From Pelagomonas calceolata (Eukaryota; Sar; Pelagophyceae; Pelagomonadales; Pelagomonadaceae), in NCBI GenBank assembly GCA_918797485.1, contig CAKKNE010000005.1, forward strand, positions 310,001 to 374,000: 64,000 nt of DNA, read 5' to 3'. Every line of letters starts with the position of its first letter. Within the stretch, counting starts at the first letter, position 1. Position numbers and translations under genes: made by a program. Below the pieces are notes generated by a model, which had not been told where the DNA came from, did not search any database, and saw only the letters and a program-made list of their open reading frames with translations. Positions 1 through 64,000 of the stretch are shown here, piece after piece.

Positions 1-481
1 TCTGTCTACGTAAAGCCACCTTGAGGCCGCGCAATTTCGCGGGTGTCACATTCTGGCGCCTGAGCTCCGCAACGCCGCGAGCGCACTGCACTACATGTAG
101 TGAGGCCTCCATGTGAGCTAGGACTGCTGCGGTGCCGCCTGATACCGCTCTTTTTGTGAAAATTTCGACCTGTAGAAGGTGTCTTGAGTGTCTTGCATCC
201 ACCAGCTTAGCTCTATCGTCTGTTGCGACCGAGAGCCAAAATGAGTTCGGAGAGCAAAAAAAAAACCCGTGCCGCAGAAATTCTGGAAGTCAAGTCCTGG
301 CCAGCACGCCGCCGCCGCGGCAAGGTTAAGACAGTGTCCGATGCGTTACACGAGCCCCACCACCAGGGAACTTATGCTAGGCGACCGGCGCCGCCTCGGT
401 CGCCGGCGCCGGCCACGTCCGCGACCGCCGCCGCAGCGCCGCCCGCCGGCGCCAGCAGCAACCCGCCGAGCGCGTTGTCCA
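1..481. other. left edge, no supported gene
   Basis: No reading frame here resembles a known protein or shows convincing codon use. Short open frames exist on both strands but are arginine/proline-rich and typical of GC-rich non-coding DNA. The right part lies just downstream of the LHC-like gene and should hold its 3' UTR. Confidence 0.5.
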
Positions 482-1112
482 CTAAGCGTTCAGGAACGGG
501 ATCTGGTAGATCATGCTGTACGCCGAGAAGATAATGAGGCCGAGCACGCCAAACGGCCGTTCAGAGCCGCCGCGGGGTTAATCCGGTGTCGAAGGCCGGC
601 ACCAGACCGGCGGGCTCCTCGTCGGGCTCCCCCGGTTCGAGGAGGAGCGTGTCCTGGAACGGGAGCGGGCAGAACGCGGCACACAGCGACACCACCAAAA
701 AGTGGATGTTCGCGACGAGGATGCACGCGCGCTCGTTCGTGATCGTGATGCCGCCGCCCTTGCCGCCGGAGATGATGGCGAGCGTGCCCCACTGCTTGAA
801 ATCTAAGAGCTTCTCGGGGTCGGGGATGAGGCCGTGGGCCTTGCAGTAGCCCGTCGCGATGATGAAGGCCCAGCCGAACATGGCGTGGCGCCCGTTCCAC
901 CGTTCCGCCTTGACGGACACGCCCCAGCCATAGCTGTTAAATTCGGGGAACTGCTCCTGGAACATTTCCGTGCCCTGCTCCATGAAGCCGCCCGGCGACG
1001 ATTTTAATGTGGAGTCCGTGTACTTCTCGACGACCTTCGAGACCTTCGAGACCGGCGCCACCAGGGCGGAGGCCCCGGCCACGAGGGCCAACGCCGCGAC
1101 GGTCCGCGCCAT
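482..1112 (-). CDS. LHC-superfamily (LIL/RedCAP-like) plastid protein, one frame break
   Basis: A chlorophyll-binding-like thylakoid protein of about 205 residues, probably in photoprotection or antenna function. Residues 1-22 form a hydrophobic presequence ending ASALVAP, close to the stramenopile ASAFAP plastid-import motif. Residues 68-78 carry the LHC helix-1 signature [11 protein letters not shown] (Glu-x-x-Asn-x-Arg-x-Ala-Met). A second hydrophobic helix lies near residues 130-150. The open frame then ends, but the adjacent frame continues at about 482-560 with a third hydrophobic segment ([12 protein letters not shown]...) and a TAG stop, so a one-base shift near position 565 (run of C/G) probably separates the two parts. 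No intron with an AG acceptor fits the gap. Whether it is a RedCAP or another LIL class is inference. Confidence 0.75.
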
Positions 1113-1883
1113 CGTGACGACCTGCGTTTCGTTCGTAGGGGGTGAGTGGGGTGCCGGCGGCGGCGCGCGTCGACGTCGCGCGACTGGGGTGTGTGGAGGC
1201 CTCTCGCCATGGCGACCGGAGGCGGCCGCCCTCGTGGCTCACCCAAGGACGGTCTAGACAGCCTGGCAGCGTCCAGGCGCGTCAGACTGGGGCCGAGGCC
1301 ACGCCGACTGGCGTCAAGGTGGCGCGCCGCGCAGGGCGGCCGGCCTCCGCTGGCGCGCTCTGTCCGAGGTCGTACCGTTCATGCGAACGGAGGCCCTTCG
1401 GCCGAGACGAAGTGAGCAGTGCGTCCATGGCGAGCGGCGCCGTCACGGAGGCCCGACAGCTGCGCGCCGCACGGCTAGGATGGCCCGCAATAGGCCATCC
1501 AGCCATGAGCAGATGAGCAGGCGGTCCTCTGTTTGCCGCCGCCGTCACGCAACGCAAAAGCTACGAGCCGTAGATGATCCATAAGAGAGTTCGAAAACGG
1601 GCTGCGAATGAATAATGCACGGTCAGGCACCGAGTAAATAGGGCGGTCTCACCTCCTTGACGGCGCACCCAAATCGAGCCTCCGCGGCCGACCCCCCTAT
1701 TTCCCGCTCAAAGCTCGCCGGGCGGCCCCAGAGCCGTCCCCTGTACGCCTACAAACCACGGCGGCGGCGCGTTGGCCAGCCATCGGCCGGCGCGCGGCGG
1801 CGCGGTGCAAAAACTAGACACAAAGGTGGCCCACCGCGCGCCCACACCACAGAAGCATACCTCAAACTACCATTACCCGAAAA
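1113..1883. other. intergenic, promoter side of the LHC-like gene
   Basis: About 770 bp between the start of the LHC-like gene and the 3' end of the next minus-strand gene. Only arginine-rich shadow frames are open. No repeat or introner element was seen. It should contain the promoter of the LHC-like gene. Confidence 0.5.
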
Positions 1884-2873
1884 CTAACGCGCCTCGTCGC
1901 AAGGCGGCGGCCCGACCGGCGGCCGCGGCGGCCCGGGCGCCGCGAAGTTCCGCCGTCTAGGAGGCGGCGGCACGCCGCCCCGCTTCGGCTCGTCCTGCTG
2001 ATAATCAGAAAACCGCGCCGCCGGTAGAGCGTTCACGAAGTCGCGCAGCTGGCCTAATTTAGCTACAAGCGCGGCCCGATCCGAAGACAAATCTCGGATG
2101 TCGCTCTGGCACAGCCTCAGTTCCGCCTCCAAGAGCTCGTTGCGACCCTGCAACGCCGCGGCCCTTAATCTTTCATCAGCTAACAATTTTTGGTGAGATT
2201 GGACCTCGTTCGTTCTCCGCGTCGCGACGGACGTCTGCGACTTGGCTATCCGTAAAGCAAGAGGCAGCTTCCGGTTCTTCTTCTTCAGCAAGTCGTTCTC
2301 CGTCTCCAGCCTTTTCAGTTCTTTGGCCTGGCGCTTCGCGACGCGCAGCAGTGGCGTCGGTTTTGCTGTTGTAGACGAGCGTCGCGCCAGTTCCAATTGC
2401 ACATTCCTACGTTGCAGCCGCGCGTTGCGCTTCTTGAGCTTCTCCAATTGGCGTTCGTAGTCATCTACCAGAGCTTGGCCCGACGAGGCGACCGAGAGCT
2501 TCCTCACTAAACTCCTCAGTCTGACCGTTTCTGCTCGTTCCGTCGCGAGCGCGACCTGGAAGTGCGCCCTCGCTTCCTCCGCCTCCAGCCTCACACTGTC
2601 AACACCAGCAGCGGTCCGCCGGTGCGCGTCCTGCTCCTGGGCTAATGCTCGTCGCAGCGCTTCCCTTGCTAAACTTTCTCGATCGTGGTCGCCGGAATCA
2701 AAAATGGCTGCGTCGACGACGCCCGGCCCGGGCGCCGGCGCCGCGTCGTCGGCGTCGATGTCCTGCAAGAGATCCTCGAGCTCGCCGCGCAGTTGCCGCA
2801 CCTCCTGGCGCGCCGACTTTGGGGGCGGCGACCTCGCCGCAGGCGTGCCGGCGGCGGCTTTCTTCGCGGGCAT
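1884..2873 (-). CDS. coiled-coil protein of unknown function
   Basis: 329 residues from MPAKKAAAG. I do not recognise it. Residues 20-275 are rich in Glu, Lys, Arg, Leu and Ala with heptad-like spacing and predict several coiled-coil segments, broken around residues 165-180 by a Ser/Thr/Pro stretch. The last 40 residues are proline-rich (GVPPPPRRR, GPPRPPVGPPP), as in proteins that bind SH3 or profilin-type partners. No enzyme motif and no membrane segment were found. A cytoskeletal scaffold is a guess only. Confidence 0.7.
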   Translation of the reverse strand: MPAKKAAAGTPAARSPPPKSARQEVRQLRGELEDLLQDIDADDAAPAPGPGVVDAAIFDSGDHDRESLAREALRRALAQEQDAHRRTAAGVDSVRLEAEEARAHFQVALATERAETVRLRSLVRKLSVASSGQALVDDYERQLEKLKKRNARLQRRNVQLELARRSSTTAKPTPLLRVAKRQAKELKRLETENDLLKKKNRKLPLALRIAKSQTSVATRRTNEVQSHQKLLADERLRAAALQGRNELLEAELRLCQSDIRDLSSDRAALVAKLGQLRDFVNALPAARFSDYQQDEPKRGGVPPPPRRRNFAAPGPPRPPVGPPPCDEAR

Positions 2874-3167
2874 CGCTTTGGCGTATGGATAGCTCGCGCT
2901 TTCCGCTGCGAACGCGTCGAAGGGCTGCAGTGTGTTATTGTTACAGCCTATGCGCGCGGCCTCTCTGAGATGCCTTGCTCAAATGAGTGCCCCTCCACCC
3001 CGGCCTTGGAACTTTGCGAGACTGCAGGAGAGGCCTCGCTACGCCTCCTGGCCGAGTTTCGGGTCCGCGCGCAGAAAACCCGTGCAGTTCGTCGAGATCT
3101 CAAGCGCAGCGGACCGATTTTGAGCCACATTGCTGCCCATTTGCTTCAAAAACACACTGCGGCAGCC

Positions 3168-3697
3168 ATGCTACCCATGCGCGACTTCCGGCGGCGCCGA
3201 CGGCGGCGCTTCGCAGCGCTGGGGCAGCCCCTCATATTCTTCTGGCTTGCGGCCCTGCTCGTACAAGCGGCGGCGCAGCCCCACGCGCGGGAACACCACG
3301 CGCAGCACATCATGAACCAGGCGCGCGCGCACCAGAAGGCGTGCGGATGCGGCGTCTCATCGCAGTCGCGGCGAGCGCGGCCGGCCGAGAGACGCGCCGT
3401 CGAGCAGCGAAGGGCGTCGCATCGATGGCGTGCGGGGGTGGACAACGTCGCAGAATGGCGTCGCGTCGCCGGCGCGGGGCCCACACACGAGCGTAACAAC
3501 GCAGGCGCACGAAGCAGCAGCGCGAGTGGCAGCGCCGCAAGCACGAGGAGGGCAAGAAAGCGACGAAAGCGGACAACCTAAAAGCGCAGCGCCAGGCGCG
3601 CAAGGACCTCCTCAAGCGCAAGCGCGACCTAGCTAAAAGAAAGAAAGAACGGGACCGTCGAAAACGATCGGTCTCGAGCGCCTACGGCGAGTTATAA
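3168..3697 (+). CDS. small basic protein with N-terminal hydrophobic segment, two exons
   Basis: A 121-residue protein deduced from two exons, 3168-3340 and 3505-3697. Exon 1 encodes a basic start followed by a hydrophobic stretch (LIFFWLAALLVQAAA, residues 21-35), which is a signal peptide or membrane anchor. Exon 2 encodes a highly charged Lys/Arg/Glu helix (QREWQRRKHEEGKK ... KRKRDLAKRKKERDRR) ending AYGEL. The GT donor at 3341 and AG acceptor at 3503-3504 join in phase 2 and keep one frame. Codon arithmetic supports the splice (173 + 193 bases = 122 codons). The function is unknown. The second-exon frame is clearly non-random, the first less so. Confidence 0.55.
3341..3504 (+). other. intron, probable old introner derivative
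   Basis: A 164-nt GT-AG intron inferred from the flanking frames. Its interior contains CATCGATGGCGTG, the reverse complement of the core CACGCCATCGATG of the window's introner elements. Its ends no longer show the CTGTGTGG terminal repeat. Confidence 0.45.
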
Positions 3698-3698
3698 T

Positions 3699-4688
3699 TT
3701 AGGTCTTAATAAACGCCATCGTGCTGCGCGGCTCGACTTCTGTCTTCGCGTGTTGTGTCGTGTCGCCGAGCAGGCCCAGCGGCGCGTCGAGCAGCGACGA
3801 CTGGGACCGCCGTCGGTCGTCCAAACTGCCGCGGCTCATGCGCGAGTTTCGGAGTGAGAGGCGCCGTTCATACTCTGCATTCTCTCGCTCGATCGCCTGG
3901 ATGCGCCTCCGGTTCCCGTCGATCCATTTTTTCATCCTCAAGTCCCATTCATCTCTAGGCTGCGAATATTTTGCTCTAGCCTCGGCGGCGCGCTGCTGCG
4001 CTCGAGAAGATGGCCTAGAGCCTCCCCTAGACGATCCGCGCGATCCTGGTCTAGATCCTGGTCTCGACGAGCCGGGTCTACTTCCAGCGGATCCCGGCCT
4101 CGACCCCGGCTCCTCGAAAGTAGCCCTTGACGAAAAGTAGTCCTCCATCTTTTGGAGCGTGTCCTTGTCCTTCTTTAAGTTTGTAGAAGGGTCGCCGAAG
4201 CGCGACGCGTTCTTCAACGCCAGTACGTCTACTTTTTCGTCCTCTTCCGCGAAGTCCTCATACACGGTATTGTCCTCCTGGTCCTGCTTCGATATTCTCA
4301 GAGTTGATCGTCTACGTCTAGCACACCGCGCCGAGACGTTGAAGCGCTGGTCTAGTTCATCCAATACATCTTCGAACTCCTGCTCTTGGATAGACTGCCT
4401 TTCAAAGGGCAGCCAGCTCGCCTTCCGGTCGTCCGGTAAACGCGGTTCGAGTTGCACAGGGACGTCCGGGCACAGCCGCGTCTCCGACGGGTACTCTCTC
4501 CTTCTAGAGTGGTCCCGGAACGGCCTATGTAAAGGATCCAGCGCGTGCCGATCTAGGTCCTGCCGGTGGAACTCGCCGATGGCTGAGTAAGTATTAGGGT
4601 AGCCCTGGAGCTTGATGGAGGGGTCCAGGGCGCTGCGCGTGTGGCCGTGGGCCCAGTTGGCGCGCGTGCTGCCCCGCGTGCTGTACAT
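3699..4688 (-). CDS. hypothetical protein with SRPGSRPGS repeats
   Basis: 329 residues; not recognised. The N-terminal 160 residues are Arg/Asp/Pro-rich without a clear fold. Residues about 195-230 form a low-complexity Ser-Arg-Pro-Gly repeat that is phosphorylatable in principle. Residues 235-285 are charged (AEARAKYSQPRDEWDLRMKKWIDGNRRRIQAIERENAEYERR) and predict a helix or short coiled coil. This C-terminal block resembles parts of ciliary or cytoskeletal proteins, but I cannot name a family. A palindromic GGGGCTGCCCC motif lies about 40 bp upstream of the start codon. Confidence 0.65.
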   Translation of the reverse strand: MYSTRGSTRANWAHGHTRSALDPSIKLQGYPNTYSAIGEFHRQDLDRHALDPLHRPFRDHSRRREYPSETRLCPDVPVQLEPRLPDDRKASWLPFERQSIQEQEFEDVLDELDQRFNVSARCARRRRSTLRISKQDQEDNTVYEDFAEEDEKVDVLALKNASRFGDPSTNLKKDKDTLQKMEDYFSSRATFEEPGSRPGSAGSRPGSSRPGSRPGSRGSSRGGSRPSSRAQQRAAEARAKYSQPRDEWDLRMKKWIDGNRRRIQAIERENAEYERRLSLRNSRMSRGSLDDRRRSQSSLLDAPLGLLGDTTQHAKTEVEPRSTMAFIKT

Positions 4689-4899
4689 CCCTTAGCGTTG
4701 CGACCGATTGGCTCCTTGGCGTTGTGGGGCTGCCCCTTGCGTGCTCGGCCGCGGGCGGTGCGGCGCCCTCGGTGGCGCTGCCCCCGTGTCCTTAGGCTTC
4801 GCGGCGGCGGCGTGCGCGCCCCGTCGTGTGTCGTGGTGGCGTCTATTTGCCGTGGCGCCGCGGCGCCTCCGTCGGAGAGCTGGCACCCGCACGCTAGGT

Positions 4900-5703
4900 C
4901 TAGGCTCTTACGACGGATCGTCTGGCGGCTTCGACTGCCGCCGCGCCGCCCGCAGACGCGGGACTGGTGCGGCGGAAGTCGCGCTGCCGGCCGCGCGCCG
5001 CCTCGACGGCCTCGCGGCGCTGCCGCAGGCGCGCCGACACGTGCGTCGGGCCGCGCACCTCTCGATCACGGAGCACCGCGGACCGACGCTCGAGCGCGCA
5101 CCGCGCGGCGCGCGCCTCCCGCAGCGCGGGGCCGTACGCCGTCCGCGTCCGCGTCCGGTAGCGCCTATCACTCAAGTCCGTGAGCGACGGCCGTCCATCC
5201 AGCGTCGCCAGGTCGAAGTCGATGGCCGTCAGCTGGTCACCAGAGATGACGGTGTTTTTGGCCTTGAGGTCGTAGTGGACGACGTGCGCCGCCTCCAGTA
5301 ACGCTTCCGCACACGTCGCGAAGCGCGTCAGGTCCTCGTTTGATAATGAGCATTGCGCCGTCGACGGGCTCTCCAACAAGTTCGTCCCGTCGTACGACTG
5401 CACGAAGCTTAGATTGTTGTCGTGCCGCCGCAACAACCGCGGAAAGTACCTCCCGGTACATTGGCTGGCGTTGCGCGGTTCGTTTAAGCGTTCCAAGATG
5501 GCCACTTCCAGCGCATACGCCTCGGGCGGTCTCAGTCCGCTATCATGATTCCAGCGGCAGCCTCTCCTTTTCAAGGGGTCGCGGAAGCCCTTGTGCACCG
5601 TTTTTACGTTGTTTTCTACGACTACTTTCGTCCAGTAGCAGCCGTTCGCCTCCGCAGATATCGGGCCCAGCGCGAGCACGCCCACAGACAGCAGCCTCAT
5701 CAT
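4900..5703 (-). CDS. secretory-pathway protein-kinase-like protein
   Basis: About 267 residues if translation starts at MMRLLSVGVLALGP. The upstream ATG at 5739 would place 12 polar residues before the signal peptide. The hydrophobic start ending SAEA suggests entry to the secretory route. A catalytic-loop-like HYDLKAKNTVI (HxDLKxxN) is followed about 10 residues later by AIDFDLA, where the usual DFG is DFD. An N-terminal lobe with GCRWNHDSG and EAYALEVAILERL could supply a helix-C glutamate. The last 75 residues are Arg/Ala-rich and do not look like a kinase C-lobe, so the true C-terminus may lie in another frame. Activity is uncertain. Confidence 0.55.
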   Translation of the reverse strand: MMRLLSVGVLALGPISAEANGCYWTKVVVENNVKTVHKGFRDPLKRRGCRWNHDSGLRPPEAYALEVAILERLNEPRNASQCTGRYFPRLLRRHDNNLSFVQSYDGTNLLESPSTAQCSLSNEDLTRFATCAEALLEAAHVVHYDLKAKNTVISGDQLTAIDFDLATLDGRPSLTDLSDRRYRTRTRTAYGPALREARAARCALERRSAVLRDREVRGPTHVSARLRQRREAVEAARGRQRDFRRTSPASAGGAAAVEAARRSVVRA

Positions 5704-5739
5704 ACGCCTCGTGTCACTCAATGTCTCGCATGACGACAC

Positions 5740-6237
5740 TCAGAGAGCAGCCCCATAGCAGCCTCATATATGTACGGCTAGCACACAACGGCACGCATCG
5801 ATGGCAGCAACGGCTCGTCGGGGCTGCCCTCGACCGGCATTGCCTTGCGGTCCGTGCTTTTGCGGCGCCGCGCCGAGAGGCAGCTCTCTCTCCGGATTGC
5901 TCAGTTTTGCTCCGGCCGCCACGAGGATGCTCCGTTGACAACTCTCGGGCGCGCCGAAGAATGCTATGGCGAGCCGCGCGACGACTCTTCCCGTTCGACG
6001 AGGATCGCAGCCCCGCACTTTGCACCAAAAAGCACCGTGACAGCATCGGTCGGATCGCACTCTATACGCCGCTGCGGCCCAAGGAAGGTACGTGAACAAT
6101 TCGCGGTGCGCGCCTCAATACGCGGGCTGCCGCGCGCGCTGCCCCAAGGCAGACAAAAATTGCTTCCCAGAGAGTTGCATACGCATACGCGCCGCACGCG
6201 CGACGACCGCACAGCTGCGACCCATAGGTGAGCGACG
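5740..6237. other. intergenic between divergent genes
   Basis: About 500 bp upstream of both the kinase-like gene (-) and the small membrane protein (+). A GGGGCWGCCC-type motif occurs at 5820-5830. No convincing coding frame was seen. Confidence 0.5.
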
Positions 6238-6573
6238 ATGATCTCCGACGCCATGGACGCGCTCCAGTTCGCGGCGGACGCATTGATGCAAAACGAGGCC
6301 GGCCACCGTAGACTCGAAAAGAGCAGCACGCGCATGAAGCTCATGCTCTTCGCCATCGTCATGTGCCTCGTGATCGCGCTCTTCGCGTTGTGCTGGTTCC
6401 ACCTCGTGAACAGTGATGCGGGCGAGTCGACGCACAAGCGCGCCGTGGGCGGCCGGGGCGGCCCGAAACGGCGGCCGCGCTCGAAGTCGGCGGATGGTGA
6501 GGACGTCGAGGCGCCCGCTGAGGAGTCTGACATCGTCGAGAAAGAGGAGGAGGGCGGCTGCCGCATCGCTTAG
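6238..6573 (+). CDS. small single-pass membrane protein
   Basis: 111 residues (or 106 from the ATG at 6253). Residues 33-55 form one clear transmembrane helix (LMLFAIVMCLVIALFALCWF), flanked by a basic patch on the N-terminal side. The C-terminal tail is long and charged, first basic (GGPKRRPRSKS) and then acidic (EESDIVEKEEEGG). No known family is evident. Topology is probably a short N-terminal region and a cytosolic or lumenal tail. Confidence 0.55.
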   Translation: MISDAMDALQFAADALMQNEAGHRRLEKSSTRMKLMLFAIVMCLVIALFALCWFHLVNSDAGESTHKRAVGGRGGPKRRPRSKSADGEDVEAPAEESDIVEKEEEGGCRIA

Positions 6574-6725
6574 TTGTGTGCCTTCGTGCCTTTGCTGTTT
6601 GCCTCGACTAGTCCTAGCACCGTAACACTAGCGCTACTGGTTGCCTGCCTACGGTCGAGGCTGCAGCGCCGAACGACATCGCCGCAGCACGCCATCGACG
6701 AGACCATTATAGAAACACAACTAAC
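6574..6725. other. convergent 3' region
   Basis: Shared 3' region of the small membrane protein (+) and the oxidase (-). It holds a degenerate CTAG-type motif at 6614-6631 (CTAGCACCGTAACACTAG) and a copy of the introner core CACGCCATCGACG near 6683 without terminal repeats. Confidence 0.4.
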
Positions 6726-8530
6726 TTAGCGGACCCATACAGACCCAACACCCAGTCGATCGAGGGCCCCCTGGATCACGGACGACGCGCGCACGCCCAT
6801 CGTGTAGGCCGGCTCGTCGTCGCGGATCTCCAGCCTTTGCTTCATGCGCCGGTTCCCGTTCAAGACTCCGCGAGAAGCCAATTCGTTCGCCGCCTCGTAT
6901 CCAGAAACAAGAGCTCGTTCCTGGCACAAGCCCTTCGCGCCGTGCTCTCGAGACCCCATGCGCACCCAGTCCCCCGCGCAGCAGACGTTCTTCACCGAAG
7001 TAGCGAGGGGCGGCCGCTTCGAGAACGAGCCAGGCGAGAACCACGACACGGCGCCCTGGTAGCGCTTGACGCAGCTATCGACGACTTTGGCGTCCTTGAA
7101 CCCAGCATAGGCCTCTGAGAGTAACTTCATCTCGAGCTCGACGATCGCTTGATCAGAAAGAGGCGCGATCGCACCCGAATTGTAAAAGTCCGCACTCAAC
7201 ACGGAACCCTGCACGTCATCATCACCCCACAACTCCTCCAAATTATCTTTCTGGAGCTGGTCCAACATAAAGAAGGTCCCGCCCGCGCCTGTGTGGAAAT
7301 CAAAATTTTACGGCGCGTTTCGCGTCGACCTCCACGCCATCGACGCGACACCTCGATGGCGTGGCGACAGCTCGACGGAACCAGAACGGCCGCGTCGTCG
7401 CCGAGAAATGACTTGGTCGATTTCCACACAGGTCTAGCACCGCGTAGCTCCGGAAACTTGGCAAAAACGCCTACTGGTGTATCTGTCTTGACAGTACGAT
7501 CGAGCCAGAGTCGCACGGCGACCACATCAATAGCGTTCAATGAGGCCGACGCTGCTAGGTCCGGCGCTGCCTTCGACAGCTCCGTAGAAGAAGCTAGGAC
7601 GCGCTTCATGCCCCCTGCACCTAAAGCGAGCACGACGGCGTCGCAGGCCACCGAACCCTCGCTCGTTTTTACGGACGTCACTTGCTCATTTTCGTACGTG
7701 AGTTGCGTGACGAACGTTCTCGGTTTTATTTTTACACCCATCTCTACTAATCGATCAGCTAGCGGCTTCAGCAAAGTCGTTTGGACCGTCCCACGAGCGA
7801 GCCATCGGACATCAAAGGACGTCTGGTGCGCCAAGGCGTAGAAGTACAACAGCTCCATCGTGACGGCTGCCGACAGTTCTTCGGGCGGCTTGAACAACCC
7901 CACCAACAAAGTAGGCCTGAGAAAATCATCGACGAGTCGCTTCGTGACGCCGACGCGCCGAAAGAGCTCGTACGCCGTCATCCGATCATAAAGGTCAAAA
8001 ATTTCCGGCGTTCTGTTGAAGTCGAGCATCGCCGCCAATAGTCCCGCGATCGACGCTCTATCTCTCAGAGGCAACCTCTTGAAGCGGTCGAACGACGCGA
8101 AGACCTGTCCGAGTGGGGAAGGTAGTTCCCTACTACCACTAAACACAGGAGCGGTGCATTCGAGACCATCGGGCGAGAAGAAACTGCTCTCCGTGAAGTC
8201 CGTGTACGCTCCCTCAATACCGAGCTCGTCTCCTAATTGATTGATGTTCGGGTAGTCCTTCCAGAAGCCCCTCATGCCGGGCTCGAACGGCTTGCCGCTG
8301 TCCGTCGTCATGCCGCTCGTCGGGTCGCCCGCATCAATCAAAGTGACGTCGCAGTTATTTTCTGCCGCAGCCAATGCGGCGCCGAAGCCGCCCCAGCCGC
8401 CTCCCACAACTACGACCTTCGGCCTTGTCTCGGCTTCGGTGGTGGTGGCCATGCGGACGACGGTGCGGCGCGGCGCCAGGCGCAGCGCGGTGGCTGTCGT
8501 CGCCAGGAGCAGTATTTGGTGTTTTGGCAT
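6726..8530 (-). CDS. FAD/NAD(P)-dependent amine-oxidase-fold protein, phytoene-desaturase-like
   Basis: Spliced length is 550 residues (exons 8530-7441 and 7288-6726). Residues 39-50 carry a Rossmann dinucleotide site, VVGGGWGGFGAA, typical of plant and algal phytoene/zeta-carotene-desaturase-like oxidases of the amine-oxidase superfamily. The N-terminus (ILLLATTATALRLAP) looks like a plastid presequence. The C-terminal FAD motif is near VKNVCCAGDWVRMGSREHGAKGL. The introner intron at 7289-7440 splits the conserved stretch ELRGAGGTFFMLDQLQ. Splicing from GT at 7440 restores it exactly in phase 1. The substrate is unknown; carotenoid-related is inference from the fold. Confidence 0.85.
7289..7440 (-). 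mobile_element. introner element a (intron), 143-bp element
   Basis: Element 7289-7431 with ends CTGTGTGGAAATC and GATTTCCACACAG. The interior holds a perfect 12-bp inverted repeat (CCACGCCATCGA / TCGATGGCGTGG). The upstream duplication is diverged (GTGCTAGAC against GCGCGGGC). The intron runs from GT at 7440 to AG at 7289, 152 nt, phase 1; no donor inside the terminal repeat gives the correct phase. Confidence 0.92.
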
Positions 8531-9069
8531 CGTAATGCGATTCGTGTCCTGTCCTCTGTGAGAGCTGTGCCCACCTAGGTGTTATTGCTGCTCTGTAGCT
8601 GTCTATTTCGCTGCTGTTGCTGCAGCTATTCGTTCGCGAGTAGCCGTAGTATCGTTTCGCGATGAATGCTTGCAAGGCGCGTCGATATAGCGGCCGCAAT
8701 CGTGGTCCAAATCCAGGCTGAGTGGATGCTTGATGCTTGTCGTCGAGGCGAGCTCGAGAGGTGCTTAGCATGCGTCTCCTAGTCAATGTAGGCCCCCTGA
8801 GATAGATAAAAGGCGCAACGCAGGACGAATTAATTACGCAATCAAATCAGGTTTTTTGGCAAGCAATTTGCTCTGAGCCAAAAAGAGGCATTACAGGCAA
8901 CAGGAGCAGTTTTTACACATCTGGCAGCCATATCACGGCCTGCTGCAACTGCTGCCTAAATTTCAAGCGTTTTGGAGCCTGCTAAGACCCAAAACCGCAC
9001 AGACTCAAAAAAGTTGCTGCATAAAACGCGCCGCGTACGCCATCGTTGGGCTAGCGCCACAGCACAGCC
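8531..9069. other. divergent promoter region
   Basis: About 540 bp between the oxidase gene (-) and the next gene (+). The segment 8800-8990 is clearly more AT-rich than the surroundings. No open frame of interest and no copy of the CTAG motif was seen. Confidence 0.5.
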
Positions 9070-9978
9070 ATGAAGCGCCTCTTCCGTCGCAAGAAAAAAG
9101 AAACGCCCCGCAAATCCAAGCCAGCGAGCATCTATTACTCGCCCGCCGCGGCGAGCACGCCTACGGCGCTGCGCAGCGAGGAAGTTGCCGTTCCGCAGAC
9201 GCCACAGGAAAGGGCGCTGGCCGACTTCGCCGCGGAGACGCCTCTCCAAACGCCACCGACGCTGCGGACGCCCGTGCGCATGCCCAACGGCGGCACTAAC
9301 CTCGATGGGGCGGACCTGCGCGACACGCTCGCGCGCGCCACCATCGACCCCGAGGCCAAGCGCCGCCTCGAAGCGTTGCTAGACCGCCTCGAGGCCGCGG
9401 AGCGCGCCGCGATGCAGACGCCCGTGAGGCGCCAGGTCTCCTGGGACCCCGCGACCGTCGAGCGACCGCCGGTCGTCAGGGACGAGTCCTGGCGCAGCTT
9501 ACAGAGGACGCCGTCGACGCCGACTACGCCTTCCAAACATTTGCTGTTAGCCTTCGGCCTCGACGACGCCGCGAATTCGCCGACCGCTAAACGGCGGCGG
9601 CGCGGCTACCTCTTCGCCGCGGGCGCCGTCGCGTTTGCTTGTGTGTTCGCCGGCGCGGCGCCGGCGCTGTCGCGCGAGTCGCGGCGCCGCGCCGCGCTGC
9701 GCCGGCCGCCCGAGCCCGTCGCGCCCTGTGTGGAAATCAAATTTCGGGCGCCCCACGCCATCGACGCATACCGGTTGATGTCCACACAGGTCGCGCCCCT
9801 GGCCAAAGACACCGTGGCGGTCATTCGAGCGGCATGTCTGACGAAGAAACGGCCGCTCGCGCGGGTCGGTTGTGCGGCGCGGCTGACAATCGCTAGATTG
9901 CGAAAGCACATCGTCAAGCTCGTCGTCCTGGTTGTCATGGGCTTCTCGCCGCTGCCGTTCCTGCTGACATTTGTCTGA
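9070..9978 (+). CDS. two-TM protein with Thr-Pro-rich N-terminus
   Basis: 278 residues after removal of the intron 9718-9789. The start is very basic (KRLFRRKKKETPRKSK). Residues 20-170 are rich in Thr-Pro pairs (PQTPQER, PLQTPPTLRTPVR, RTPSTPTTPSK), which are potential proline-directed kinase sites. Hydrophobic helices lie at about residues 180-201 (YLFAAGAVAFACVFAGAAPAL) and at the C-terminus (IVKLVVLVVMGFSPLPFLLTFV). It is not recognised. The intron is a multiple of three and has no stop, so a retained form would read through with 24 extra residues. Confidence 0.6.
   Translation: MKRLFRRKKKETPRKSKPASIYYSPAAASTPTALRSEEVAVPQTPQERALADFAAETPLQTPPTLRTPVRMPNGGTNLDGADLRDTLARATIDPEAKRRLEALLDRLEAAERAAMQTPVRRQVSWDPATVERPPVVRDESWRSLQRTPSTPTTPSKHLLLAFGLDDAANSPTAKRRRRGYLFAAGAVAFACVFAGAAPALSRESRRRAALRRPPEPVAPCVEIKFRAPHAIDAYRLMSTQVAPLAKDTVAVIRAACLTKKRPLARVGCAARLTIARLRKHIVKLVVLVVMGFSPLPFLLTFV
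9718..9789 (+). mobile_element. introner element b (intron), 64-bp element
   Basis: Element 9726-9789 lies between perfect 8-bp target duplications GTCGCGCC (9718-9725 and 9790-9797). The GT that opens the first copy can serve as donor and the AG that ends the element as acceptor, which restores the pre-insertion sequence exactly. It is a short, internally deleted form with one core CACGCCATCGACGC. Confidence 0.95.
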
Positions 9979-10049
9979 CAAGCGCATTTTATTCGGCGCC
10001 CGGCGCGCCGACGCCTAGCCTAACTTAATAATAATTAAACAAGATCCCG

Positions 10050-12457
10050 TTATTGCTTCGCCCTAAGAGCCTCCAGTTCCGCCTTCGCGGCATAAAATGC
10101 TCGGACGTCCTCGTTGTCGTCCTCTTCTTTGGGCTGCGACGACTGCGTGGGCGACACCGCGGACTGCGCGGGCGAGGCCGGCGGCGTCGCCCACGCGTTC
10201 GTCGGTTGTTTGTTGTGCCCCCTCCTTAAAACGTGGGCGTACCACTCGTCGTACTCCTTCTGCAATTTTTTCCGACCTGACTCCAACATTTTTTGCACAT
10301 GCTCGATCTCAGTTTTTAAGCGTCTCAATGATTCAAAGTTCTGCTTGTAGACCTCCTTCTCCTGGGCGATGGCGTCGATCTTCCGCTGCTCCTCCGGGTC
10401 GGCCTTTTGGAGGTCGTCCTCATTGACCACTCCCTCTATTGCTCTTTCTCTACGAATAGCCTCTATAGATTGCTTCAAATACGCAATGGCCTTCCGCGTG
10501 GCGTTGACCTTCTCGCCACACGCTTTGGCCTCACAGTATTTTTCTTTCAGGACGCGTTTGTTGTCCTCGAGGACGTGGGCTATTCTACATTTCTCGCGGA
10601 AATACAACCAAGCTCGTTTCGGATCGTCTCGCACCTCCGCATCGTCCACATAGATGGAGACACCTGCCACCTCATCGGGCAACCGATGCTTCATCCTCGC
10701 GCGGTCTTCAGCTAACTGCTCCCGCGGGTCCAGCCGTCGGACAGGTTCAGCTTTCTTCTCTGACGAAGGTGGCGAGAACTCCTTCGCCTCGCTCGCGATG
10801 GAGGGCGTCGGCGCGGTCCCGCCGCCGCGCGCCTGGCGGACCATGTTCACCAAAATGGCGATCTCGTTGTCGCGTTCTTTCAGAGTAGCTTTCAACTGCT
10901 CGTCCGTCGAGCCGCCGGTGCCTTGCGAAGCTAAAGCTTGGAGGACCATGTTCTTGAGCAGCGCGAAGCAGTCCCGGATGCGCGTTAACGTCAAGGGCGC
11001 GACGCGCAACGTCTCGTCCGGGTCCCGCGACTTCACGTAGACCTCACACGCACTATGCAACTCAGCTCTTTCCGCATCGGTCAGCTCGTCGCCCTCGCCC
11101 GCTTCGCCCTTCAAGTAGCCGATCTCCGCTCGTAATGTCGAAACTTCGCTCTTCAACGTGCTATCGTGGACGGAAGGATCCGTCTCTTCATTAAGGACAG
11201 CGTCGTTCTTCACCAGGGCCACCCGCTGCGCGAAGCGACACGTAGAGATCGACTCCTCGGTCTGGGGCTTCTCCGCGGAGCACGTCGCGATCATAACTGT
11301 TCTGCAGTTGCCTCCTAATGAATCTCTGAGAACGGAAGTCATCATACTGTTTCTATAAGGAATGTGGTCCCGAGCTTTTTTGTTCTTCTCATTCAAAGCT
11401 ACAATGACCATCTCGAGATAAAACAATGAGGTGTTGATGTACTTGGCCTCGTTGAGCGTGATGCCGTCGCTCTTCGTCTTGTGGACGCGCTCGGACCCCG
11501 CCAGGTCCACGAGATGTAATTTCGATCGGCGGACCTTGTCGGAGCCGCCCGCGCCCCGACATTCCAAAAATACGGTAAATAAACAATGGCTTCGGGACGA
11601 CGCCTGGTTCATCGCGGTTTCACTGATGGCCCGGTTCGTGTCTCCCAAGAATAACAAATTGAGGGCCTCCTCTTCACTGGTGGCGCGGTGCATGGAGAGG
11701 TTCCTGCGTGGACACGGTCTCGAAGACGCCATCGACGCGACAGCGTACTCTCCGACGCGGTCCGAAACAGCTCAAAATCGAAAACGGGACCACCCACCGC
11801 CATCATTCCTGGAGACGAGTCGCGTCGATGGCGTAAGGCTCAATATCCACGCTGCGTCGCGGACCTCAGATGGAAGTTGCCGTGCTCGTCCTCCATCATG
11901 CGCACCCGCGGCAAATCTTGCAATGCTTTCGCTCCGGAAGATTCATTTAACAAATCGAAGCCCTGCTCATTATATATTTCCATATACGACACATGGGCGG
12001 ACCAGCTACAATCCGACCGTTCCCGAAAGGCCTGGAAGATCATACTGAGAGCTCTTGGTATTATACCTCTATCCTCATATCTTTCGGAACCACCAGTAAT
12101 CGTGAAGGTCTTGCCCGAACCGGTCTGGCCATACGCAAACACGGTAGAGTTGTAGCCATCCAATGCGTTCTGGACGACGTGCTTCCCGACGCGGTCGAAC
12201 ACCTGCGCCTGCGAGATGTCCATGGGCAAGACCTGATCAAATTTAAAAGCCCACTGCGTCTTCGTGTTGTTGATGTACTCGCCGTCCTTGGTCACCGCGT
12301 CTGGGGGAATGTCCCACCTCAGACTTTGGCCCTTGCCCTCGTTGTCGCCCACGTCATAAAACTTCGACGGGTGCTTCGTCGGGCGCATCCTTAAAAACAC
12401 GGTGATGCCCTCCGATTTACGTTTCGGAGCGGCGTCATCCTTCGCCTCGGCCGGCAT
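10050..12457 (-). CDS. kinesin-9 family motor protein
   Basis: Spliced length is 748 residues (exons 12457-11865 and 11703-10050). The N-terminal motor domain has the P-loop GQTGSGKT at residues 110-117, switch I NQASSRSHC and switch II LVDLAGSER. Sequence around ALNLLFLGDTNRAISE and the C-terminal coiled coil (VRRLDPREQLAEDRARMKHR onward) fit the kinesin-9 (KIF6/KIF9) group, whose known members act in cilia and flagella. Homology supports a microtubule plus-end motor. The intron 11704-11864 joins GNFHLR to NLSMHR in phase 2, as expected for the conserved motor sequence. Confidence 0.88.
11704..11864 (-). other. intron related to introner elements (second subfamily)
   Basis: A 161-nt GT-AG intron proven by the restored kinesin motor frame. 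Its interior matches the PiT-gene intron at 60228-60345 over about 80 bp (minus strand: ACGCCATCGACGCGACTCGT, then GGTGGGTGGT, TTTTCGA, TTTGAG and TTCGGACCG). The 3' end CGTGTCCACGCAG is a decayed form of the usual terminal repeat. Confidence 0.8.
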
Positions 12458-12819
12458 CTTGCGTATGGGTGTCTGCTGCTACACGCTGCCCAGGGCCGCT
12501 CCGTCCGTGGGCAGTGGTCCCGAGCGCAGAGTCGTTGCGAGGCCTCGTGCGCGAAGGCCTATCGCGTGCCTGGCGGCTGCTGCGTGCGCGACGAGCAGCC
12601 CCAAAGCGGCCAGCCGGTGCGGCAGCTTTTAAGATGGCAGCACATCTGGGGGTCCTTCGCGGGCGACCGCGCAGGCGTCCACGCGTGCGGCGGATGTGTG
12701 GAACGGTCGAATCAACGCCTGCTTTTTTAAATCGTCAAATTCGGGTTCGCGGTGGCCTGGCTGGCCTCCATGTAAAAAGGGAGCTTGTATCGACGCCATC
12801 GGGCTGCCCGAGGCTGTAA
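12458..12819. other. divergent promoter region
   Basis: 362 bp between kinesin-9 (-) and the first MYND gene (+). It contains a GGGCTGCCC box directly before the MYND start and a partial introner core (ATCGACGCCATCG) at 12789-12801. No coding frame is supported. Confidence 0.5.
12801..12809. promoter_or_regulatory. GGGGCWGCCCC-type motif
   Basis: GGGCTGCCC, 11 bp before the start codon at 12820. It is one of many copies of this palindrome-like motif next to start codons in the window. Confidence 0.35.
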
Positions 12820-13997
12820 ATGATCCTCACGCAGTGCGCCGTCTGCGCCACCGAGCTTGGGCTAACCTTGGGCAAGAAATGCGGCCGCTGCAGCACGCGC
12901 TACTGCGGGCCTGAATGCCAGGTGCAGCACTGGAAGGAGGGCGGGCACGACCAGCTCTGCAAATTGATTAAAAAAGCTGGCGGCGCCGAACAGTATAATG
13001 CCAACACAAAGTACACGGAGGCAGTATCGGTCGCGGCGGAGGCGTGCGCGGAGGACACGAAGGGCCAGACGTGCTACATCTGCACGCAGGCCCTCCATTG
13101 GAAGACGAAGGAGGGTCTCGTGCGCATGTGTGCGTGCCGCGGGACGGCGGGTTTCGCGCACGTGTCGTGCCTGGCGGAGCAGGCGAAGATTTTGGTCGCG
13201 GAAGTCGAGGAGAGCAATTTGGATCACGAGGCGAAGACTGAAAGGTGGACGCGGTGGTACACGTGCAGTCTGTGCGAGCAAGACTACCACGGCGTCGTGG
13301 CGTGCGCGCTCGGGTGGGCGTGCTGGAAGACATACTTGGGGCGGCCGGAGGAGGATGTGGTTCGGTACTGGCGTTGAGGCAGCTTGGGAACGGTTTGCAC
13401 GGTGGAGATCACGACAAGGACGCGTTGTCCGTAAGGATGGCCGAGTTGGCTATGCTGCGGCGCCTTGGCGCACCAGAAGCCAATATACTCGCCGCGCAGA
13501 GCAATCTTGCGCTCTCATATCGACAGCTTGGACGATTTGAAGAGGCCCTGCGTATGCAGCAAAAGGTATACTCTGGATCCCTGAGGCTCGAGGGCGAAGA
13601 ATGTCCAAAGACCCTCGTAACAGCCCTGAACTACGCGTCGTCCCTTGTCCATCTAGGAGGCTTCGAAGAAGCCAGGACGCTGCTACGCAAAGAGATGCCC
13701 GTGGCGCGACGCATTCTCGGCGAGAGTAATGAGCTCACGCTCCAGATGAGGTGGAATTACGCGAGGGCGCTCTACCTGAACGCCGGCGCCACGCTCGACG
13801 AACTCCGCGAGGCCGAGACTACGCTCAAGGAGACAGCACGGACCGCGCGGCGCGTTCTCGGTGCCGCAAACCCGGCTGTAGTGGGTATTGAGCACGACTT
13901 GCGAATTGCGCGAGACAGGCTCGCCGCTCGCGAAGGCGGCCGCGACGTGAGCTCCGTTTGCGACATGGTGGCCGCGATGACGCCCGGGGGACCGTAG
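12820..13997 (+). CDS. MYND + RING-CH + TPR protein, copy 1, one frame break
   Basis: Residues 1-48 form a MYND zinc finger (CAVCATELGLTLGKKCGRCSTRYCG...CQVQHWKEGGHDQLC). Residues 84-175 form a RING-CH-like finger (CYICTQALHWKTKEGLVRMCACRG...HVSCL...CSLCEQDYHG), as in MARCH-type E3 ligases. The first frame stops at 13377, but a neighbouring frame continues with tetratricopeptide-like repeats (AQSNLALSYRQLGRFEEALRMQQ..., LVTALNYASSLVHLGGFEEARTLL...) to a stop at 13997. The other copy at 14540-15598 reads across this boundary, so this one carries a single frame shift near 13360. A role in ubiquitin-type regulation is inference. Confidence 0.8.
12946..13193 (+). repeat. 248-bp inverted duplicate, arm 1
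   Basis: By eye it is identical to the reverse complement of 15225-15472, while sequence on both sides within the same paired genes has diverged. It covers the end of the MYND finger and most of the RING-CH domain. Confidence 0.85.
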
Positions 13998-14539
13998 GCG
14001 AATCATTGGGGCGCGCCGCAGTCTAAACGCCACGGTACGCCATCGACGAGGCGCGGGCTCGTACGCCGCGCGAGGAGACATACTAAGATAAAGTTTTATA
14101 TGGACACCGCGGGACGCTTCTCGCGGCGGCGCGGCGGGCCCGGGGGAGGAGGCCGCCGCGACCAAATAGGCATATGTGCACGACGTTCGCGATTGGGGTG
14201 GGGGGGGATAAGATAATGGGTCCGGTCCGTCGTGGTCCCGGGCCGCGGAGGCGGTCGGCTCGAGCTTTCTGGCGCGCGAGCCGCCGACTTGAGGCCTCAG
14301 TCAGGCTACGCGTTGTTTTTTCTTCGGCGACCGCTCGTAGGGCTCGGCCGCGAAGACGTCCGTCAGGAGGCGGAACAGGTGGCGGCGGCGGCGGAGTGGT
14401 CCTGGCACCGCGACGCGGACGAGACCGCCGCGACTACTGAGTATAGTGGATTTCTTAGAATGCGGGCGCGGACCTCAGGGTAGTCAGTGGACGATGCGAG
14501 CTTTCGCCGTGCGTGCGCGAGGTCTCTTGACGCCCGCGG
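13998..14539. other. spacer between the inverted MYND genes
   Basis: About 540 bp holding the 3' regions of both convergent MYND genes. A lone introner core ACGCCATCGACG lies near 14037. No supported coding frame. Confidence 0.5.
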
Positions 14540-15598
14540 CTACGGGATTCGAGGGCCCGTAGACCCGCTGCGCCGTCGAGGATAGCTCCTCAAGAAGAGT
14601 CGTAGCCTCGAGCACATCTTCTCGGAAGCGCCAGTGTCGCAAAGAGAAAAGGGCGTAATTCCAGCGAAGCTTGAAAAGTGTGTCATCTGCTGGACCGAGC
14701 GCGCGTCGTGCCTTGGGAGCTGCTCTCGTAAAAATGACCTCGCCTCAGTGTGACGGTGTGTGTCGAGTAACGACTTGGAAAGGTTTAGCACGCGTCGATA
14801 TAAGTCACCAGGATTTGCTACGTTAAGCCGCTTCGACGTGGCATAACACTCGCGGCGTAATGCTAGGGCCTCCTCGTCACGCCCGAGTTCTTCTAAGCAT
14901 ACCGCAATGTTACATCTCGTGGCCAGCAATTCTTGCTCTGATAAGCCCAAGCGCATTTGAGTGGAAAACTGTGTCTGTTGGATTTGAAGCCGCTCCTCGT
15001 GACGCCCCGCATCCCCAAGTCCATGCGCAAGAACTCCTATCGCACAAGTCCGGATCGTATTCGAGTCCTCTGGCCGGCTCACGTAGGTCTTCCAGCACGC
15101 CCACCCGAGCGCACACAACACGACGCCGTGGTACTCTTGCTCGCACAGGCCGCACGCGGTCCACCGGGCCCACCTCGAATCCCTGATTTCGTAGTCCAGA
15201 TTCCTCTCCTCTGCATCATCCACTAAAATCTTCGCCTGCTCCGCCAGGCACGACACGTGCGCGAAACCCGCCGTCCCGCGGCACGCACACATGCGCACGA
15301 GACCCTCCTTCGTCTTCCAATGGAGGGCCTGCGTGCAGATGTAGCACGTCTGGCCCTTCGTGTCCTCCGCGCACGCCTCCGCCGCGACCGATACTGCCTC
15401 CGTGTACTTTGTGTTGGCATTATACTGTTCGGCGCCGCCAGCTTTTTTAATCAATTTGCAGAGCTGGTCGTGGCCGCCCTCTTTCCAGTGCTGCTCCTGG
15501 CACGCAGGCCCGCAGTAGCGTGTGCTACAGCGGCCGCATTTCTTCCCCAAGGCTAGGCCCAGCGGGGCGGCGCAGGCGGCGCAGTGTGTGAGGATCAT
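14540..15598 (-). CDS. MYND + RING-CH + TPR protein, copy 2
   Basis: 352 residues in one frame. The MYND finger is at residues 8-48 (CAACAAPLG...CGRCSTRYCGPACQEQHWKEGGHDQLC) and the RING-CH-like domain at about 84-175. TPR-like helices follow (LATRCNIAVCLEELGRDEEALALRRECY, LYRRVLNLSKSLLDTHRHTEARSFLREQL). The C-terminal 50 residues are less typical. It faces copy 1 tail to tail, 540 bp apart. The family is one I recall as strongly expanded in Aureococcus; a role as a ubiquitin ligase or adaptor is inference from the RING-CH fold. Confidence 0.85.
   Translation of the reverse strand: MILTHCAACAAPLGLALGKKCGRCSTRYCGPACQEQHWKEGGHDQLCKLIKKAGGAEQYNANTKYTEAVSVAAEACAEDTKGQTCYICTQALHWKTKEGLVRMCACRGTAGFAHVSCLAEQAKILVDDAEERNLDYEIRDSRWARWTACGLCEQEYHGVVLCALGWACWKTYVSRPEDSNTIRTCAIGVLAHGLGDAGRHEERLQIQQTQFSTQMRLGLSEQELLATRCNIAVCLEELGRDEEALALRRECYATSKRLNVANPGDLYRRVLNLSKSLLDTHRHTEARSFLREQLPRHDARSVQQMTHFSSFAGITPFSLCDTGASEKMCSRLRLFLRSYPRRRSGSTGPRIP
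15225..15472 (-). repeat. 248-bp inverted duplicate, arm 2
   Basis: Partner of 12946-13193 in opposite orientation; no difference seen by eye. Confidence 0.85.
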
Positions 15599-15774
15599 TT
15601 ATACCGGCTTTGGAGACTTCTTGAGCTTGCGTGGAGACGGTATGAGGCTACGGGCGTAGACGCCGATCGCGAGGCACCTTGACTTGCTAGTGTGTCTGAC
15701 GCTAGCGAACGGCGGAGTGGTCCTGACGAGGACCCGTTCGCGACTGAGTAAAATCCACACCACAACAATCATAC

Positions 15775-17827
15775 TTAAAACAACGAGGACCCTATCGCGC
15801 GCGCCATAGAACTCCGTCTCCGGATCTTCGGAGGCCGCTGCTCCCAAGTCCTAACGAGATCCTCCGGCGGATTCGCGGGCAGCTGGACGTCGGCGGCGCC
15901 ATCCGCAAGGAGGCTATCGAGGTACCGAATCATGCGCAACGCGCGGCTATCGCATCGCAGGTGCCGCGGCAGAACCCGAGACACGAGCGAGAGGCCCTCC
16001 ATTGTCGTCGCGCGCGAGAGCGCCACGTACACCTGGCCGTCGTCGAAGGTCTTCGCAGGGTCGAACCTTACCTGTTTCAATCCCATGCCCTGAGATTTGT
16101 GGACGGACAGCGCCCAGGCGAGCCGTAGGGGCATCTGCCTCCGCCTCGCGACGCCGATACCCGCAACCTCCCGCTCGAACAACGTCGCCGTGACAATGAC
16201 CTCTGATTGCCCCTCGAAGCGACAGACCGGCACGCGAGCGCCCTCAACCAGCCGATCCACGAGCCACGCCGCCGCGCAGCGGTCTCGACGCTTCACGTGG
16301 CTCTTCGCCGCCCAAGTCATCGCGCGTGAACGGGGCCACGTCCACATTCTGACTCATTGACGCCCCGGGCCGCCGCCGCCACGAAAAAGCGTCCTGTGCG
16401 GCTTTCGCGTTGCCGCCGCGGAGGGCCGTAGCTACCGTCCTCCAGACCTCGCAATCTTCCGCGAGAGTCTCCGCGTCGGATATGGCGCGCGCAAACAGCT
16501 CGTCCGGCGTCGCCCAGCGGACGACCTCGCCTTGGGCGCCGTTGAAGAGCGATGCTTTGGGGTCGACGTTGGCGAGCATTAGCACGCGGCACCCGACCTT
16601 GAGCTGTACCTCATCAATCGCCAGGAAGTCTTTGAAACAGTCGGATACGATATCGACGGCGTTCGCTCGCGAAATTTTGTCAGCCTCTTGAAACAGGCAA
16701 ACGGCGTCGGTCGCGGCCCAGGTCTCGGCAGTGCCCTCCAGCGCTCTGAACTTCCTGTCGTTCAGCGCATCGGCCTCGCGGTTGCGTGGAAATAACGTCA
16801 GGCCCGGACCCGCCGGTCGTAGGCAGTTCTCGTTGAGCTCCTCGCGATCAGAAGCGTCGCCGACGCGGATTCTGTCGAGAATTCCGCTGAAGACGCGGTC
16901 CGCCTGGCGGTAGCACTCCGTCAGCTTCACGTAGTGGAATCTCGCGTCCCAGAAACATCGCGCCTCGAAGCAGCGACCGCGGGCGCAGAAGAGGGGGCCC
17001 AGCTGATTTGTCACGTCCGCGGGATTATCGGCGTCGAACTCGACGCCCTGATCCGGCTCGTAACTATTCTCGATCGGCGGCAGCTGGAGGAGGTCGCCGC
17101 ACGCGATCAGCTGGATCCCGCCAAAGGGCCTACTGTCGCCCCGCATCTTGCGCACCTCCGCAGCGAGCCGATCCAAGAACTCGCCCGACAGCATCGACAG
17201 CTCGTCGATGATCAGATGTTCGAGCTCTCTCCAGAGCAGGGGAGCCTTCTCGTCGGGCGACAAACCGGGAACGTCCACGCGCTTCTCCCAGATGCGCCCG
17301 AAATCCCGCAGCTGCCCGGGCACGCCGACGCCCGCCGCGCGATGAATCGTCGTGCCGTCGACGTTCGCCGCAGCGATGCCCGTCGGCGCGACGACGGCGA
17401 CGCGCCGATTAAACTTGTCTCCGTATTGTTTTCGGAACGCTTCGATGATGAGGCGGGTGGTGAATGACTTGCCGGTCCCCGCGGACCCGGTATAGAACAC
17501 GTTCTTTTTGTCTTCTAGGACCAAGCGGAGCACGCTTCGTTGCGCCGTGTTTGCAAACAGCAGGTTGCCGGTCTCAAAAGCGGATCCAGACGACGAATGT
17601 CGTGCCCTCTTCTGTGGCCGCGGCTGCGGAGGCGGTGGCGCCGATCGCGAGACCGGCGGCGGCACGGGCGGTGCAGGTGGCGGCGGCGGCGGCGCTACTG
17701 GTGGTGCACTTGCAGGCGCGGCGGGTGCCTCGTCGTCGGAGTTATCGATGTCTTCTCCTTCCTGCTGCTGAGGCACAGCATCAAGTTGGTCCTGGGAGTT
17801 CTCAATGGGATCATCAGTCAGTTCCAT
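15775..17827 (-). CDS. Pif1-like DNA helicase, one frame break
   Basis: Superfamily 1B helicase. The start MELTDDPIENSQ at 17827 is preferred, because the longer frame begins in intergenic-type sequence. A proline-rich N-terminal region precedes the Walker A YTGSAGTGKSF, then VVAPTGIAA and DELSMLSG (DExx motif), GDLLQLPP and LTECYRQ. The C-terminal motifs lie in an adjacent frame: RLAWALSVHKSQGM and YVALSRATTMEGLSLV. The two frames overlap around 16244-16347, so one frame break lies there. Host Pif1 proteins act in telomere, mitochondrial and replication-fork maintenance. Related helicases also occur in Helitrons and large viruses, but no other element gene is nearby. Confidence 0.8.
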
Positions 17828-18004
17828 CGTGGGATCACGCGATGCTGCGCCGGGACGCTCAACAGGCCAAGTGGGCAGCCTCAGCCACGCCGGCGCGCGA
17901 GAGGCGGCACTGAGATTGGTCTTTGACGGGTTTTCGCGGACAAAATGGCCCAGCGCGCGCCACGCCATCGACGCGAAACAAAGAAAGTCAAACTCACAAA
18001 ATAG
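17828..18004. other. intergenic with isolated introner core
   Basis: Upstream of the Pif1-like gene. It contains CACGCCATCGACGCG at about 17961-17975 without flanking terminal repeats. Confidence 0.4.
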
Positions 18005-19126
18005 TTACCGCAGCCCCCCGCCAATAAAACAGTTCCGGAACGTCGTCCGCCACGCCGCCGGCGACAGGAGCCCGCCGAAGACCGAAAAGACGACCGCCGC
18101 CAAACCACCAGCTTTGGCCAAAGCGCCGGGACCCGCTCTTTCGGGAACTGGCGAGGTCGGGTCGTTGTGGCCCTCGGGACCCGGGGCGACGTGCAAGCCC
18201 ACTAGCGCGGCGAACGGCACGGCCGCCGCGACGGCGCCGCCCGTCAGAATAATGCGCGAGAACTCCCGCTGCAAGAGGATCCGGTGGTCCCGCCTCGTTA
18301 AAACCGCAGCGACCAGGCCCGCCGGCACCGCGGCCGACACCGCCAGCGCCGAAGGAGACAAGTTCGCCCGCAACGAGCGGTAGGCCCGCGTCGACAGGAT
18401 GTGCACGAGCGTCGACCAGGGGTTGATCTTGGCCGCGGCCTCGACGAACGCGGCGGCGTCGGGCGTGAGGTCACTCGTTTCAGAAACGGGCCGCGCGACC
18501 GGGACCTCGTCGTCATCATCCGATTCCTCCCAGACTAAAGCGTCGTGCAAGGGCCGGATCGCTCGCAGCAGCCCGGGTCGCGTCGCCCACCTTCGTATGG
18601 TAGGTCCGAGCTTGTGCAGGATTTCCTCGCGCTCGTGAGAGTCCAAGCGCAGCATCTGGATGGCGTGAATAAACACGCCGATCCAGTGCTGGAAGTCGAC
18701 GAGCATGGCTACTTCTGAAGCAGCATCTAAGACAGAAGTGGTCAGGAGCCACCGTTTCAACGGTGTGGGCAACAACGCGATGGGGCCGCCTTCATTGGCC
18801 ACATGTACTGAGAAGGCCTTCAGAGCTAGTGTAAAGCCTACCAGGATGTAGCAGATCGGCCGGCACCATGGCGTCGCGGCGAAGACCCGTAGCAACTCGA
18901 AGACGCCCGCGCCGCCGATCAAGCACGCGGTGATGGTCAGGGGCCACAGGGCCTGCTTGTGCTTATGGGCGTAGCGCTGGAGGGGCTTGTCTTGGCGCAT
19001 CGTCCCGTTACGCTGCCGCGGCGTCCCGTTACGCTGCGACGGCGTCGACGAGGACGGTGCTGCTTGGTGTCTGCTAGCACGTCGGCGGCGTCTCGCGGGC
19101 GTCGTATGGTTGGCTGAGCCGTTCAT
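18005..19126 (-). CDS. multi-helix membrane protein (PEX11-like arrangement)
   Basis: Up to 373 residues; an internal start at MRQDKPLQRYAHKHK would drop 42 low-complexity residues that contain a repeated SQRNGTPRQRNGT. Hydrophobic segments lie near residues 60-80, 92-108, 140-165, 265-285 and 295-320, and a last one near 340-360. The acidic linker EESDDDDEVP splits the protein. The first half (LQRYAHKHKQALWPL ... FELLRVFAATPWCRPICYILVGF) recalls peroxisomal membrane proteins of the PEX11 type, but I am not certain. No catalytic motif was seen. Confidence 0.6.
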   Translation of the reverse strand: MNGSANHTTPARRRRRASRHQAAPSSSTPSQRNGTPRQRNGTMRQDKPLQRYAHKHKQALWPLTITACLIGGAGVFELLRVFAATPWCRPICYILVGFTLALKAFSVHVANEGGPIALLPTPLKRWLLTTSVLDAASEVAMLVDFQHWIGVFIHAIQMLRLDSHEREEILHKLGPTIRRWATRPGLLRAIRPLHDALVWEESDDDDEVPVARPVSETSDLTPDAAAFVEAAAKINPWSTLVHILSTRAYRSLRANLSPSALAVSAAVPAGLVAAVLTRRDHRILLQREFSRIILTGGAVAAAVPFAALVGLHVAPGPEGHNDPTSPVPERAGPGALAKAGGLAAVVFSVFGGLLSPAAWRTTFRNCFIGGGLR

Positions 19127-19406
19127 AAAGAGCTTTTAGCCAGAAACCCAGCCGTGCGGTTTCCGCAGCCCTGTTTAGCGCGAAACAACGCTAAAAAAGC
19201 CAGCCAAAAAACAGGCGCATCTAGCGTCGGTAAGGCACTAGCATCCGTCGCCGAGACGTAACAATAATCCTCGAGACGGCTCTGCTTGGAGGGAACTGTG
19301 CAGTGAAAGGAAATCGCGACGGCGCGGGTCCTAGCACTATAACAGGAAATCCGCGTAGGCGGACGACGCTTTAGAAAAAAGAAAAATACACCACAAAAAC
19401 AATTAG
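19127..19406. other. intergenic
   Basis: 280 bp between two minus-strand genes. It carries the CTAG-type motif at 19221-19241 and an A-rich segment at 19370-19400. Confidence 0.5.
19221..19241 (+). promoter_or_regulatory. CTAGCGG...CACTAG motif, copy G
   Basis: CTAGCG, TCG, GTAAGG, CACTAG (21 bp), about 95 bp upstream of the start of the minus-strand gene ending at 18005. Confidence 0.5.
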
Positions 19407-19958
19407 TCAGTCGTCGACGAGCAGCACCTCAACCACAGCACCACAAACGCTCGCGTCGAGCACCCTCCTTTTTTCATCCGCCTTGAGCATCGCGTCGACC
19501 GCTAAATAAACGGCCCTTTTGGCGTCCGGCAGTCGCTCCAGCTCCCGGTCGCACGCGTCGTCGCGCAGACGAGTGCGCACCCCATAAATTTGATTCGTGT
19601 GCGGCTGGTCGTCAATATCAATCACAACATCAAAACGCGCGGTCAACGACTCGGGCGGCGGACCTTCCACAAGTTTCCTCCGCGTAGACGTCCCGGGCGG
19701 CCGCGACGACGCCGCGACGCGCACGACGGTTAGGGTCGCGTCCAGCGGCACGCCGTGCTGGAGCAATGAGAGCGTCTCGCCGACCAGGTCGTCTTTTTTT
19801 TCGTCTGGCCCCTTGCGCACGCGCCACTCGTCCGCGTCAAAGATCTTGAAGGACCCGCAGGCGTTCGCTAGAGCATCTCTAAACTCGTGCAGCGTCCAAG
19901 TTAAATCTACTTCCTCTAACTCGTAGGTGGAGCCCTCTAGAGTTGCGGATAGGGGCAT
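19407..19958 (-). CDS. hypothetical protein, ubiquitin-like N-terminus possible
   Basis: 183 residues. Residues 5-82 (TLEGSTYELEEVDLTWTLHEF...GETLSLLQHGVPLDATLTVVRV) look like a beta-grasp domain of the ubiquitin-like or PB1 kind, with a charged insert WRVRKGPDEKKDD. The second half (FDVVIDIDDQPHTNQIYGVR ... AVYLAVDAMLKADEKRR) predicts an alpha/beta region. No family can be named. Confidence 0.55.
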   Translation of the reverse strand: MPLSATLEGSTYELEEVDLTWTLHEFRDALANACGSFKIFDADEWRVRKGPDEKKDDLVGETLSLLQHGVPLDATLTVVRVAASSRPPGTSTRRKLVEGPPPESLTARFDVVIDIDDQPHTNQIYGVRTRLRDDACDRELERLPDAKRAVYLAVDAMLKADEKRRVLDASVCGAVVEVLLVDD

Positions 19959-20095
19959 GGTGCTGCTTAGCGGTGCCGCGCTCGCTTGTGCAGCGGCAGA
20001 CGTGTCGGTAGGTGATCACTGCGTCTCGCGTTAAAACGCTGCGCTGCGTGCACGGCCAATCAAGCTCCAATACAGTCTCGAGCTCGAGCGCGCAC

Positions 20096-20117
20096 CTAGC
20101 GTGCCGTAACACACTAG
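20096..20117 (+). promoter_or_regulatory. CTAG-type motif, copy H (variant)
   Basis: CTAGCG, TGCCG, TAACA, CACTAG; 22 bp, 56 bp upstream of the start at 20173 and between divergent genes. Confidence 0.4.
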
Positions 20118-20163
20118 CAAACAGCCGGCATCCGGCGCAACGCCAGCCTGCAAAAGCACCGTA

Positions 20164-20172
20164 GGGCAGCCC
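20164..20172. promoter_or_regulatory. GGGGCWGCCCC-type motif
   Basis: GGGCAGCCC directly abuts the start codon at 20173, so it would lie in the 5' leader of the mRNA. Confidence 0.35.
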
Positions 20173-20641
20173 ATGGCCGAGGACCCCATCCACGACGTCC
20201 CCGTCGGCCTCCAGCCCGTCCTCCAGGACCTGAGCGAGACGCCGCGCGTCGACCCCTTAAAGCGCCTCATCGAACGCTACCCGCCCAAGCCGCCGCCGCC
20301 GCGAACGAAGGGCAAGGTCGACGCGAAGAAGTTGATATCGCAGCTCCCGGCCGAGACGCTGCTGTGGCTCCAGGGCCCGCATCGGGAGGTGAATTTTAGG
20401 GTGCGCCCGACGAACGAATCGACCGAGGCCCGCGAAGCTAGAATAGCCTGCACGCGGGCCTGGACCCGGTCGCTGGGGCCAATCCCGACGACAAGCCCAT
20501 CTATACCAAACATAGACTGATTCCTACGGAATTTGTGAACCCCTATGCTCCCAAGAAAGCCGAAGCACCGGGCGGCTGCCGAGCCCGCCGCCGAGCCTGA
20601 CGCCGGCGAAGCGGCCGAAGCGGAGGGCGCCGGCGAGGAGT
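20173..20641 (+). CDS. small hypothetical protein with acidic tail, frame breaks
   Basis: The start MAEDPIHDVPVG follows a GGGCAGCCC box. The first frame runs to 20520. A second frame then gives a plausible continuation (DPVAGANPDDKPIYTKHRLIPTEFVNPYAPKK) and a third gives an acidic Ala/Glu tail (AAEPDAGEAAEAEGAGEE) with a TGA at 20639-20641. So two small shifts or unrecognised introns are implied. The sequence DDKPIYTKHRLIPTEFVNPY has the look of a conserved block, but I cannot name it. It lies only 15 bp before the next ATG. Confidence 0.45.
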
Positions 20642-20656
20642 GAGCGGCCTCGCAAG

Positions 20657-21121
20657 ATGCTCTGCGTCCTCACGAACGCCTGGACGAGTTCATCTACGGA
20701 GGCGTTCCAGGACATGGTCCGGGAGCCGTACTCATCGAAGAACCCCCTCCTGAACCGGAAGAACGCGACGTACAAGCCCTTCATCGACCGCGCGGAAAAG
20801 AGCGGCGTCGAGCTCTTCTTCACGGAGTGCTCGTCTGTTGTGGAGTCTTCCCACGACGCCAAACCCGAACGGGACCTCGCCAAGGTGCAACGGGACCTGG
20901 CGAGCGACGCCTGGTCGGACATCATATGGTGTGGCAAGACGCCGATACAATGCGCGCGGGACCTCGGGCTTCTTGAGGAAGGGGGTTCTGGTGTCGCGCT
21001 GGCGGGCGTGCCGCTCAACGCGCCCCAGCGCACAAACGGGCGGACGCACTGGCCCGTCGCGGCCGCGGGCTCGAGTATTCCTCGCAAGGACGCCTACGAC
21101 GCCGTGTTTAACATTCAGTAG
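20657..21121 (+). CDS. hypothetical protein, 154 residues
   Basis: Starts MLCVLTNAWTSSSTEAFQDMV and ends VFNIQ. Mixed alpha/beta composition with conserved-looking segments (YKPFIDRAEKSGVELFFTE, WSDIIWCGKTPIQCARDLGLL). No signal peptide, membrane helix or known motif. It may be the second half of the gene that starts at 20173 if an intron was missed. The 3' end converges on the MYND gene within a few bases. Confidence 0.5.
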   Translation: MLCVLTNAWTSSSTEAFQDMVREPYSSKNPLLNRKNATYKPFIDRAEKSGVELFFTECSSVVESSHDAKPERDLAKVQRDLASDAWSDIIWCGKTPIQCARDLGLLEEGGSGVALAGVPLNAPQRTNGRTHWPVAAAGSSIPRKDAYDAVFNIQ

Positions 21122-21124
21122 TTA

Positions 21125-21976
21125 CTATTCGGCGCTCGTGCGGAGGTGCGTCCCCGCCTTTTCGCTCCGGATCGGCGCGCAGACCGCCTTGTGGAGTTTC
21201 CAGTCGCGGCGCTGGCATATAACAGAGCAATATTTTGCGACTTTGCAGACCCCACAGCGCAGCGTCGCGTCCTTGCTGCAAGTTGATGAGGAGCAGACAC
21301 CTAACACGCGCGGCGCCGGCGGCGGCCGCGGCGCCTCGTCGGGCGTCGCGCGGCGGTAGATGCCTGGCTTCTCGTTCTCGTCGACGTCGTCGCCGCCGAG
21401 CGGATTCAGCGTGACCAAGTCGTCGTTCGCTTCTGGTTGCATCGTCGTGAAGTCGAACGAGACGCCGCCGTCGTCCCTTTCGGAAACGCGCATGGCGGGC
21501 AGCGCGCCGGCGTGGTCGACCGGCGACGGGGGCGACCCCTGCTCCGCATCATCAATCTTGTCCCACTTGTCGTAGTTCGTCAGCGGCGCGGGCGCCGGTG
21601 CGGGTGCCTCAGCTGCCTCTGTCGTAGTTTCAATGAGCTGAGGCGGCGCCGACGATGACGACGACGATGCCGGCGCGGCCGCGCTCGCGACGGGCGCCGG
21701 CGCCGGCGCCGGTGGCGCCGAGGCACGCGGCGCGGCCGCCGCGAGCGCCGCGCGGCGCGGCCGCCGCGGCACGGGCAATTTCGCGTCCGCGACCTCCGGC
21801 AGCTTTGGGTCATAATCAGGATCCTCGTCGGCCGTGTCGACGCTCTGGAAGTCGTCGTCCGTGTAGTCCTCGGGGTCCACGAAGTCGTCCTCGTAGCCGT
21901 CGTCGTCGCTGTCGTCGGCGTCGTCGTCGTTATGGGCCGTGGGTAGCGCGGCCGCGAGCGCCGCCATGGCTGGCAC
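21125..21976 (-). CDS. MYND-finger protein with acidic N-terminus
   Basis: 283 residues. Residues 14-60 are strongly acidic (DDDADDSDDDGYEDDF...). Residues 70-130 are Ala/Pro/Ser low complexity. NYDKWDKIDD follows near residue 135. The C-terminus (about residues 228-268) is a MYND-type zinc finger: CSSSTCSKDATLRCGVCKVAKYC, then CQRRDWKLHKAVC, with seven or more Cys/His ligands spaced as in the family. MYND fingers mostly bind proline-rich peptides. Partners are unknown. Confidence 0.7.
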   Translation of the reverse strand: MPAMAALAAALPTAHNDDDADDSDDDGYEDDFVDPEDYTDDDFQSVDTADEDPDYDPKLPEVADAKLPVPRRPRRAALAAAAPRASAPPAPAPAPVASAAAPASSSSSSAPPQLIETTTEAAEAPAPAPAPLTNYDKWDKIDDAEQGSPPSPVDHAGALPAMRVSERDDGGVSFDFTTMQPEANDDLVTLNPLGGDDVDENEKPGIYRRATPDEAPRPPPAPRVLGVCSSSTCSKDATLRCGVCKVAKYCSVICQRRDWKLHKAVCAPIRSEKAGTHLRTSAE

Positions 21977-22130
21977 CGGGGTCTCGATCGTCTGGCTCTG
22001 TGGCAGCTAGCGTTCGATCGTCCGGGTCCGCCGCCGAAGCCAGGCGGAGGACTCCAAGGAAACGACCGCTAGCCCGTCAGCAGCGATTTAAAGTCGATTT
22101 GAGCGCGCGAGACGTCGACGCTCGAAAAGT

Positions 22131-22150
22131 CTAGTGTGTCGCTACACTAG
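22131..22150. promoter_or_regulatory. CTAG-type palindrome
   Basis: CTAGTGT, GTCGCT, ACACTAG: a perfect 7-bp inverted repeat between the divergent MYND gene (-) and glycosyltransferase-like gene (+), 154 and 151 bp from the two starts. Confidence 0.4.
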
Positions 22151-22286
22151 CCATACCTGGAACAGGCGGCGCAGCGCACCACCGACGAGCACCTGGGGCT
22201 GCCCCACGGCACCAAAAAGCTCGCCAACGTAGCTTACGCACCGATTCCGGGACGACTGCGGGCCGTGCTGGGAGCAACCAGCAGCA

Positions 22287-22295
22287 GGGGCTGCC
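22287..22295. promoter_or_regulatory. GGGGCWGCCCC-type motif
   Basis: GGGGCTGCC, 5 bp before the preferred start codon at 22301; a perfect GGGGCTGCCCC lies further up at 22195-22205. Confidence 0.35.
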
Positions 22296-22300
22296 ATGCG

Positions 22301-24059
22301 ATGATGCGACCCCTCGCCTGGCTGCTCCCATGGGCAGCACAAGCCGTCGACTGGTGCCCCGACGCCCTCTTCACAAAACCGCCGCCGCCGCTGTCGCTGC
22401 CCGTGTTTTTGTCCGCGCCCGCGACGACGCCACGCAGCAGCGAAGTCGCGTTCCAAGTCTCAATAGGCGGCTCGGTCGTCGACGCGGCCACGGCCTTCTC
22501 CGTGAAGCACGCTATTGGTGAAGACGCGCGCGACGCCTTGGTCGAGGCCGCGCACGCGCGCGAAGCTAGAGGCGCGCCCGTGGCCCGAGCCGTTGTGATT
22601 ACGAGCGAGCACGCGGACTGGGCTTTACAAAGGCCGGGGACGCTGCTGGTGCTTGTCGGAAAGGAGATGGACTGTGCACGGGCGGCTCACCAAAGCGCGT
22701 CGGGCCTCGCGGTCGCTCGTGACGGAAGACGAGGCGCTCGAGAAGCCTCACTCATCGAAGGGAGCGTGGTCGTCGTCGCTACTCAATCTGCACCACAATT
22801 GAGTTTGAATGAGGTCCTCGCCGAGCACGAGCGCATCCGGCACGCGCGGGGCGGCGACGGTTCGTTTGGTGTGGCCATTCCCGACATCTCTGGAGATAGC
22901 GCCCTGGCCTTTCCATCAAGCTTTTATCGGGAGACGAGACCGCTAAGTTTTACCGCGCATGGTGGGCCGTCGCGCACCTATTCGACGACGTTCAGGAAGA
23001 GGACCCGCCGGAAACGCCGCTCAGCTGTGCTGAAACATGTCCCGACATAGCCGTCGTCGTCTACCACCAGGGCGAGGATGACGCCCACAAGAGGCACGTT
23101 TTTGAAATCTCGCGAGCTGTGGTAAGGGGGTTAAGGGCGCTGGGCCTACGAGCACGTTTGACGATTGCGTCGACGCCTCGCAGGGCTGCGCCTTTCGTGA
23201 CCACGAGAGGCGCATCCACCTCGCGACGCACAACCTGCAGGTGTTCCTCGACCTGGCGACGATGGCGCCACTGATGCTGAAGAGGGGGGACTTCCTGCCC
23301 CGCTTTTCAATGGACGTGGCCTTCAACTTCGAGTACGTGCCTAACGTAATAAATGCGACGGAAGTGGCGGAGGCTTCATCCCAAAAAACGGACCACGTCC
23401 AGAACGCTCATGGGTCCTTCGCCACGGCCGTTGCCCTAGCTACCCTAAAAAAGGCGGCGCGCGTCTGGGACTACTCGCTCGCGAACGTCGAACCCCTCTC
23501 GACGTTAACGCGTGTGGAACACGTGCCGCTGGGCTGGTCGACGGCCTGGCGGCCCCATCGTGACCTATCGAGGTTGATCCAAGACAAGGACATCCCTATT
23601 TTATTTTATGGTACGTTGACATCCAGAAGGAAGCGCACCCTCCAAATGTTGCGGAGCAACGACCTGCCCATCTTCCATGCCAACGCCCAAACCGACGGCA
23701 CTTTTGCGCCGGCCTTGGATGCCTTGATCCTGAGCGCCGCCATCGTCTTGGACTTAAAGGCCTTCGACTCGACAAAAACGCGCGAGTGGAAGATGCCTAG
23801 GTTGGCTAAATTACTTGCGGCGGGCGCCTTCGTCGTGAGCGAGGGCGCGTGTGGTGTGGAGCACCAGTGTGCGGCGTATGCGGAGGGCGTCGTCTTCACG
23901 GACGACCTGGTGGAGACGTTACAATATTATATGGAGCGGCCCGTGGAACGGGCGCGCGTCGCCGCGCGCGGGAAGGCGTTGTTCGAGGCGCGGACTTTTG
24001 GAAGGGTGCTCCGGGGGCCCGTGGAACGGTGGCTTAACAATGTGACTCTGTATTTAAGG
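22301..24059 (+). CDS. secretory glycosyltransferase-like protein, frame breaks
   Basis: The start at 22301 gives a signal peptide (MMRPLAWLLPWAAQA). The reading then runs in three frames: 22301 to about 22915, about 22915-23145 (DETAKFYRAWWAVAHLFDDV..., IAVVVYHQGEDDAHKRHVFEISR) and about 23145-24059. The last part (PILFYGTLTSRRKRTLQMLR..., KTREWKMPRLAKLLAAGAFVVSE, YAEGVVFTDDLVETLQYYMERPVERARVAARGKALFEARTF) matches the C-terminal nucleotide-sugar half of GT-B transferases such as the CgeB/group-1 type. Two single-base shifts explain the breaks better than introns. The true stop is unclear because the frame stays open into the convergent C2 gene. Confidence 0.6.
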
Positions 24060-25512
24060 TGCCCGGTAGGCGTAGGCCGACACCTCGACGCTGCCGAGGG
24101 CGGTCCGGTGTCTGTACAAAAAGTCCTCGGGCCCCGCCGCCCGCCGCTCGGGTTCTACGCTAAACCAGGACTTCTCGACGAGCGGCCGCGGCGCGCCGAG
24201 CGAGAACTCCGGGCGCGCGCCGAGGTCGACGACGCAGCCCCCGAGGAGCGAGTCGGCCATGTACGTATTGCGCGAGTAGAACAGCAATTTGACCGTCGTC
24301 GCGCCGCGAGCCTCGAAGGTGAGCTCCTCGTTCCAGCAGGGCGACGTCGTCCGCCGCCGGCACGCCGTCTCGCGCGTCTGATCTCCATAAACCGCCCGCA
24401 CGTAGGGGTGCGTCGCGCCGACGGCCTCAAACCCATAGCCGCCCCCAAACAGCCGCCGCGCGCGGTGCACCTTGACCACGAGTTTGTTCTTGCTCTCGTC
24501 CGGCGCGCGCGAGACTTCGACGTCGACTTGTTCGGAATCGATGGTCTCCTCGAAGCAGCTCGGCAGGAGGCAGCCCGCGGGCTCGTCGTCGACGACGACC
24601 ACTCTGACCGGAGTTTCGCGCTGCTTCTTCGCCGAGAGCCGCTGCCGTCGCGGCCTGTGTGGAAATCAAAATTTTACGGCACGTTCTGAATCGTCGCGTC
24701 GTCCTTCACGCCATCGACGCGACGCCTGATCGATGGCGTGGCGATGTCGGTTCCTCACCGCTCGACGGAGCCAGCGCGGCCACGTCATTGCCGAGAATGA
24801 CGTAGTGAGCACCTGACGCACTGGTTGATTTCCACACAGGCCGCGGCTTGCGCGTCTGCTCGAGCCGGTCGCGCGCCGCGGCGGCGGCTTGCACCTGGGG
24901 CCGCGCGGCCTCGGGCGCGACGAGGCCCGGCGGCGACGTCGGCGGCGTCGGCGTCGCAGGTGGCGCGAACGTCGCGTCCTCGAAGACGGCCGCCAGGAAC
25001 GGCGTCGCCGCGGCCTCCTCGCGCTTCCGCCGCTCCAGCGCCCGCTCGGTCGCCTTGAGCTGCTCGCGCAGCAGCGCGAGCTCGGCGTCGTCGTCGTCGT
25101 CGTCCTCTTTTTCCGCTTCCGGCGGCGCGCCCTCTTCGTCCGGCGGCGGCCGCGGCGCGCGCGCGCAGCAGACGCGTTCCGCGGCCGGCCGCGCGGCGGC
25201 GCTGTCGAAGCCCAGCAGCGTGTTTGCGAGGGGCGACCCGCTGCGGGTGGGCTTCGCCTCCTCGGTGACGACGTGCGTCTCGACGGCGGGGCGGTTCGTC
25301 GCGGGGGCGAGGGGCGGGCGCTCCATTTCCTTGTCGTCGGGACCGCCCGGGGCAGTGTCTTTTTGTTGTTGGGCCTCGGTGGGGCTGCTACCACACACAG
25401 CTCGAAGGTGCGTCCTGCGGCTGCCGCGGTGATGGCGTATGGGGGCAGGCGGGTCGAACGTGCGCTTGCGTCCCAGGAGAGCCACGCCGGGCGCGAGATC
25501 CGCCTTTGACAA
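24054..25512 (-). CDS. C2-domain protein
   Basis: 421 residues from exons 25512-24848 and 24654-24054. The N-terminal half is low complexity with acidic (EKEDDDDDDAE) and coiled-coil stretches (LALLREQLKATERALERRKREE). Residues about 260-400 form a C2 fold: VDVEVSRAPDESKNKLVVKVHRARRL, THPYVRAVYGDQTRET, PCWNEELTF and SLLGGCVVDL. Acidic Ca2+ ligands look incomplete (THPYV rather than SDPYV), so lipid or protein binding may be Ca2+-independent. The introner intron joins TRK to PRRQRL in phase 2 with a GC donor. An internal start at MERPPLAPA is possible. Confidence 0.75.
24655..24847 (-). mobile_element. introner element c (intron), 185-bp element, GC donor
   Basis: Element 24655-24839 between duplications GTCGCGGC and GCCGCGGC (7/8). 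The interior holds an 11-bp inverted repeat CACGCCATCGA / TCGATGGCGTG. On the gene strand the first copy begins GC, giving a GC-AG intron of 193 nt that restores the frame in phase 2. It is the longest copy and shares its right half with copy a. Confidence 0.92.
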
Positions 25513-25610
25513 AACACGGCCCCTTGCGCGTTCGGGTTCGGGTTTTGTGCCCGGAGGTACAGAGATAGGTACAGGTTAAAAAGAGCACATTATAAACACA
25601 GCCTGAGGAC

Positions 25611-28033
25611 TCATTTCTTCATGACGTTCCGCTGGAGCCACTCCAGCGCGCCCGCCTGCCACCCGACCGGCATGCCGAACACGGATCCGGGCGCGGCGTC
25701 CTCGATCCGCGTCGCGAGGCGCACGCCCTGGTCGATGGCGCGCTTGGCGTCCAACTCGCCGGCGTGCTCGGCACCGCCGATGGCATACACTGGAAATTTT
25801 GGATCATTCCGGAGCTCGCGGAACAAGTCGTCGACGGACGTCTGGCCCGCGCAGAGCACGACGTCCGTCACGTCGAGGACGCGCTCCGCGCCGGCCACTT
25901 CGATGCGGAAACCGTCGGCCTCGACTCGTTTATACGTCACGCCGCGCAGGAAGTCGACGCCGCGCTGGCGCAGCGCCTTGCGGTGAATCCAGCCCGTCGT
26001 CTTGCCCAATCCGGCGCCGAGCGGCGTCGCCTTGCGCTGGAGCAAGTACACAGTCCGCGGCGGCGCCACATTCGATGGCTCAGCTAAACCCGAGCCGCGC
26101 GGCGCGGTGTCGACGCCTGTGTGGAGATCAAATTGTCGCGGTGCTTCGAATGAGCGTACCCAACACATTGGTTGCTTTCTACACAGGTCGACGCCCCACT
26201 CGCCGTAGAAGTCGTCGCCCGAGCGGTGCGTGAGGAACTCGGACACGTCGAATCCAATCCCGCCCGCGCCGACGACGGCGACGCGCGGGCCGACTTTTGT
26301 CGCGCCCGAGAGCACGTCGGCGTACGAGTGGACGCGGACGTTCGCCGACGACGCGAGGCCCTCGACGACCCGCGGCCGCACGCCCGTCGACACCACTACC
26401 CTATCAAAGTCTTTCACGGTCGACGCATCCACATACGTATTCAACCGCACATCCACAGAATGCACGTCGAGCATCGTGCGAAAGTAGCGCAGCGTCTCCC
26501 AGAACTCCTCTTTGCCCGGCACCGCCGCGGCCAGCAGGAACTGGCCGCCCACCCGTTCCGATTGCTCGAACAGCGTCACGCGGTGGCCCCGTTCACCGAG
26601 AGCGCACGCCGCGCTCAAGCCCGCCGGCCCGGCGCCGACGACGGCAACCTTCAGAGGCGTCGCCGTCCTCGTCAACTCGAGCGACGTCTCGTGGCCGGCG
26701 CGCGGGTTGACCTGTGTGGATATCGAATTTCGGGCGCCCCACGCCATCGACGCGACGTCATCCTCGTAATTGCGTCTGCTCGACGGCGTTCACTGTTTGA
26801 TTTCCACGCAGGGCTTCACCAGGCACGACACGGGCATCATCTTGAAGGTATGATCTAAACAAGCCTGGTTGCAGGCAATGCACGTATTGATCTCATCCTC
26901 CCTTCCATGAAAGGCCTTCTCGATAATGCTAGAGTCGGCGAGGAAGGGCCGCGCCATGGAAACGACGTCCGCACCTTGCTCCAGCACGTCTTCGCACGTT
27001 TCGGCGCTGTTGATGCGGTTCGTGGCGCACATGAGCGGTGCTTGCCCGTACTTTGATAACAAAGCTTCTCGCACATTAGTAGTCGCAAACGCGAACGCAC
27101 CTCTAGGAACACAAGTGGCGATCGTCGGCACCCTAGCTTCGTGCCAGCCGATGCCCGTGTTGAGGATGTCCACACCACAAGCATCCAACAAATGAGCTAG
27201 CTCGACGACCTCGCCGAAGGCCATGCCGTTTTCAACTAATTCCAGCATGGACAGCCGGAAGACCACCGCAAAGTCCGGGCCCGCGGCTTTTCTTACGGCT
27301 TGTACCACGTCTAGAGCTAAACGACTCCGGTTCTCGAAGGACCCGCCATACGCATCTCCCCGTTGATTCGTGCGCTCGGCCAGGAACTCGTTTATCAGAT
27401 AACCCTCCGAGCCCATGATCTCCACACCGTCGTAGCCGCAGCTCCTCGCTGCGCTGCCGTGCGCGCAAAGTCGTCTATAGTAGATTGTACGTCTTTTTCT
27501 GACAAAGCCCGCGGCGTGACCACGTTAATTGGTGCCTTCTTCTTGGACGGAGCGACGGCGAAGGGGTGGTAGGCGTACCGTCCCGCGTGTAGTATTTGCA
27601 AGGCGATCTTACCGTTGTTCTCGTGGACCGCATCAGTAACGACTTTGTGCTCCTCGGCCTCGGCTACAGTCGACATCTTGCCCGCGAGCGGCAGCACCCA
27701 GCCTTCCCTATTGGGAGCCACGCCTCCGGTAACAATGAGTCCAGCACCGCCTTTCGCGCGTTCCGCGTAGAACGCGGCCATTTCTTTGAGGCCTCTGTGC
27801 TCTTCCAAGCCGGTGTGCATCGAGCCCATCAAAGACCGGTTCCTGATTTCAAGGCCGCACGGCAAGGTGAGGGGACTGAACAAGCTGAGTGCGTGGCGTG
27901 CGGCTGCTCCGCGGTCGAGGAGCAGAAGGGCGCGTCGTCGTCGTCGCTGCGCGGCAGGGCGGAGAGCGGCCTCGCCGTTGCGCGCCGGCCGCCGACGGCG
28001 GCGAGGCGGCGGAGCATTGTCGACTATCGACAA
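25611..28033 (-). CDS. 2,4-dienoyl-CoA reductase, FadH type (OYE barrel + FAD/NAD(P) domain)
   Basis: Three exons, with introns 26712-26819 and 26117-26194. The N-terminal half is an old-yellow-enzyme FMN barrel (LILQILHAGRYAYHPF-like region, YDGVEIMGSEGYLINEFL). Next come the iron-sulphur cysteines CIACNQACLD ... CLVNPRA. The C-terminal half is FAD/NAD(P)-binding (VAVVGAGPAGLSAACALGERG, VAVVGAGGIGFDVSEFL). This is the bacterial FadH layout, which reduces dienoyl-CoA in unsaturated fatty-acid breakdown. One base appears missing near 27440 between DDFARTA and SCGYDGVEIM. The first 55 residues are basic and may target an organelle. Confidence 0.88.
26117..26194 (-). mobile_element. introner element d (intron), 70-bp element, GC donor
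   Basis: Element 26117-26186 between perfect 8-bp duplications GTCGACGC (26109-26116, 26187-26194). On the gene strand the copy reads GCGTCGAC, so the intron (78 nt) would start with GC. It is a multiple of three without stops, so retention would add 26 residues. Confidence 0.92.
26712..26819 (-). mobile_element. introner element e (intron), 100-bp element
   Basis: Element 26712-26811; diverged duplications GTGAAGCC and GTCAACCC (6/8). Splicing from GT at 26819 to AG at 26712 (108 nt, phase 0) restores the family-conserved CLVNPRA next to the FeS cysteines. A donor inside the terminal repeat would insert four residues there. Confidence 0.95.
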
Positions 28034-28376
28034 ATTCTGGGGCTAAAAGTGAGGCCTCCGCGTTTTTGGCGTGCAGTTTCGCTGTCCCGGGCACTCGGAT
28101 GCAGCGATGCTTCTACAAAGCGCGCGTCAGCACGCTGAACAAACGGCTGTGGCGAGCAGCAATCTGACCAAGGTCTTACCAAAAAAATAATTGCAAGACG
28201 AGCTAGCGGTGTAAGCCACTAGCAAAGGAGACAACAGAGCCTTCGTACCGCACAAATCGGTTGCCGACGCCTCCTCGAGCGGCTGGAACGATGCGCGTCC
28301 CCGATTGCATCGCCGCCACTCACACTGCAGGCTGGGCAAGGTGACGCGCCGGAGAAGTGCTTCACAGGCAAGCTAC
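28034..28376. other. divergent promoter region
   Basis: About 340 bp between the FadH-type gene (-) and homoserine dehydrogenase (+). It contains the CTAG-type motif at 28203-28222 and an A-rich run near 28180. Confidence 0.5.
28203..28222 (+). promoter_or_regulatory. CTAGCGG...CACTAG motif, copy A
   Basis: CTAGCGG, TGTAAG, C, CACTAG; 20 bp, 155 bp upstream of the start at 28377. Confidence 0.5.
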
Positions 28377-29534
28377 ATGCACAGGTTATTGTGCGCATTG
28401 CTCCTGACCACTGCTGCAGCGGTTGACACGGACAAGACCTGTGCATCAGACGATTGCATGGCTGCAAAACAAGTGCCAGTCGCACTCCTCGGCGTCGGCG
28501 GCGTCGGCCGCGCGTTAGTGGAGGCGCTGGTCGGCGCGCGGACGCACCATAAAGATGTGTACGGTCTGCGCTTCGACGTGAAAGTGCTAGCGGACTCGTC
28601 GGGCTACCTCGCTGGCGACCTCGACGACGCGCAGCTGCAAAGCGCCGCGGCCGCGAAAGCCGATGGAAAGAAGTTGCCAGGGGCCACCAAAGGCGACGTT
28701 GATAAAGCCGTCGCGTCGTTGGGTGAAGGTGCTTTGGTCGTGGACGTCACGGCCTCAGGATCAACGACACCTCTACTCATCGAAGCCTTGAAACGGGGCC
28801 AGAAGGTCGTGAGCGCTAATAAAAAGCCGTTTTCTTCGGACCAAGCTGCTTACGATGCATTAGTTGGCCATCCGATCCGGCACAACAACGTGCGACACGA
28901 AAGTACGGTGGGCGCCGGTCTACCCGCAATCGCCGCTCTCAATCGACTGTCCATGGCCGACGACAAGGTCAGAAAGATCGCCGGAACGTTCTCGGGAACG
29001 CTGGGCTTCGTCATGAGCGGGCTCGAGGCCGGGCGGCCCTTCTCCGAAGTTGTGCTGGAGGCGAAGGCCAAAGGCTACACGGAGCCGGATCCTAGAGATG
29101 ATCTAGGTGGTGTAGATGTGGCGCGGAAAGCATTAATCTTGGCGCGGGGGCTGGGCTGGCGGCTCGAGTTGAGTGACGTGAACGTCGAGCCATTGTACCC
29201 TCCAGAGATGGCCTCATTAACGGTCGACGACTTCATGGCGAAGCTGCCGTCGCTTGATGAAGATTTCGCGAAACGAGCGAAGGAGGCCAAAGCGCGGGGC
29301 GAGGCGTTGCGCTACGCGGCGACGGTCGAAGACGGGCGACTGACCGTCGGTCTGGTGTCGGTGTCAACAAGTTCACCGCTAGGATCACTATCGGGCACGG
29401 ACAACCTCGTGGAGTACTACACGACGTGGTACGACCCGTCTCCGCTGGTCGTGCGCGGCGCTGGCGCGGGCGGGCGCGCGGCGCTGCAGGGGCATTGGCG
29501 GACATGGTTGGCGTCCGTTTAACTTAGGTTTGAT
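28377..29534 (+). CDS. homoserine dehydrogenase, late frame break
   Basis: Catalyses NAD(P)H-dependent reduction of aspartate semialdehyde to homoserine (Thr/Met/Ile pathway). The start [15 protein letters not shown] gives a presequence. Residues 34-50 are the Rossmann site [18 protein letters not shown]. Catalytic-core signatures follow: [32 protein letters not shown] and [19 protein letters not shown]. The aspartokinase domain is absent, so it is monofunctional. The annotated frame ends oddly at 29522, whereas the next frame over the G/C run at 29475-29485 gives the expected C-terminus [14 protein letters not shown] with a stop at 29534. That is a textbook single-base shift. Confidence 0.9.
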
Positions 29535-32500
29535 AGGAAGAAACCCTGCCCTCCTCCGGTCCGCCTCGGAGCGCTCGTCGCGCCGCCGCACGGGGTACCG
29601 CAAGTCGATGACCTCGGCCGTCGCGTCGCCCTCAGCTAGCAAGCGCGCCGTCGCCGACGCCGGCCGGCCCGTCATCCGCCCCGAAAAGGCGCCCTCGCCC
29701 CGTCTCTTCGAATTGCGCAGCGGGCCCGCCGACGCCGGCCGGACGCGTCCTACGGAAGGCTTCGCGCGCGCGCCCATGGGTGGCCTGCTTTTATATGTTT
29801 TCGGACGCTCTTCAAACTGCACCGATTCTCTTTTTGTCGGAGAGCCCGGTCTTTGACAAGAAATACAGACCTCGACGCCGTCTTTTAGCACGTAGGCGCT
29901 CTTGCGCACGCCCAGCGCGCCGGAACAGATGGCCTTCCGTCGTCGCGTCAGCGCCGGGTCGCCCGCGAGCGCAGCGGCGATTTCCCTCAACTCCTCCCTT
30001 AATTTCAGAACGGCCGTCCCGTCGGCCTTCGTGTGGATGCGGTCCCGGGCATGCCTAAGTCCGTGGGCGCGCGCGCGGCGCCGGCGAACTTCAGAGTCGT
30101 ATCTTGTTGTAGGAGGAACGTTGGCCAGTCGAGCGACGGCCTCGGCTGCTCTTCTAGCAGAAGCCGCCGCTGCCTCTAATTTAGAATCGCGCTCTTGATC
30201 CGCGGCGCTGCGCTGGGCGTAGCGCTTGTCGTTGATTGAGGTCATACGATTCAAGTCTTCGTTCACCTTCACTAAACCGTTCTCTAATTTCTCTTGCGCC
30301 CGCGTGAAGACCTCGACCTCCACATGAAAGTCATCTAACAGCTTCTGCTGGCGGCAGGCGAACTCCGCGAAGCGCCGGTCAATATCTTTGTCAAACTCCG
30401 CGAGCGCCCCGCGCCCGTTGCCGTAGGCCAGGGCCGCGGGCGGGGCCGCGACCTCCACCGTCTCTGTCTTCGTGGTGGGCTTGCCGTCGACCAGTGCGGC
30501 CATGAGCGCGCTCTGGGCCGCTCTACGCTCCACGAGGGCGTCGTCTTCGTCACTTGGTCCAGTACCGCCCAAGCCGACGACGCCTTTCCGTAGTATATCA
30601 GCACTTAACTTCGCGTCGTCCTTCACGACATTCTCGAGCGCCGCGAGGCGCTTCGCCAGCGCGTCCTGTTCGATGACACCGTCCCTCAATCTATGATAGA
30701 CGGCCTTGTCGTGCAGGGGGATGGGGCGGTCCGGCGGCTTCATGGCTCGAATCGTGCAGAACATCTTGGCTTGCGTCCGGGCGTACTTGAGCGCCGCGCG
30801 CCAGCGCCGCTGGGCCGCGCGCTTCGCGGCTTCTTGGGCTTCGGCGGCCTCGCGTTCCGCCCGCTCGCGCGCCGCGGCCTCCTTCTCTGCCCGCGCGCGT
30901 GCCGCTTGATCCGCTGCTTCTTGCTCCGCCCGCGCACGCGCCGCCGCATCTTCGTCCGCGGCCTCTTGCTCCGCCAGCTCGCGGTCCGCTTGGTCCGCCG
31001 CCTCCTTCTCGGCTCGCTCCTGCTCCGCCGCCTCTTGGTCCGCGGCCTCTTTGTCAGCTCGCTCCTGCTCCGCAGCATCCCTTGCTGCAGCCTCTTGCTC
31101 CGCCCGCTCCCGTTCCGCCGCCTCGCGCGCCTCCCGTTCGGCCCGTATCTCGGCCTCGAGGCGCGCGGCCTCGGCCTCGCGTTCCGCCCGTTCCCGCTCA
31201 ACCCGCTCCCGGTCCGCCTCGGCCTCGGCGCGCAGCTGCTCCGCAATTTCATCTCGCATGCTCTCGAGCTGCGCCTGGGCCTCGCCCGAGAGCCGTTCGA
31301 CGCCCGTAATCATGGCCTCGAGCTCCCGGACGGTCTCGCTCAAAATACGCACGTCCTCCCTCGAAGCGAATTTTTGTTCGTTCGCCGCGCGCTCGTCCTC
31401 GAGCCCCGCGACCGATGCAGACGCCGCCGTGCCGTCCCGCGCCGTCTTGAGGAGCCGCGCGGCCACGAGCATGCCCCGTACTTCTTTGACGTCGGCCTGG
31501 AAGCCGCCGAAGACGGCGCCACGAGCCGCGAGGTCGGCTCGTATCGAATCCATCTCTTGTCTCATCGCCGCGAGCTCGGCTTCTCTCTCGGCCAGCGCCT
31601 CGCGCATGGAAGTCATGGCTACCGCGTCCGCTTCCTTTTGTTTTTGGAGATCCTGCAGTGCTTTGTCTTGCGCCTCGGCTTTGGCGGTGGCGGCGGCGCC
31701 GCCCTGCTCGGACCGCGATTCTAAAGCAGACACTCTGGCCAAGAGGGCCTCGAACCACGCGGTCAGGTCCGGAACCAGCGGCGGCAGCTCCTCCATGTTT
31801 TTGCTGAGGCTGCCGATGCTCTGGGAGCTGGTGTCCCTGCTCAGGGCTGAGGCTTGAGTGCTCTCTGGGAGCTGGTGTCCCCGAGGCTTGAGGCTGCCCC
31901 GAGGCTGCCCCGAAGCTGGGGGGCGGCGCTTCCGGTGCTCCTGGCTGCCTGTCAATGTCCTGGTGCGGCGCTCCCGGTGCTCCCGCACACGCGCTGCGAG
32001 ACGCTCTCCCAACGCGAACCCGCACGCTATGGAATACTTACGCGGACTCTTCAGATCCTCATAGGACTCGCCTCGACCCATTTTGTAGGACCCGTCGTCC
32101 CGGGTCAGGGACATCGTCAGCTTGTGGAGACGCAGCATGCGGCGCGAAATCGTCGCCCCAGGAATTGCGCCCCCGCCTCGGCCTTTGCGTCGAAGAATTC
32201 CAGGTAGCTCGCCGTCACTTCGTAGAACGTCTTGGACCACCCGGGGTTGTTAACCTTGGTGCGGTGACGGACGAAGTCGGCTTCCTGCGTGCGAATCTCA
32301 CACATCACCGCCTTGCAATCCGCTTCGCCTCGCTGGCCGAGAGGCAGCATTCGCGCGAAGGTGGCTCCAACAAGGAACCAAATCAGCTCGGCACACGCGG
32401 TCGCCGCCTCATGGTCCAAGTCGTACCTCGAGGACGGGGTTAAGCCGTGCCGGGCACCTCTATCTTCTGCACCCCACCTATTCAAGAGCAAATCAAGCGT

Positions 32501-32575
32501 TGCGTAGGTATTGTCCAGAGCAGTGTGTCTGCTGTCTTCTCTGGGGGGCAAGCCAGGCTCTGTAGTACGAACGTC
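29388..32575 (-). CDS. large coiled-coil protein
   Basis: The main frame (29388-32240) has about 900 residues. Its centre (about residues 200-480) is a long Ala/Glu/Arg heptad coil with repeats of the type [13 protein letters not shown] and [13 protein letters not shown]. An adjacent frame (32117-32575) gives a better N-terminus ([19 protein letters not shown]..., [34 protein letters not shown]) that should join the main frame near [24 protein letters not shown] Cys pair ([12 protein letters not shown]) and a basic tail follow. It looks cytoskeletal, possibly axonemal. The last 140 bp overlap the 3' end of homoserine dehydrogenase, so the true stop may be earlier. Confidence 0.6.
31815..31990. 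repeat. short imperfect tandem repeats
   Basis: Two copies of TGGGAGCTGGTGTCCC about 47 bp apart, followed by repeated GAGGCTGCCCC and GGTGCTCC units. They lie in the low-complexity N-terminal part of the coiled-coil protein and may mark an unrecognised intron. Confidence 0.45.
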
Positions 32576-32754
32576 GCTTGGTCCCGTGCGGAAATCAAAT
32601 CTTCTCGCATGCGGTTGCTTCATGGACTCCACGCCATCGACGCGACGTCTGCTCGACGGCGTGGCGGTGTGGGTCTTACGCCCCTCGATTCAGCCATCGT
32701 TGTCGCCTAGAAGTGAGCCCGACTCACTCGACTCACCGCTTGATCTCCACACAG
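32576..32754 (+). mobile_element. introner element f, 171-bp element
   Basis: Element 32584-32754 with a decayed left end (CCGTGCGGAAATC) and an intact right end (GATCTCCACACAG). Duplications GCTTGGTC and GCGGGGTC (6/8). It holds the inverted repeat CACGCCATCGA / TCGACGGCGTG. The AG survives only in + orientation, so it should be the acceptor of the + strand exon that begins at 32755, with a GC donor. Confidence 0.85.
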
Positions 32755-33039
32755 GCGGGGTCGGTCATCGCCTCGGGGCTGGTCGTGACGGCGGTCGACG
32801 CGGCGGCCGCGGCGATGAACGTCGACTCGCACTGGGGTTTCGTGCTGGTCGCCGCGGCAGTCGCCTCGGGCTTGACGGCCCTCATCGTCTTTGCTCTCGA
32901 GCGGCTTGTGCCGTCCTGCGCCGCGCCGCGCCTGCCGGTGGCCGAGCCGGTGTACTCGGCGGACGCGGTCTACGACCAGGTACGCGAGTCGACCGTACTC
33001 GCTGTGGACCACGCGAAGCACGCGGTGGGCATGGCCTGA
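32755..33039 (+). CDS. terminal exon of a membrane protein
   Basis: 95 codons starting directly after the introner AG, in phase 0, ending at a TGA. A transmembrane helix (WGFVLVAAAVASGLTALIVFALERLV) follows a small-residue stretch (SVIASGLVVTAVDAAAAAMNVDS). Third-position GC is high only in this frame. The upstream exon is not resolved. The frame just before the element (QARLCSTNV) would join in phase but overlaps coding sequence of the minus-strand coiled-coil gene. Confidence 0.5.
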   Translation, partial: AGSVIASGLVVTAVDAAAAAMNVDSHWGFVLVAAAVASGLTALIVFALERLVPSCAAPRLPVAEPVYSADAVYDQVRESTVLAVDHAKHAVGMA

Positions 33040-33179
33040 GGGATTTTCGGCGCGATCTGTCTTAGCGGGCGGTGGGAAGCGCCTCGTTCTCTGACTGTAA
33101 GCCTGGATGGGTCCCAATTTTGCGCCAAAATCCGCTAGTTCCCGGGACCAGACGAGGTGTGGACATCGCAACGACAACG

Positions 33180-35206
33180 ATGGAGAGCCCCGACCTCACA
33201 CAGACGCAGGCCGACGCCTGCGCCGCGCACAAGTGCAGCAACGGCGAAGAGAACAATGTGCCGCCACCATCCGTCCAGCGCGCGGGCAATGGACAGCCCA
33301 GACAGCCCCTCGCGGCCCTCGGCGCCGCGCGCGACGCGCCGGAGCGCGAGCCGCAGCGCGAGTTCATTCCGCTGTCGGACGGCGAGCGCGCGGAGCTTCT
33401 CGCGTATCTCGCGGAGGAGGCGGCGGCGCAGCCGCCCGCCCCAAAAGTAGCTCAAGACCCCTCGGCTCGTAAGAGACGAGCGGACGCCCTCGCGGCGGCC
33501 AGAGGTCATGAAGCGGTGGACGTCGACGCCCACGCCGCTGCGGCGCTGGACGACGCGTACGCACCGCGGGATCGGGTTTGTATGGCGGGTACTGGAGCGA
33601 CCTACCCGAAGCACGAGTGGGACTGGGTGTACCTCAAGCACGAGGACCAGCGCAAGCGCACCATCGAGATCCTGGAGGGCCTCGGCTACCTCAACGTCGC
33701 CGACGACGTCGTCAACAAGGTCAGCCGGTTGTACTTCGACAACCGCGAAACGTTAAGTCCTCTCGAGTGTTGCAACGACATGAGGGAGGCGGCGCTCACC
33801 AAAGCATCGTGGAACCGCCTCATCAACAAGATCCTCAACTACATGATGACCTACGACCCCAACCGGGCGGGCCCCGAGCCGGCGCACGGGCCGATCCTGC
33901 GGCAGATGTGGGCGGAGCTCCAGAAGGTCGGCATCACGGTCAATGGTGATGTGGAGGGCAAGTTGGCGGGCCTGGGCGTCAAGGGCGCCTACAGCTCCTG
34001 CCACATGAGCGGTGACACGGCCGAGCTGTCGAAGGCGTCGTCGCTCTTCCACAAGCTGTGGATCGTAGCGGCGACGAGGGACAAATTGGACCCGATCATC
34101 AAGCAGACCATCGACTGCTCGTTCGGCAACGCCACGGCGAACTCGGGCGAGATCGAATCGCTGCGCACGGACAAGCACGGGAGCTTCCACGGCGCCGCGA
34201 ACGACGTCGCGCCCCTCTGCAAGCGCTACGTCAACCCGCAGCACGCGCGCGCCGCGAACGAGATGTTCCTCGGCCGCGGGGCGGTGCCGCGCGGCACGAA
34301 GCTGTTAATAGGCAACTTCGGCAAGGACGTGATCGCCCACGCGATTGAACGCGGCTGCTTCGGGAAGTATGCACGTTGTCCGAGTCGTAGACACTTCAAC
34401 TTGCGGCGCGACGGCGTCGGCCTCCGCGCCATCGACGCGGCGTGGTCCTCCAGAACTCACGTCGAGAGAACGCCCCTTCGCGACGACCTCACGGTTGGTC
34501 CGCGCAGTTCCGATGCATCGACGTCGGCGGCCTCGACTTTCGGAGGCTGCCGCTCTCGGAGATCTGCTACACTGGGGACAAGGGACGCGGCCGGCTCCGA
34601 GACGACTTCGACGAAGTCGATAGATTGTTAGAAGAGAAGTATCCTGGGGTCCACAAGGTGCACGACTTTTTGAGACAGAACGGGCTGCGGGACGCGCTGC
34701 GCGGGAACAAGCCTACGAGGACGCGCGGGGCGAGGCAGATCGTCACCCCGACGTGTACGTTGTTCCAGGGCCTCGCCACCGGACACACGCCTGTGATCAA
34801 GTCCTTCAGAGCCCTGACCGTCTCCGCCGGAATGGTCTACGGGAATCCGGAGTCGCTGGATTTGTTGCAGGGCTGGGACGACGACTGGGCGGAGAAGGCG
34901 GCTTTAGAAACGTCCATCGATTGTAAGATATCGGACCTCGAGATGGCGACCGTCGACGCGTCCGACTTAGCGAAGGTGGGGGGCGCGCGGCCGTGGGAGT
35001 CCATCACGGTGCCCAAGCGCCGCATCACCGAGAACCAGCACGGCGAGCCGGTCCTCAAGAAGCTGCGCGACGAGGGCAAGAAGCCGGCGACGTGCTTCGC
35101 CTGCGGCAACAAGTTCCTGTATGGGGGCGGCCTGACGGCGGGCTTCCGGTGCGCGCGCGGCACGAAGCCGGGCTGCGGGAGCCGCGGCCAGACGAAGCTT
35201 GACTGA
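33180..35206 (+). CDS. hypothetical protein with Cys-rich C-terminal motif
   Basis: Start MESPDLTQTQ. Two frames, 33180 to about 34367 and about 34490-35206, are joined by an intron whose exact ends I could not fix (a GT at 34367 gives the wrong phase for the AG at 34489). The first part has a conserved-looking helical domain (KHEWDWVYLKHEDQRKRTIEILEGLGYLNVADDVVNKVSRLYF...), the second (IDVGGLDFRRLPLSEICYTGDKGRGRLRDDFDEVDRLLEE...). The C-terminus CFACGNKFLYGGGLTAGFRCARGTKPGC could bind zinc through four cysteines. I do not recognise the family. Confidence 0.6.
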
Positions 35207-35323
35207 TATACGAGTAAGTGCTCTCTCTCTCAAATGCGCCGTGATGGGTATTTCGACCGCCTCGCCGGCCGGGTCACCTACATGACGCCGGAACCCCTGG
35301 GGTAGTAGACTAGACAAATAGGT

Positions 35324-36047
35324 TTACTTCTTCGCCGGCCGGGCCCCGAAGATCGTCGAGCCGACGCGGACGTGCGTCGCGCCGAGGCCTAGGGCCTGCT
35401 CGAAGTCGTGGCTCATGCCCATGGACAGGGCCAGCGTATCGGCAGAAACGCCGAGCTCGGCCGCGGCCGCGTCTCGACAGGAGCGCAGCACGTTGAAGTC
35501 CGGCGACGCGTCGCCCTCCGCTCCACTGTACTTCCCGATGCACATGAGCCCAATTAAATTCAAGTGCGGCTTCGCGTGGATGGCTTTTGCAAGTTCCGGC
35601 GCCGCGTCCGGCGCGCAGCCGCCCTTGGTCTCTTCGCCCGACGTGTTCACCTGGAGGAAGCACATCAAAGGCTCCACATTACCAAGCTCGCCCCAGACCC
35701 GATCTAGAGAATTGGCGATCTTCGCGCGCTCGACCGTGTGCACGCATGCTAACTGGGGCACCTGGCACAATTGCCTTACTTTGTTCGACTGGAGGCTCCC
35801 GATGAAGTGCCACCGCAAGCCCTCGACGTCCTTCGCCGCCTCGGCCTTCTCGGCGAGCTCCTGCACGTAATTTTCCCCGAAGTCGCGCTGGCCCGCGTCG
35901 AAGGCCGCCTTCACATGCGAGAGCGGCTTAAGTTTGGAGACGGCGATGAGCGTCGCGGTTTCTGATATTTTGTTTCTGGCGCTCGCGCACGGCCTGGACA
36001 TTCGCCTGGACCGTGGCTGCTTCGTCGGCGTCGACCCAGGTAGCCAT
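35324..36047 (-). CDS. PLP homeostasis protein (PLPBP/YggS family), one frame break
   Basis: Binds pyridoxal phosphate and buffers its supply; family members are single-domain alanine-racemase-like barrels of about 230 residues, as here. Signatures: IAVSKLKP (Lys that holds PLP), FGENYVQEL, WHFIGSLQSNK, FLQVNTSGEETKGG, and near the C-terminus LSMGMSHDFEQALGLGATHVRVGSTIFGARP. The true start is MATWVDADEAATVQANVQAV at 36047. It lies one frame away from the rest, and a run of four A at about 35968 (ACAAAATATC) is the probable site of an extra base. Confidence 0.92.
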
Positions 36048-36156
36048 CGTCCGTGCGAGGCGCGGCCGGGCACGGCTCGCGTACAGTGCCGACGCGCTGG
36101 ACACGCACCAGGCGCGCGTCGCCAGGCGCATATGCGCCTGACTGCTTGTGTGTATG

Positions 36157-36275
36157 CAGTACGCACGGCTCCCGTGCGACAGCAGGCTGCAGTATGCACG
36201 GCTCTCGTGCGCCAGCAGGCAGTACGGCACTCGTGCGACAGCGGGCAGTACACACGGCTCTTGCGACCGCACGCC
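36157..36275. repeat. about 30-bp minisatellite, four imperfect units
   Basis: Units of the form GTA-GCACGGCTCTCGTGCGA-CAGCAGGCA repeat four times with point changes and small deletions. Each unit has a small internal palindrome (GCACGG...CGTGC). It lies in the promoter region of the PLPBP gene, between its start and the CTAG-type motif. Confidence 0.7.
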
Positions 36276-36297
36276 AGCTCGGCTTGCTCTCAGAGTG

Positions 36298-36319
36298 CTA
36301 GTGTCTTACAAGCCGCTAG
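36298..36319 (-). promoter_or_regulatory. CTAGCGG...CACTAG motif, copy B
   Basis: Minus strand CTAGCGG, CT, TGTAAG, A, CACTAG; 22 bp, about 250 bp upstream of the PLPBP start. Confidence 0.5.
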
Positions 36320-38802
36320 CAGCGATCCGAAACGCGCGCGTTCCGCACCCTGTATCTAGAGGGTAACAAACATGCGCTAGCTTGGGGGGGCACGGGGCTT
36401 TTGGCCCGCCCGTCCAGGCACAGCGGCCGCCGCGACCGCGCCGGCGGCCCGCCCCGGCAGTCGCGGCTACGATCCGATAGCTTCACGGAGCGAGGCGTCC
36501 ACTTGGGCTTGGCGCGCGCCGGGGGAGCGTTTGACGGTGGCGGCAATGGTACGGTGCCCCGCGTCTCGGACAGTGGTCCACCGCCGGTCCGGAAGCCCTC
36601 GCTCGGCACCGCGACTCGCTTCGAGAAGGCGCGGAACTCGCCCAGCGTGACGAGGCCCGAGCGGTCTTCGTCTATCACGTCAAAGAGAAAAGCGAGGTCC
36701 TCATCAGACACGGTGGCCGTCCGCTTCTTGACGGCCTCGATCAAATCAGCTCGGTCCATCGCGCCGCTCTCCGGGTCGAGGACGCGGAAGAGCCGCGCGT
36801 ACGAGACGCCCTGGCCCCTGGTCGCGTCGTCGAATCCAGGCGATCCGCCCCGGCTCGCGACGACCTCCCCGAGGCGGCCCAGGATGGCTTCCGCCCTGGC
36901 TCTATCGCGCGCGTTGACCCGCGACGCGCGCGGCTCCGGCGCCGGCGGTTCCGGTCGCGCGACCTGCACGTCAAACAGCCGGCCCCGTATTTTCTTCGCA
37001 AATCGAGCGAAGTCCTCCAGCGCCACGACGCCCGTGCCGTCCTCGTCGATGGCCCGGTAGAGCAGCCGCAGGTCCGCGTCGGCCACGCCTTTCAAGTTGT
37101 CGAGGAACGCGCGGCGACAGGCCCGCACCAGCTCGCCGGCGTCCAAGGACTCCTCGCCGAAGACGCAGAGCTTCCGGAAGACGCGGCCGTAGGCGATGTC
37201 CCGCTTCGCGACGCCGAAGCCGCCCGCGCGATCCGCACTGTCCATGTCGACGCGCCGCGCGATGTGCTCGAAGAGCGCCGCGGCGCGCGCCAGGTCCTCG
37301 GGCGCGAGCGGCGGCCGCCGCGGCGGGGCGGACACCTCGAGGGCGATGTGCGTCCGTCCCACGTCGCGCGGCGCGCGCTGTGCAGGCTTCTGCACCTCGC
37401 GCTGCCGCTCCGCGTGGCGCGCCGCAACCCCAAAAGCCAAACCGCGGGCGTACGTCGCGAATTCAGCGCGCTCGACGAAGCCCGTGCCGTCCGTGTCGCA
37501 GGCGTCGAAGAGCGCGTCGGTAGCGAAGCGCGCCGGTGAAGACGGGAGTAAACGGACGATCTGGTGCCTCAATTCATTCCGGTCGAGGCGGCCGCGCCCG
37601 TGCACGTCGAGCTTGCGGAACATGCGCGCGTAGTTGACCTTCTCGTGCTGCTCCGACTCGCGCTGGATCGTCGACGCCAGCGCGTAGAAGAGCGCCTCGG
37701 CGGCGGCGCGCGCCATGCGGTCCGTCTTGTCGGACGTTGGCCGCGGCGCTACCACGACCTCCGTCGGCCTCGGCCGCGCCGGCACGGTCTCGGCGAAGGT
37801 CTTCCTGGGGAGCGGCCGCCGGGGCGGCGGCGGTGATATCGTTAAGTCGACGCGCCGCGCGAAGTGCGCAAAGTCCTGGAGCGTGACGACGCCGCGCTGC
37901 TCCAGGTCGCAGCACTCGTAGAGGCACGTGACATCAGAATCAGACACGTCGCTTCCAAGGAGCTCCCGCACGCGCCGGCTTAATTCATCCCGGTCCACCA
38001 CACCGAACTTCGCGATCTTGTGCCAGAGCCGCGCGGGCGTCAGCTGGTTCGGCGGCGCGCCGAGGCGCGAGACGAGGCGGTCCCGCGTTTCATGTGGAAA
38101 CGTGAAGCGTAGCTGCGCGTCTGTGGTGGAGACGGTGCGGTGCAGGGCTTGCAACAGCTCGATGGCCTTCTTTCGCGTCGCCGGGTGCGCCGCGCGCTCG
38201 CTTTGTTGGATGGAGAGGGTCCGGATTCTTCGTCGCACCGCGGGCGCCGACTTCGGCCGTTTCACGATTCTGTCGAGCTTGGGCTTCGGTTTCGGGAAGT
38301 CGGCCGGCAGCTCGGCGGCCCGCGCGAACTGGGCGAACTCCTTGAGGGTCACGACCTCATTACTATCGTCGCTGTCGAGGGCGTCGAACAACAGATCTAT
38401 ATGCCGGTCCTTGGGCGCCGGTCTCAGTAAAGACCGGAGCCGCGATTTGAGGTTGTGGCGCTGGATGCCGCCGTGGCCGCACACGTCGAGTTGCTTGAAG
38501 ATCATGCCGTAGTTCGGCGACCCCTCGCCCTGATGCAGCGCGGCGACGACGCGCCGCACGAGTCGCCGGGCGCGGCCCACGTACTTTTGATCGGCGTCGT
38601 CGACGTCCTGCTCGGCTTGCTGCTGTATTCTCTTGGGCGGGCTCCGCGCGCGCGGCGGCGTCGACGGCACGGCGTCGTCGTAGACCCCATACACGTGCTT
38701 GATGCGCTCCAGTCTCTCGTCGTCCGGCGGCCGGCGCGGCGGGGCGCTGCGCGGGCGGGCGGCCGGGGGTGCGGTCGGGATGCGGACCGGCGCGCGGCGC
38801 AT
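36316..38802 (-). CDS. five-module EF-hand protein
   Basis: 828 residues. Five modules of about 130-160 residues each end in a Ca2+-binding loop: DSDDSNEVVTLKEF, DLEQRGVVTLQDF, DTDGTGFVERAEF, DEDGTGVVALEDF and DEDRSGLVTLGEF, each followed by an aromatic-basic helix (FARFAKK-like). Each has a degenerate partner hand before it (KLDVHGRGRLDRNEL type). The second loop lacks acidic residues at key positions and is probably inactive. Linkers are Pro/Arg-rich. Calcium sensing, perhaps on the cytoskeleton, is inference. The final 40 residues after CLDGRAKSP are atypical, so the stop may be misplaced. Confidence 0.75.
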   Translation of the reverse strand: MRRAPVRIPTAPPAARPRSAPPRRPPDDERLERIKHVYGVYDDAVPSTPPRARSPPKRIQQQAEQDVDDADQKYVGRARRLVRRVVAALHQGEGSPNYGMIFKQLDVCGHGGIQRHNLKSRLRSLLRPAPKDRHIDLLFDALDSDDSNEVVTLKEFAQFARAAELPADFPKPKPKLDRIVKRPKSAPAVRRRIRTLSIQQSERAAHPATRKKAIELLQALHRTVSTTDAQLRFTFPHETRDRLVSRLGAPPNQLTPARLWHKIAKFGVVDRDELSRRVRELLGSDVSDSDVTCLYECCDLEQRGVVTLQDFAHFARRVDLTISPPPPRRPLPRKTFAETVPARPRPTEVVVAPRPTSDKTDRMARAAAEALFYALASTIQRESEQHEKVNYARMFRKLDVHGRGRLDRNELRHQIVRLLPSSPARFATDALFDACDTDGTGFVERAEFATYARGLAFGVAARHAERQREVQKPAQRAPRDVGRTHIALEVSAPPRRPPLAPEDLARAAALFEHIARRVDMDSADRAGGFGVAKRDIAYGRVFRKLCVFGEESLDAGELVRACRRAFLDNLKGVADADLRLLYRAIDEDGTGVVALEDFARFAKKIRGRLFDVQVARPEPPAPEPRASRVNARDRARAEAILGRLGEVVASRGGSPGFDDATRGQGVSYARLFRVLDPESGAMDRADLIEAVKKRTATVSDEDLAFLFDVIDEDRSGLVTLGEFRAFSKRVAVPSEGFRTGGGPLSETRGTVPLPPPSNAPPARAKPKWTPRSVKLSDRSRDCRGGPPARSRRPLCLDGRAKSPVPPQASACLLPSRYRVRNARVSDRC

Positions 38803-39148
38803 CGTGCGTCGCTGGGGCAGCCTTAGCGCTGCAATGCGTCTGCGCTCTCGCGCTGTGCAAAGCGCTGCGCTGTGGGCTCTCGCGGTCGAAGCCAGCTAAA
38901 GCGTCTGCGAGGCGTCTACTCCTCGGGCGCCCCGCGTCGGCGAGGCATCCGTTGATCCGCCGGCGGAAAAACCCGTTTTTTCACTGCAAAAACACAGGGG
39001 GCAGCCACACGAGGAGGGCAGCGCGCAAAAGAGCGCCGATAGATACCGGTCTGGAGACTATTTGGGGGTTAAAAGCTGCCGGCGCGCAGCCTGCGGCGGG
39101 AGGCCACTGAATTCAAAGCCTTCCTGCCAAAACAGAAGCCAAGTAATA
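38803..39148. other. divergent promoter region
   Basis: 346 bp between the EF-hand gene (-) and the HSF-PHD-CW gene (+). A GGGGCAGCC box lies at 38814-38822, 12 bp upstream of the EF-hand start. No coding frame is supported. Confidence 0.5.
38814..38822. promoter_or_regulatory. GGGGCWGCCCC-type motif
   Basis: GGGGCAGCC, 12 bp upstream of the EF-hand protein start codon. Confidence 0.35.
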
Positions 39149-41673
39149 ATGGACTCCATCCTGCAGAACCTCTCCCACAAAGCAGAGCCATGCGCACAGA
39201 AGGATAGTACCGTGGCGCCGCCGCCGCCGCCGCAGCGCAAGCTGACGATCCGCCTCCCGGTTGGGTCGCATAATTCGTGTGAAGCCGCCGCCTCGACCGC
39301 GCCCCAGAAGGACGTGGACGCCATCCTGAGGAACCTGGCCGGCTACCGGCCGCCGCCGCCCGGCCCGCAGCTCTTTGGGCCGCCGCCCAAGGCCCGCGCC
39401 AAGCCCACGCTTCAGCGGACGACGCCGCGCGCGCCCGACGCGGGCCCGCTGCCGTCGATCCTCGAGCTGCTCGAGCAGCACGTCGCCGCCCGCCCGACGA
39501 GCGAGGCGCCGCCGACGGCCGAGGAGACCCTCGCGGCGCTGGGCGCGCCCGGCGACGATGAGGCGCCGCCGACCAGCGCCGCCGACGGCCGAGGAGGCCA
39601 TGGAGGCGCTGGGCGCGCCCGGCGACGATGAGGCGCCGCCGACCGCGCCGCCGACGACCGAGGAGGCTATGGAGGCGCTAGGCGTGCCCCGCTACGTCCG
39701 AGACGCTCTGCGGGCGCCGCCGACGGCCGAGGAGGCTACGGAGGACGTCCGAGACGCCCCGGCGCCGCCGCCGCCCGCGCGGAAGAAGCGGCGGCTGAGC
39801 GGCTTCGGCAGCACCCCGAAGTTCCCCGCGAAGCTCTTCGAGATGGTCTCGCACCATTCAAATGTTATTACTTGGGAAAACGGCCGCCTCGTCGTCCGCG
39901 ACCAGGCGCGGCTCTGCGCCGAGCTCATGCCGCGGTACTTCACGGTCAAGACCGGGACGGCGACCTTCCCGTCCTTCGCGCGCCAGCTCAACTACTACGG
40001 GTTTTCAAGAGCGAAGACGGGCGCGGACCTCGCCTACGTGCACCCGGGCGTGGCGAAGGTCGAGGACCTCGCGACGCTGGCCCGCAAGGACGAGCCGGCG
40101 CGGAAGAAGCCCAAGGCGTCGGAGGCCGTCGAGGTCGTTTCTCTGGAGGAGCACCGCCGCGTCGTCGCGGAGCGCGATATGTTAAGGGAGGAGGTGTCAA
40201 AGCTGCGCAAGGCCCTGGCGCAGGCCGAGGCCGCGCTGCCAATCCACACGGCCGAGGCCGTCCGCCAGGGCGACCGGCCCGATCCACGCCTCTACTTAGC
40301 CGACTCAGCAACCAGTAAAGATGTCTGCGCCTTTTGTGGGAAGCATCATGGCACGCCGAACGCCGACGGCACGCTCGAGGGTGATTTGCTGTTCCCGCCC
40401 TTCCGCGGGAACGATGGGAAGCCGGTCTGGGTCCACGCGCAGTGCGCGTTGTTTAGTGCCGAGGTCCACGGCGAGCGCGAGGGCGACCTGTACAACGTGT
40501 TGGCTGCGGTCAAGCGGGGCCGGTCGTTGAAATGCGCCGCGTGCGGCGAGCGCGGCGCGACGGTGGGCTGCGGCGAGAAGCGCTGCTCGAAGTCCTTCCA
40601 TTTGAGATGTGCTGCGGCCCACGGGCTGTTGCAGGGCGAGACGACGTTCCACTGCCGGAAGCACGCGAGTTGGCCGGACGCCGTGCAGTGCGACCGCTGT
40701 TTTAAATGGAGAGCCTGGGACTGTGTGGAAATCAAATTTCGGGCGTCTTACGCCATCGACGCGACGTGCTTTCCGTAGCTATCAACGCGACTTTGTCCCC
40801 GTGGCCGCGTCGGCTCGATGATGTGGAGGTTCAGGATAACCTAACTCACTGTTGGTTTCCACACAGGCCTGGAAGACCGTAGATAAAACGACGGGGCGGC
40901 CCGCTCCTTTGCCTGAGGGCGACTGGTTCTGCGAGCTGAACGAAGATACGACTTGTAATAGTTGTGAAGTGAAGGCATCAATTACGTCGCCCGAGGCCGT
41001 CGAGCCCGACCGACGGGGCGACGCGGTCGCCATTGAGGGTCAAAAGTGCGCGTTCTGCCTGTCTCCGTCGTTATCCTTACTTGAATCCAAGGCGCTCGGC
41101 GGTTTGTGCACGAGGCCACTGAAAGACGGTCCCAAAAGTGTCTTCCACCACGCGGCCTGCCTGGCGCTCGCGCCGGAGGTCGTGCGGTCGGGCGGCCACG
41201 TCTTCCGCGGGCTGAGCGCGTTGCGGCGCGGGCGCCTGCTCAAGTGCTTCTCCTGCGGGAAGCGCGGCGCCACGGTGGGTTGTGGCGTGAAGGAGTGCCC
41301 GCGGAGCTTCCACGCGCCCTGTGCGTTATTCAGATCTGGAGGCTGCGTCGACGAGGGCAACGGCGAGTCGTCGAACGTCTTCTACTGCAGCGCGCATCGT
41401 AACAAAGGGACGGACCGGTGGGTGTCGTGCAGCCACTGTAGCGCGTGGCGGCGCTGGAAGGGCCCCGTCGACGCGACGGGCGAGCCGTTGCTGGCGCCCG
41501 ACGCGCAGCCAACCTGTGCGGAATTAGGATCGGCCTGCGACGCGCCTCCGGACGAGCTCCAGGGCGGCGAGGTCGAGCTCACTCTCGAGGAGGGCGTCGC
41601 CGCCGCGGCGCCGGCCGTCGCGCACCCGCTCCTCGGCGCGACGCGGCGGGCGCCGCTCGGCGCTAGCGTGTAG
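39149..41673 (+). CDS. HSF DNA-binding domain + two [extended PHD - CW] modules
   Basis: About 785 residues. The N-terminus has repeats of PPTAEEAMEALGAPGDDEA. A heat-shock-factor DNA-binding domain follows (KFPAKLFEMVSHH ... LMPRYFTVKTGTATFPSFARQLNYYGFSR), then a leucine/charged coil (VVAERDMLREEVSKLRKALAQAEA). Next is an extended PHD finger (VCAFCGKHH ... CAACGERGATVGCGEKRCSKSFHLRCA...HCRKH), a CW finger (VQCDRCFKWRAWKTVD...WFCELN...CNSC), a second extended PHD (CAFCLSPSL ... CFSCGKRGATVGCGVKECPRSFHAPCALF) and a weaker CW-like end (WVSCSHCSAWRRW). A nuclear chromatin reader that binds DNA directly is likely. One frame shift lies in the N-terminal repeats near 39570. Confidence 0.82.
39505..39745. 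repeat. tandem repeat encoding PPTAEEAMEALGAPGDDEA
   Basis: Four related units of 45-70 bp built on GAGGCGCCGCCGAC and GGCCGAGGAGGC. The frame shift in the HSF-PHD-CW gene lies in this repeat, as expected for slippage or an assembly error. Confidence 0.7.
40713..40866 (+). mobile_element. introner element g (intron), 146-bp element, GC donor
   Basis: Element 40721-40866 between duplications GCCTGGGA and GCCTGGAA (7/8). Splicing from GC at 40713 to AG at 40866 (154 nt, phase 0) restores a CW zinc finger (KWRAWKTVD). It has a single core TACGCCATCGACGCGACG. Confidence 0.93.
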
Positions 41674-41715
41674 TATCTGTGTTTGAACTATCTGTACGTG
41701 CGACTTTTTTTTTCG

Positions 41716-41737
41716 CTAGCGGTCTGTAAGACACTAG
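41716..41737 (+). promoter_or_regulatory. CTAGCGG...CACTAG motif, copy C
   Basis: CTAGCGG, TC, TGTAAG, A, CACTAG; 22 bp, 175 bp upstream of the RluA-like start. Confidence 0.5.
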
Positions 41738-41911
41738 AAAAGCATTCGTTTGCAGCTCTGGCTCAATTGCGCGGCTATGAGCTTCAAACAAGCAAATCAG
41801 AGGCGTGCTTAATCTCTGCGCTTCGGTACCTGCGCTGGAAACTGCGCCAGAACAGGTCGTACCTACAGGTGCACACGCTGCACACTGCGGTACAGGCTGC
41901 GCACAGCCGCC

Positions 41912-43002
41912 ATGCGTGCGATTTATGCATTCATCGCAGTGCAACTCCGCATCGGTGCAGCCCTCAGCAATGCTGCAGAGGCGAGATTCAAAGCGTGGGC
42001 TAGACCGCGCACCGATGCGGTGCACACCGTCACACATGTCCCAGATTCGGACGAGGCGCGGCTGCGGCGCTACGCAACCGCCGCGTTCGCCGACGACCTC
42101 GTGACCACTAACGCGGCCAATCTCGCGTGCAGGGCTGCCCGACTCCTATGCAACGGCGAGAAGTCGTCGGGCGCACGGATCGTCAAAACGGGAGACGTGC
42201 TGACGCTCGCAAGGCCGCCGGAGCGGCGGACGCTCCTACCTGACGACGAAGAGAAACGCGACGCCTGGATCTCGAAGCGGGAACGGCTCCTCGCCGCGCT
42301 CCGCGACGAAACTCGGCACGCGCCACCGTTGCAGGTGCTCTACGAGGACGACGCGATGGCCGTCGTTTTGAAACCAGCAGGAGTCCACGCGATGAGCTGG
42401 CGGAATACGCTGAAGCGACGACAGCTCTGCCTCGACGACGTCTTGCCGCTTGTCTTGGAACCCTCGCGGGCCGCCGACGCGCGCTCCCGGCGCCCTGCCC
42501 CGGCACCGTCTTGACGCGTCGCCGGACCGTGGCTTGCGCGAAGACGCGGTCCGCGCACGTCGCGCTGGGCCGCGCCTTCGAGCAGAACGAAGTCGACAAG
42601 GAGTACGGCGCGCTCGTCGTCGGCGCGGTGGCGTCGGGGACCGTCGATGCTCCCATCGACGGCCTCGCCTCGACCACGGTCGTGACGGCGCGCGGTCAAA
42701 CGCCCTGCGCCGTCGACGGCGTGCTCACGGACGTCGCGCTCAAGCCCGTCACGGGTCGGCGGCACCAGCTGCGGCGCCACTGCGGCGAGCGCTCGGCGCG
42801 CCTATCCTCGGCTACTTCACTTATATGGGGGCCAGCGCAAGGCATCGGCCTCTTCCTCTACTGCCGCCGCCTCGCTCTTGCACACCCGCTCGCGCCCGGA
42901 CGGCTAGTCTCGTGCGAGATCGACGAGCCGCGGCGCTTCGGGCGGCATCGCGTCAAGGCCCAGAAGGGCTGGGACTGGGCGCGCGACCACGGCGAATTGT
43001 AA
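41912..43002 (+). CDS. RluA-type pseudouridine synthase, several frame breaks
   Basis: Isomerises uridine to pseudouridine in rRNA or tRNA. An S4-like region (ARLLCNGEKSSGARIVKTGDVLTL) precedes the catalytic fold: VLYEDDAMAVVLKPAGV, then PRHRLDAS (the catalytic Asp motif) in a second frame, CAKTRSAHVALGRAFEQNEVDKEYGALV and GRRHQLRRHC in a third, and ALGAPILGYFTY in another. At least three single-base shifts separate these blocks, all in the expected order and spacing. Either the assembly is poor here or the gene is decaying. Confidence 0.75.
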
Positions 43003-43030
43003 ATGTTGCTTGTTGTTGTTAGACGTAAGC

Positions 43031-43423
43031 CTATGGTTGCGCCGCCGCCTGCGCCGCGACGCTCTTGAGGCGGGAGCCCTGCTCGGGCGACAGCTGGAGG
43101 TCCGCGATGTCGGCGTCGTCGAGGTACTGGACGTCGCCCGGCGCCTTGGCGCCGAGCTCGGCCAGCTGCTCCTCGATCTCGGGCACCTCGGCGTCCGCGA
43201 GCACCTTCCGCAGTTGCGACGACGGCCGCGGCGTGCCCCGCGGCGACAGGATGCGCGCCTTGACGGCGTGGTGCGGCAGCGCGAGTTCCGCGAGCCACAA
43301 AAAGACGACGAAGGCCAGGGCGACGCCGTACGCAGTGCAGCCGCCCGCGCCTAATGCGAGCACCGCGCCGCCCGCGGCGATGCACTGGGCAGCCTCATAC
43401 CCATCCAAGTGCTCCAACAACAT
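43031..43423 (-). CDS. small membrane protein with SAM-like tail
   Basis: 130 residues from MLLEHLDGYEAAQ. Hydrophobic segment at residues 17-52 (IAAGGAVLALGAGGCTAYGVALAFVVFLWLAELALP), probably two short helices. The C-terminal 60 residues (LRKVLADAEVPEIEEQLAELGAKAPGDVQYLDDADIADLQLSPEQGSRLKSV) resemble a SAM-type helical bundle. Unknown function. A GGGGCAGCC box lies 22 bp upstream of the start. Confidence 0.55.
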   Translation of the reverse strand: MLLEHLDGYEAAQCIAAGGAVLALGAGGCTAYGVALAFVVFLWLAELALPHHAVKARILSPRGTPRPSSQLRKVLADAEVPEIEEQLAELGAKAPGDVQYLDDADIADLQLSPEQGSRLKSVAAQAAAQP

Positions 43424-43444
43424 GGTGGCGTCTCTACGGCAGCC

Positions 43445-43453
43445 GGGGCAGCC
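43445..43453. promoter_or_regulatory. GGGGCWGCCCC-type motif
   Basis: GGGGCAGCC, 22 bp upstream of the start codon at 43423. Confidence 0.35.
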
Positions 43454-43669
43454 CTGGATCGGCCGCCTTCGCACAAGGCCGAGGCGTACGCCGTCGGTGT
43501 GCTCGTCCCGCGACCGATGCGCCCGTATTGCGAGCCGCAGATTGCGAGACGGGCGCTCTGCTGGAGGAGGCGCTGCCATCTCCCTACTCGGCCCGCCGGA
43601 GACGTCGCCACAGCTGTCGCCGCCGCCCGCGAGTCGTGCATACTCCTCCCTGGCTGGATACGAGACAAG

Positions 43670-44749
43670 TTACGCGCCCGACGTCAGGGCCTCGAGCAGG
43701 TACGCGCGGTGCGCGGCGCGCCCGGCCAGCTCCGCGCGCCGCGGCGGTCTCGACGAGTGCGCCTCGAGCTGGCCGAGGGCCTGGACGACGGGCAGCTCCG
43801 CGGCGTTTTGATCAATTGCCTCCTCCGCCGGCGCGTCCCCGGCAACGTCGTCGTCGCCGCCCAGGTCGCCGTACATGTCGTCGTCGCCTCCCCCCAAATC
43901 GCCGTACATGTCGTCGTCGCCGTCGTCGGCCGCTTCACCAACATCAGCGGCGGCCCCGTCGTCGTCCGCGGCCAGGAGCTCGTCTTCCTCCACCTCCGCG
44001 GCGCCGCGCGCCCGCGACACCTCGGCGAAGAGCGCGTTATCACTCAAAAGAGCGCGCGTGATGGGCGCTTGCAGGCGCTTTTTCCGCTCGCGGTCTCGCC
44101 TCAACACCTCGGGGTCGACGGGCTCGGGCTCCGGCTCGGGCTCCGGTGGCGCGGGCTCCGGCTCCGGCGCCTCGACGGCCGGCGGTTGCGCCGGCGGTGG
44201 AACTGGCGGCACTACCGGGGCCGGCCGGCCCTCGGGCGGGAAGGCCGGCGCGATCGCCGGCGGCGCCGCGCCCGGCGGCAGCGCCGCGAGCACCTGCGGC
44301 GCCGGCGCCGGCGGCGCCCACGGCATCCCTTGGGGCGGCGCGCCGTAGGGGGGCGCGCCGAAGGGCGGCGCCGGGAAGGCGCCGAAGGGCGGCGGGCCGC
44401 CCATACCCCCGGGCACCATGCCGAAGGGCGGCGGCGCGCCGCCCCAGGGCGGCACGGCCTGCCCAAAGGGCGGCGGCGCCTGGCCGAAGGGCGGCGGCGC
44501 GCCGGGCGGCGCGCCCGCGAACGGCGCCGGCGCCGGCGGCGCGCCCGCGCCGGCCGGCGCCGCGCCGCCCTGCGTCATCCAGGCCGGCATCGTCGCGCCG
44601 CGGCCGCGGCCCACGGGCGCCGCCGGCATGGGCGGGGCCTCGTCCTTCTTTTTGGGGGACTCGGGCGTCTCCCGAGGCGACCGCTTGCGGTCGCGGTCCC
44701 TATCTTTGCTCTTGCTGCGGCTGCGGCGGCGGCGCGAGCGGGACGGCAT
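43670..44749 (-). CDS. RS-domain, proline-rich nuclear protein
   Basis: 359 residues. It starts MPSRSRRRRSRSKSKDRDRDRKRSP, a short Arg-Ser domain typical of splicing factors. Then comes a MPAWMTQGG motif and a long Pro/Gly/Phe repeat (APPPFGQAPPPFGQ..., GGPPPFGAFPAPPFGAPPYG). Residues about 230-260 are an acidic-proline stretch and a helix (VLRRDRERKKRLQAPITRALL). DDDMYGDLGG occurs twice. The C-terminus is Glu/Ala-rich. It resembles a splicing-associated factor, but no RNA-recognition domain is visible. Confidence 0.6.
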   Translation of the reverse strand: MPSRSRRRRSRSKSKDRDRDRKRSPRETPESPKKKDEAPPMPAAPVGRGRGATMPAWMTQGGAAPAGAGAPPAPAPFAGAPPGAPPPFGQAPPPFGQAVPPWGGAPPPFGMVPGGMGGPPPFGAFPAPPFGAPPYGAPPQGMPWAPPAPAPQVLAALPPGAAPPAIAPAFPPEGRPAPVVPPVPPPAQPPAVEAPEPEPAPPEPEPEPEPVDPEVLRRDRERKKRLQAPITRALLSDNALFAEVSRARGAAEVEEDELLAADDDGAAADVGEAADDGDDDMYGDLGGGDDDMYGDLGGDDDVAGDAPAEEAIDQNAAELPVVQALGQLEAHSSRPPRRAELAGRAAHRAYLLEALTSGA

Positions 44750-45353
44750 CGTTGCTTGCGCAGTTATGCGTCTTACACGCGCGCGCAGTTGTGTCTGCAC
44801 AGCGAGTGGCGGCAAGTGTAGTTTTCTGGCAGCGATGCACGCAGTTATGCGTCGCGGCGAAGCTGTGTGTCGGGAGCGGAGCGCTGTTCGCACCAAGCAG
44901 CGTAAGCACTGGTGTCTGCTGATGCGCGTAGAGCCGCGCGCGCGGCTGTCTTTGCATAAAGACTAGCGGCTGTAAGACACTAGGACACTAGAATGCAACT
45001 GTCGTGGAGCATACAAGGACTGTTGCAGCCACGCCCCGTCGACGCCGCGCTCTAAATAAAGATGCTAGTGGGACTATCTAGAGGGACAACCGCTGACCAG
45101 ACAAAGCTATTTAGCGCCCGACGTCCAGCTCAGGCCCCGAGAACCTGCCCGACCGGTCTCAAAGGTACCGCACCGCGCCGTCGCCCCACTCTCCCATAAT
45201 CCGGCAGCGACGAGGCTCGCAGCGGCTGCCGAAACTAGCAGTTCCAAGGTTCAGCAGAGAAGCAGCTGCCGCCCCGACGCCCGGACCATAGAAGAGCTGC
45301 TACCCCGACTCCCGGAGCAAGTGTTGCCCGCACGAGCCACAACGACTGTACAA
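44750..45353. other. divergent promoter region
   Basis: 604 bp between the RS-domain gene (-) and the desaturase (+). It contains the CTAG-type motif at 44963-44983. No coding frame is supported. Confidence 0.5.
44963..44983 (+). promoter_or_regulatory. CTAGCGG...CACTAG motif, copy D
   Basis: CTAGCGG, C, TGTAAG, A, CACTAG (21 bp), directly followed by an extra GACACTAG. Confidence 0.5.
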
Positions 45354-46291
45354 TGAGCGCCACGGCCACCGCGACGGCGCCGCGCGCCGACCACCCGGAT
45401 ACCATAAGAAGGCGCAAGCGCAGCCCGAGCCCGAACGGCGTCGAGGACACTTTGAACAAGAAGCTCCAGAAGCACAACTGGTTCAAGGACATCGACCACC
45501 TGGAGCTCAACCCCCTGTTTCTGCTGGAGCTGCCCGGGGTTATTTTGCTATCGATCTACTACCGGCAGCACTTTAGCTGGAGCGTGATGCCCCACATGTT
45601 TGGCATTTATATGCTCAAGGAGATCATTGGCATGTCGGCGTGCTTACATAGATACTTCGCTCATAGAGGATTTACGTGTAGTCGATTCGTCCAATTCTTA
45701 CTCTACTTGGGAGGATCATTAGCGTCCCAAGGCTCCCCCATCTGGTGGGCCTCGATGCACCGGCGGCACCACGCGGCCTGCGACACGGACGACGACCCGC
45801 ACTCGCCCGTCGTCAAGGGCTTTTTCATGGCGTGGATAGGCTGGGTCTACGTCCCCGGGAACGAGGGCGCGCTCGGCGCCGGGACGGACCGACGACTCGT
45901 ACGGGACTTACTCGCGTTTCCGGAGCTCGCGATCATGGAGAACCTGCATTTCGGCGTCGTACTGGCCGCGCACTACGCGTTCTATCGGTACGGAGGCATC
46001 CAGTGGGCCCTCTTCGTGAGCGCGTGGTCGAGCATCATCTGCCAGCTCGCCACGCTGTATTTCAACGCCGCGTTCCACACCCCGGACCATGAGGAGGACA
46101 GGTTCCCCGGGGCCTGCCAGGCTCGCGACATTCCGTTAGATCCATTATCAAACTTGATGGGCGAGGCGTACCACCGGTGGCACCACCAGCACCCGAAGGC
46201 GTTCCAAAGGCCGGGCCTGGACCTGCCCTACTACCTCTTCATCCTACCTATGCTCAAGCTGGGCGTGTTCCACGGCAAGAACCGGCTCTGA
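45354..46291 (+). CDS. acyl-CoA delta-9-type fatty acid desaturase
   Basis: 312 residues, the usual size for the membrane di-iron family. It inserts a double bond in acyl chains, using cytochrome b5 or ferredoxin electrons. Three histidine boxes are present: HRYFAH (99-104), HRRHH (136-140) and EAYHRWHH (about 271-278). Four hydrophobic helices lie near 58-75, 80-96, 150-168 and 200-235. There is no fused cytochrome b5 domain. WFKDIDHLELNPLFL at the start is typical of the membrane edge. Endoplasmic-reticulum or plastid location cannot be decided. Confidence 0.93.
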
Positions 46292-46351
46292 AGAACCTTC
46301 GCTCGCTTTCGCGTCGCTCCTCGAACCCTGTATAAATCACATATCTTAAAC

Positions 46352-47542
46352 TCACGTCGACAGGTCCGTGTCCGAGTCGTCCGCCGCGGGCGCGGGCGCC
46401 GCGGCCGAGAGGTCCGTGTCCGAGCCATCCGTGTCGGCGCCGGACCCGGGCCGGCAGACGAAGACGTCCTCGGCCTTCTTCCCGGCCTCCTCGAGGTCCG
46501 TGTCCGAATCGTCCGCGGGCGCCGCGGGCGCCTCGTCCTCGTCGGAGGACGTGTCCAGGATGCATTTCTTCTTTTTTTTCGGCGCGGGCGCGGGCGCCGG
46601 CGCCGGTTCGGCCTTCACCTTCGGCGCCGGCGGGGGCACGGGCGCGGGCGCCGGCACGGGCGCCGGCGCCGCGTCCCGTCCCGCGTCCTCGTCCTCGTGC
46701 CAGGGCCCGACCTTCACGTGGCCGCTAAGCACGCGGCCCTCGGCGCCGGTCCGCGCGTTCCGCGCAAACCACCACGACTCGTTCGTCGGCCAGACCTCGA
46801 GGTTGTCGCCCGCGGCCAGGGCGAGCTGGTTGGCCGAGAGCGGCTCCCAGGCGTACCGCGCCGTCGCGCGCTCCGCGCCCGGGCGCCCCGAGGGCTTCGC
46901 GGGCGCCTTCGGCCTCGGCGCCGGCGCCGGCGCCGGCTCAGGCTTGACCTTGGGCGCGGGCGCGGGCGGCGCCGCGGGCTTCGGCGCCGCGGGCTTCGCC
47001 GGGGATTTGCGCTTCGCCGGCGCCTTCTTCGCGGGCTTCGGCGGGGAGGCCGCCTTGCGCTTCTTCGCCGCGGGCTTGCGAGCCTCCTCATAATCAGAGG
47101 CTTCGTCGTCTTCGGACGACTCGGGCGCCGGCGCGGCGGCGTCGTAGTCGTCGTCGTCCTCATCGGATGGGACTGGGACCGGCCGCTTCTTCGCCTTCGG
47201 CTTCGCCGTCGGCTTCGGAGCTGGCGCCGGAGGCCGCAGGACGCTCTCCGTGACGAGCGACTCGACGACCTGCCGGATGTCGAGGTCCTCAACGTCGCCA
47301 TCTAATTCCCCCACCAAAAACCGCACCTTAAATAACGGCGCGGGCTTGCCGTCCTCGTCCTCGTAGCAGTCCTCGACGGTGGGCGGCAGCCAGCAGTAGA
47401 TCGTGCCGACGGACTGCGCCGTCGCCGACGTGCTGCGCACGACCTCGCGGCCGACGAAGGCGTGGCCCTCGTCGGTCCAGCCCTCTTCTTTTTCCGCGCG
47501 GCTCATCTGCCAGAGCGCGCCGCTCTTTGTTGTGAGGGCCAT
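46352..47542 (-). CDS. SH3-domain protein with Tudor/PWWP-like N-terminus
   Basis: 396 residues from MALTTKSGALW. Residues about 24-90 (FVGREVVRSTSATAQSVGTIYCWLPP ... PLFKVRFLVGELDGDVEDLDIRQVVESL) resemble a Tudor-type barrel that follows a G-x-V-x-R start. A long Lys/Ala/Pro linker has nuclear-signal-like KKRK clusters. Residues about 235-285 form an SH3 domain (ARYAWEPLSANQLALAAGDNLEVWPTNESWWFARNARTGAEGRVLSGHV). The tail repeats DDSDTDLEE-like acidic motifs that could be casein-kinase sites. A nuclear or chromatin role is inference. Confidence 0.7.
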   Translation of the reverse strand: MALTTKSGALWQMSRAEKEEGWTDEGHAFVGREVVRSTSATAQSVGTIYCWLPPTVEDCYEDEDGKPAPLFKVRFLVGELDGDVEDLDIRQVVESLVTESVLRPPAPAPKPTAKPKAKKRPVPVPSDEDDDDYDAAAPAPESSEDDEASDYEEARKPAAKKRKAASPPKPAKKAPAKRKSPAKPAAPKPAAPPAPAPKVKPEPAPAPAPRPKAPAKPSGRPGAERATARYAWEPLSANQLALAAGDNLEVWPTNESWWFARNARTGAEGRVLSGHVKVGPWHEDEDAGRDAAPAPVPAPAPVPPPAPKVKAEPAPAPAPAPKKKKKCILDTSSDEDEAPAAPADDSDTDLEEAGKKAEDVFVCRPGSGADTDGSDTDLSAAAPAPAADDSDTDLST

Positions 47543-47896
47543 CGCTGTGCGCTGAGCTGGGGTGATTTTGCTCTCACTGAGTCTCAGGTGGCTGCAGGGT
47601 TGTGCTCTATGCCGCGGCGTTGACAGCGGAGCTGTCGCAGGCGCGTTTGCGAGCAGCGAACCGACCAAAGCACAGCGTTATCGTCACGCGCGCGCGTAGG
47701 CCACCTAAACCCGTTTAAAAATCAAAAAGCTTCCGGTAACTCGCGGGTTTACATCGCGCGCCATCTGCGCGCAAGCGGCTAATATCGACACCTGGCACCT
47801 CATTGCTAGCGCAAGAAGGCCTGACAGCACGCACGCAGCGGCCACCGCGAAGAAACGCGCCACAGATTGCCCAGAGACGCGCCAAGCACAAGCACC
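47543..47896. other. divergent promoter region
   Basis: 354 bp between the SH3-protein gene (-) and the Sld5 gene (+). No coding frame or repeat seen. Confidence 0.5.
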
Positions 47897-48610
47897 ATGG
47901 CCGAGCTCGACGCCATCCTCGGCAATGATGAAGGCGGCATGGACATGGACATGGGCGGCACTAATCAAGGCGCGCCGCGGCGGAACCCGGCGTACGAGCA
48001 GCTCTTAACCGCGTGGCGGTCGGAGCAGGCCTGCCCGGAAGTGCTGCCCTGGCGCGGCGATTTAGTAGATGCTTTATTAGATGCGGCGGAGCAGCAGGAG
48101 GCCATGGTCAAGGCGACGGTCGAGCAAGGGGGCGACGTCGACGAGTGCTTGTTTTCGGCGCCGTTGTACGAGAGCGAGCTCGCGCGGTGCCGTTTTGTGG
48201 TTGGTTCGTACGTGCGCTGTCGACTACGTAAATTAGAAAGACAGTGCGGGTACATCATCGCGGACGACGACGCCTACGGTCGTCTCTCAGACGCCGAAAA
48301 GACGCACGCCGTCAAGTACTTGGATTTGATCGAAAAGCACCACCGCGCGTCGTTACTCGAAGATCTACCGGAACCCTTCCGCGACGAGCGCAAGGACGGC
48401 GACGAGGCCTGCCCCGAGGTGTTGGCCAAAGCTATTTCCAAAGCTCCGGCGTTGGACCGCTTCGTCTTCATCAAGGCGAACAAGGACCTGGGGGACGTGC
48501 AGATCGATAGTAGTGGCGAGACGGCGTTCATCTCGAAGGGCGACACGCACGCGCTGCGCTACGGGCCCGTGCGGGATTATGTGCTGGACGGGAGCCTGAG
48601 CCTCGTCTAA
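47897..48610 (+). CDS. SLD5: GINS complex subunit Sld5
   Basis: 237 residues. It is part of the Cdc45-MCM-GINS helicase that unwinds DNA at replication forks. Family features: ACPEVLPWRGDLVDALL near residue 48, the helical A-domain with ELARCRFVVGSYVRCRLRKLERQ, LSDAEKTHAVKYLDLIEKHH, and the small B-domain at the C-terminus (DRFVFIKANKDLGDVQIDSSGETAFISKGDTHALRYGPVRDYVLDGSLSLV). The length is close to other Sld5 proteins. Single exon; start at MAELDAILG. No oddities. Confidence 0.9.
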   Translation: MAELDAILGNDEGGMDMDMGGTNQGAPRRNPAYEQLLTAWRSEQACPEVLPWRGDLVDALLDAAEQQEAMVKATVEQGGDVDECLFSAPLYESELARCRFVVGSYVRCRLRKLERQCGYIIADDDAYGRLSDAEKTHAVKYLDLIEKHHRASLLEDLPEPFRDERKDGDEACPEVLAKAISKAPALDRFVFIKANKDLGDVQIDSSGETAFISKGDTHALRYGPVRDYVLDGSLSLV

Positions 48611-48794
48611 GTATCTTATGGTTCTCCCCCGGGCTGGTCGACGCGACGCCCTGGAGCCGGCCGCTTGCGGTACCTCCTCCAAACTGGACGTCCCGAACTG
48701 ACGCATCACCGCGCCCGACCGGTCAAAACCGGCGGCTGGTACGCCACGGTGACGCCGGGGTCCCGTGCGAGAGGGCTAGCCCAATAAGCAACAT

Positions 48795-50162
48795 TCAGCT
48801 AAAACCCATGGCGCTGCCGGTGCCATTTCGACCTCCGCCCGCAACACGACCGTAGTCCTTCACAAATCCAAAAGCGCCGACCTGCGTCAGGACGACGTGC
48901 GCTAGCGCCGCCGTGCCCGCTGATGTCGAGATCTTCTTCACCAAGTCGGCCTTGGCGCCGAAGACGCGTTTCCCCTCGTGGCGGCGCGTTAGGTGCGCGC
49001 CGCCGTCCTGATGTAATAATGACAGTTCTAAGGCAGCCACCTTGGCCGTGGAATCGGGCGACGGCGCCGCGTAGTGCACGTATAAAGATACAAATCCGGG
49101 CCGCTCCTTCTTGATACCGCCCTTGTAGAGGTCGAGGGACCAGGGCGCGGGCCCGGGCGGTCTATAACGAGCGCCTTGCCGGAAGCCGGCCGGCAACGAG
49201 GACCAGCGTTCGACCCTCCAAGTGACGACATGCACGTCCCGCCCATCGGACGTCTTTCTAAGTGAAGCGCCCGACTTGAACGTCTTGGGCGACTCCGGAG
49301 CTTGTATACCTCGTAGTCGCGCCAGGTAGCCGCGCGACTCGCCTTCCGCCGGTGTTAAGCCGGCCGCATCTAATCTACCTTGCCGTTCTCGCTCCGTCCA
49401 GAGCGCCTTGTGCGCCGCAGGGGCACTCGAGACGTCATTTTCCGGAAACCTTTCTCTAAACCAGTCCGTGAACGCGGGCCCACCGACGCTCGTGAAGCCG
49501 CCCTCCCGCTCGATGTACGACGCCATGGCCGCGTCGTCGGCGGCCAACGCTCTCGCCTTTAATTGTTGCCACGACGGCGCGTCGGCCGGCGGCCGCAGCG
49601 CCCTTCGATGAGAGTCGTCCCGCGCCCTTCTAGGTGCCGGGGGCGGCTGTGTACGTCGAGGCTGCGCACTGACAGCTCGTCTTGGAGGTGGAGGCTGTTG
49701 CGCCAGACGGGCCGCCGCGTCTCGGGACAAGTCCCGGATGCGAGGCGCATCATCACCACGCGCAGAACGACGACCTCTTTCCCTATGTTTGCCCGCCCGC
49801 TTCTCGGCCTCCCGCCGCTCCGCATACGTCATTTTCTTCTTCGCAGGTTCCTTCTCCCTCGCCTCCTTCATGGCCAACCAAGAACTTCGGGCGGACGTGT
49901 CCCGCGTCGACGGTCGTGATGCCCTTGCTGATGATGAATAATCTTTGGAGTCACTTCTTTCGCGAGACTTCGACCGAAAGAACGACGCCGCGCGCGCCAC
50001 GCGAGACTTCGACCGCGCCGGTCTTTCTGAAGACCCGAGCGTCTCGTCGACCATGGCGGCAAAAGCAGCATCGTCCAGGGAATCCTTGCGCTTCTTCTCC
50101 TTCGATCTATGTAAAGCTAAGTCGAACGAGAACTTGCGGCGGGGGCTGAGCGCGCGGAGCAT
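48795..50162 (-). CDS. protein with C-terminal MATH/TRAF-like domain
   Basis: 455 residues. The first 170 residues are Ser/Arg/Lys-rich (RSKSRVARAASFFRSKSRERSDSK), and a Pro/Arg stretch follows. Residues about 190-270 (WQQLKARALAADDAAMASYIEREGG) are helical. From about residue 300 a beta-rich region (VHVVTWRVERWSSLPAGF...PWSLDLYKGGIKKERPGFVSLYVHYAA...ALELSLLHQDG...KRVFGAKADLVKKI) matches the layout of MATH domains, which bind partner peptides. There is no RING or BTB domain. The function is unknown. Confidence 0.65.
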   Translation of the reverse strand: MLRALSPRRKFSFDLALHRSKEKKRKDSLDDAAFAAMVDETLGSSERPARSKSRVARAASFFRSKSRERSDSKDYSSSARASRPSTRDTSARSSWLAMKEAREKEPAKKKMTYAERREAEKRAGKHRERGRRSARGDDAPRIRDLSRDAAARLAQQPPPPRRAVSAQPRRTQPPPAPRRARDDSHRRALRPPADAPSWQQLKARALAADDAAMASYIEREGGFTSVGGPAFTDWFRERFPENDVSSAPAAHKALWTERERQGRLDAAGLTPAEGESRGYLARLRGIQAPESPKTFKSGASLRKTSDGRDVHVVTWRVERWSSLPAGFRQGARYRPPGPAPWSLDLYKGGIKKERPGFVSLYVHYAAPSPDSTAKVAALELSLLHQDGGAHLTRRHEGKRVFGAKADLVKKISTSAGTAALAHVVLTQVGAFGFVKDYGRVAGGGRNGTGSAMGFS

Positions 50163-50596
50163 GGTGCCGTCGATTTCGTGTGACGCTGCGGCGGCGGCGT
50201 GTCTCACAGGTGGTCTCCGCCAGCCGTCCGCGCGTCGGCGGTGTTTAATTGGTTCTCTGAAAGCACCGGGTGCAAGTGAGAGCCCTTTGTTGCGGTGCTC
50301 GGTGGCAGCGCTGCGTGGTCTGGCGTTTTATGGCTTCTCGGGGCCTCGCACCGGGCACGATTTGGAGCTCAGCGGTGGATGCTGGAGGTCAATTCCCGCC
50401 GATTTTCGAGCACCGCTCAAGCTAGCGGTATGTAAGACACTAGGCACAGGTTTTTCCGGCCGCATCCGTCGCGTAAAGCCTCTAGGCTCGTCGCAGTGGC
50501 CGTGCAAGCGACGCAGAGAACGTCTGCTGCGACTTCGTTGCTGGGGCAGCGCCCACGAGCATCCATACGCGGCGGGGCAGCACCCCCACTCAAAGC
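50163..50596. other. divergent promoter region
   Basis: 434 bp with the CTAG-type motif at 50422-50443 and two GGGGCAGC boxes at 50543 and 50574, the latter 14 bp before the UIM-SAM start. Confidence 0.5.
50422..50443 (+). promoter_or_regulatory. CTAGCGG...CACTAG motif, copy E
   Basis: CTAGCGG, TA, TGTAAG, A, CACTAG; 22 bp, 153 bp upstream of the start at 50597. Confidence 0.5.
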
Positions 50597-51217
50597 ATGC
50601 CGCCGAGGCGACAGCGGCAGCGCAAGGCAGCCACGCCCGCGGCCACAAACGGGGCGCCGCCGCGGCCGGCCGCGCCCAGCAGCGAGGACGAATTACTGCG
50701 ACGGGCCATGGAGGAGTCGCGCCGGACCGCCGCCGCCGCGCCGCTCTCGGAGGACGCCGAGCTGCAGCGCGCCCTCGCCATGTCGGCGCAATCTTACACG
50801 GCGGAGCAGAGCCAGCGCAAGGCCTACGAGCGCTACGCGGCGCCGGCGGGCGCGGTGCGGGCACCGCGACACGCCGCGCCGCCGCAGCCGCCGGCCAGCG
50901 CCGACCTGGCACCCCTCCACGCGCTGCGGCAACGGGCCGAGCAGGCCGTGTCCGAACGACGGCAGCGCGAGGCCAAGCTCGCCGAGTTGGCAAGACGGCC
51001 GCCGGCCATCCAAGCCGCGCCCGACGTCGCGCGGCTCATGGACGAGCTTGGTCTGTCGCACTTCCTGCCGCTACTCCTCGCCGAGGAGGCCGCGGACATG
51101 GAAACGTTGATATGTCTGGAAGCAGGAGACCTGAAGGATCTGCTCCTGCCGCTCGGGGCGCGGACGAAGCTTTTGTATGCGCTCAAGCACCCGGACTGGC
51201 GGCCCAGGTATAAGTAA
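50597..51217 (+). CDS. UIM-UIM-SAM protein
   Basis: 206 residues. Two ubiquitin-interacting motifs lie near residues 29-45 (EDELLRRAMEESRR) and 51-66 (EDAELQRALAMSAQ), both with the acidic-hydrophobic-Ala-x-x-x-Ser pattern. A charged helix (LRQRAEQAVSERRQREAKLAEL) leads to a C-terminal SAM domain (VARLMDELGLSHFLPLLLAEEAADMETLICLEAGDLKDLLLPLGARTKLLYAL). A ubiquitin-reading adaptor that can oligomerise through SAM is the natural reading. Confidence 0.8.
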   Translation: MPPRRQRQRKAATPAATNGAPPRPAAPSSEDELLRRAMEESRRTAAAAPLSEDAELQRALAMSAQSYTAEQSQRKAYERYAAPAGAVRAPRHAAPPQPPASADLAPLHALRQRAEQAVSERRQREAKLAELARRPPAIQAAPDVARLMDELGLSHFLPLLLAEEAADMETLICLEAGDLKDLLLPLGARTKLLYALKHPDWRPRYK

Positions 51218-51250
51218 CAACAGATTAGCTTAGATACAGGACGGCGACGC

Positions 51251-52492
51251 CTAGAACGCCGCGAGCGACGACTGCGACGCCGTCCGTAATGGCGGCGCGG
51301 CGAAGCGCTCGCGCAGCCACCGCACATAAGGCCGCTCGACGTGGACCTCGTACAGCGCCGCCAGCATATACAGCGTCAACGCGAAGGCCACGAAATTCTC
51401 CGCGTGATCGCTCGTGGGCAGGCCGAGGCCGTAGAAGACGGCGTGGACGGGCCACTGGAAGAGGTAGACCTCGAAGGAGCACTTGCCGATTGATGACAAA
51501 GCGGGATGGGCAAAGAGTTTTGATGCTTTCGAGGCTGCGGCCGTGTCGCGCGCCGCCGCCCACAGAAATACGGCGAAGAGCGGCGCTAGCCCGTGGTCGT
51601 ACAGGACCTCGCCGTGCTCGCGGTAGTCCAAGTGCGGGTTCGGGACGAGGAGCACGGCGAGCGTTATGATGAAGACGGCGCCGTCCGCGAGCCAAGCCGT
51701 GTTTTCTCTTGACGAGCGAGCCGCGAGCTCGGCACTGACGCAACCCAACAGAAAATCCGCCAACTGCGCCGGCGGCCAGAGGTAGAGCGCCGTGTGGGCG
51801 GAATTGTTGAAGTAGGCGCCCGCTCTCAAGCCACCGGAGACGAATAGCAACGCTATCAAAGACGGTACGATTGCGAGGACGACCGCCACGACCATCAAAT
51901 GCCGTCGCTCGTAGAGGAACGGGTCGTAGAGCACCGGATAGAGGAGCCACGACGGCGCAAGGGCCGCGACCGTCCAGGACTGGCCGTCGGGGCACCACCG
52001 GTTCGGGGACCGCCACCTGTGTGGAAATCAAGTCGCGTCGATGGCGTGGGGCGCCCGACATTTGATTTCCACACAGAACGCCACGGTTCTACGAGAAACG
52101 CACAAAGCGTCAGGTGCATCGCGTCCAGGTCGCCGTTCCCACCCAGATACAATAGGATAGCGGACACGCCCATGGCCAGCCACACCGCCAGGAGCACGCG
52201 GCCGAAGCGCCGCCCGTACCAGCGCTTGGCGTCAGGCCAACGATTCGCCGATTGCGAGAATTTACCGCGCCGCCCAGTGCGTCACAAAACCGCTCAGCAC
52301 GATGAAGTAGTCCACGGCGCAGTTGCTCCGCCAGAGGCTCTTTACCAACGGGCCGTCGCTCGAGTGCGGTAAGAAGTGCTGGCACACGATCCAGAGCGAC
52401 GCTAACCCGCGCGAGCCGTCAACAAAAGGTAGGCGCTTGCGCGGCGGCTGGGTCTCGGCGGTGGGTTGTTGCGGGATGGCGTCGTAGGCCAT
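51251..52492 (-). CDS. acyltransferase-3 family membrane protein
   Basis: 375 residues from three exons (52492 to about 52271, about 52224-52085, 52016-51251). It transfers acyl groups to sugars or other extracytoplasmic molecules. LPFVDGSRGLASLWIVCQHFLPH at residues 21-43 is the family's N-terminal Arg/His signature. FIVLSGFVTHWA follows, then WYGRRFGRV and the conserved PNRWCPDGQSWTVAALAPSWLLYP. About eight to ten hydrophobic helices are present. The first intron (about 46 nt) fits best with a GC donor at 52270. The second is introner h. Substrate unknown. Confidence 0.82.
52017..52084 (-). mobile_element. introner element h (intron), 60-bp element
   Basis: Smallest copy: element 52017-52076 between duplications ACCGCCAC and AACGCCAC (7/8). 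Splicing from GT at 52084 to AG at 52017 (68 nt, phase 2) restores FLVEPWRSPNRWCPDG. Core CGCGTCGATGGCGTGGGGCG lies in the reverse orientation relative to copies b and e. Confidence 0.94.
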
Positions 52493-52919
52493 CTTGTTAT
52501 TTGAGAGTTGTGCGGTGCACGGCGCCGACCGCAGCGAGGCGGCGGAGAGCTGGCAAGTGAGAGCTGCAGTGGTGCTGACGCTTGCGCGGCTCGGCACGTG
52601 GAAAGCGATGGTGGCAATGGCCTGTGCACTGGCGAGACTACGATGCCCGGCGTAGAGCGTCCGACGACCACTTGTGGCCGAGTTTGAGCTGTCTAAAGCC
52701 GCGCCCAATGCGAAGGCTAGTATATCTATAGACGCTAGCAACGCCATCGGCGCAAAAGCAAGCAAACTCGACTGTGCGCAGGCAAGCGCCGCGTTCAGAC
52801 GCGCCACCGGTCCTTCCAGACCGCTAACCGACGTTGCACGCGTCGCCGCCGCCGCCGCGCACCGCTGTGCCCCGCTTGACTCGAGCGAGGCAGCGCCAGC
52901 CGCCGCGGCACCGCAGACC
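52493..52919. other. divergent promoter region
   Basis: 427 bp between the acyltransferase (-) and the two-TM protein (+). A weak CTAG-type element (CTAG at both ends, 22 bp) lies at 52717-52738. Long shadow frames are open on both strands. Confidence 0.45.
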
Positions 52920-53564
52920 ATGTTCCGCCAGCGCTCGTCCGGCGAGATTCCCATGCACCACTACGGCGGGCGACCAGCTAGGGCCTCCTTCCGCACGCCG
53001 CGTTTACCAAGTTGCGCGACGGGCGGGTCGTGGGCGTGGCTCGTCATTTCACTGGCGGTGATTGTGTGGGGCATCCGCTTCCTCAGCCAGCCGACGGATC
53101 TGAGACATTTGAAGTGCCCCAGGGATCGCGAGGATTTGTGTGAGCTCGTAGTCCTCACGGAGGATGAAGATCGAGTGGTCCACACGTTCCCGGGCAAGGA
53201 TTTACTCAGGGCCGAGGCTATCAGGGTAAGGAGGGGCCGGGCGGTGAACCCGAAGAACATGCGGCGGAAGCAGGTGCGGAAGTTGGGCTACTCGTTTCAA
53301 TTAGTGGTGCGCCTGGACGACGACGGGCGCGAAGCGAGACACGTCATGTCCTACGGGTCCGTCGGTAGGAGCGACTCAAAATCACGTGTCTCCGAGATCC
53401 AGGAGTACGTCACGAATAGTGATGTGAGCGGCCTGGACGTCTACGAGTCGTCGGGCGTGTCCGCGGTCGGCATCCTGCTGGTCATCTACGGCGCCTTCTC
53501 GCTCATCTTCTGCCTCATCCTGGGCCAGTTCTCGGAGCCGCCGCCGCCGCGGAAGCGGCGCTAG
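52920..53564 (+). CDS. two-TM protein of unknown function
   Basis: 214 residues from MFRQRSSGEIPMHHYGG. Helix 1 lies at residues 39-56 (WAWLVISLAVIVWGIRFL) and helix 2 at about 180-202 (VGILLVIYGAFSLIFCLILGQF). Between them is a mostly polar beta-rich region (LCELVVLTEDEDRVVHTFPG, KLGYSFQLVVRLDDDGREARHVMSYG). The layout recalls DUF3592-type proteins. The C-terminus ends in a basic KRR cluster on the probable cytosolic side. Confidence 0.6.
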   Translation: MFRQRSSGEIPMHHYGGRPARASFRTPRLPSCATGGSWAWLVISLAVIVWGIRFLSQPTDLRHLKCPRDREDLCELVVLTEDEDRVVHTFPGKDLLRAEAIRVRRGRAVNPKNMRRKQVRKLGYSFQLVVRLDDDGREARHVMSYGSVGRSDSKSRVSEIQEYVTNSDVSGLDVYESSGVSAVGILLVIYGAFSLIFCLILGQFSEPPPPRKRR

Positions 53565-53570
53565 TTGTGT

Positions 53571-54011
53571 TTAACTTGATAACTTTAACGCCGACGCGAC
53601 GTGCGCCGGCCCGCCTCCATTATAAGCGTCGTAGCCGGCGTCGCGTAGAAGTCCGGCCGCCTTGCCGCCGCGGCCGCCCGAGCCGCAGTGCGTGACGACC
53701 GGCCGATCGCGGGGCAGGGCGAGGCCCGCCGCGGCGACGGCCGCGAGGAACTCCTCCTGCGTCGTCGGCCGCTCGCTCTGCCTGGCACCGTCGATATTGA
53801 GGGGGACGTGCACGGCGCCCGGGACCGACGCCGGCGGGCCGCCCTTGCCGGCCGCGACCTCCGCGGGGTCGCGGACGTCGAGAATCACAGGATCGTCCAA
53901 GCCCGCGAGGACCACGGCGTCCGCGACGTTCGAGGCGAAGCGGACCGTGAGCAGGCGCCGCGTGCCGCGCGGCTGCGCCGCGAGGGCGGCGAGGGCGCGG
54001 ACGATACGCAT
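53571..54011 (-). CDS. single-domain rhodanese (sulphurtransferase)
   Basis: 146 residues. Residues 1-27 (MRIVRALAALAAQPRGTRRLLTVRFAS) look like a mitochondrial presequence. DDPVILDVRDPAEVAAGK is the rhodanese aspartate/arginine motif, VPGAVHVPLN the second, and VTHCGSGGRGGKAAGLL contains the active-site cysteine. The domain ends with GYDAYNGGGPAHV. It moves sulphane sulphur to cyanide or protein acceptors in vitro; the true acceptor is unknown. Its 3' end is a few bases from the convergent two-TM gene. Confidence 0.88.
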   Translation of the reverse strand: MRIVRALAALAAQPRGTRRLLTVRFASNVADAVVLAGLDDPVILDVRDPAEVAAGKGGPPASVPGAVHVPLNIDGARQSERPTTQEEFLAAVAAAGLALPRDRPVVTHCGSGGRGGKAAGLLRDAGYDAYNGGGPAHVASALKLSS

Positions 54012-54159
54012 TGAGATGGGGTGCAGCCCCTTGTCTGTCGTGTTGATGTGCCACAAGCGCTTCCGCGGCGTCGAGGCGTGCACAGTATGTCCGATTTTGT
54101 AGCAATGCTAGCGCTGGCGGCAAGGGAGGCAAATTGAGGCTGCCCACACAGCAAAAACA

Positions 54160-54215
54160 ACACGGAGAGCAGAAGCAGATGCAAAACACGGAGAGCAGAA
54201 GCAGATGCAAAACGC
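54160..54215. repeat. 26-bp tandem repeat
   Basis: Two head-to-tail units reading ACACGGAGAG, CAGAAGCAGAT, GCAAA. Confidence 0.75.
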
Positions 54216-54359
54216 CTCACCCATCCTAGAACTATTACCTCTCGGCAACTTGCTCGACGACAAATGCCCGCATTGGCACGACGAGAAAGCGAATCGCATC
54301 TCTGAACCTGACTGAGAGCGCCGCGCTCCAGCCAAACTCACGGGCCGCGACGTTTGCTG

Positions 54360-54475
54360 CGCGCGGCCTTTGTGAGCGCACACGCACTAGGCTTTCGCTG
54401 CGCGCGGGGCAGCCCGCGACCTTTGTGAGCGCACACGCTCCCTTGGTGAGGGGCAGCCCGCAACCTTGCCAGGGC
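54360..54475. repeat. tandem duplication carrying GGGGCAGCC boxes
   Basis: CCTTTGTGAGCGCACACGC occurs twice, each followed at 20-35 bp by GGGGCAGCCCGC(G/A)ACCTT. The unit is about 55-60 bp and contains the same box found before other start codons. Confidence 0.65.
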
Positions 54476-54494
54476 CCAAGCGGAGAGCGTCACG

Positions 54495-55178
54495 ATGCCC
54501 GCCGGCGCCGCCGAGGACTTCGTGGCGAAGTGCCGGGAGCACAAGCTGGACTTCGTGGTCTTCGTGCGGCACGCGTCCTCGGCGCCGCTGCACGCGGGCG
54601 CCGCGAAGCGCGCGGAGAAGCCGCACGACTGGAAGATCGACGACCAGATGCGCGTGCTCACGCAGAAGGGCAAGGACCAGTGCGCGGCCGCGGCCTGGTT
54701 CCGCGAGCTGGACGTGCGGGCGGCGCTCACGTCGCCGGCGCGCCGCGCGTCCGAGACGGCCATGCGCATGACGGACCGGACCGAGACCGAGGAGCAGAAG
54801 GTGGGCTCTATATATTTACGCATGGTCGCCGGCGTGCACCCGGCGGGCATGAGCGAAACCTGCGAGGCGCTCTTCGAGACCATGGGCTACGGGCCGCTGC
54901 GCGTCTTCTTCGAGGCGGCGGGCGGCGAGGACGCCTTCCAGGCGTACGGCGACGCCGTCTGCGCCGAGCTCGCCGCCGCCGCGGTGCCCGCCGGCGACGG
55001 CGGCGGCCTCGCCGTCTTCGGCCACGCCGTCTTCCTGAACGCGATCGCTTATAAAGTAGCGCAAGCAGCGGGCGCGTCCGACGACGCGAAGGCGGCGCTG
55101 CTCGACATGGACCTGGGGGAGACGCAGGGCATCCGCGTGTCGATGAGCGGGGACGTGGCGAAGTACCCGCTCGCGTGA
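54495..55178 (+). CDS. histidine phosphatase superfamily protein (SixA/PGM-like)
   Basis: 227 residues. FVVFVRHASSAP near residue 20 is the RHG-type active-site motif (RHA here), with the phosphorylated His. LTQKGKDQC and LTSPARRASETA give the second and third motifs, and LAVFGHAVF near residue 178 supplies the second catalytic His. The architecture is a single alpha/beta domain. Substrate is unknown; small-molecule phosphatase or SixA-like protein phosphatase are both possible. No targeting signal is seen. Confidence 0.85.
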   Translation: MPAGAAEDFVAKCREHKLDFVVFVRHASSAPLHAGAAKRAEKPHDWKIDDQMRVLTQKGKDQCAAAAWFRELDVRAALTSPARRASETAMRMTDRTETEEQKVGSIYLRMVAGVHPAGMSETCEALFETMGYGPLRVFFEAAGGEDAFQAYGDAVCAELAAAAVPAGDGGGLAVFGHAVFLNAIAYKVAQAAGASDDAKAALLDMDLGETQGIRVSMSGDVAKYPLA

Positions 55179-55619
55179 GTCTATTAACAGTATGGTTTAT
55201 TGATACGCGGTCTCCGTCCGTTGCGCGTCAACGGCGTCCGGGGGTGGCGTCGATTGGTCGTCGTCGGACTCGTACACGTGACTGTTTGCGTTGCGTAGGC
55301 GTCGCGCGAGGACAGCTTTCTGTTGGGGCAGCCCGGAAGGCGTCGAGCAGGCATTGCCGATTGCTAGTGCCTTACAGCCCGCTAGCCACGCGGGATTAAC
55401 TTGCAATCAACTTGCGGCTGCGGGCTTGGAATTGCCGTAGAGCTGGTTGTTGACGTACGCAAGTACACCTAGCACGTAATCGACCGCGTGGAGCAGAAAT
55501 CCGCAGTCCAGGTGCCTGAACAGCCAAAAACCAAGCTTGCACTGCAGTGTGAGGTGGTGACTGCGCACGAAGACAGCGCGAAACAGCAGACCATGTGCAA
55601 ACCCCCAAAAACAACAGAA
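55179..55619. other. promoter region
   Basis: 441 bp between two + strand genes, with a GGGGCAGCC box at 55325-55333 and the CTAG-type motif at 55364-55385. A small frame upstream of the MFS start is open but unremarkable. Confidence 0.5.
55364..55385 (-). promoter_or_regulatory. CTAGCGG...CACTAG motif, copy F
   Basis: Minus strand CTAGCGG, GC, TGTAAG, G, CACTAG; 22 bp, about 235 bp upstream of the MFS start at 55620. Confidence 0.5.
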
Positions 55620-56861
55620 ATGGACGCCGACGCCGCCGCCGAGCACTGGGCGAAACGCGCACTGTCAATTGGACTGCTGCGGTCGGTCAGCGGCATGGTT
55701 TTGACACCTGTGGTACCGGGCATCCTCAAAAGCGCGCTGGGCGGCGACCAAGCCAGAGTCGCCATGTACCAGGCCGACTGGATTTTCTACGGGAGCGCGA
55801 TCCAGTTAATCATAGGGCCGGTCTGCGGCGCTATTGGTGATGGTAAACTGGGAAGGAAGCCCATCCTCGTCGCGTGTGCGTTGCTGCAAGCCTTGGGGGC
55901 GTGTGCCGTCCTCGCGGCCCACGAAGGATTGCTCGGGCCCTTGCAGCTCTGGTCCGCGTGGTTATTGAGGCAAGTGGCCACAGTGGCCGCGATGACCACC
56001 ACCAGTGCATCAATATCAGATGCGTACGCCCACGACCGGACGAAAATCGCCAAGACCGCGGCGCGCTTGGGCGGCATGCAGATGGGCGTCGGCATGCTGT
56101 TGGGGCCTGCTTTAGGCGCCACAATAGCGTCAAAATACGGCCCGCGCGGCACGGGCGTCGTCGCCATCCTCGGGGGCGTGCTGGCGTTGCTCGGTCAATT
56201 GGTGTTGGTGCCCGAGGCCGGCGCCGGAACACGTACGAAGACGGAGGTCAAGAACCCGTTCGTCGCGCCGCTACGACTCTTCAGCGAAGGCGCGCCGTTG
56301 CGGTATCTCGCCTGCGCGTCATTATGCCAAGCGCTGTGTCGCGGCGAGTCGGCGGTCTACTCGCCGTTCATGGTCGATATTTGGGGGGCCGGGCCGAAGG
56401 GACTCGCTCTCACGATGACCGTGGTTGGAGCGACGTTCGCGGCGTCCCAGGCTCTACTTGTAGGACCCCTGGTCAAGAAATTTGGCGCGGCCGGCGCTCT
56501 GAGACTGGGCTACGCGTGTAGCACCCTACAAAGGGTCATATGGTCGTACTACACGCATCCCGGGGTCATGCTTGTAGGATTGGCCCTGGGCTCGCCGGGC
56601 TTCGGCGCCGATTCGATCATCCAGCAGCTCGCGCTGGATTATCACCCTTCCTCGACACCACCGCGCGGCGAGCTCGCGGCGTCGTTCTCGTCCTTAGGCA
56701 CGCTGGGTGTGTTGGCGTCCTCGAAAGTCTTAGGTGGGCTCTTCGCCTGGGGGGCGCCGCTCGGCTGGCCCGGCGCGCCTTTTGCGGTCGGGGCGGCGGC
56801 AACTTTTTGTGCTTTTTCTTGCGCTTCCCTTGGAGCGCGGGCGAAGGCGAAGACTGCATGA
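55620..56861 (+). CDS. MFS transporter (TetA/DHA-like)
   Basis: 413 residues from MDADAAAEHWAKRAL (an upstream ATG at 55592 is also in frame). About 12 hydrophobic helices. The loop 2-3 motif A of the major facilitator superfamily is seen as GAIGDGKLGRKPILVA. A motif-C-like GMQMGVGMLLGPALGA lies in helix 5. This fits a proton-coupled exporter of the drug/metabolite class. Substrate unknown. The C-terminus ends in a basic tail (ARAKAKTA). Confidence 0.85.
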   Translation: MDADAAAEHWAKRALSIGLLRSVSGMVLTPVVPGILKSALGGDQARVAMYQADWIFYGSAIQLIIGPVCGAIGDGKLGRKPILVACALLQALGACAVLAAHEGLLGPLQLWSAWLLRQVATVAAMTTTSASISDAYAHDRTKIAKTAARLGGMQMGVGMLLGPALGATIASKYGPRGTGVVAILGGVLALLGQLVLVPEAGAGTRTKTEVKNPFVAPLRLFSEGAPLRYLACASLCQALCRGESAVYSPFMVDIWGAGPKGLALTMTVVGATFAASQALLVGPLVKKFGAAGALRLGYACSTLQRVIWSYYTHPGVMLVGLALGSPGFGADSIIQQLALDYHPSSTPPRGELAASFSSLGTLGVLASSKVLGGLFAWGAPLGWPGAPFAVGAAATFCAFSCASLGARAKAKTA

Positions 56862-57107
56862 TTTTGTGTGTCGACCGAAGTAAGTTTCTTTCGCATTACT
56901 TCATGACGCGCCGACGGCGTGCTGCTGGGCGTAGAGCCCCCCCGCGCCATGGGCGCGGCACCTCCTTGCGCCGTCGCCCCGAGTGTTACGAAGCGTCGAA
57001 GGAGACAAGGAACGAGAACCTAAAGTTAAACCCCGAAGACAACGACCTAGATGAAGCAGTAAAAAGCGGGGTCGAGGTAGAATTTTTACCCAGATTTGTA
57101 GCGCCCC
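56862..57107. other. convergent 3' region
   Basis: About 245 bp between the MFS gene (+) and the prenyltransferase (-). It may hold a short final exon of the prenyltransferase (FYCFI near 57055 on the minus strand), but this is not proven. Confidence 0.45.
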
Positions 57108-58142
57108 TTACCGCGTGCCCGCGGATCTTCTGCACACCTGTCGATAGCGGCGGTAGTTCCGCAGCAAGAAGCCCGCCAGCAGCGCGTGGCCGCCGACCAT
57201 CGGTAACCGCTTGAAAGGACCGAAGAGCCCTTGGGCAATTGCTGTTCCGTAGTTCACCAACAACGCGAACGTCGCCCCCGCGGCCACCCGCCCGACCCCG
57301 AATTTTGTGGCCAATGTCGGCACACCCGTCGCCAAATCCCCGGCAATATCCGGCAAGTCCTTCGTCACGGCGATCACGCCCGCAAACGCCGTCATAAATC
57401 GCGCCATAAACGCCACGCCAGGACTCCACTTAAAAGGCACTTTGAGCGCCTCCAGCACGGCGTAGTAGACCCCGAAGTTCAACAGAAAGCCCCGACAGCA
57501 CGCAATAGCTAAACCGGCGAAAATGGGACCTCGGCTCTTGAGTCTAAAAGGCGGAACGGAGTAGGCCGTTCCGATGAAACGCCTGAATAAGTATAAAGAT
57601 ACGATGAGCGGCGGATACAAAGCGAAGACTACGGATGGCCCTATTAAAGCACAAGCCGTCAGTATAAGTTTTGCTCTTTTGGGTGACAATTCACCGGCCG
57701 CAATAGGTAAAAAGGGCTTGTTTATTTGATCGACGTCGACATCATATAATTGGTTAATACCGACAATGAAGGCGTTGCCACACAACAACGCGATCAAACC
57801 GGCTAAGGCCCTCGGGACGAGGCCCCAGGACCAGCACTTTTGTAAACCGCCCGCGTCCCCGATGGCTTTCACGACGCCCGCAAACGCGGCGAGCATCGTC
57901 CCTCGGATCGTGTGTGGTCGCGTGAACTTGTAGAAGGCGCCCAGGAAGGTGTCGCCACTGATTGAATTTTCGTCGAGGGCTCGGGGCTTGGCGGCGGCTG
58001 GCGGCTCCGGCGCCGAGATGCTCGCGAGGTAGTCGTTCGTCGCGCGCAGCGGTGACTGGCGTATTCGTCGCATAGGTGTGCGCAGCGGCACACGTAGCGC
58101 GAGCGCGGACGTGACAACAAGTGCGATGTGCACACGTGCCAT
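57108..58142 (-). CDS. homogentisate prenyltransferase (UbiA family)
   Basis: 344 residues, plastid tocopherol or plastoquinone biosynthesis. The presequence (VVTSALALRVPLR...) fits plastid import. FTRPHTIRGT precedes the first allyl-diphosphate motif NQLYDVDVDQINKPFLPIAAGE (NQxxDxxxD), and KDLPDIAGD is the second Asp-rich motif. About eight to nine helices. Homogentisate phytyl- and solanesyl-transferases share these motifs, so the prenyl donor is open. The C-terminus after FLLRNYRRYRQ looks off: the usual aromatic YxFIWKLFYAEY end is missing from this frame, and a GTAAGG donor at the stop suggests a further exon. Confidence 0.87.
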   Translation of the reverse strand: MARVHIALVVTSALALRVPLRTPMRRIRQSPLRATNDYLASISAPEPPAAAKPRALDENSISGDTFLGAFYKFTRPHTIRGTMLAAFAGVVKAIGDAGGLQKCWSWGLVPRALAGLIALLCGNAFIVGINQLYDVDVDQINKPFLPIAAGELSPKRAKLILTACALIGPSVVFALYPPLIVSLYLFRRFIGTAYSVPPFRLKSRGPIFAGLAIACCRGFLLNFGVYYAVLEALKVPFKWSPGVAFMARFMTAFAGVIAVTKDLPDIAGDLATGVPTLATKFGVGRVAAGATFALLVNYGTAIAQGLFGPFKRLPMVGGHALLAGFLLRNYRRYRQVCRRSAGTR

Positions 58143-58543
58143 GATCAGCGGCGTTGATGCACGCTGTTGCTTGCGCGCCGAGCCACGTGAGTTATTCCTG
58201 ATGCACTGCAGTTATGCGATGCCTCGGTGTTGCAGCTGTGAGGTTTTATGGCTGTCCACCGCATGCAATGAGCACAAAGTCAGAGGCTTTTTGTTGCTGG
58301 GTCGGACGTCCTCTCCCGCCCGTTGCGATCTCGTCTTCGTCCCGACGACCCCTGAGCGTCCGTGCAACGGATGCGTCCTGGCAATCCTAGTGCCTCTATC
58401 TAAAGCTCGGTATCGCCATCATTGCAGCTCTTTAGCGTCCTATTGCAGACGTTTCAGCACCTTTGCAGCAGAAGTCATTTGCCCACGGTCCACACGGGAC
58501 TGCCAGGCACCAGCCAAAAAAGCACCAGCGCACGCCTACCACC
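58143..58543. other. divergent promoter region
   Basis: About 400 bp upstream of the prenyltransferase (-) and the repeat protein (+). No coding frame or strong motif was seen. Confidence 0.5.
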
Positions 58544-59113
58544 ATGGCCGCCATGGCAGCAACCATGCCCCCTGGTACAAATGCAGCGCCCGCGAATCCT
58601 TCGAAATGCATGATTGTCGAACCGACGCTGCCCGCTTCCGCCGGGCGACACGTTCGGGCAAGGCAGCGCCCCGCTCGACGATAACCCGAGACGCGCGCGA
58701 CCGACGTGCGTACGCAACGCAGGCGAGCCCGAGGACGAGGCCGCCGTGAAAGCCGAGGCCATGGCCATCGTCGCCCAGGCCAAGAAGGACATTAAGTTAA
58801 GGGAGGAGGCCCGCGGCGAGATGAAGAAGGCGTCGACGAAGGACGACATCCAGGCCCTCATCAACAAGCGACTCGCCCAGTCCTTCGCCGACCGGCCGAA
58901 GGCGCCGGAGAAGCCGAAGGAGGCGCCTCCCGCGAAGAAGGAGGCGCCGAAGGAGGCGCCCCCGGACCCCGAGGCGACGAAAAAAGAGGCGGCCGCGATC
59001 GCCGCCGCCGCGAACAGGACGACAACAAGCGGCTGGCGGACCGCGAGAAGGCGAAGACGGCGACGGCCGAGGACTTGCGCGCCATGATCAACGCGAAGCT
59101 CGGCTCCAAATGA
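58544..59113 (+). CDS. small charged protein with duplicated helix, frame breaks
   Basis: About 190 residues in three frames: start MAAMAATMPPGTNAAP, then about 58640-59015 (EAMAIVAQAKKDIKLREEARGEMKKASTKDDIQALINKRLAQSFADRP followed by KEAPPAKKEAPKEAPP), then about 59015-59113 (DNKRLADREKAKTATAEDLRAMINAKLGSK). The end repeats the pattern KKASTKDDIQALINKRL, so the frame breaks split one protein with a duplicated short helix. Lys/Glu/Pro-rich and soluble. No family recognised. Confidence 0.55.
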
Positions 59114-59209
59114 AGCTTGTCTTTCCGTGTTGATCCGTGTAAATTTCCAAAGAAACCATTGCGATATGAATTATTACAGCCTTGGGGGATAGTGGGGCGG
59201 GGCGCTCCG

Positions 59210-61255
59210 CTAGCTACGCGCCCAGGGGCCGGTCGGCCTGTTCTTTGGCGGCGGCGAGGGCCCGACCAACATGGCCGTCGTGCAGCCCACGACGACGAGC
59301 GTCATGACCCAGCCGCCGCAGGCCCGCAGGAATAATTCCTTGTTGACGCCCTGGCAGCCCTCAAATAAACCGACGGCGACGGTCGCGCCGATCTGGCAGT
59401 GCGTTGTGGAGAGGGGCCAGCCCTGGCCCGTGCCGTAGATCACCACTAAAGCAGCACCCAGTTCGATACAAGACCCTCTAGAAGGCGTAATGGCGATCAA
59501 TTTCACGCCCATGGCGTTCATGATCTTGTAGCCGTAGGTAGCCAAACCGACCACAATACCCACGCCACCCAAAGCCAAAATCCAGAGCATGGTCCCCGGG
59601 TCCATCTCGGCCTGCTTCACGACTTTCCCCTTCTTGTACGCCACGTACGCGGCCGCGAAGGGGCCCATCGCGTTGGCCACGTCGTTCGCCCCGTGCGAGA
59701 AGGAATCCACAATAGCCGTGAAGATCTGGACGTACCTGAAGAACTGCTCGGCCCGCGGGTCGTGGCGCGTGACGTTGTCGTGAATCGCGGCCACCTTCGC
59801 GTCCGTATCTAGGTCTTTATGGGTATCTCTGTCGAGCTGGCCCGTGATGTACGACATGCCCGACTTCTTCTTCTCCTCCTTCTGCGCGGGCTCCGCGTCC
59901 CGCGTGTTCTCCTCGTCGGCGGCTTCCTTCCGGACGCCCGCGGCGGCCCGTTCCGCGAGCGCGCGGTTCGCGCCGACGACGTCGCCGCTGTCGATCCTCT
60001 TTGAGAGGGTCGGCACCATGGCGCCGGCGACGACGCCGGCGGCGATGGACGGATATAAACCAACTAAAAGAGCGGGCCACAAATTGCCGGCCTTGGCCTC
60101 CCTCGTGAGTCGGCAGGTTCTAAATCTTTCACATTGCCCCTTCGTGCCCTTCAGGATCCAATACGACACATTAATCCACACGACGACCAACACAATAAGA
60201 GGGAAGAAGATCTTGCACCGGAAGTACCTGCGCGGAGCATCGTGGGTCGACTCGGTCCGAACGGCCTCAAACTCGAAAAAGAAACCACCCACGACCTCGT
60301 CTGATGGACACGAGTCGCGTCGATGGCGTGAAGGCACCGCCGCACCGCGGGACGCCGAGATCGTACGCGTCGCCCCTCATAACCGCGAACTTCACAATTC
60401 CATACAGTATGGCCGCACAAATACCAGAAGCGATCGGCGAGAGGAACCAACTCGCGACGATCTCGGCGACGCCGTCGAGCCAGGGGAAATTTTCAAACGC
60501 CATGTTCGTCGTGCCGTTGCCATAGTCGTTTCTCGTGTAGTTCCAGATGACGCATCTCGAACCTCGCGTCATGAGGGCCATGCCGATGACGCCGCCGACG
60601 CAACTATGAGTTGTTGATACTGGTAATTCAAAATAGGAAGCTAGGATGAGCCAGATCGCGACAGAAATAATGACGCAGGTCATGCCGTAGATCATCAGGC
60701 CGGGATTGTCCTCGAAGCAGCCCGCGTCCGCAATACCTTTGCGGATCGTCTTGGCTACATTACTACCCATGAGGACAGCTCCGGCGAACTCGAAGACCGC
60801 CGCGAGCATGACCGCTTGGCGGACGGTAATCGCTTTGGAGCCAACGGACGTGGCGTAGGCGTTCGCGACATCATTGGCACCAATGCCAAAGGCCGCGAAG
60901 AACGCACAAATACCGGCAGCAACGATGTAAAAGGTCCAGTCGTCTTCGTTGAACTCCGAGCCTGCGTCGATCGCGGTTGTTTCGTGTGCGTGTCGCGTGT
61001 CGCGTGCGTGTGGATCGGGCGCGCCGCGGCGACGCTGCCCCCCTCTTTTCACGCGGTCGCCGCGGCCCACCGACGACACGGGCGCGAGTCGTGGGCGGGA
61101 GGCGGGGGCGCGCGGTGACGTCTCCATGGGGATGGAGCAGCCCTTTGTGTTGCGGGACGCGGCGCCGCGCGCGTCGCCGCGATCTCGCTGAGCGTCATCA
61201 TGATGAGCAGGATGCCAAGACCGCGCGCCATCGAGGCGCCTAGGCTGCGCGCCAT
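59210..61255 (-). CDS. PiT-type inorganic phosphate transporter
   Basis: About 600 residues: a probable first exon near 61255 (MARGLGILLIMMTL, signal-like), a main exon to 60346 and a last exon 60227-59210. Sodium- or proton-coupled phosphate uptake. The two PHO4 signatures are GIGANDVANAYATSVGSKAIT and SHGANDVANAMGPFAAAY. LPVSTTHSCVGG and PLSTTHCQIGAT are the paired re-entrant motifs. A charged loop with EENTRDAEPAQKEEKKK separates the halves, as in family members. The intron 60228-60345 (phase 2) joins LGVP to RYFRCKIFF. The first splice site is not resolved. Confidence 0.88.
60228..60345 (-). other. intron related to introner elements (second subfamily)
   Basis: 118-nt GT-AG intron proven by frame. 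Its interior matches the kinesin-9 intron at 11704-11864 over about 80 bp, starting ACGCCATCGACGCGACTCGT on the gene strand. Terminal repeats are degraded. Confidence 0.8.
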
Positions 61256-61638
61256 GGTTGTTGCTTTTGAAAGTATGCACTGTCGCCCTCGCCGTCACAG
61301 CTCCGAGATGCGGGCCCGAATCTGCTCGGGGCGACGCCTCGTTTCTGTGTTTCCGGCGGGTGTGTTTGTGTCGGCGACGGCTCGTAGGTGCTGCGGCGGC
61401 TCCAATTGAGGGCTGCCCCTCCTGCTGCCCGCGTGGCTCCCTTCGCCACGCCCGCCGCGGTTTCTCGGGAGATTCGTGCTCGTGAGGCCACCGCGACGTG
61501 AGCTGTACCTCCGCCCACACGACTTTTGAAACCCGTTTTAGACTTTGCCATTTCTCAGCTCACAGCCAGACCTGCGCGCGCTCAAACCGCGGGTACTGCT
61601 TTGCAAGGCGCACCGCGGGCTCTTCATACAACGCATCG
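61256..61638. other. shared promoter of two transporter genes
   Basis: 383 bp between the divergent PiT and SLC17/PHT4-like genes. GGGCTGCCCC at 61411-61420 is near its centre. Confidence 0.5.
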
Positions 61639-62946
61639 ATGCGTTTCGCAACGCTCAGCACGCTCACGGTCGCCACGGCCCTCTCCATGCCTCCAGCAAG
61701 GCGGCGCCAATCACCAAGACTCCGCGCCGAACCCGTCGCGCGCGGCGGCAGCAGCACCAACGGCGGCGGCGTCGCCTTCGCCGCGTCGGCCATGTTACTG
61801 GTCAGCGCGCACCGCACGGTATTTAGTGCCGCGATGCCGGAGCTCCAGGCGTCGCTCGGCTTCGACGCCCGGACCGTCGGCGCGCTTCAAGCTGCCTATT
61901 TAGCGGGTTATGGGTTGACGAACGCCGCGGGCGGCGCTGCTGCGGATAGAGTGGGCGGCGCCAAAGTGCTCGCTCTTTGTTTAGTAGTGTGGTCCTCTTT
62001 AGTAGCGTTGACGCCCGCCGCCGCGTCGCTGGGCGTGGCGGCGTTGGCCCTGTGCCGGTTCGGCTTCGGCGTCGCCTCGGGCCCGGCGTTGCCCGCCTCT
62101 CTGGCCGTCGTGAGTTCCCAGCCGGACGCCGACTCACGAGCAAAGGGCATCGCGACCGTCCTGTGCGGCTTCAACGTGGGCTCGGCCGCCGGGTTACTCT
62201 CCGCCGCGGCTCTATTAACGTTGCTCGGCTGGCGGACGCTGTCGGTCGTGGCCGGTGGTTTAGGCGCTGTCGTGGCTCTATACGCGCTGACGCAGACCAC
62301 AGAACAAACCACAACCATACAAACGACAAAAAAACCAATAAAATTCACAAAAAGCTTCCCATTCCAACTTGCAGCTTTAACCCACGTCCACAACTGCATC
62401 AACTGGAGCTTCTTCGTGATGCAGGCGTGGCTGCCCACTTACTTTGCAACAGAGCTCGGGCTCGACATGAAATCATCAGCGTTGTTCTCGGCGCTACCTT
62501 TCGCGACGATGGCCCTCGGGTCGTTAGTGTCCGGCCAAGCATCGGCCGCTCTGTTACGGCGGATGGCTCCGTTCGAGGTGCGCAAGCGGATGGTCGCGCT
62601 GTCGTCGATCGTGCCCGCGTGCGCGTTACTCGCGCTGTCCTACGTCAAGAGCCCAGCGACGGCTCTTGTACTGTTAGTGACCGCTCTCGGGGCCCACTCC
62701 TTTTCCTCGGCTGGTTTGCACGCCCATGTGACCGACGTCGCTCCGACCGCTTCAGGGCGGATCCTTGGGTTTACCAATACCGTGGGCGTGTTGGTGGGCA
62801 TTGTCGCGAACGTGGCCACGGGACGGGTCCTGGACGCGACGGGCTCCTTCAAAGCGGTGTTTGCGCTCACGGCGGCGATTTATTTATCGGAAGTGATCGC
62901 GTTCTTCGGGTTCGTGCGGGCCGGGCCGCTCGTGGCGGAGGACTAG
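61639..62946 (+). CDS. SLC17/PHT4-like anion or phosphate transporter
   Basis: 435 residues from MRFATLSTLTVATALSMPPARRR, a plausible plastid presequence. About 12 helices of the MFS anion:cation family. Motif-like positions: LVSAHRTVFSAAMPEL in helix 1, AAYLAGYGLTNAAGGAAADRVGGAKVLA (helix 2 and motif A), LCRFGFGVASGPALPASLAVVSS in helix 4, and INWSFFVMQAWLPTYFATELGLDM near the centre, which is typical of PHT4 and SLC17. Substrate could be phosphate, ascorbate or another organic anion. Divergent from the PiT gene. Confidence 0.83.
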   Translation: MRFATLSTLTVATALSMPPARRRQSPRLRAEPVARGGSSTNGGGVAFAASAMLLVSAHRTVFSAAMPELQASLGFDARTVGALQAAYLAGYGLTNAAGGAAADRVGGAKVLALCLVVWSSLVALTPAAASLGVAALALCRFGFGVASGPALPASLAVVSSQPDADSRAKGIATVLCGFNVGSAAGLLSAAALLTLLGWRTLSVVAGGLGAVVALYALTQTTEQTTTIQTTKKPIKFTKSFPFQLAALTHVHNCINWSFFVMQAWLPTYFATELGLDMKSSALFSALPFATMALGSLVSGQASAALLRRMAPFEVRKRMVALSSIVPACALLALSYVKSPATALVLLVTALGAHSFSSAGLHAHVTDVAPTASGRILGFTNTVGVLVGIVANVATGRVLDATGSFKAVFALTAAIYLSEVIAFFGFVRAGPLVAED

Positions 62947-63046
62947 TAAGTTTTCTATCTGTTACAAGCGCTCTGGCTGTTCCCCCATACGCCATCGACG
63001 CGCAGTGCCAGCAATGCCAGTGGCACACGTTACACACAGTCTCCTC
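62947..63046. other. convergent 3' region
   Basis: 100 bp between convergent genes; holds one introner core ATACGCCATCGACGCG near 62986-63001 without terminal repeats. Confidence 0.4.
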
Positions 63047-63889
63047 TTACGGCCTAAGCGGCTCCGTCGAGTTGTAGTGCTCGCCGAGCGCGTAGTAGTC
63101 CCGGTGGTAGGTCACGACGAGCTCCTCACCTTCACCGTCCCCCATGCGCAGCGGCGCGCTATCCCGAGAATAGACGACGATCGGCCTATTCAGAGCCCGC
63201 GCGAGCGCCAGGACCTCGGGCTGGCCGCCCCACTCGGCGCTGCTCCTTACCTTAGCGCAGTGGTCTCCGAAGCTCGCATCCTCAATAAACGGCGCGAAGT
63301 CACTTTCGTGGGACTCCATGAAAGAAGCGCAAGTCTCCCTTATTGATGTATAGGTCGACCCGCTCTGGTCCGCGACGGCGCGGTACAAGCAGTGGCCGTC
63401 GGCGGCCACGTCCTTTATTTTACGATTGATTTCCACGAGTTTTTTGGAAATGGCCTCGCATTCTTTTTTTCTCTCGGAATTCCGTCGGACCTCCTCGGCC
63501 TCGATGGCGTCCGCTTGGGCCTTGGCGCTGTCAGTCTTGGCCCTCGCTTCTCTCTTAGACTTCTTCTTCGCCGCTTTCGCAAGTTTCTTCGCCCTCTGCC
63601 TCTCCTCCTCCTCGCGCCGCTTCGCGGCCGCGTCTTCCACCACAACCGGTTCTTCCACTGTGGCCGCGTCGTCGCCGCCCTCAAGGTCCTCCAACTCCTC
63701 GTGGTGCCTATACCGCAAATCGGACTCCTCCTGCTGCAGCGCGAACTCGATCTGCTTGAGTTTTTTTTTCGAGGCTCCTTGCCGCTGCGTTTCTGCTCGC
63801 TCTCTGAATTCTCTCCACTCCTCCTCGTGTTTTGCTTCGAGTTCTGCTAGTGCTTCGGCCTGGGCGGCCATTTGTTTTGTTTTGCGCAC
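63047..63889 (-). CDS. OTU-domain cysteine protease (OTUD6-like deubiquitinase)
   Basis: 280 residues (273 from the second ATG). Residues 8-150 form a charged coiled coil (EALAELEAKHEEEWREF..., REEEERQRAKKLAKAAKKKSK). Residues about 158-278 are the OTU fold: VAADGHCLYRAVADQ with the catalytic Asp and Cys, PEVLALARALNRPIVVYS, and the catalytic His in YYALGEHYNS. An N-terminal coil plus OTU is the layout of OTUD6A/B, which are ubiquitin-chain hydrolases acting in translation control. Single exon. Confidence 0.88.
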   Translation of the reverse strand: MRKTKQMAAQAEALAELEAKHEEEWREFRERAETQRQGASKKKLKQIEFALQQEESDLRYRHHEELEDLEGGDDAATVEEPVVVEDAAAKRREEEERQRAKKLAKAAKKKSKREARAKTDSAKAQADAIEAEEVRRNSERKKECEAISKKLVEINRKIKDVAADGHCLYRAVADQSGSTYTSIRETCASFMESHESDFAPFIEDASFGDHCAKVRSSAEWGGQPEVLALARALNRPIVVYSRDSAPLRMGDGEGEELVVTYHRDYYALGEHYNSTEPLRP

Positions 63890-64000
63890 CGCGACGACGT
63901 CTCTGAGAGCGACGCTCTCTGTGTGAGCTACCCAGCCAGCGGTGCTCTCTGCAGCGACGGTTGATCGATGCTCGCAGCAGCGGTCGTTATGAGTTGTAGT

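Follow-up and report, generated by a model that had tools for sequence, protein, structure and literature searches.

The origin of new introns is a long-standing question, and the 64-kb stretch of the Pelagomonas calceolata genome analysed here (the window) raises it directly: are the short elements with inverted ends that recur along it spliced as introns, and where would their splice sites come from? We consider it very probable that they belong to one family of non-autonomous DNA transposons (MITE-type introners) in which the upstream copy of the target site duplication (TSD) serves as the donor, the AG at the end of the element serves as the acceptor and splicing restores the target. On this reading the family displays insertion, co-option of a donor and exact restoration of the target clearly, in an alga that is abundant in the ocean and has a compact genome assembled to chromosome scale.

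Plain mismatch counting identified eight pairs of 13-bp terminal inverted repeats (TIRs) in the window, starting at 7289, 9726, 24655, 26117, 26712, 32584, 40721 and 52017 (copies a to h), thereby confirming all eight copies and the shared ends proposed in the initial annotation. The elements are 60-185 bp long with 0-3 mismatches in total per TIR pair; the reversed-sequence control gave no pairs in the window and none in 200 kb of C1. An 8-bp duplication had been claimed for every copy, which holds at 6 or more of 8 positions for seven of the eight (perfect in b and d, as claimed, with 7 matches in c, g and h and 6 in e and f), while that of copy a has decayed to 2 of 8. Searching the genome with the 13-bp repeat returned 878 forward and 843 reverse exact matches, where the reversed pattern used as a control yielded 1 and 0, and a similarity search with one copy gave 783 first-look candidates, 40 of which were scored. 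TSDs match at 6 or more of 8 positions in 67 of 91 distinct copies. The search admitted TIR pairs spanning no more than 300-420 bp, and within that limit these 91 copies measured 48-264 bp each, leaving no room for a transposase of their own. The density of one element per 8 kb given initially stands for the window, with its eight copies over 64 kb, and is local; as a genome figure it is overstated, C1:1-200000 holding nine copies or one per 22 kb.

To locate the splice sites, five rules were compared by bit score against homologues for copies a, d, e and g, the homologues having been fetched with the query spliced under the rule R1. R1 is the rule originally put forward, with the donor at the first two bases (GT or GC) of the upstream TSD, the acceptor at the AG ending the element and the target restored, and it ranked top of the five in all four copies. 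Copies d and e lie on the minus strand of the same FadH-like gene. For copy e (26704..26819; element 26712-26811, 100 bp; putative intron 26819..26712) R1 gave 353.0 bits against 334.0 for the next rule, a lead of 19, and for copy d (26109..26194; element 26117-26186, 70 bp; putative intron 26194..26117) 285.6 against 269.6, a lead of 16. The junction at copy e yields CLVNPRA under R1, initially asserted to be the only rule to do so, and CLVNP stands at the same place in the MMETSP protein P0001 and in 14 of the 15 other homologues listed, the fifteenth, P0017, giving no match to the search word CLVNP. P0001 is transcriptome-derived, is 100% identical to the query over 96% of the query, spans both sites and lacks copies d and e exactly as R1 predicts; this is evidence at the protein level, and the strain behind P0001 might lack the insertions.

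Copy g (40713..40874; element 40721-40866, 146 bp, plus strand) lies in an HSF/PHD/CW-zinc-finger gene, where its putative GC-AG intron, 40713-40866, falls inside the zf-CW domain; R1 led here by 19 bits (405.4 against 386.5). In a FAD/amine-oxidase-like gene, copy a (element 7289-7431, 143 bp, minus strand, perfect TIRs) gave 313.1 bits against 302.3, a lead of 11, with the donor set 9 rather than 8 bases out. A 567-aa frame appears only with this GT donor one base further out, at 7440, 9 bases outside the element, in agreement with the predicted junction 7440/7289 (putative intron 7440..7289). Copy h (52009..52084; element 52017-52076, 60 bp, minus strand; putative intron 52084..52017), in an acyltransferase-3 gene, is inverted relative to most other elements, and its frame is broken both by retention and by exact excision of the element; R1 gave 56.1 bits in a Pfam comparison against 54.1 for a rule that adds 12 nt. 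Recovery of the reading frame had been announced for six copies. Homologues bear it out for a, d, e and g, and the frame together with the Pfam domain does so for h. Copy b (TSD 9718-9725, element 9726-9789, 64 bp, TSD 9790-9797, plus strand; both TSD copies GTCGCGCC; putative intron 9718-9789) is uninformative because its frame stays open whether the element is spliced out (283 aa) or kept (307 aa). Copy c (24647..24847; element 24655-24839, 185 bp), in a C2-domain gene, is likely on the minus strand with a GC donor and an intron at 24847..24655, but its strand is ambiguous because the plus strand offers a GT donor too. No gene evidence was found for copy f (32576..32762; element 32584-32754, 171 bp, plus strand, GC donor), which has lost the AG at its donor-side end (it begins CCGTGC). 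Together, P0001 for d and e and the homologues for a, d, e and g support, at the protein level, the view that these elements are probably spliced as introns, and we infer the same for individual copies beyond transcript coverage.

R1 was further supported by two population tests on DNA from the same genome. In all 67 copies with a TSD of at least 6 of 8, GT or GC (GY) begins the duplication as read from at least one end of the element, against 31.6% of random local 8-mers; it does so on the left alone in 24 copies, on the right alone in 24 and on both sides in 19. GY was present at neither end in 4 of the 91 copies, all with TSDs of at most 3 of 8. Among 54 copies that could be oriented, the exonic and intronic TSDs never differ at base 1, and bases 1-2 are GT or GC in both, whereas later bases of the duplication drift between the two. 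A rough motif rule placed 18 introns sense and 23 antisense to the element. GC donors, as read from the DNA, are predicted in 19 of the 54 oriented copies and so look common in this genome.

The other test concerned the AG that R1 requires at one end only. In copies that have a TSD of at least 5 of 8 and GY at a single side, the terminal AG was destroyed by substitution on the donor side in all 15 classifiable cases and never on the acceptor side, against 5 and 8 for control substitutions at position 7 (Fisher p 0.0004). The donor side thus loses the AG that the acceptor side keeps. The loci sampled were 20 of 124 genome hits for position 2, 20 of 34 for position 1 and 20 of 57 for the control, drawn in listing order within contigs and not at random. 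Of the 20 position-1 loci, seven that have G at base 1 were left out, since five of these resemble GT expansions (CT then an extra GT) in which the AG is intact; of the remaining two, L116 had GY on both sides and L126 on the substituted side alone. A partner end at no more than 3 mismatches was missing for 4 of 20 hits at position 2, 3 of 13 at position 1 and 2 of 20 controls, and GY at both ends made a further 5, 3 and 3 copies unclassifiable. The asymmetry is weaker without the TSD filter (10 donor side vs 1 acceptor side at position 2, 5 vs 2 at position 1 and 6 vs 9 in the control; Fisher p 0.014), the three counterexamples, L109, L125 and L132, having TSDs of 3, 2 and 1 of 8. Loss of the donor-side terminal AG offers a simple DNA-only test of the splicing end that could be used in any introner family with symmetric ends.

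Several other explanations were weighed against these data. The element could carry both splice sites itself, with a GT donor at TIR base 5 and 12 nt (TSD plus CTGT) added to the mRNA. Such a rule keeps the reading frame, has a GT-AG pair and has a precedent: for an Aureococcus sp. MAG, labelled pelagophyte, Gozashti et al. 2022 (PMC9860276) describe an introner family, family 4, that has an 8-bp TSD like the present family and is reported to carry both splice sites and to lengthen the mRNA by 12 bp, of which the TSD contributes 8 and the element 4. Here, however, it scored below R1 in four of four copies (by 19 bits in e, 16 in d, 19 in g and 147 in a) and by 2 bits in copy h, P0001 lacks the four extra residues it predicts at d and e, and it offers no reason for GY in 67 of 67 copies; we regard it as highly improbable. 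We give equally little credence to the idea that the copies are plain MITEs lying by chance in genes, retained or gene-disrupting. Copies b and d would indeed stay open in frame if retained, but e, g, a and h would each introduce a stop or shift the frame, P0001 is without d and e, and where the TSD is verified and GY is one-sided, only the donor side has lost its terminal AG. Spread by reverse splicing of intron RNA would account for copies that behave as introns, yet the 8-bp TSDs, the TIRs and the occurrence of both orientations point to insertion of DNA and make it the least probable of the alternatives.

A preference of the transposase for GY targets, in place of survival of splicable insertions, is unlikely but deserves more weight than these; it competes with a single step of the proposed mechanism and leaves splicing unchanged. 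In its favour, GY is found in 67 of 67 copies, of which a minority are tied to genes, and its presence at both ends in 19 of 67 (28%) exceeds the share expected if one end were forced and the other followed the 17.6% background. Against this, independent choice at each end predicts some copies with GY at neither (0 of 67 were seen), GY adjoins either element end about equally (18 vs 23), and the asymmetric loss of the AG requires splicing whatever the origin of GY.

Under the favoured reading, a transposase acting in trans would insert the element and duplicate 8 bp of target. Read outward, the 13-bp TIR ends in ...CACACAG at both ends, so that either orientation could supply a 3' splice site, and where the duplicated target starts with GT or GC on the gene strand its upstream copy would become the 5' splice site. 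The spliceosome would then remove the upstream TSD together with the element; the downstream TSD would stay in place and the original exon sequence would thus be restored. Insertions without GY would be lost by selection. The origin of the copies by transposition, the action of a transposase on the family and the selective loss of non-GY insertions are what we infer beyond the GY-AG architecture that the DNA shows. More tentatively, and with somewhat less than even confidence, we suggest that the TIR has a dual use at both ends, as transposase end and as 3' splice site, such that either orientation makes an intron; that the host copes with GC at roughly one third of donors, insertions lacking a GY donor on the coding strand being purged almost fully; and that the element is under selection for splicing, the decay of the donor-side AG recording which end is used.

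In the introner elements of Aureococcus anophagefferens treated by Huff, Zilberman and Roy in 2016, the target duplication reportedly gives one splice site. Introners of Aureococcus and Micromonas are reported to show a preference for nucleosome linkers. As second-hand sources describe them, the Aureococcus anophagefferens elements resemble the present family in their pelagophyte host, in being non-autonomous DNA transposons with TIRs and direct repeats, in carrying one splice site and co-opting the other from the duplicated target, and in occurring in both orientations; to that extent the match to the 2016 model drawn in the initial annotation is borne out, the likeness being one of described features. 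Their characteristic length is given as about 210 bp (PMC9481584). The same source, in 2022, had already indicated introners in Pelagomonas calceolata from intron lengths, with a peak at about 210 bp (PMC9481584), so the novelty initially claimed was overstated; the longer copies found here, at 182-204 bp plus an 8-bp TSD, fit that peak. The passages of PMC9481584 on Pelagomonas calceolata introners give no TIR, TSD or splice rule, all of which the present family displays. Gozashti et al. 2022 (PMC9860276) also describe an introner of Symbiodinium microadriaticum, which likewise has TIRs but comes from a different lineage and has a 4-bp TSD in contrast to the 8 bp here. Novelty is limited, since Huff, Zilberman and Roy (2016) had put the mechanism on record in another, related genus of pelagophytes, and our analysis adds evidence and detail and not a new principle, namely GY in all copies with good TSDs and the consistently donor-side loss of the AG.

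A profile search of the whole genome (PF05699, PF21787, PF10551, PF18758 and PF12762) returned no transposase bounded by the TIRs of the family. The sole transposase-type match genome-wide was a hAT dimerisation domain (PF05699) in a single-copy 721-aa frame. The 9 kb around this frame held no right-hand end with at most 4 mismatches beyond it, and a short, degenerate element-like pair (4 and 2 mismatches, 88 bp) about 5 kb away does not bound it. MULE (PF10551) and Merlin/IS1595 (PF12762) had no matches in the whole genome; P-type RNase H (PF21787) and KDZ (PF18758) also had none, an absence that means little since control genomes gave none either. In 264 kb, TIR pairs 300-12000 bp apart with a TSD of at least 6 of 8 were limited to one, formed by the outer ends of the short copies c and d. 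In one scan with one exact word, the 15-mer CTGTGTGGAAATCAA matched 43 stretches of viral contigs, once each. In these stretches 16 loosely matching pairs of ends lie within 5 kb of each other, which we read as chance because their 8-bp flanks match at only 0-4 of 8 positions.

A branch-point role for the TTGAT within the TIR was considered and is unsupported: within the terminal 16 nt, YTRAY occurs at the acceptor end in 41 of 48 copies and at the donor-side end in 47, 24 of these 48 copies having been picked by a pattern that includes TTGAT. In the 24 copies not picked by end pattern it occurs at 19 acceptor ends and at all 24 donor-side ends. Over the outer 15 bases, mismatches are equally distributed between the sides, with 17 on the donor side and 18 on the acceptor side in a set of 25 oriented copies drawn from the window, C1 and similarity-picked loci.

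All eight introner-like elements proposed in the initial annotation were recovered (copies a to h, starting at 7289, 9726, 24655, 26117, 26712, 32584, 40721 and 52017), their terminal inverted repeat (TIR) pairs being located in the window and none in a reversed-sequence control. The copies are 60-185 bp in length; one end of each is CTGTGTGGAAATC and the other its reverse complement, and mismatches across the two ends total 0-3 per copy. The flanking direct repeats, taken as 8-bp target duplications (TSDs), match at 8/8 positions in b and d, 7/8 in c, g and h, 6/8 in e and f and 2/8 in a. Five loci elsewhere in the genome (L118, L121, L130, L131 and L133) display an apparent additional GT in the TIR (CT, then GTGTGTGG) with the AG intact, seemingly a small dinucleotide expansion.

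The nuclear genome of P. calceolata is reported as six contigs which together with the plastid and mitochondrion total 32.4 Mb at 63% GC, with a 393-kb duplication common to contigs 1 and 5 (PMC9481584); the assembly searched comprises 8 contigs and 32,445,274 bases. The window (C5:310001-374000) falls within this duplication, since its TIRs recur in contig 1 (C1) at offsets of 36-50 bases (e.g. window 7289 corresponds to C1:317333). TIR positions correspond between the two contigs and no presence/absence difference was seen among the matches listed in the places compared. The genome search with the 13-bp terminal repeat suggested in the initial annotation returned 878 exact matches in forward and 843 in reverse orientation, against 1 and 0 for the backwards pattern. 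A further nine TIR pairs were identified in 200 kb of C1, eight of them with a TSD of at least 6/8. The proposed density of one element per 8 kb holds for the window and not for the C1 stretch, at one per 22 kb. The 17 copies in these 264 kb have 13 exact ends between them; extrapolated to the 1,721 exact ends genome-wide, this ratio gives roughly 2,000 copies, an estimate that counts duplicated regions twice.

To compare splicing at individual copies we scored 300 bases each side of the junction against profile HMMs of homologues (23 for d and e, which lie in the same FadH-like gene, 7 for g and 32 for a, all obtained with a query spliced by R1), leaving out the MMETSP protein P0001. Five rules were compared: R1, with the donor at the TSD start and the acceptor at the AG ending the element; R3b and R3a, with the donor at TIR base 5 and 3 respectively; exact excision; and retention. 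R1, the rule originally put forward, scored best in all four copies (e, 353.0 vs 334.0 bits; d, 285.6 vs 269.6; g, 405.4 vs 386.5; a, 313.1 vs 302.3), the donor of copy a being placed 9 bases outside the element, since a distance of 8 disrupts the reading frame; homologues show LRGAGGTFF at this join. R1 splicing of copy e yields CLVNPRA, as previously stated. P0001, which derives from the MMETSP transcriptome project and matches 96% of the query with 100% identity, contains neither element, its sequence being CLVNPRAG at e and GEWGVDTAPR at d. For copy g we infer a GC-AG intron within the CW zinc finger; KWR is directly followed by the next conserved residues in 7 of the 8 homologues found, the eighth lacking a match to the search word. 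In the acyltransferase domain at copy h the margin was small (R1 56.1 vs R3b 54.1 bits) and the frame is broken by retention and also by exact excision. The frame at copy b is open whether spliced or retained, copy c lies in a C2-domain gene on the - strand yet has a GT donor on the + strand, and a search for gene evidence around copy f in the window found none. Copy d (26109-26194), if retained, is in frame and stop-free and adds 26 codons, so that retention in the mRNA would not prevent translation. Three close relatives found as protein matches (P0130, P0002 and P0003; 82-91% identity) have predicted uninterrupted frames across the sites. Their contigs, 3.6-9.8 kb long, may provide empty sites for a, d and e if they represent genomic DNA.

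We assembled 91 distinct copies. The window supplied 8 and C1 another 9, while 20 came from loci similar to copy c and 54 from loci selected for a substitution at one end. GT or GC (GY) was present at the TSD start on at least one strand in 67/67 copies with a TSD of at least 6/8, while 31.6% of random local 8-mers have GY at either end (n = 200,000). The sets not chosen by end substitution gave 15/15 (window and C1) and 19/19 (chosen by similarity, two of these being a tandem pair with shared TSDs). Four of the 91 copies have GY at neither end, each with a TSD of 3/8 or less. Fifty-four copies could be oriented by a TSD of at least 5/8 and GY on one side only, with inferred donors of 35 GT and 19 GC (14 and 11, respectively, among the 25 copies that were not chosen by end). 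Between the exonic and intronic TSD copies, base 1 differs in none of the 54, base 2 in 4, exclusively as T/C exchanges, and bases 3-8 in 4-11. The way the copies were oriented presupposes GY in the intronic TSD copy but makes no such demand on the exonic one. The presence of GY in 67/67 would be explained by the loss of insertions that could not be spliced; a target preference of the transposase is a less likely origin of the pattern.

The ends of the element, read outward, both carry AG, of which only one can serve as acceptor, so under R1 AG-destroying substitutions should survive on the donor side alone. This pattern was first seen, before sampling, in six copies (C1:40642, 86633, 104385 and 185201, window copy f and locus L074), all outside the sampled regions; four would have entered the later count, the exceptions being C1:40642, with GY at both ends, and L074, without a TSD. 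We sampled 20 of 124 genome matches with base 2 changed, 20 of 34 with base 1 changed (13 used) and, as a control, 20 of 57 with base 7 changed. Among copies with a TSD of at least 5/8 and one-sided GY, 15 AG-destroying changes fell on the donor side and 0 on the acceptor side, compared with 5 and 8 for the control (Fisher p 0.0004). Without the TSD filter the counts were 10 vs 1 for base 2, 5 vs 2 for base 1 and 6 vs 9 for the control (p 0.014); the three contrary copies (L109, L125 and L132) have TSDs of 3, 2 and 1 of 8, making their boundaries doubtful. In all 26 AG-lost copies for which a partner end was identified (16 + 10), that opposite end still carries AG.

These observations are most simply explained by a non-autonomous DNA transposon whose insertion duplicates 8 bp of target, both ends of the element providing a 3′ splice site and the duplicated target lending the 5′ splice site. 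By a rough motif rule, the introns of 48 one-sided copies run sense to the element in 18 and antisense in 23, with 7 unassigned, so it is through the symmetry of the ends that orientation becomes irrelevant. No support emerged for the TIR acting as a branch point. Genome searches for MULE, KDZ, P-type and Merlin transposases found none, although PF21787 and PF18758 gave no match in control genomes either. The hAT dimerisation domain gave one match, in a single-copy 721-aa open frame. This frame (locus L093 5381-7543; C4:4499880-4502042, - strand) has a domain score barely over the Pfam cut-off and lacks bounding TIRs of this family in the 9 kb read. Within the 264 kb, TIRs with up to 2 mismatches all belong to short pairs save one each in the window and C1. 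Viral contigs contain 43 single 15-mer matches, and the flanks of 16 loose pairs near these agree at 0-4 of 8 bases.

The mechanism is already known. Huff, Zilberman and Roy (2016) are reported to have found it in both Micromonas and Aureococcus (as related in PMC12403724, PMC10228655 and PMC7789003). In P. calceolata itself, introners had been indicated from intron lengths (PMC9481584). Gozashti et al. 2022 (PMC9860276) describe several modes of splice-site recruitment, including that of the Pelagomonas element, and looked for transposase-encoding partners. In a limited literature search the 2022 genome paper (PMC9481584) was the only one found on introners in Pelagomonas or Pelagophyceae; the anatomy may be published, and Supplementary Note 3 of that paper may hold the TIR and TSD.

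A tandem pair of elements was observed at locus L078 301-714 (C2:3731640-3732053), with three identical 8-bp TSDs (TCCGCGAC) and 15/203 positions differing between the two elements. As the splice rule would leave a middle exon of zero length, the pair should splice as a single intron or recursively.
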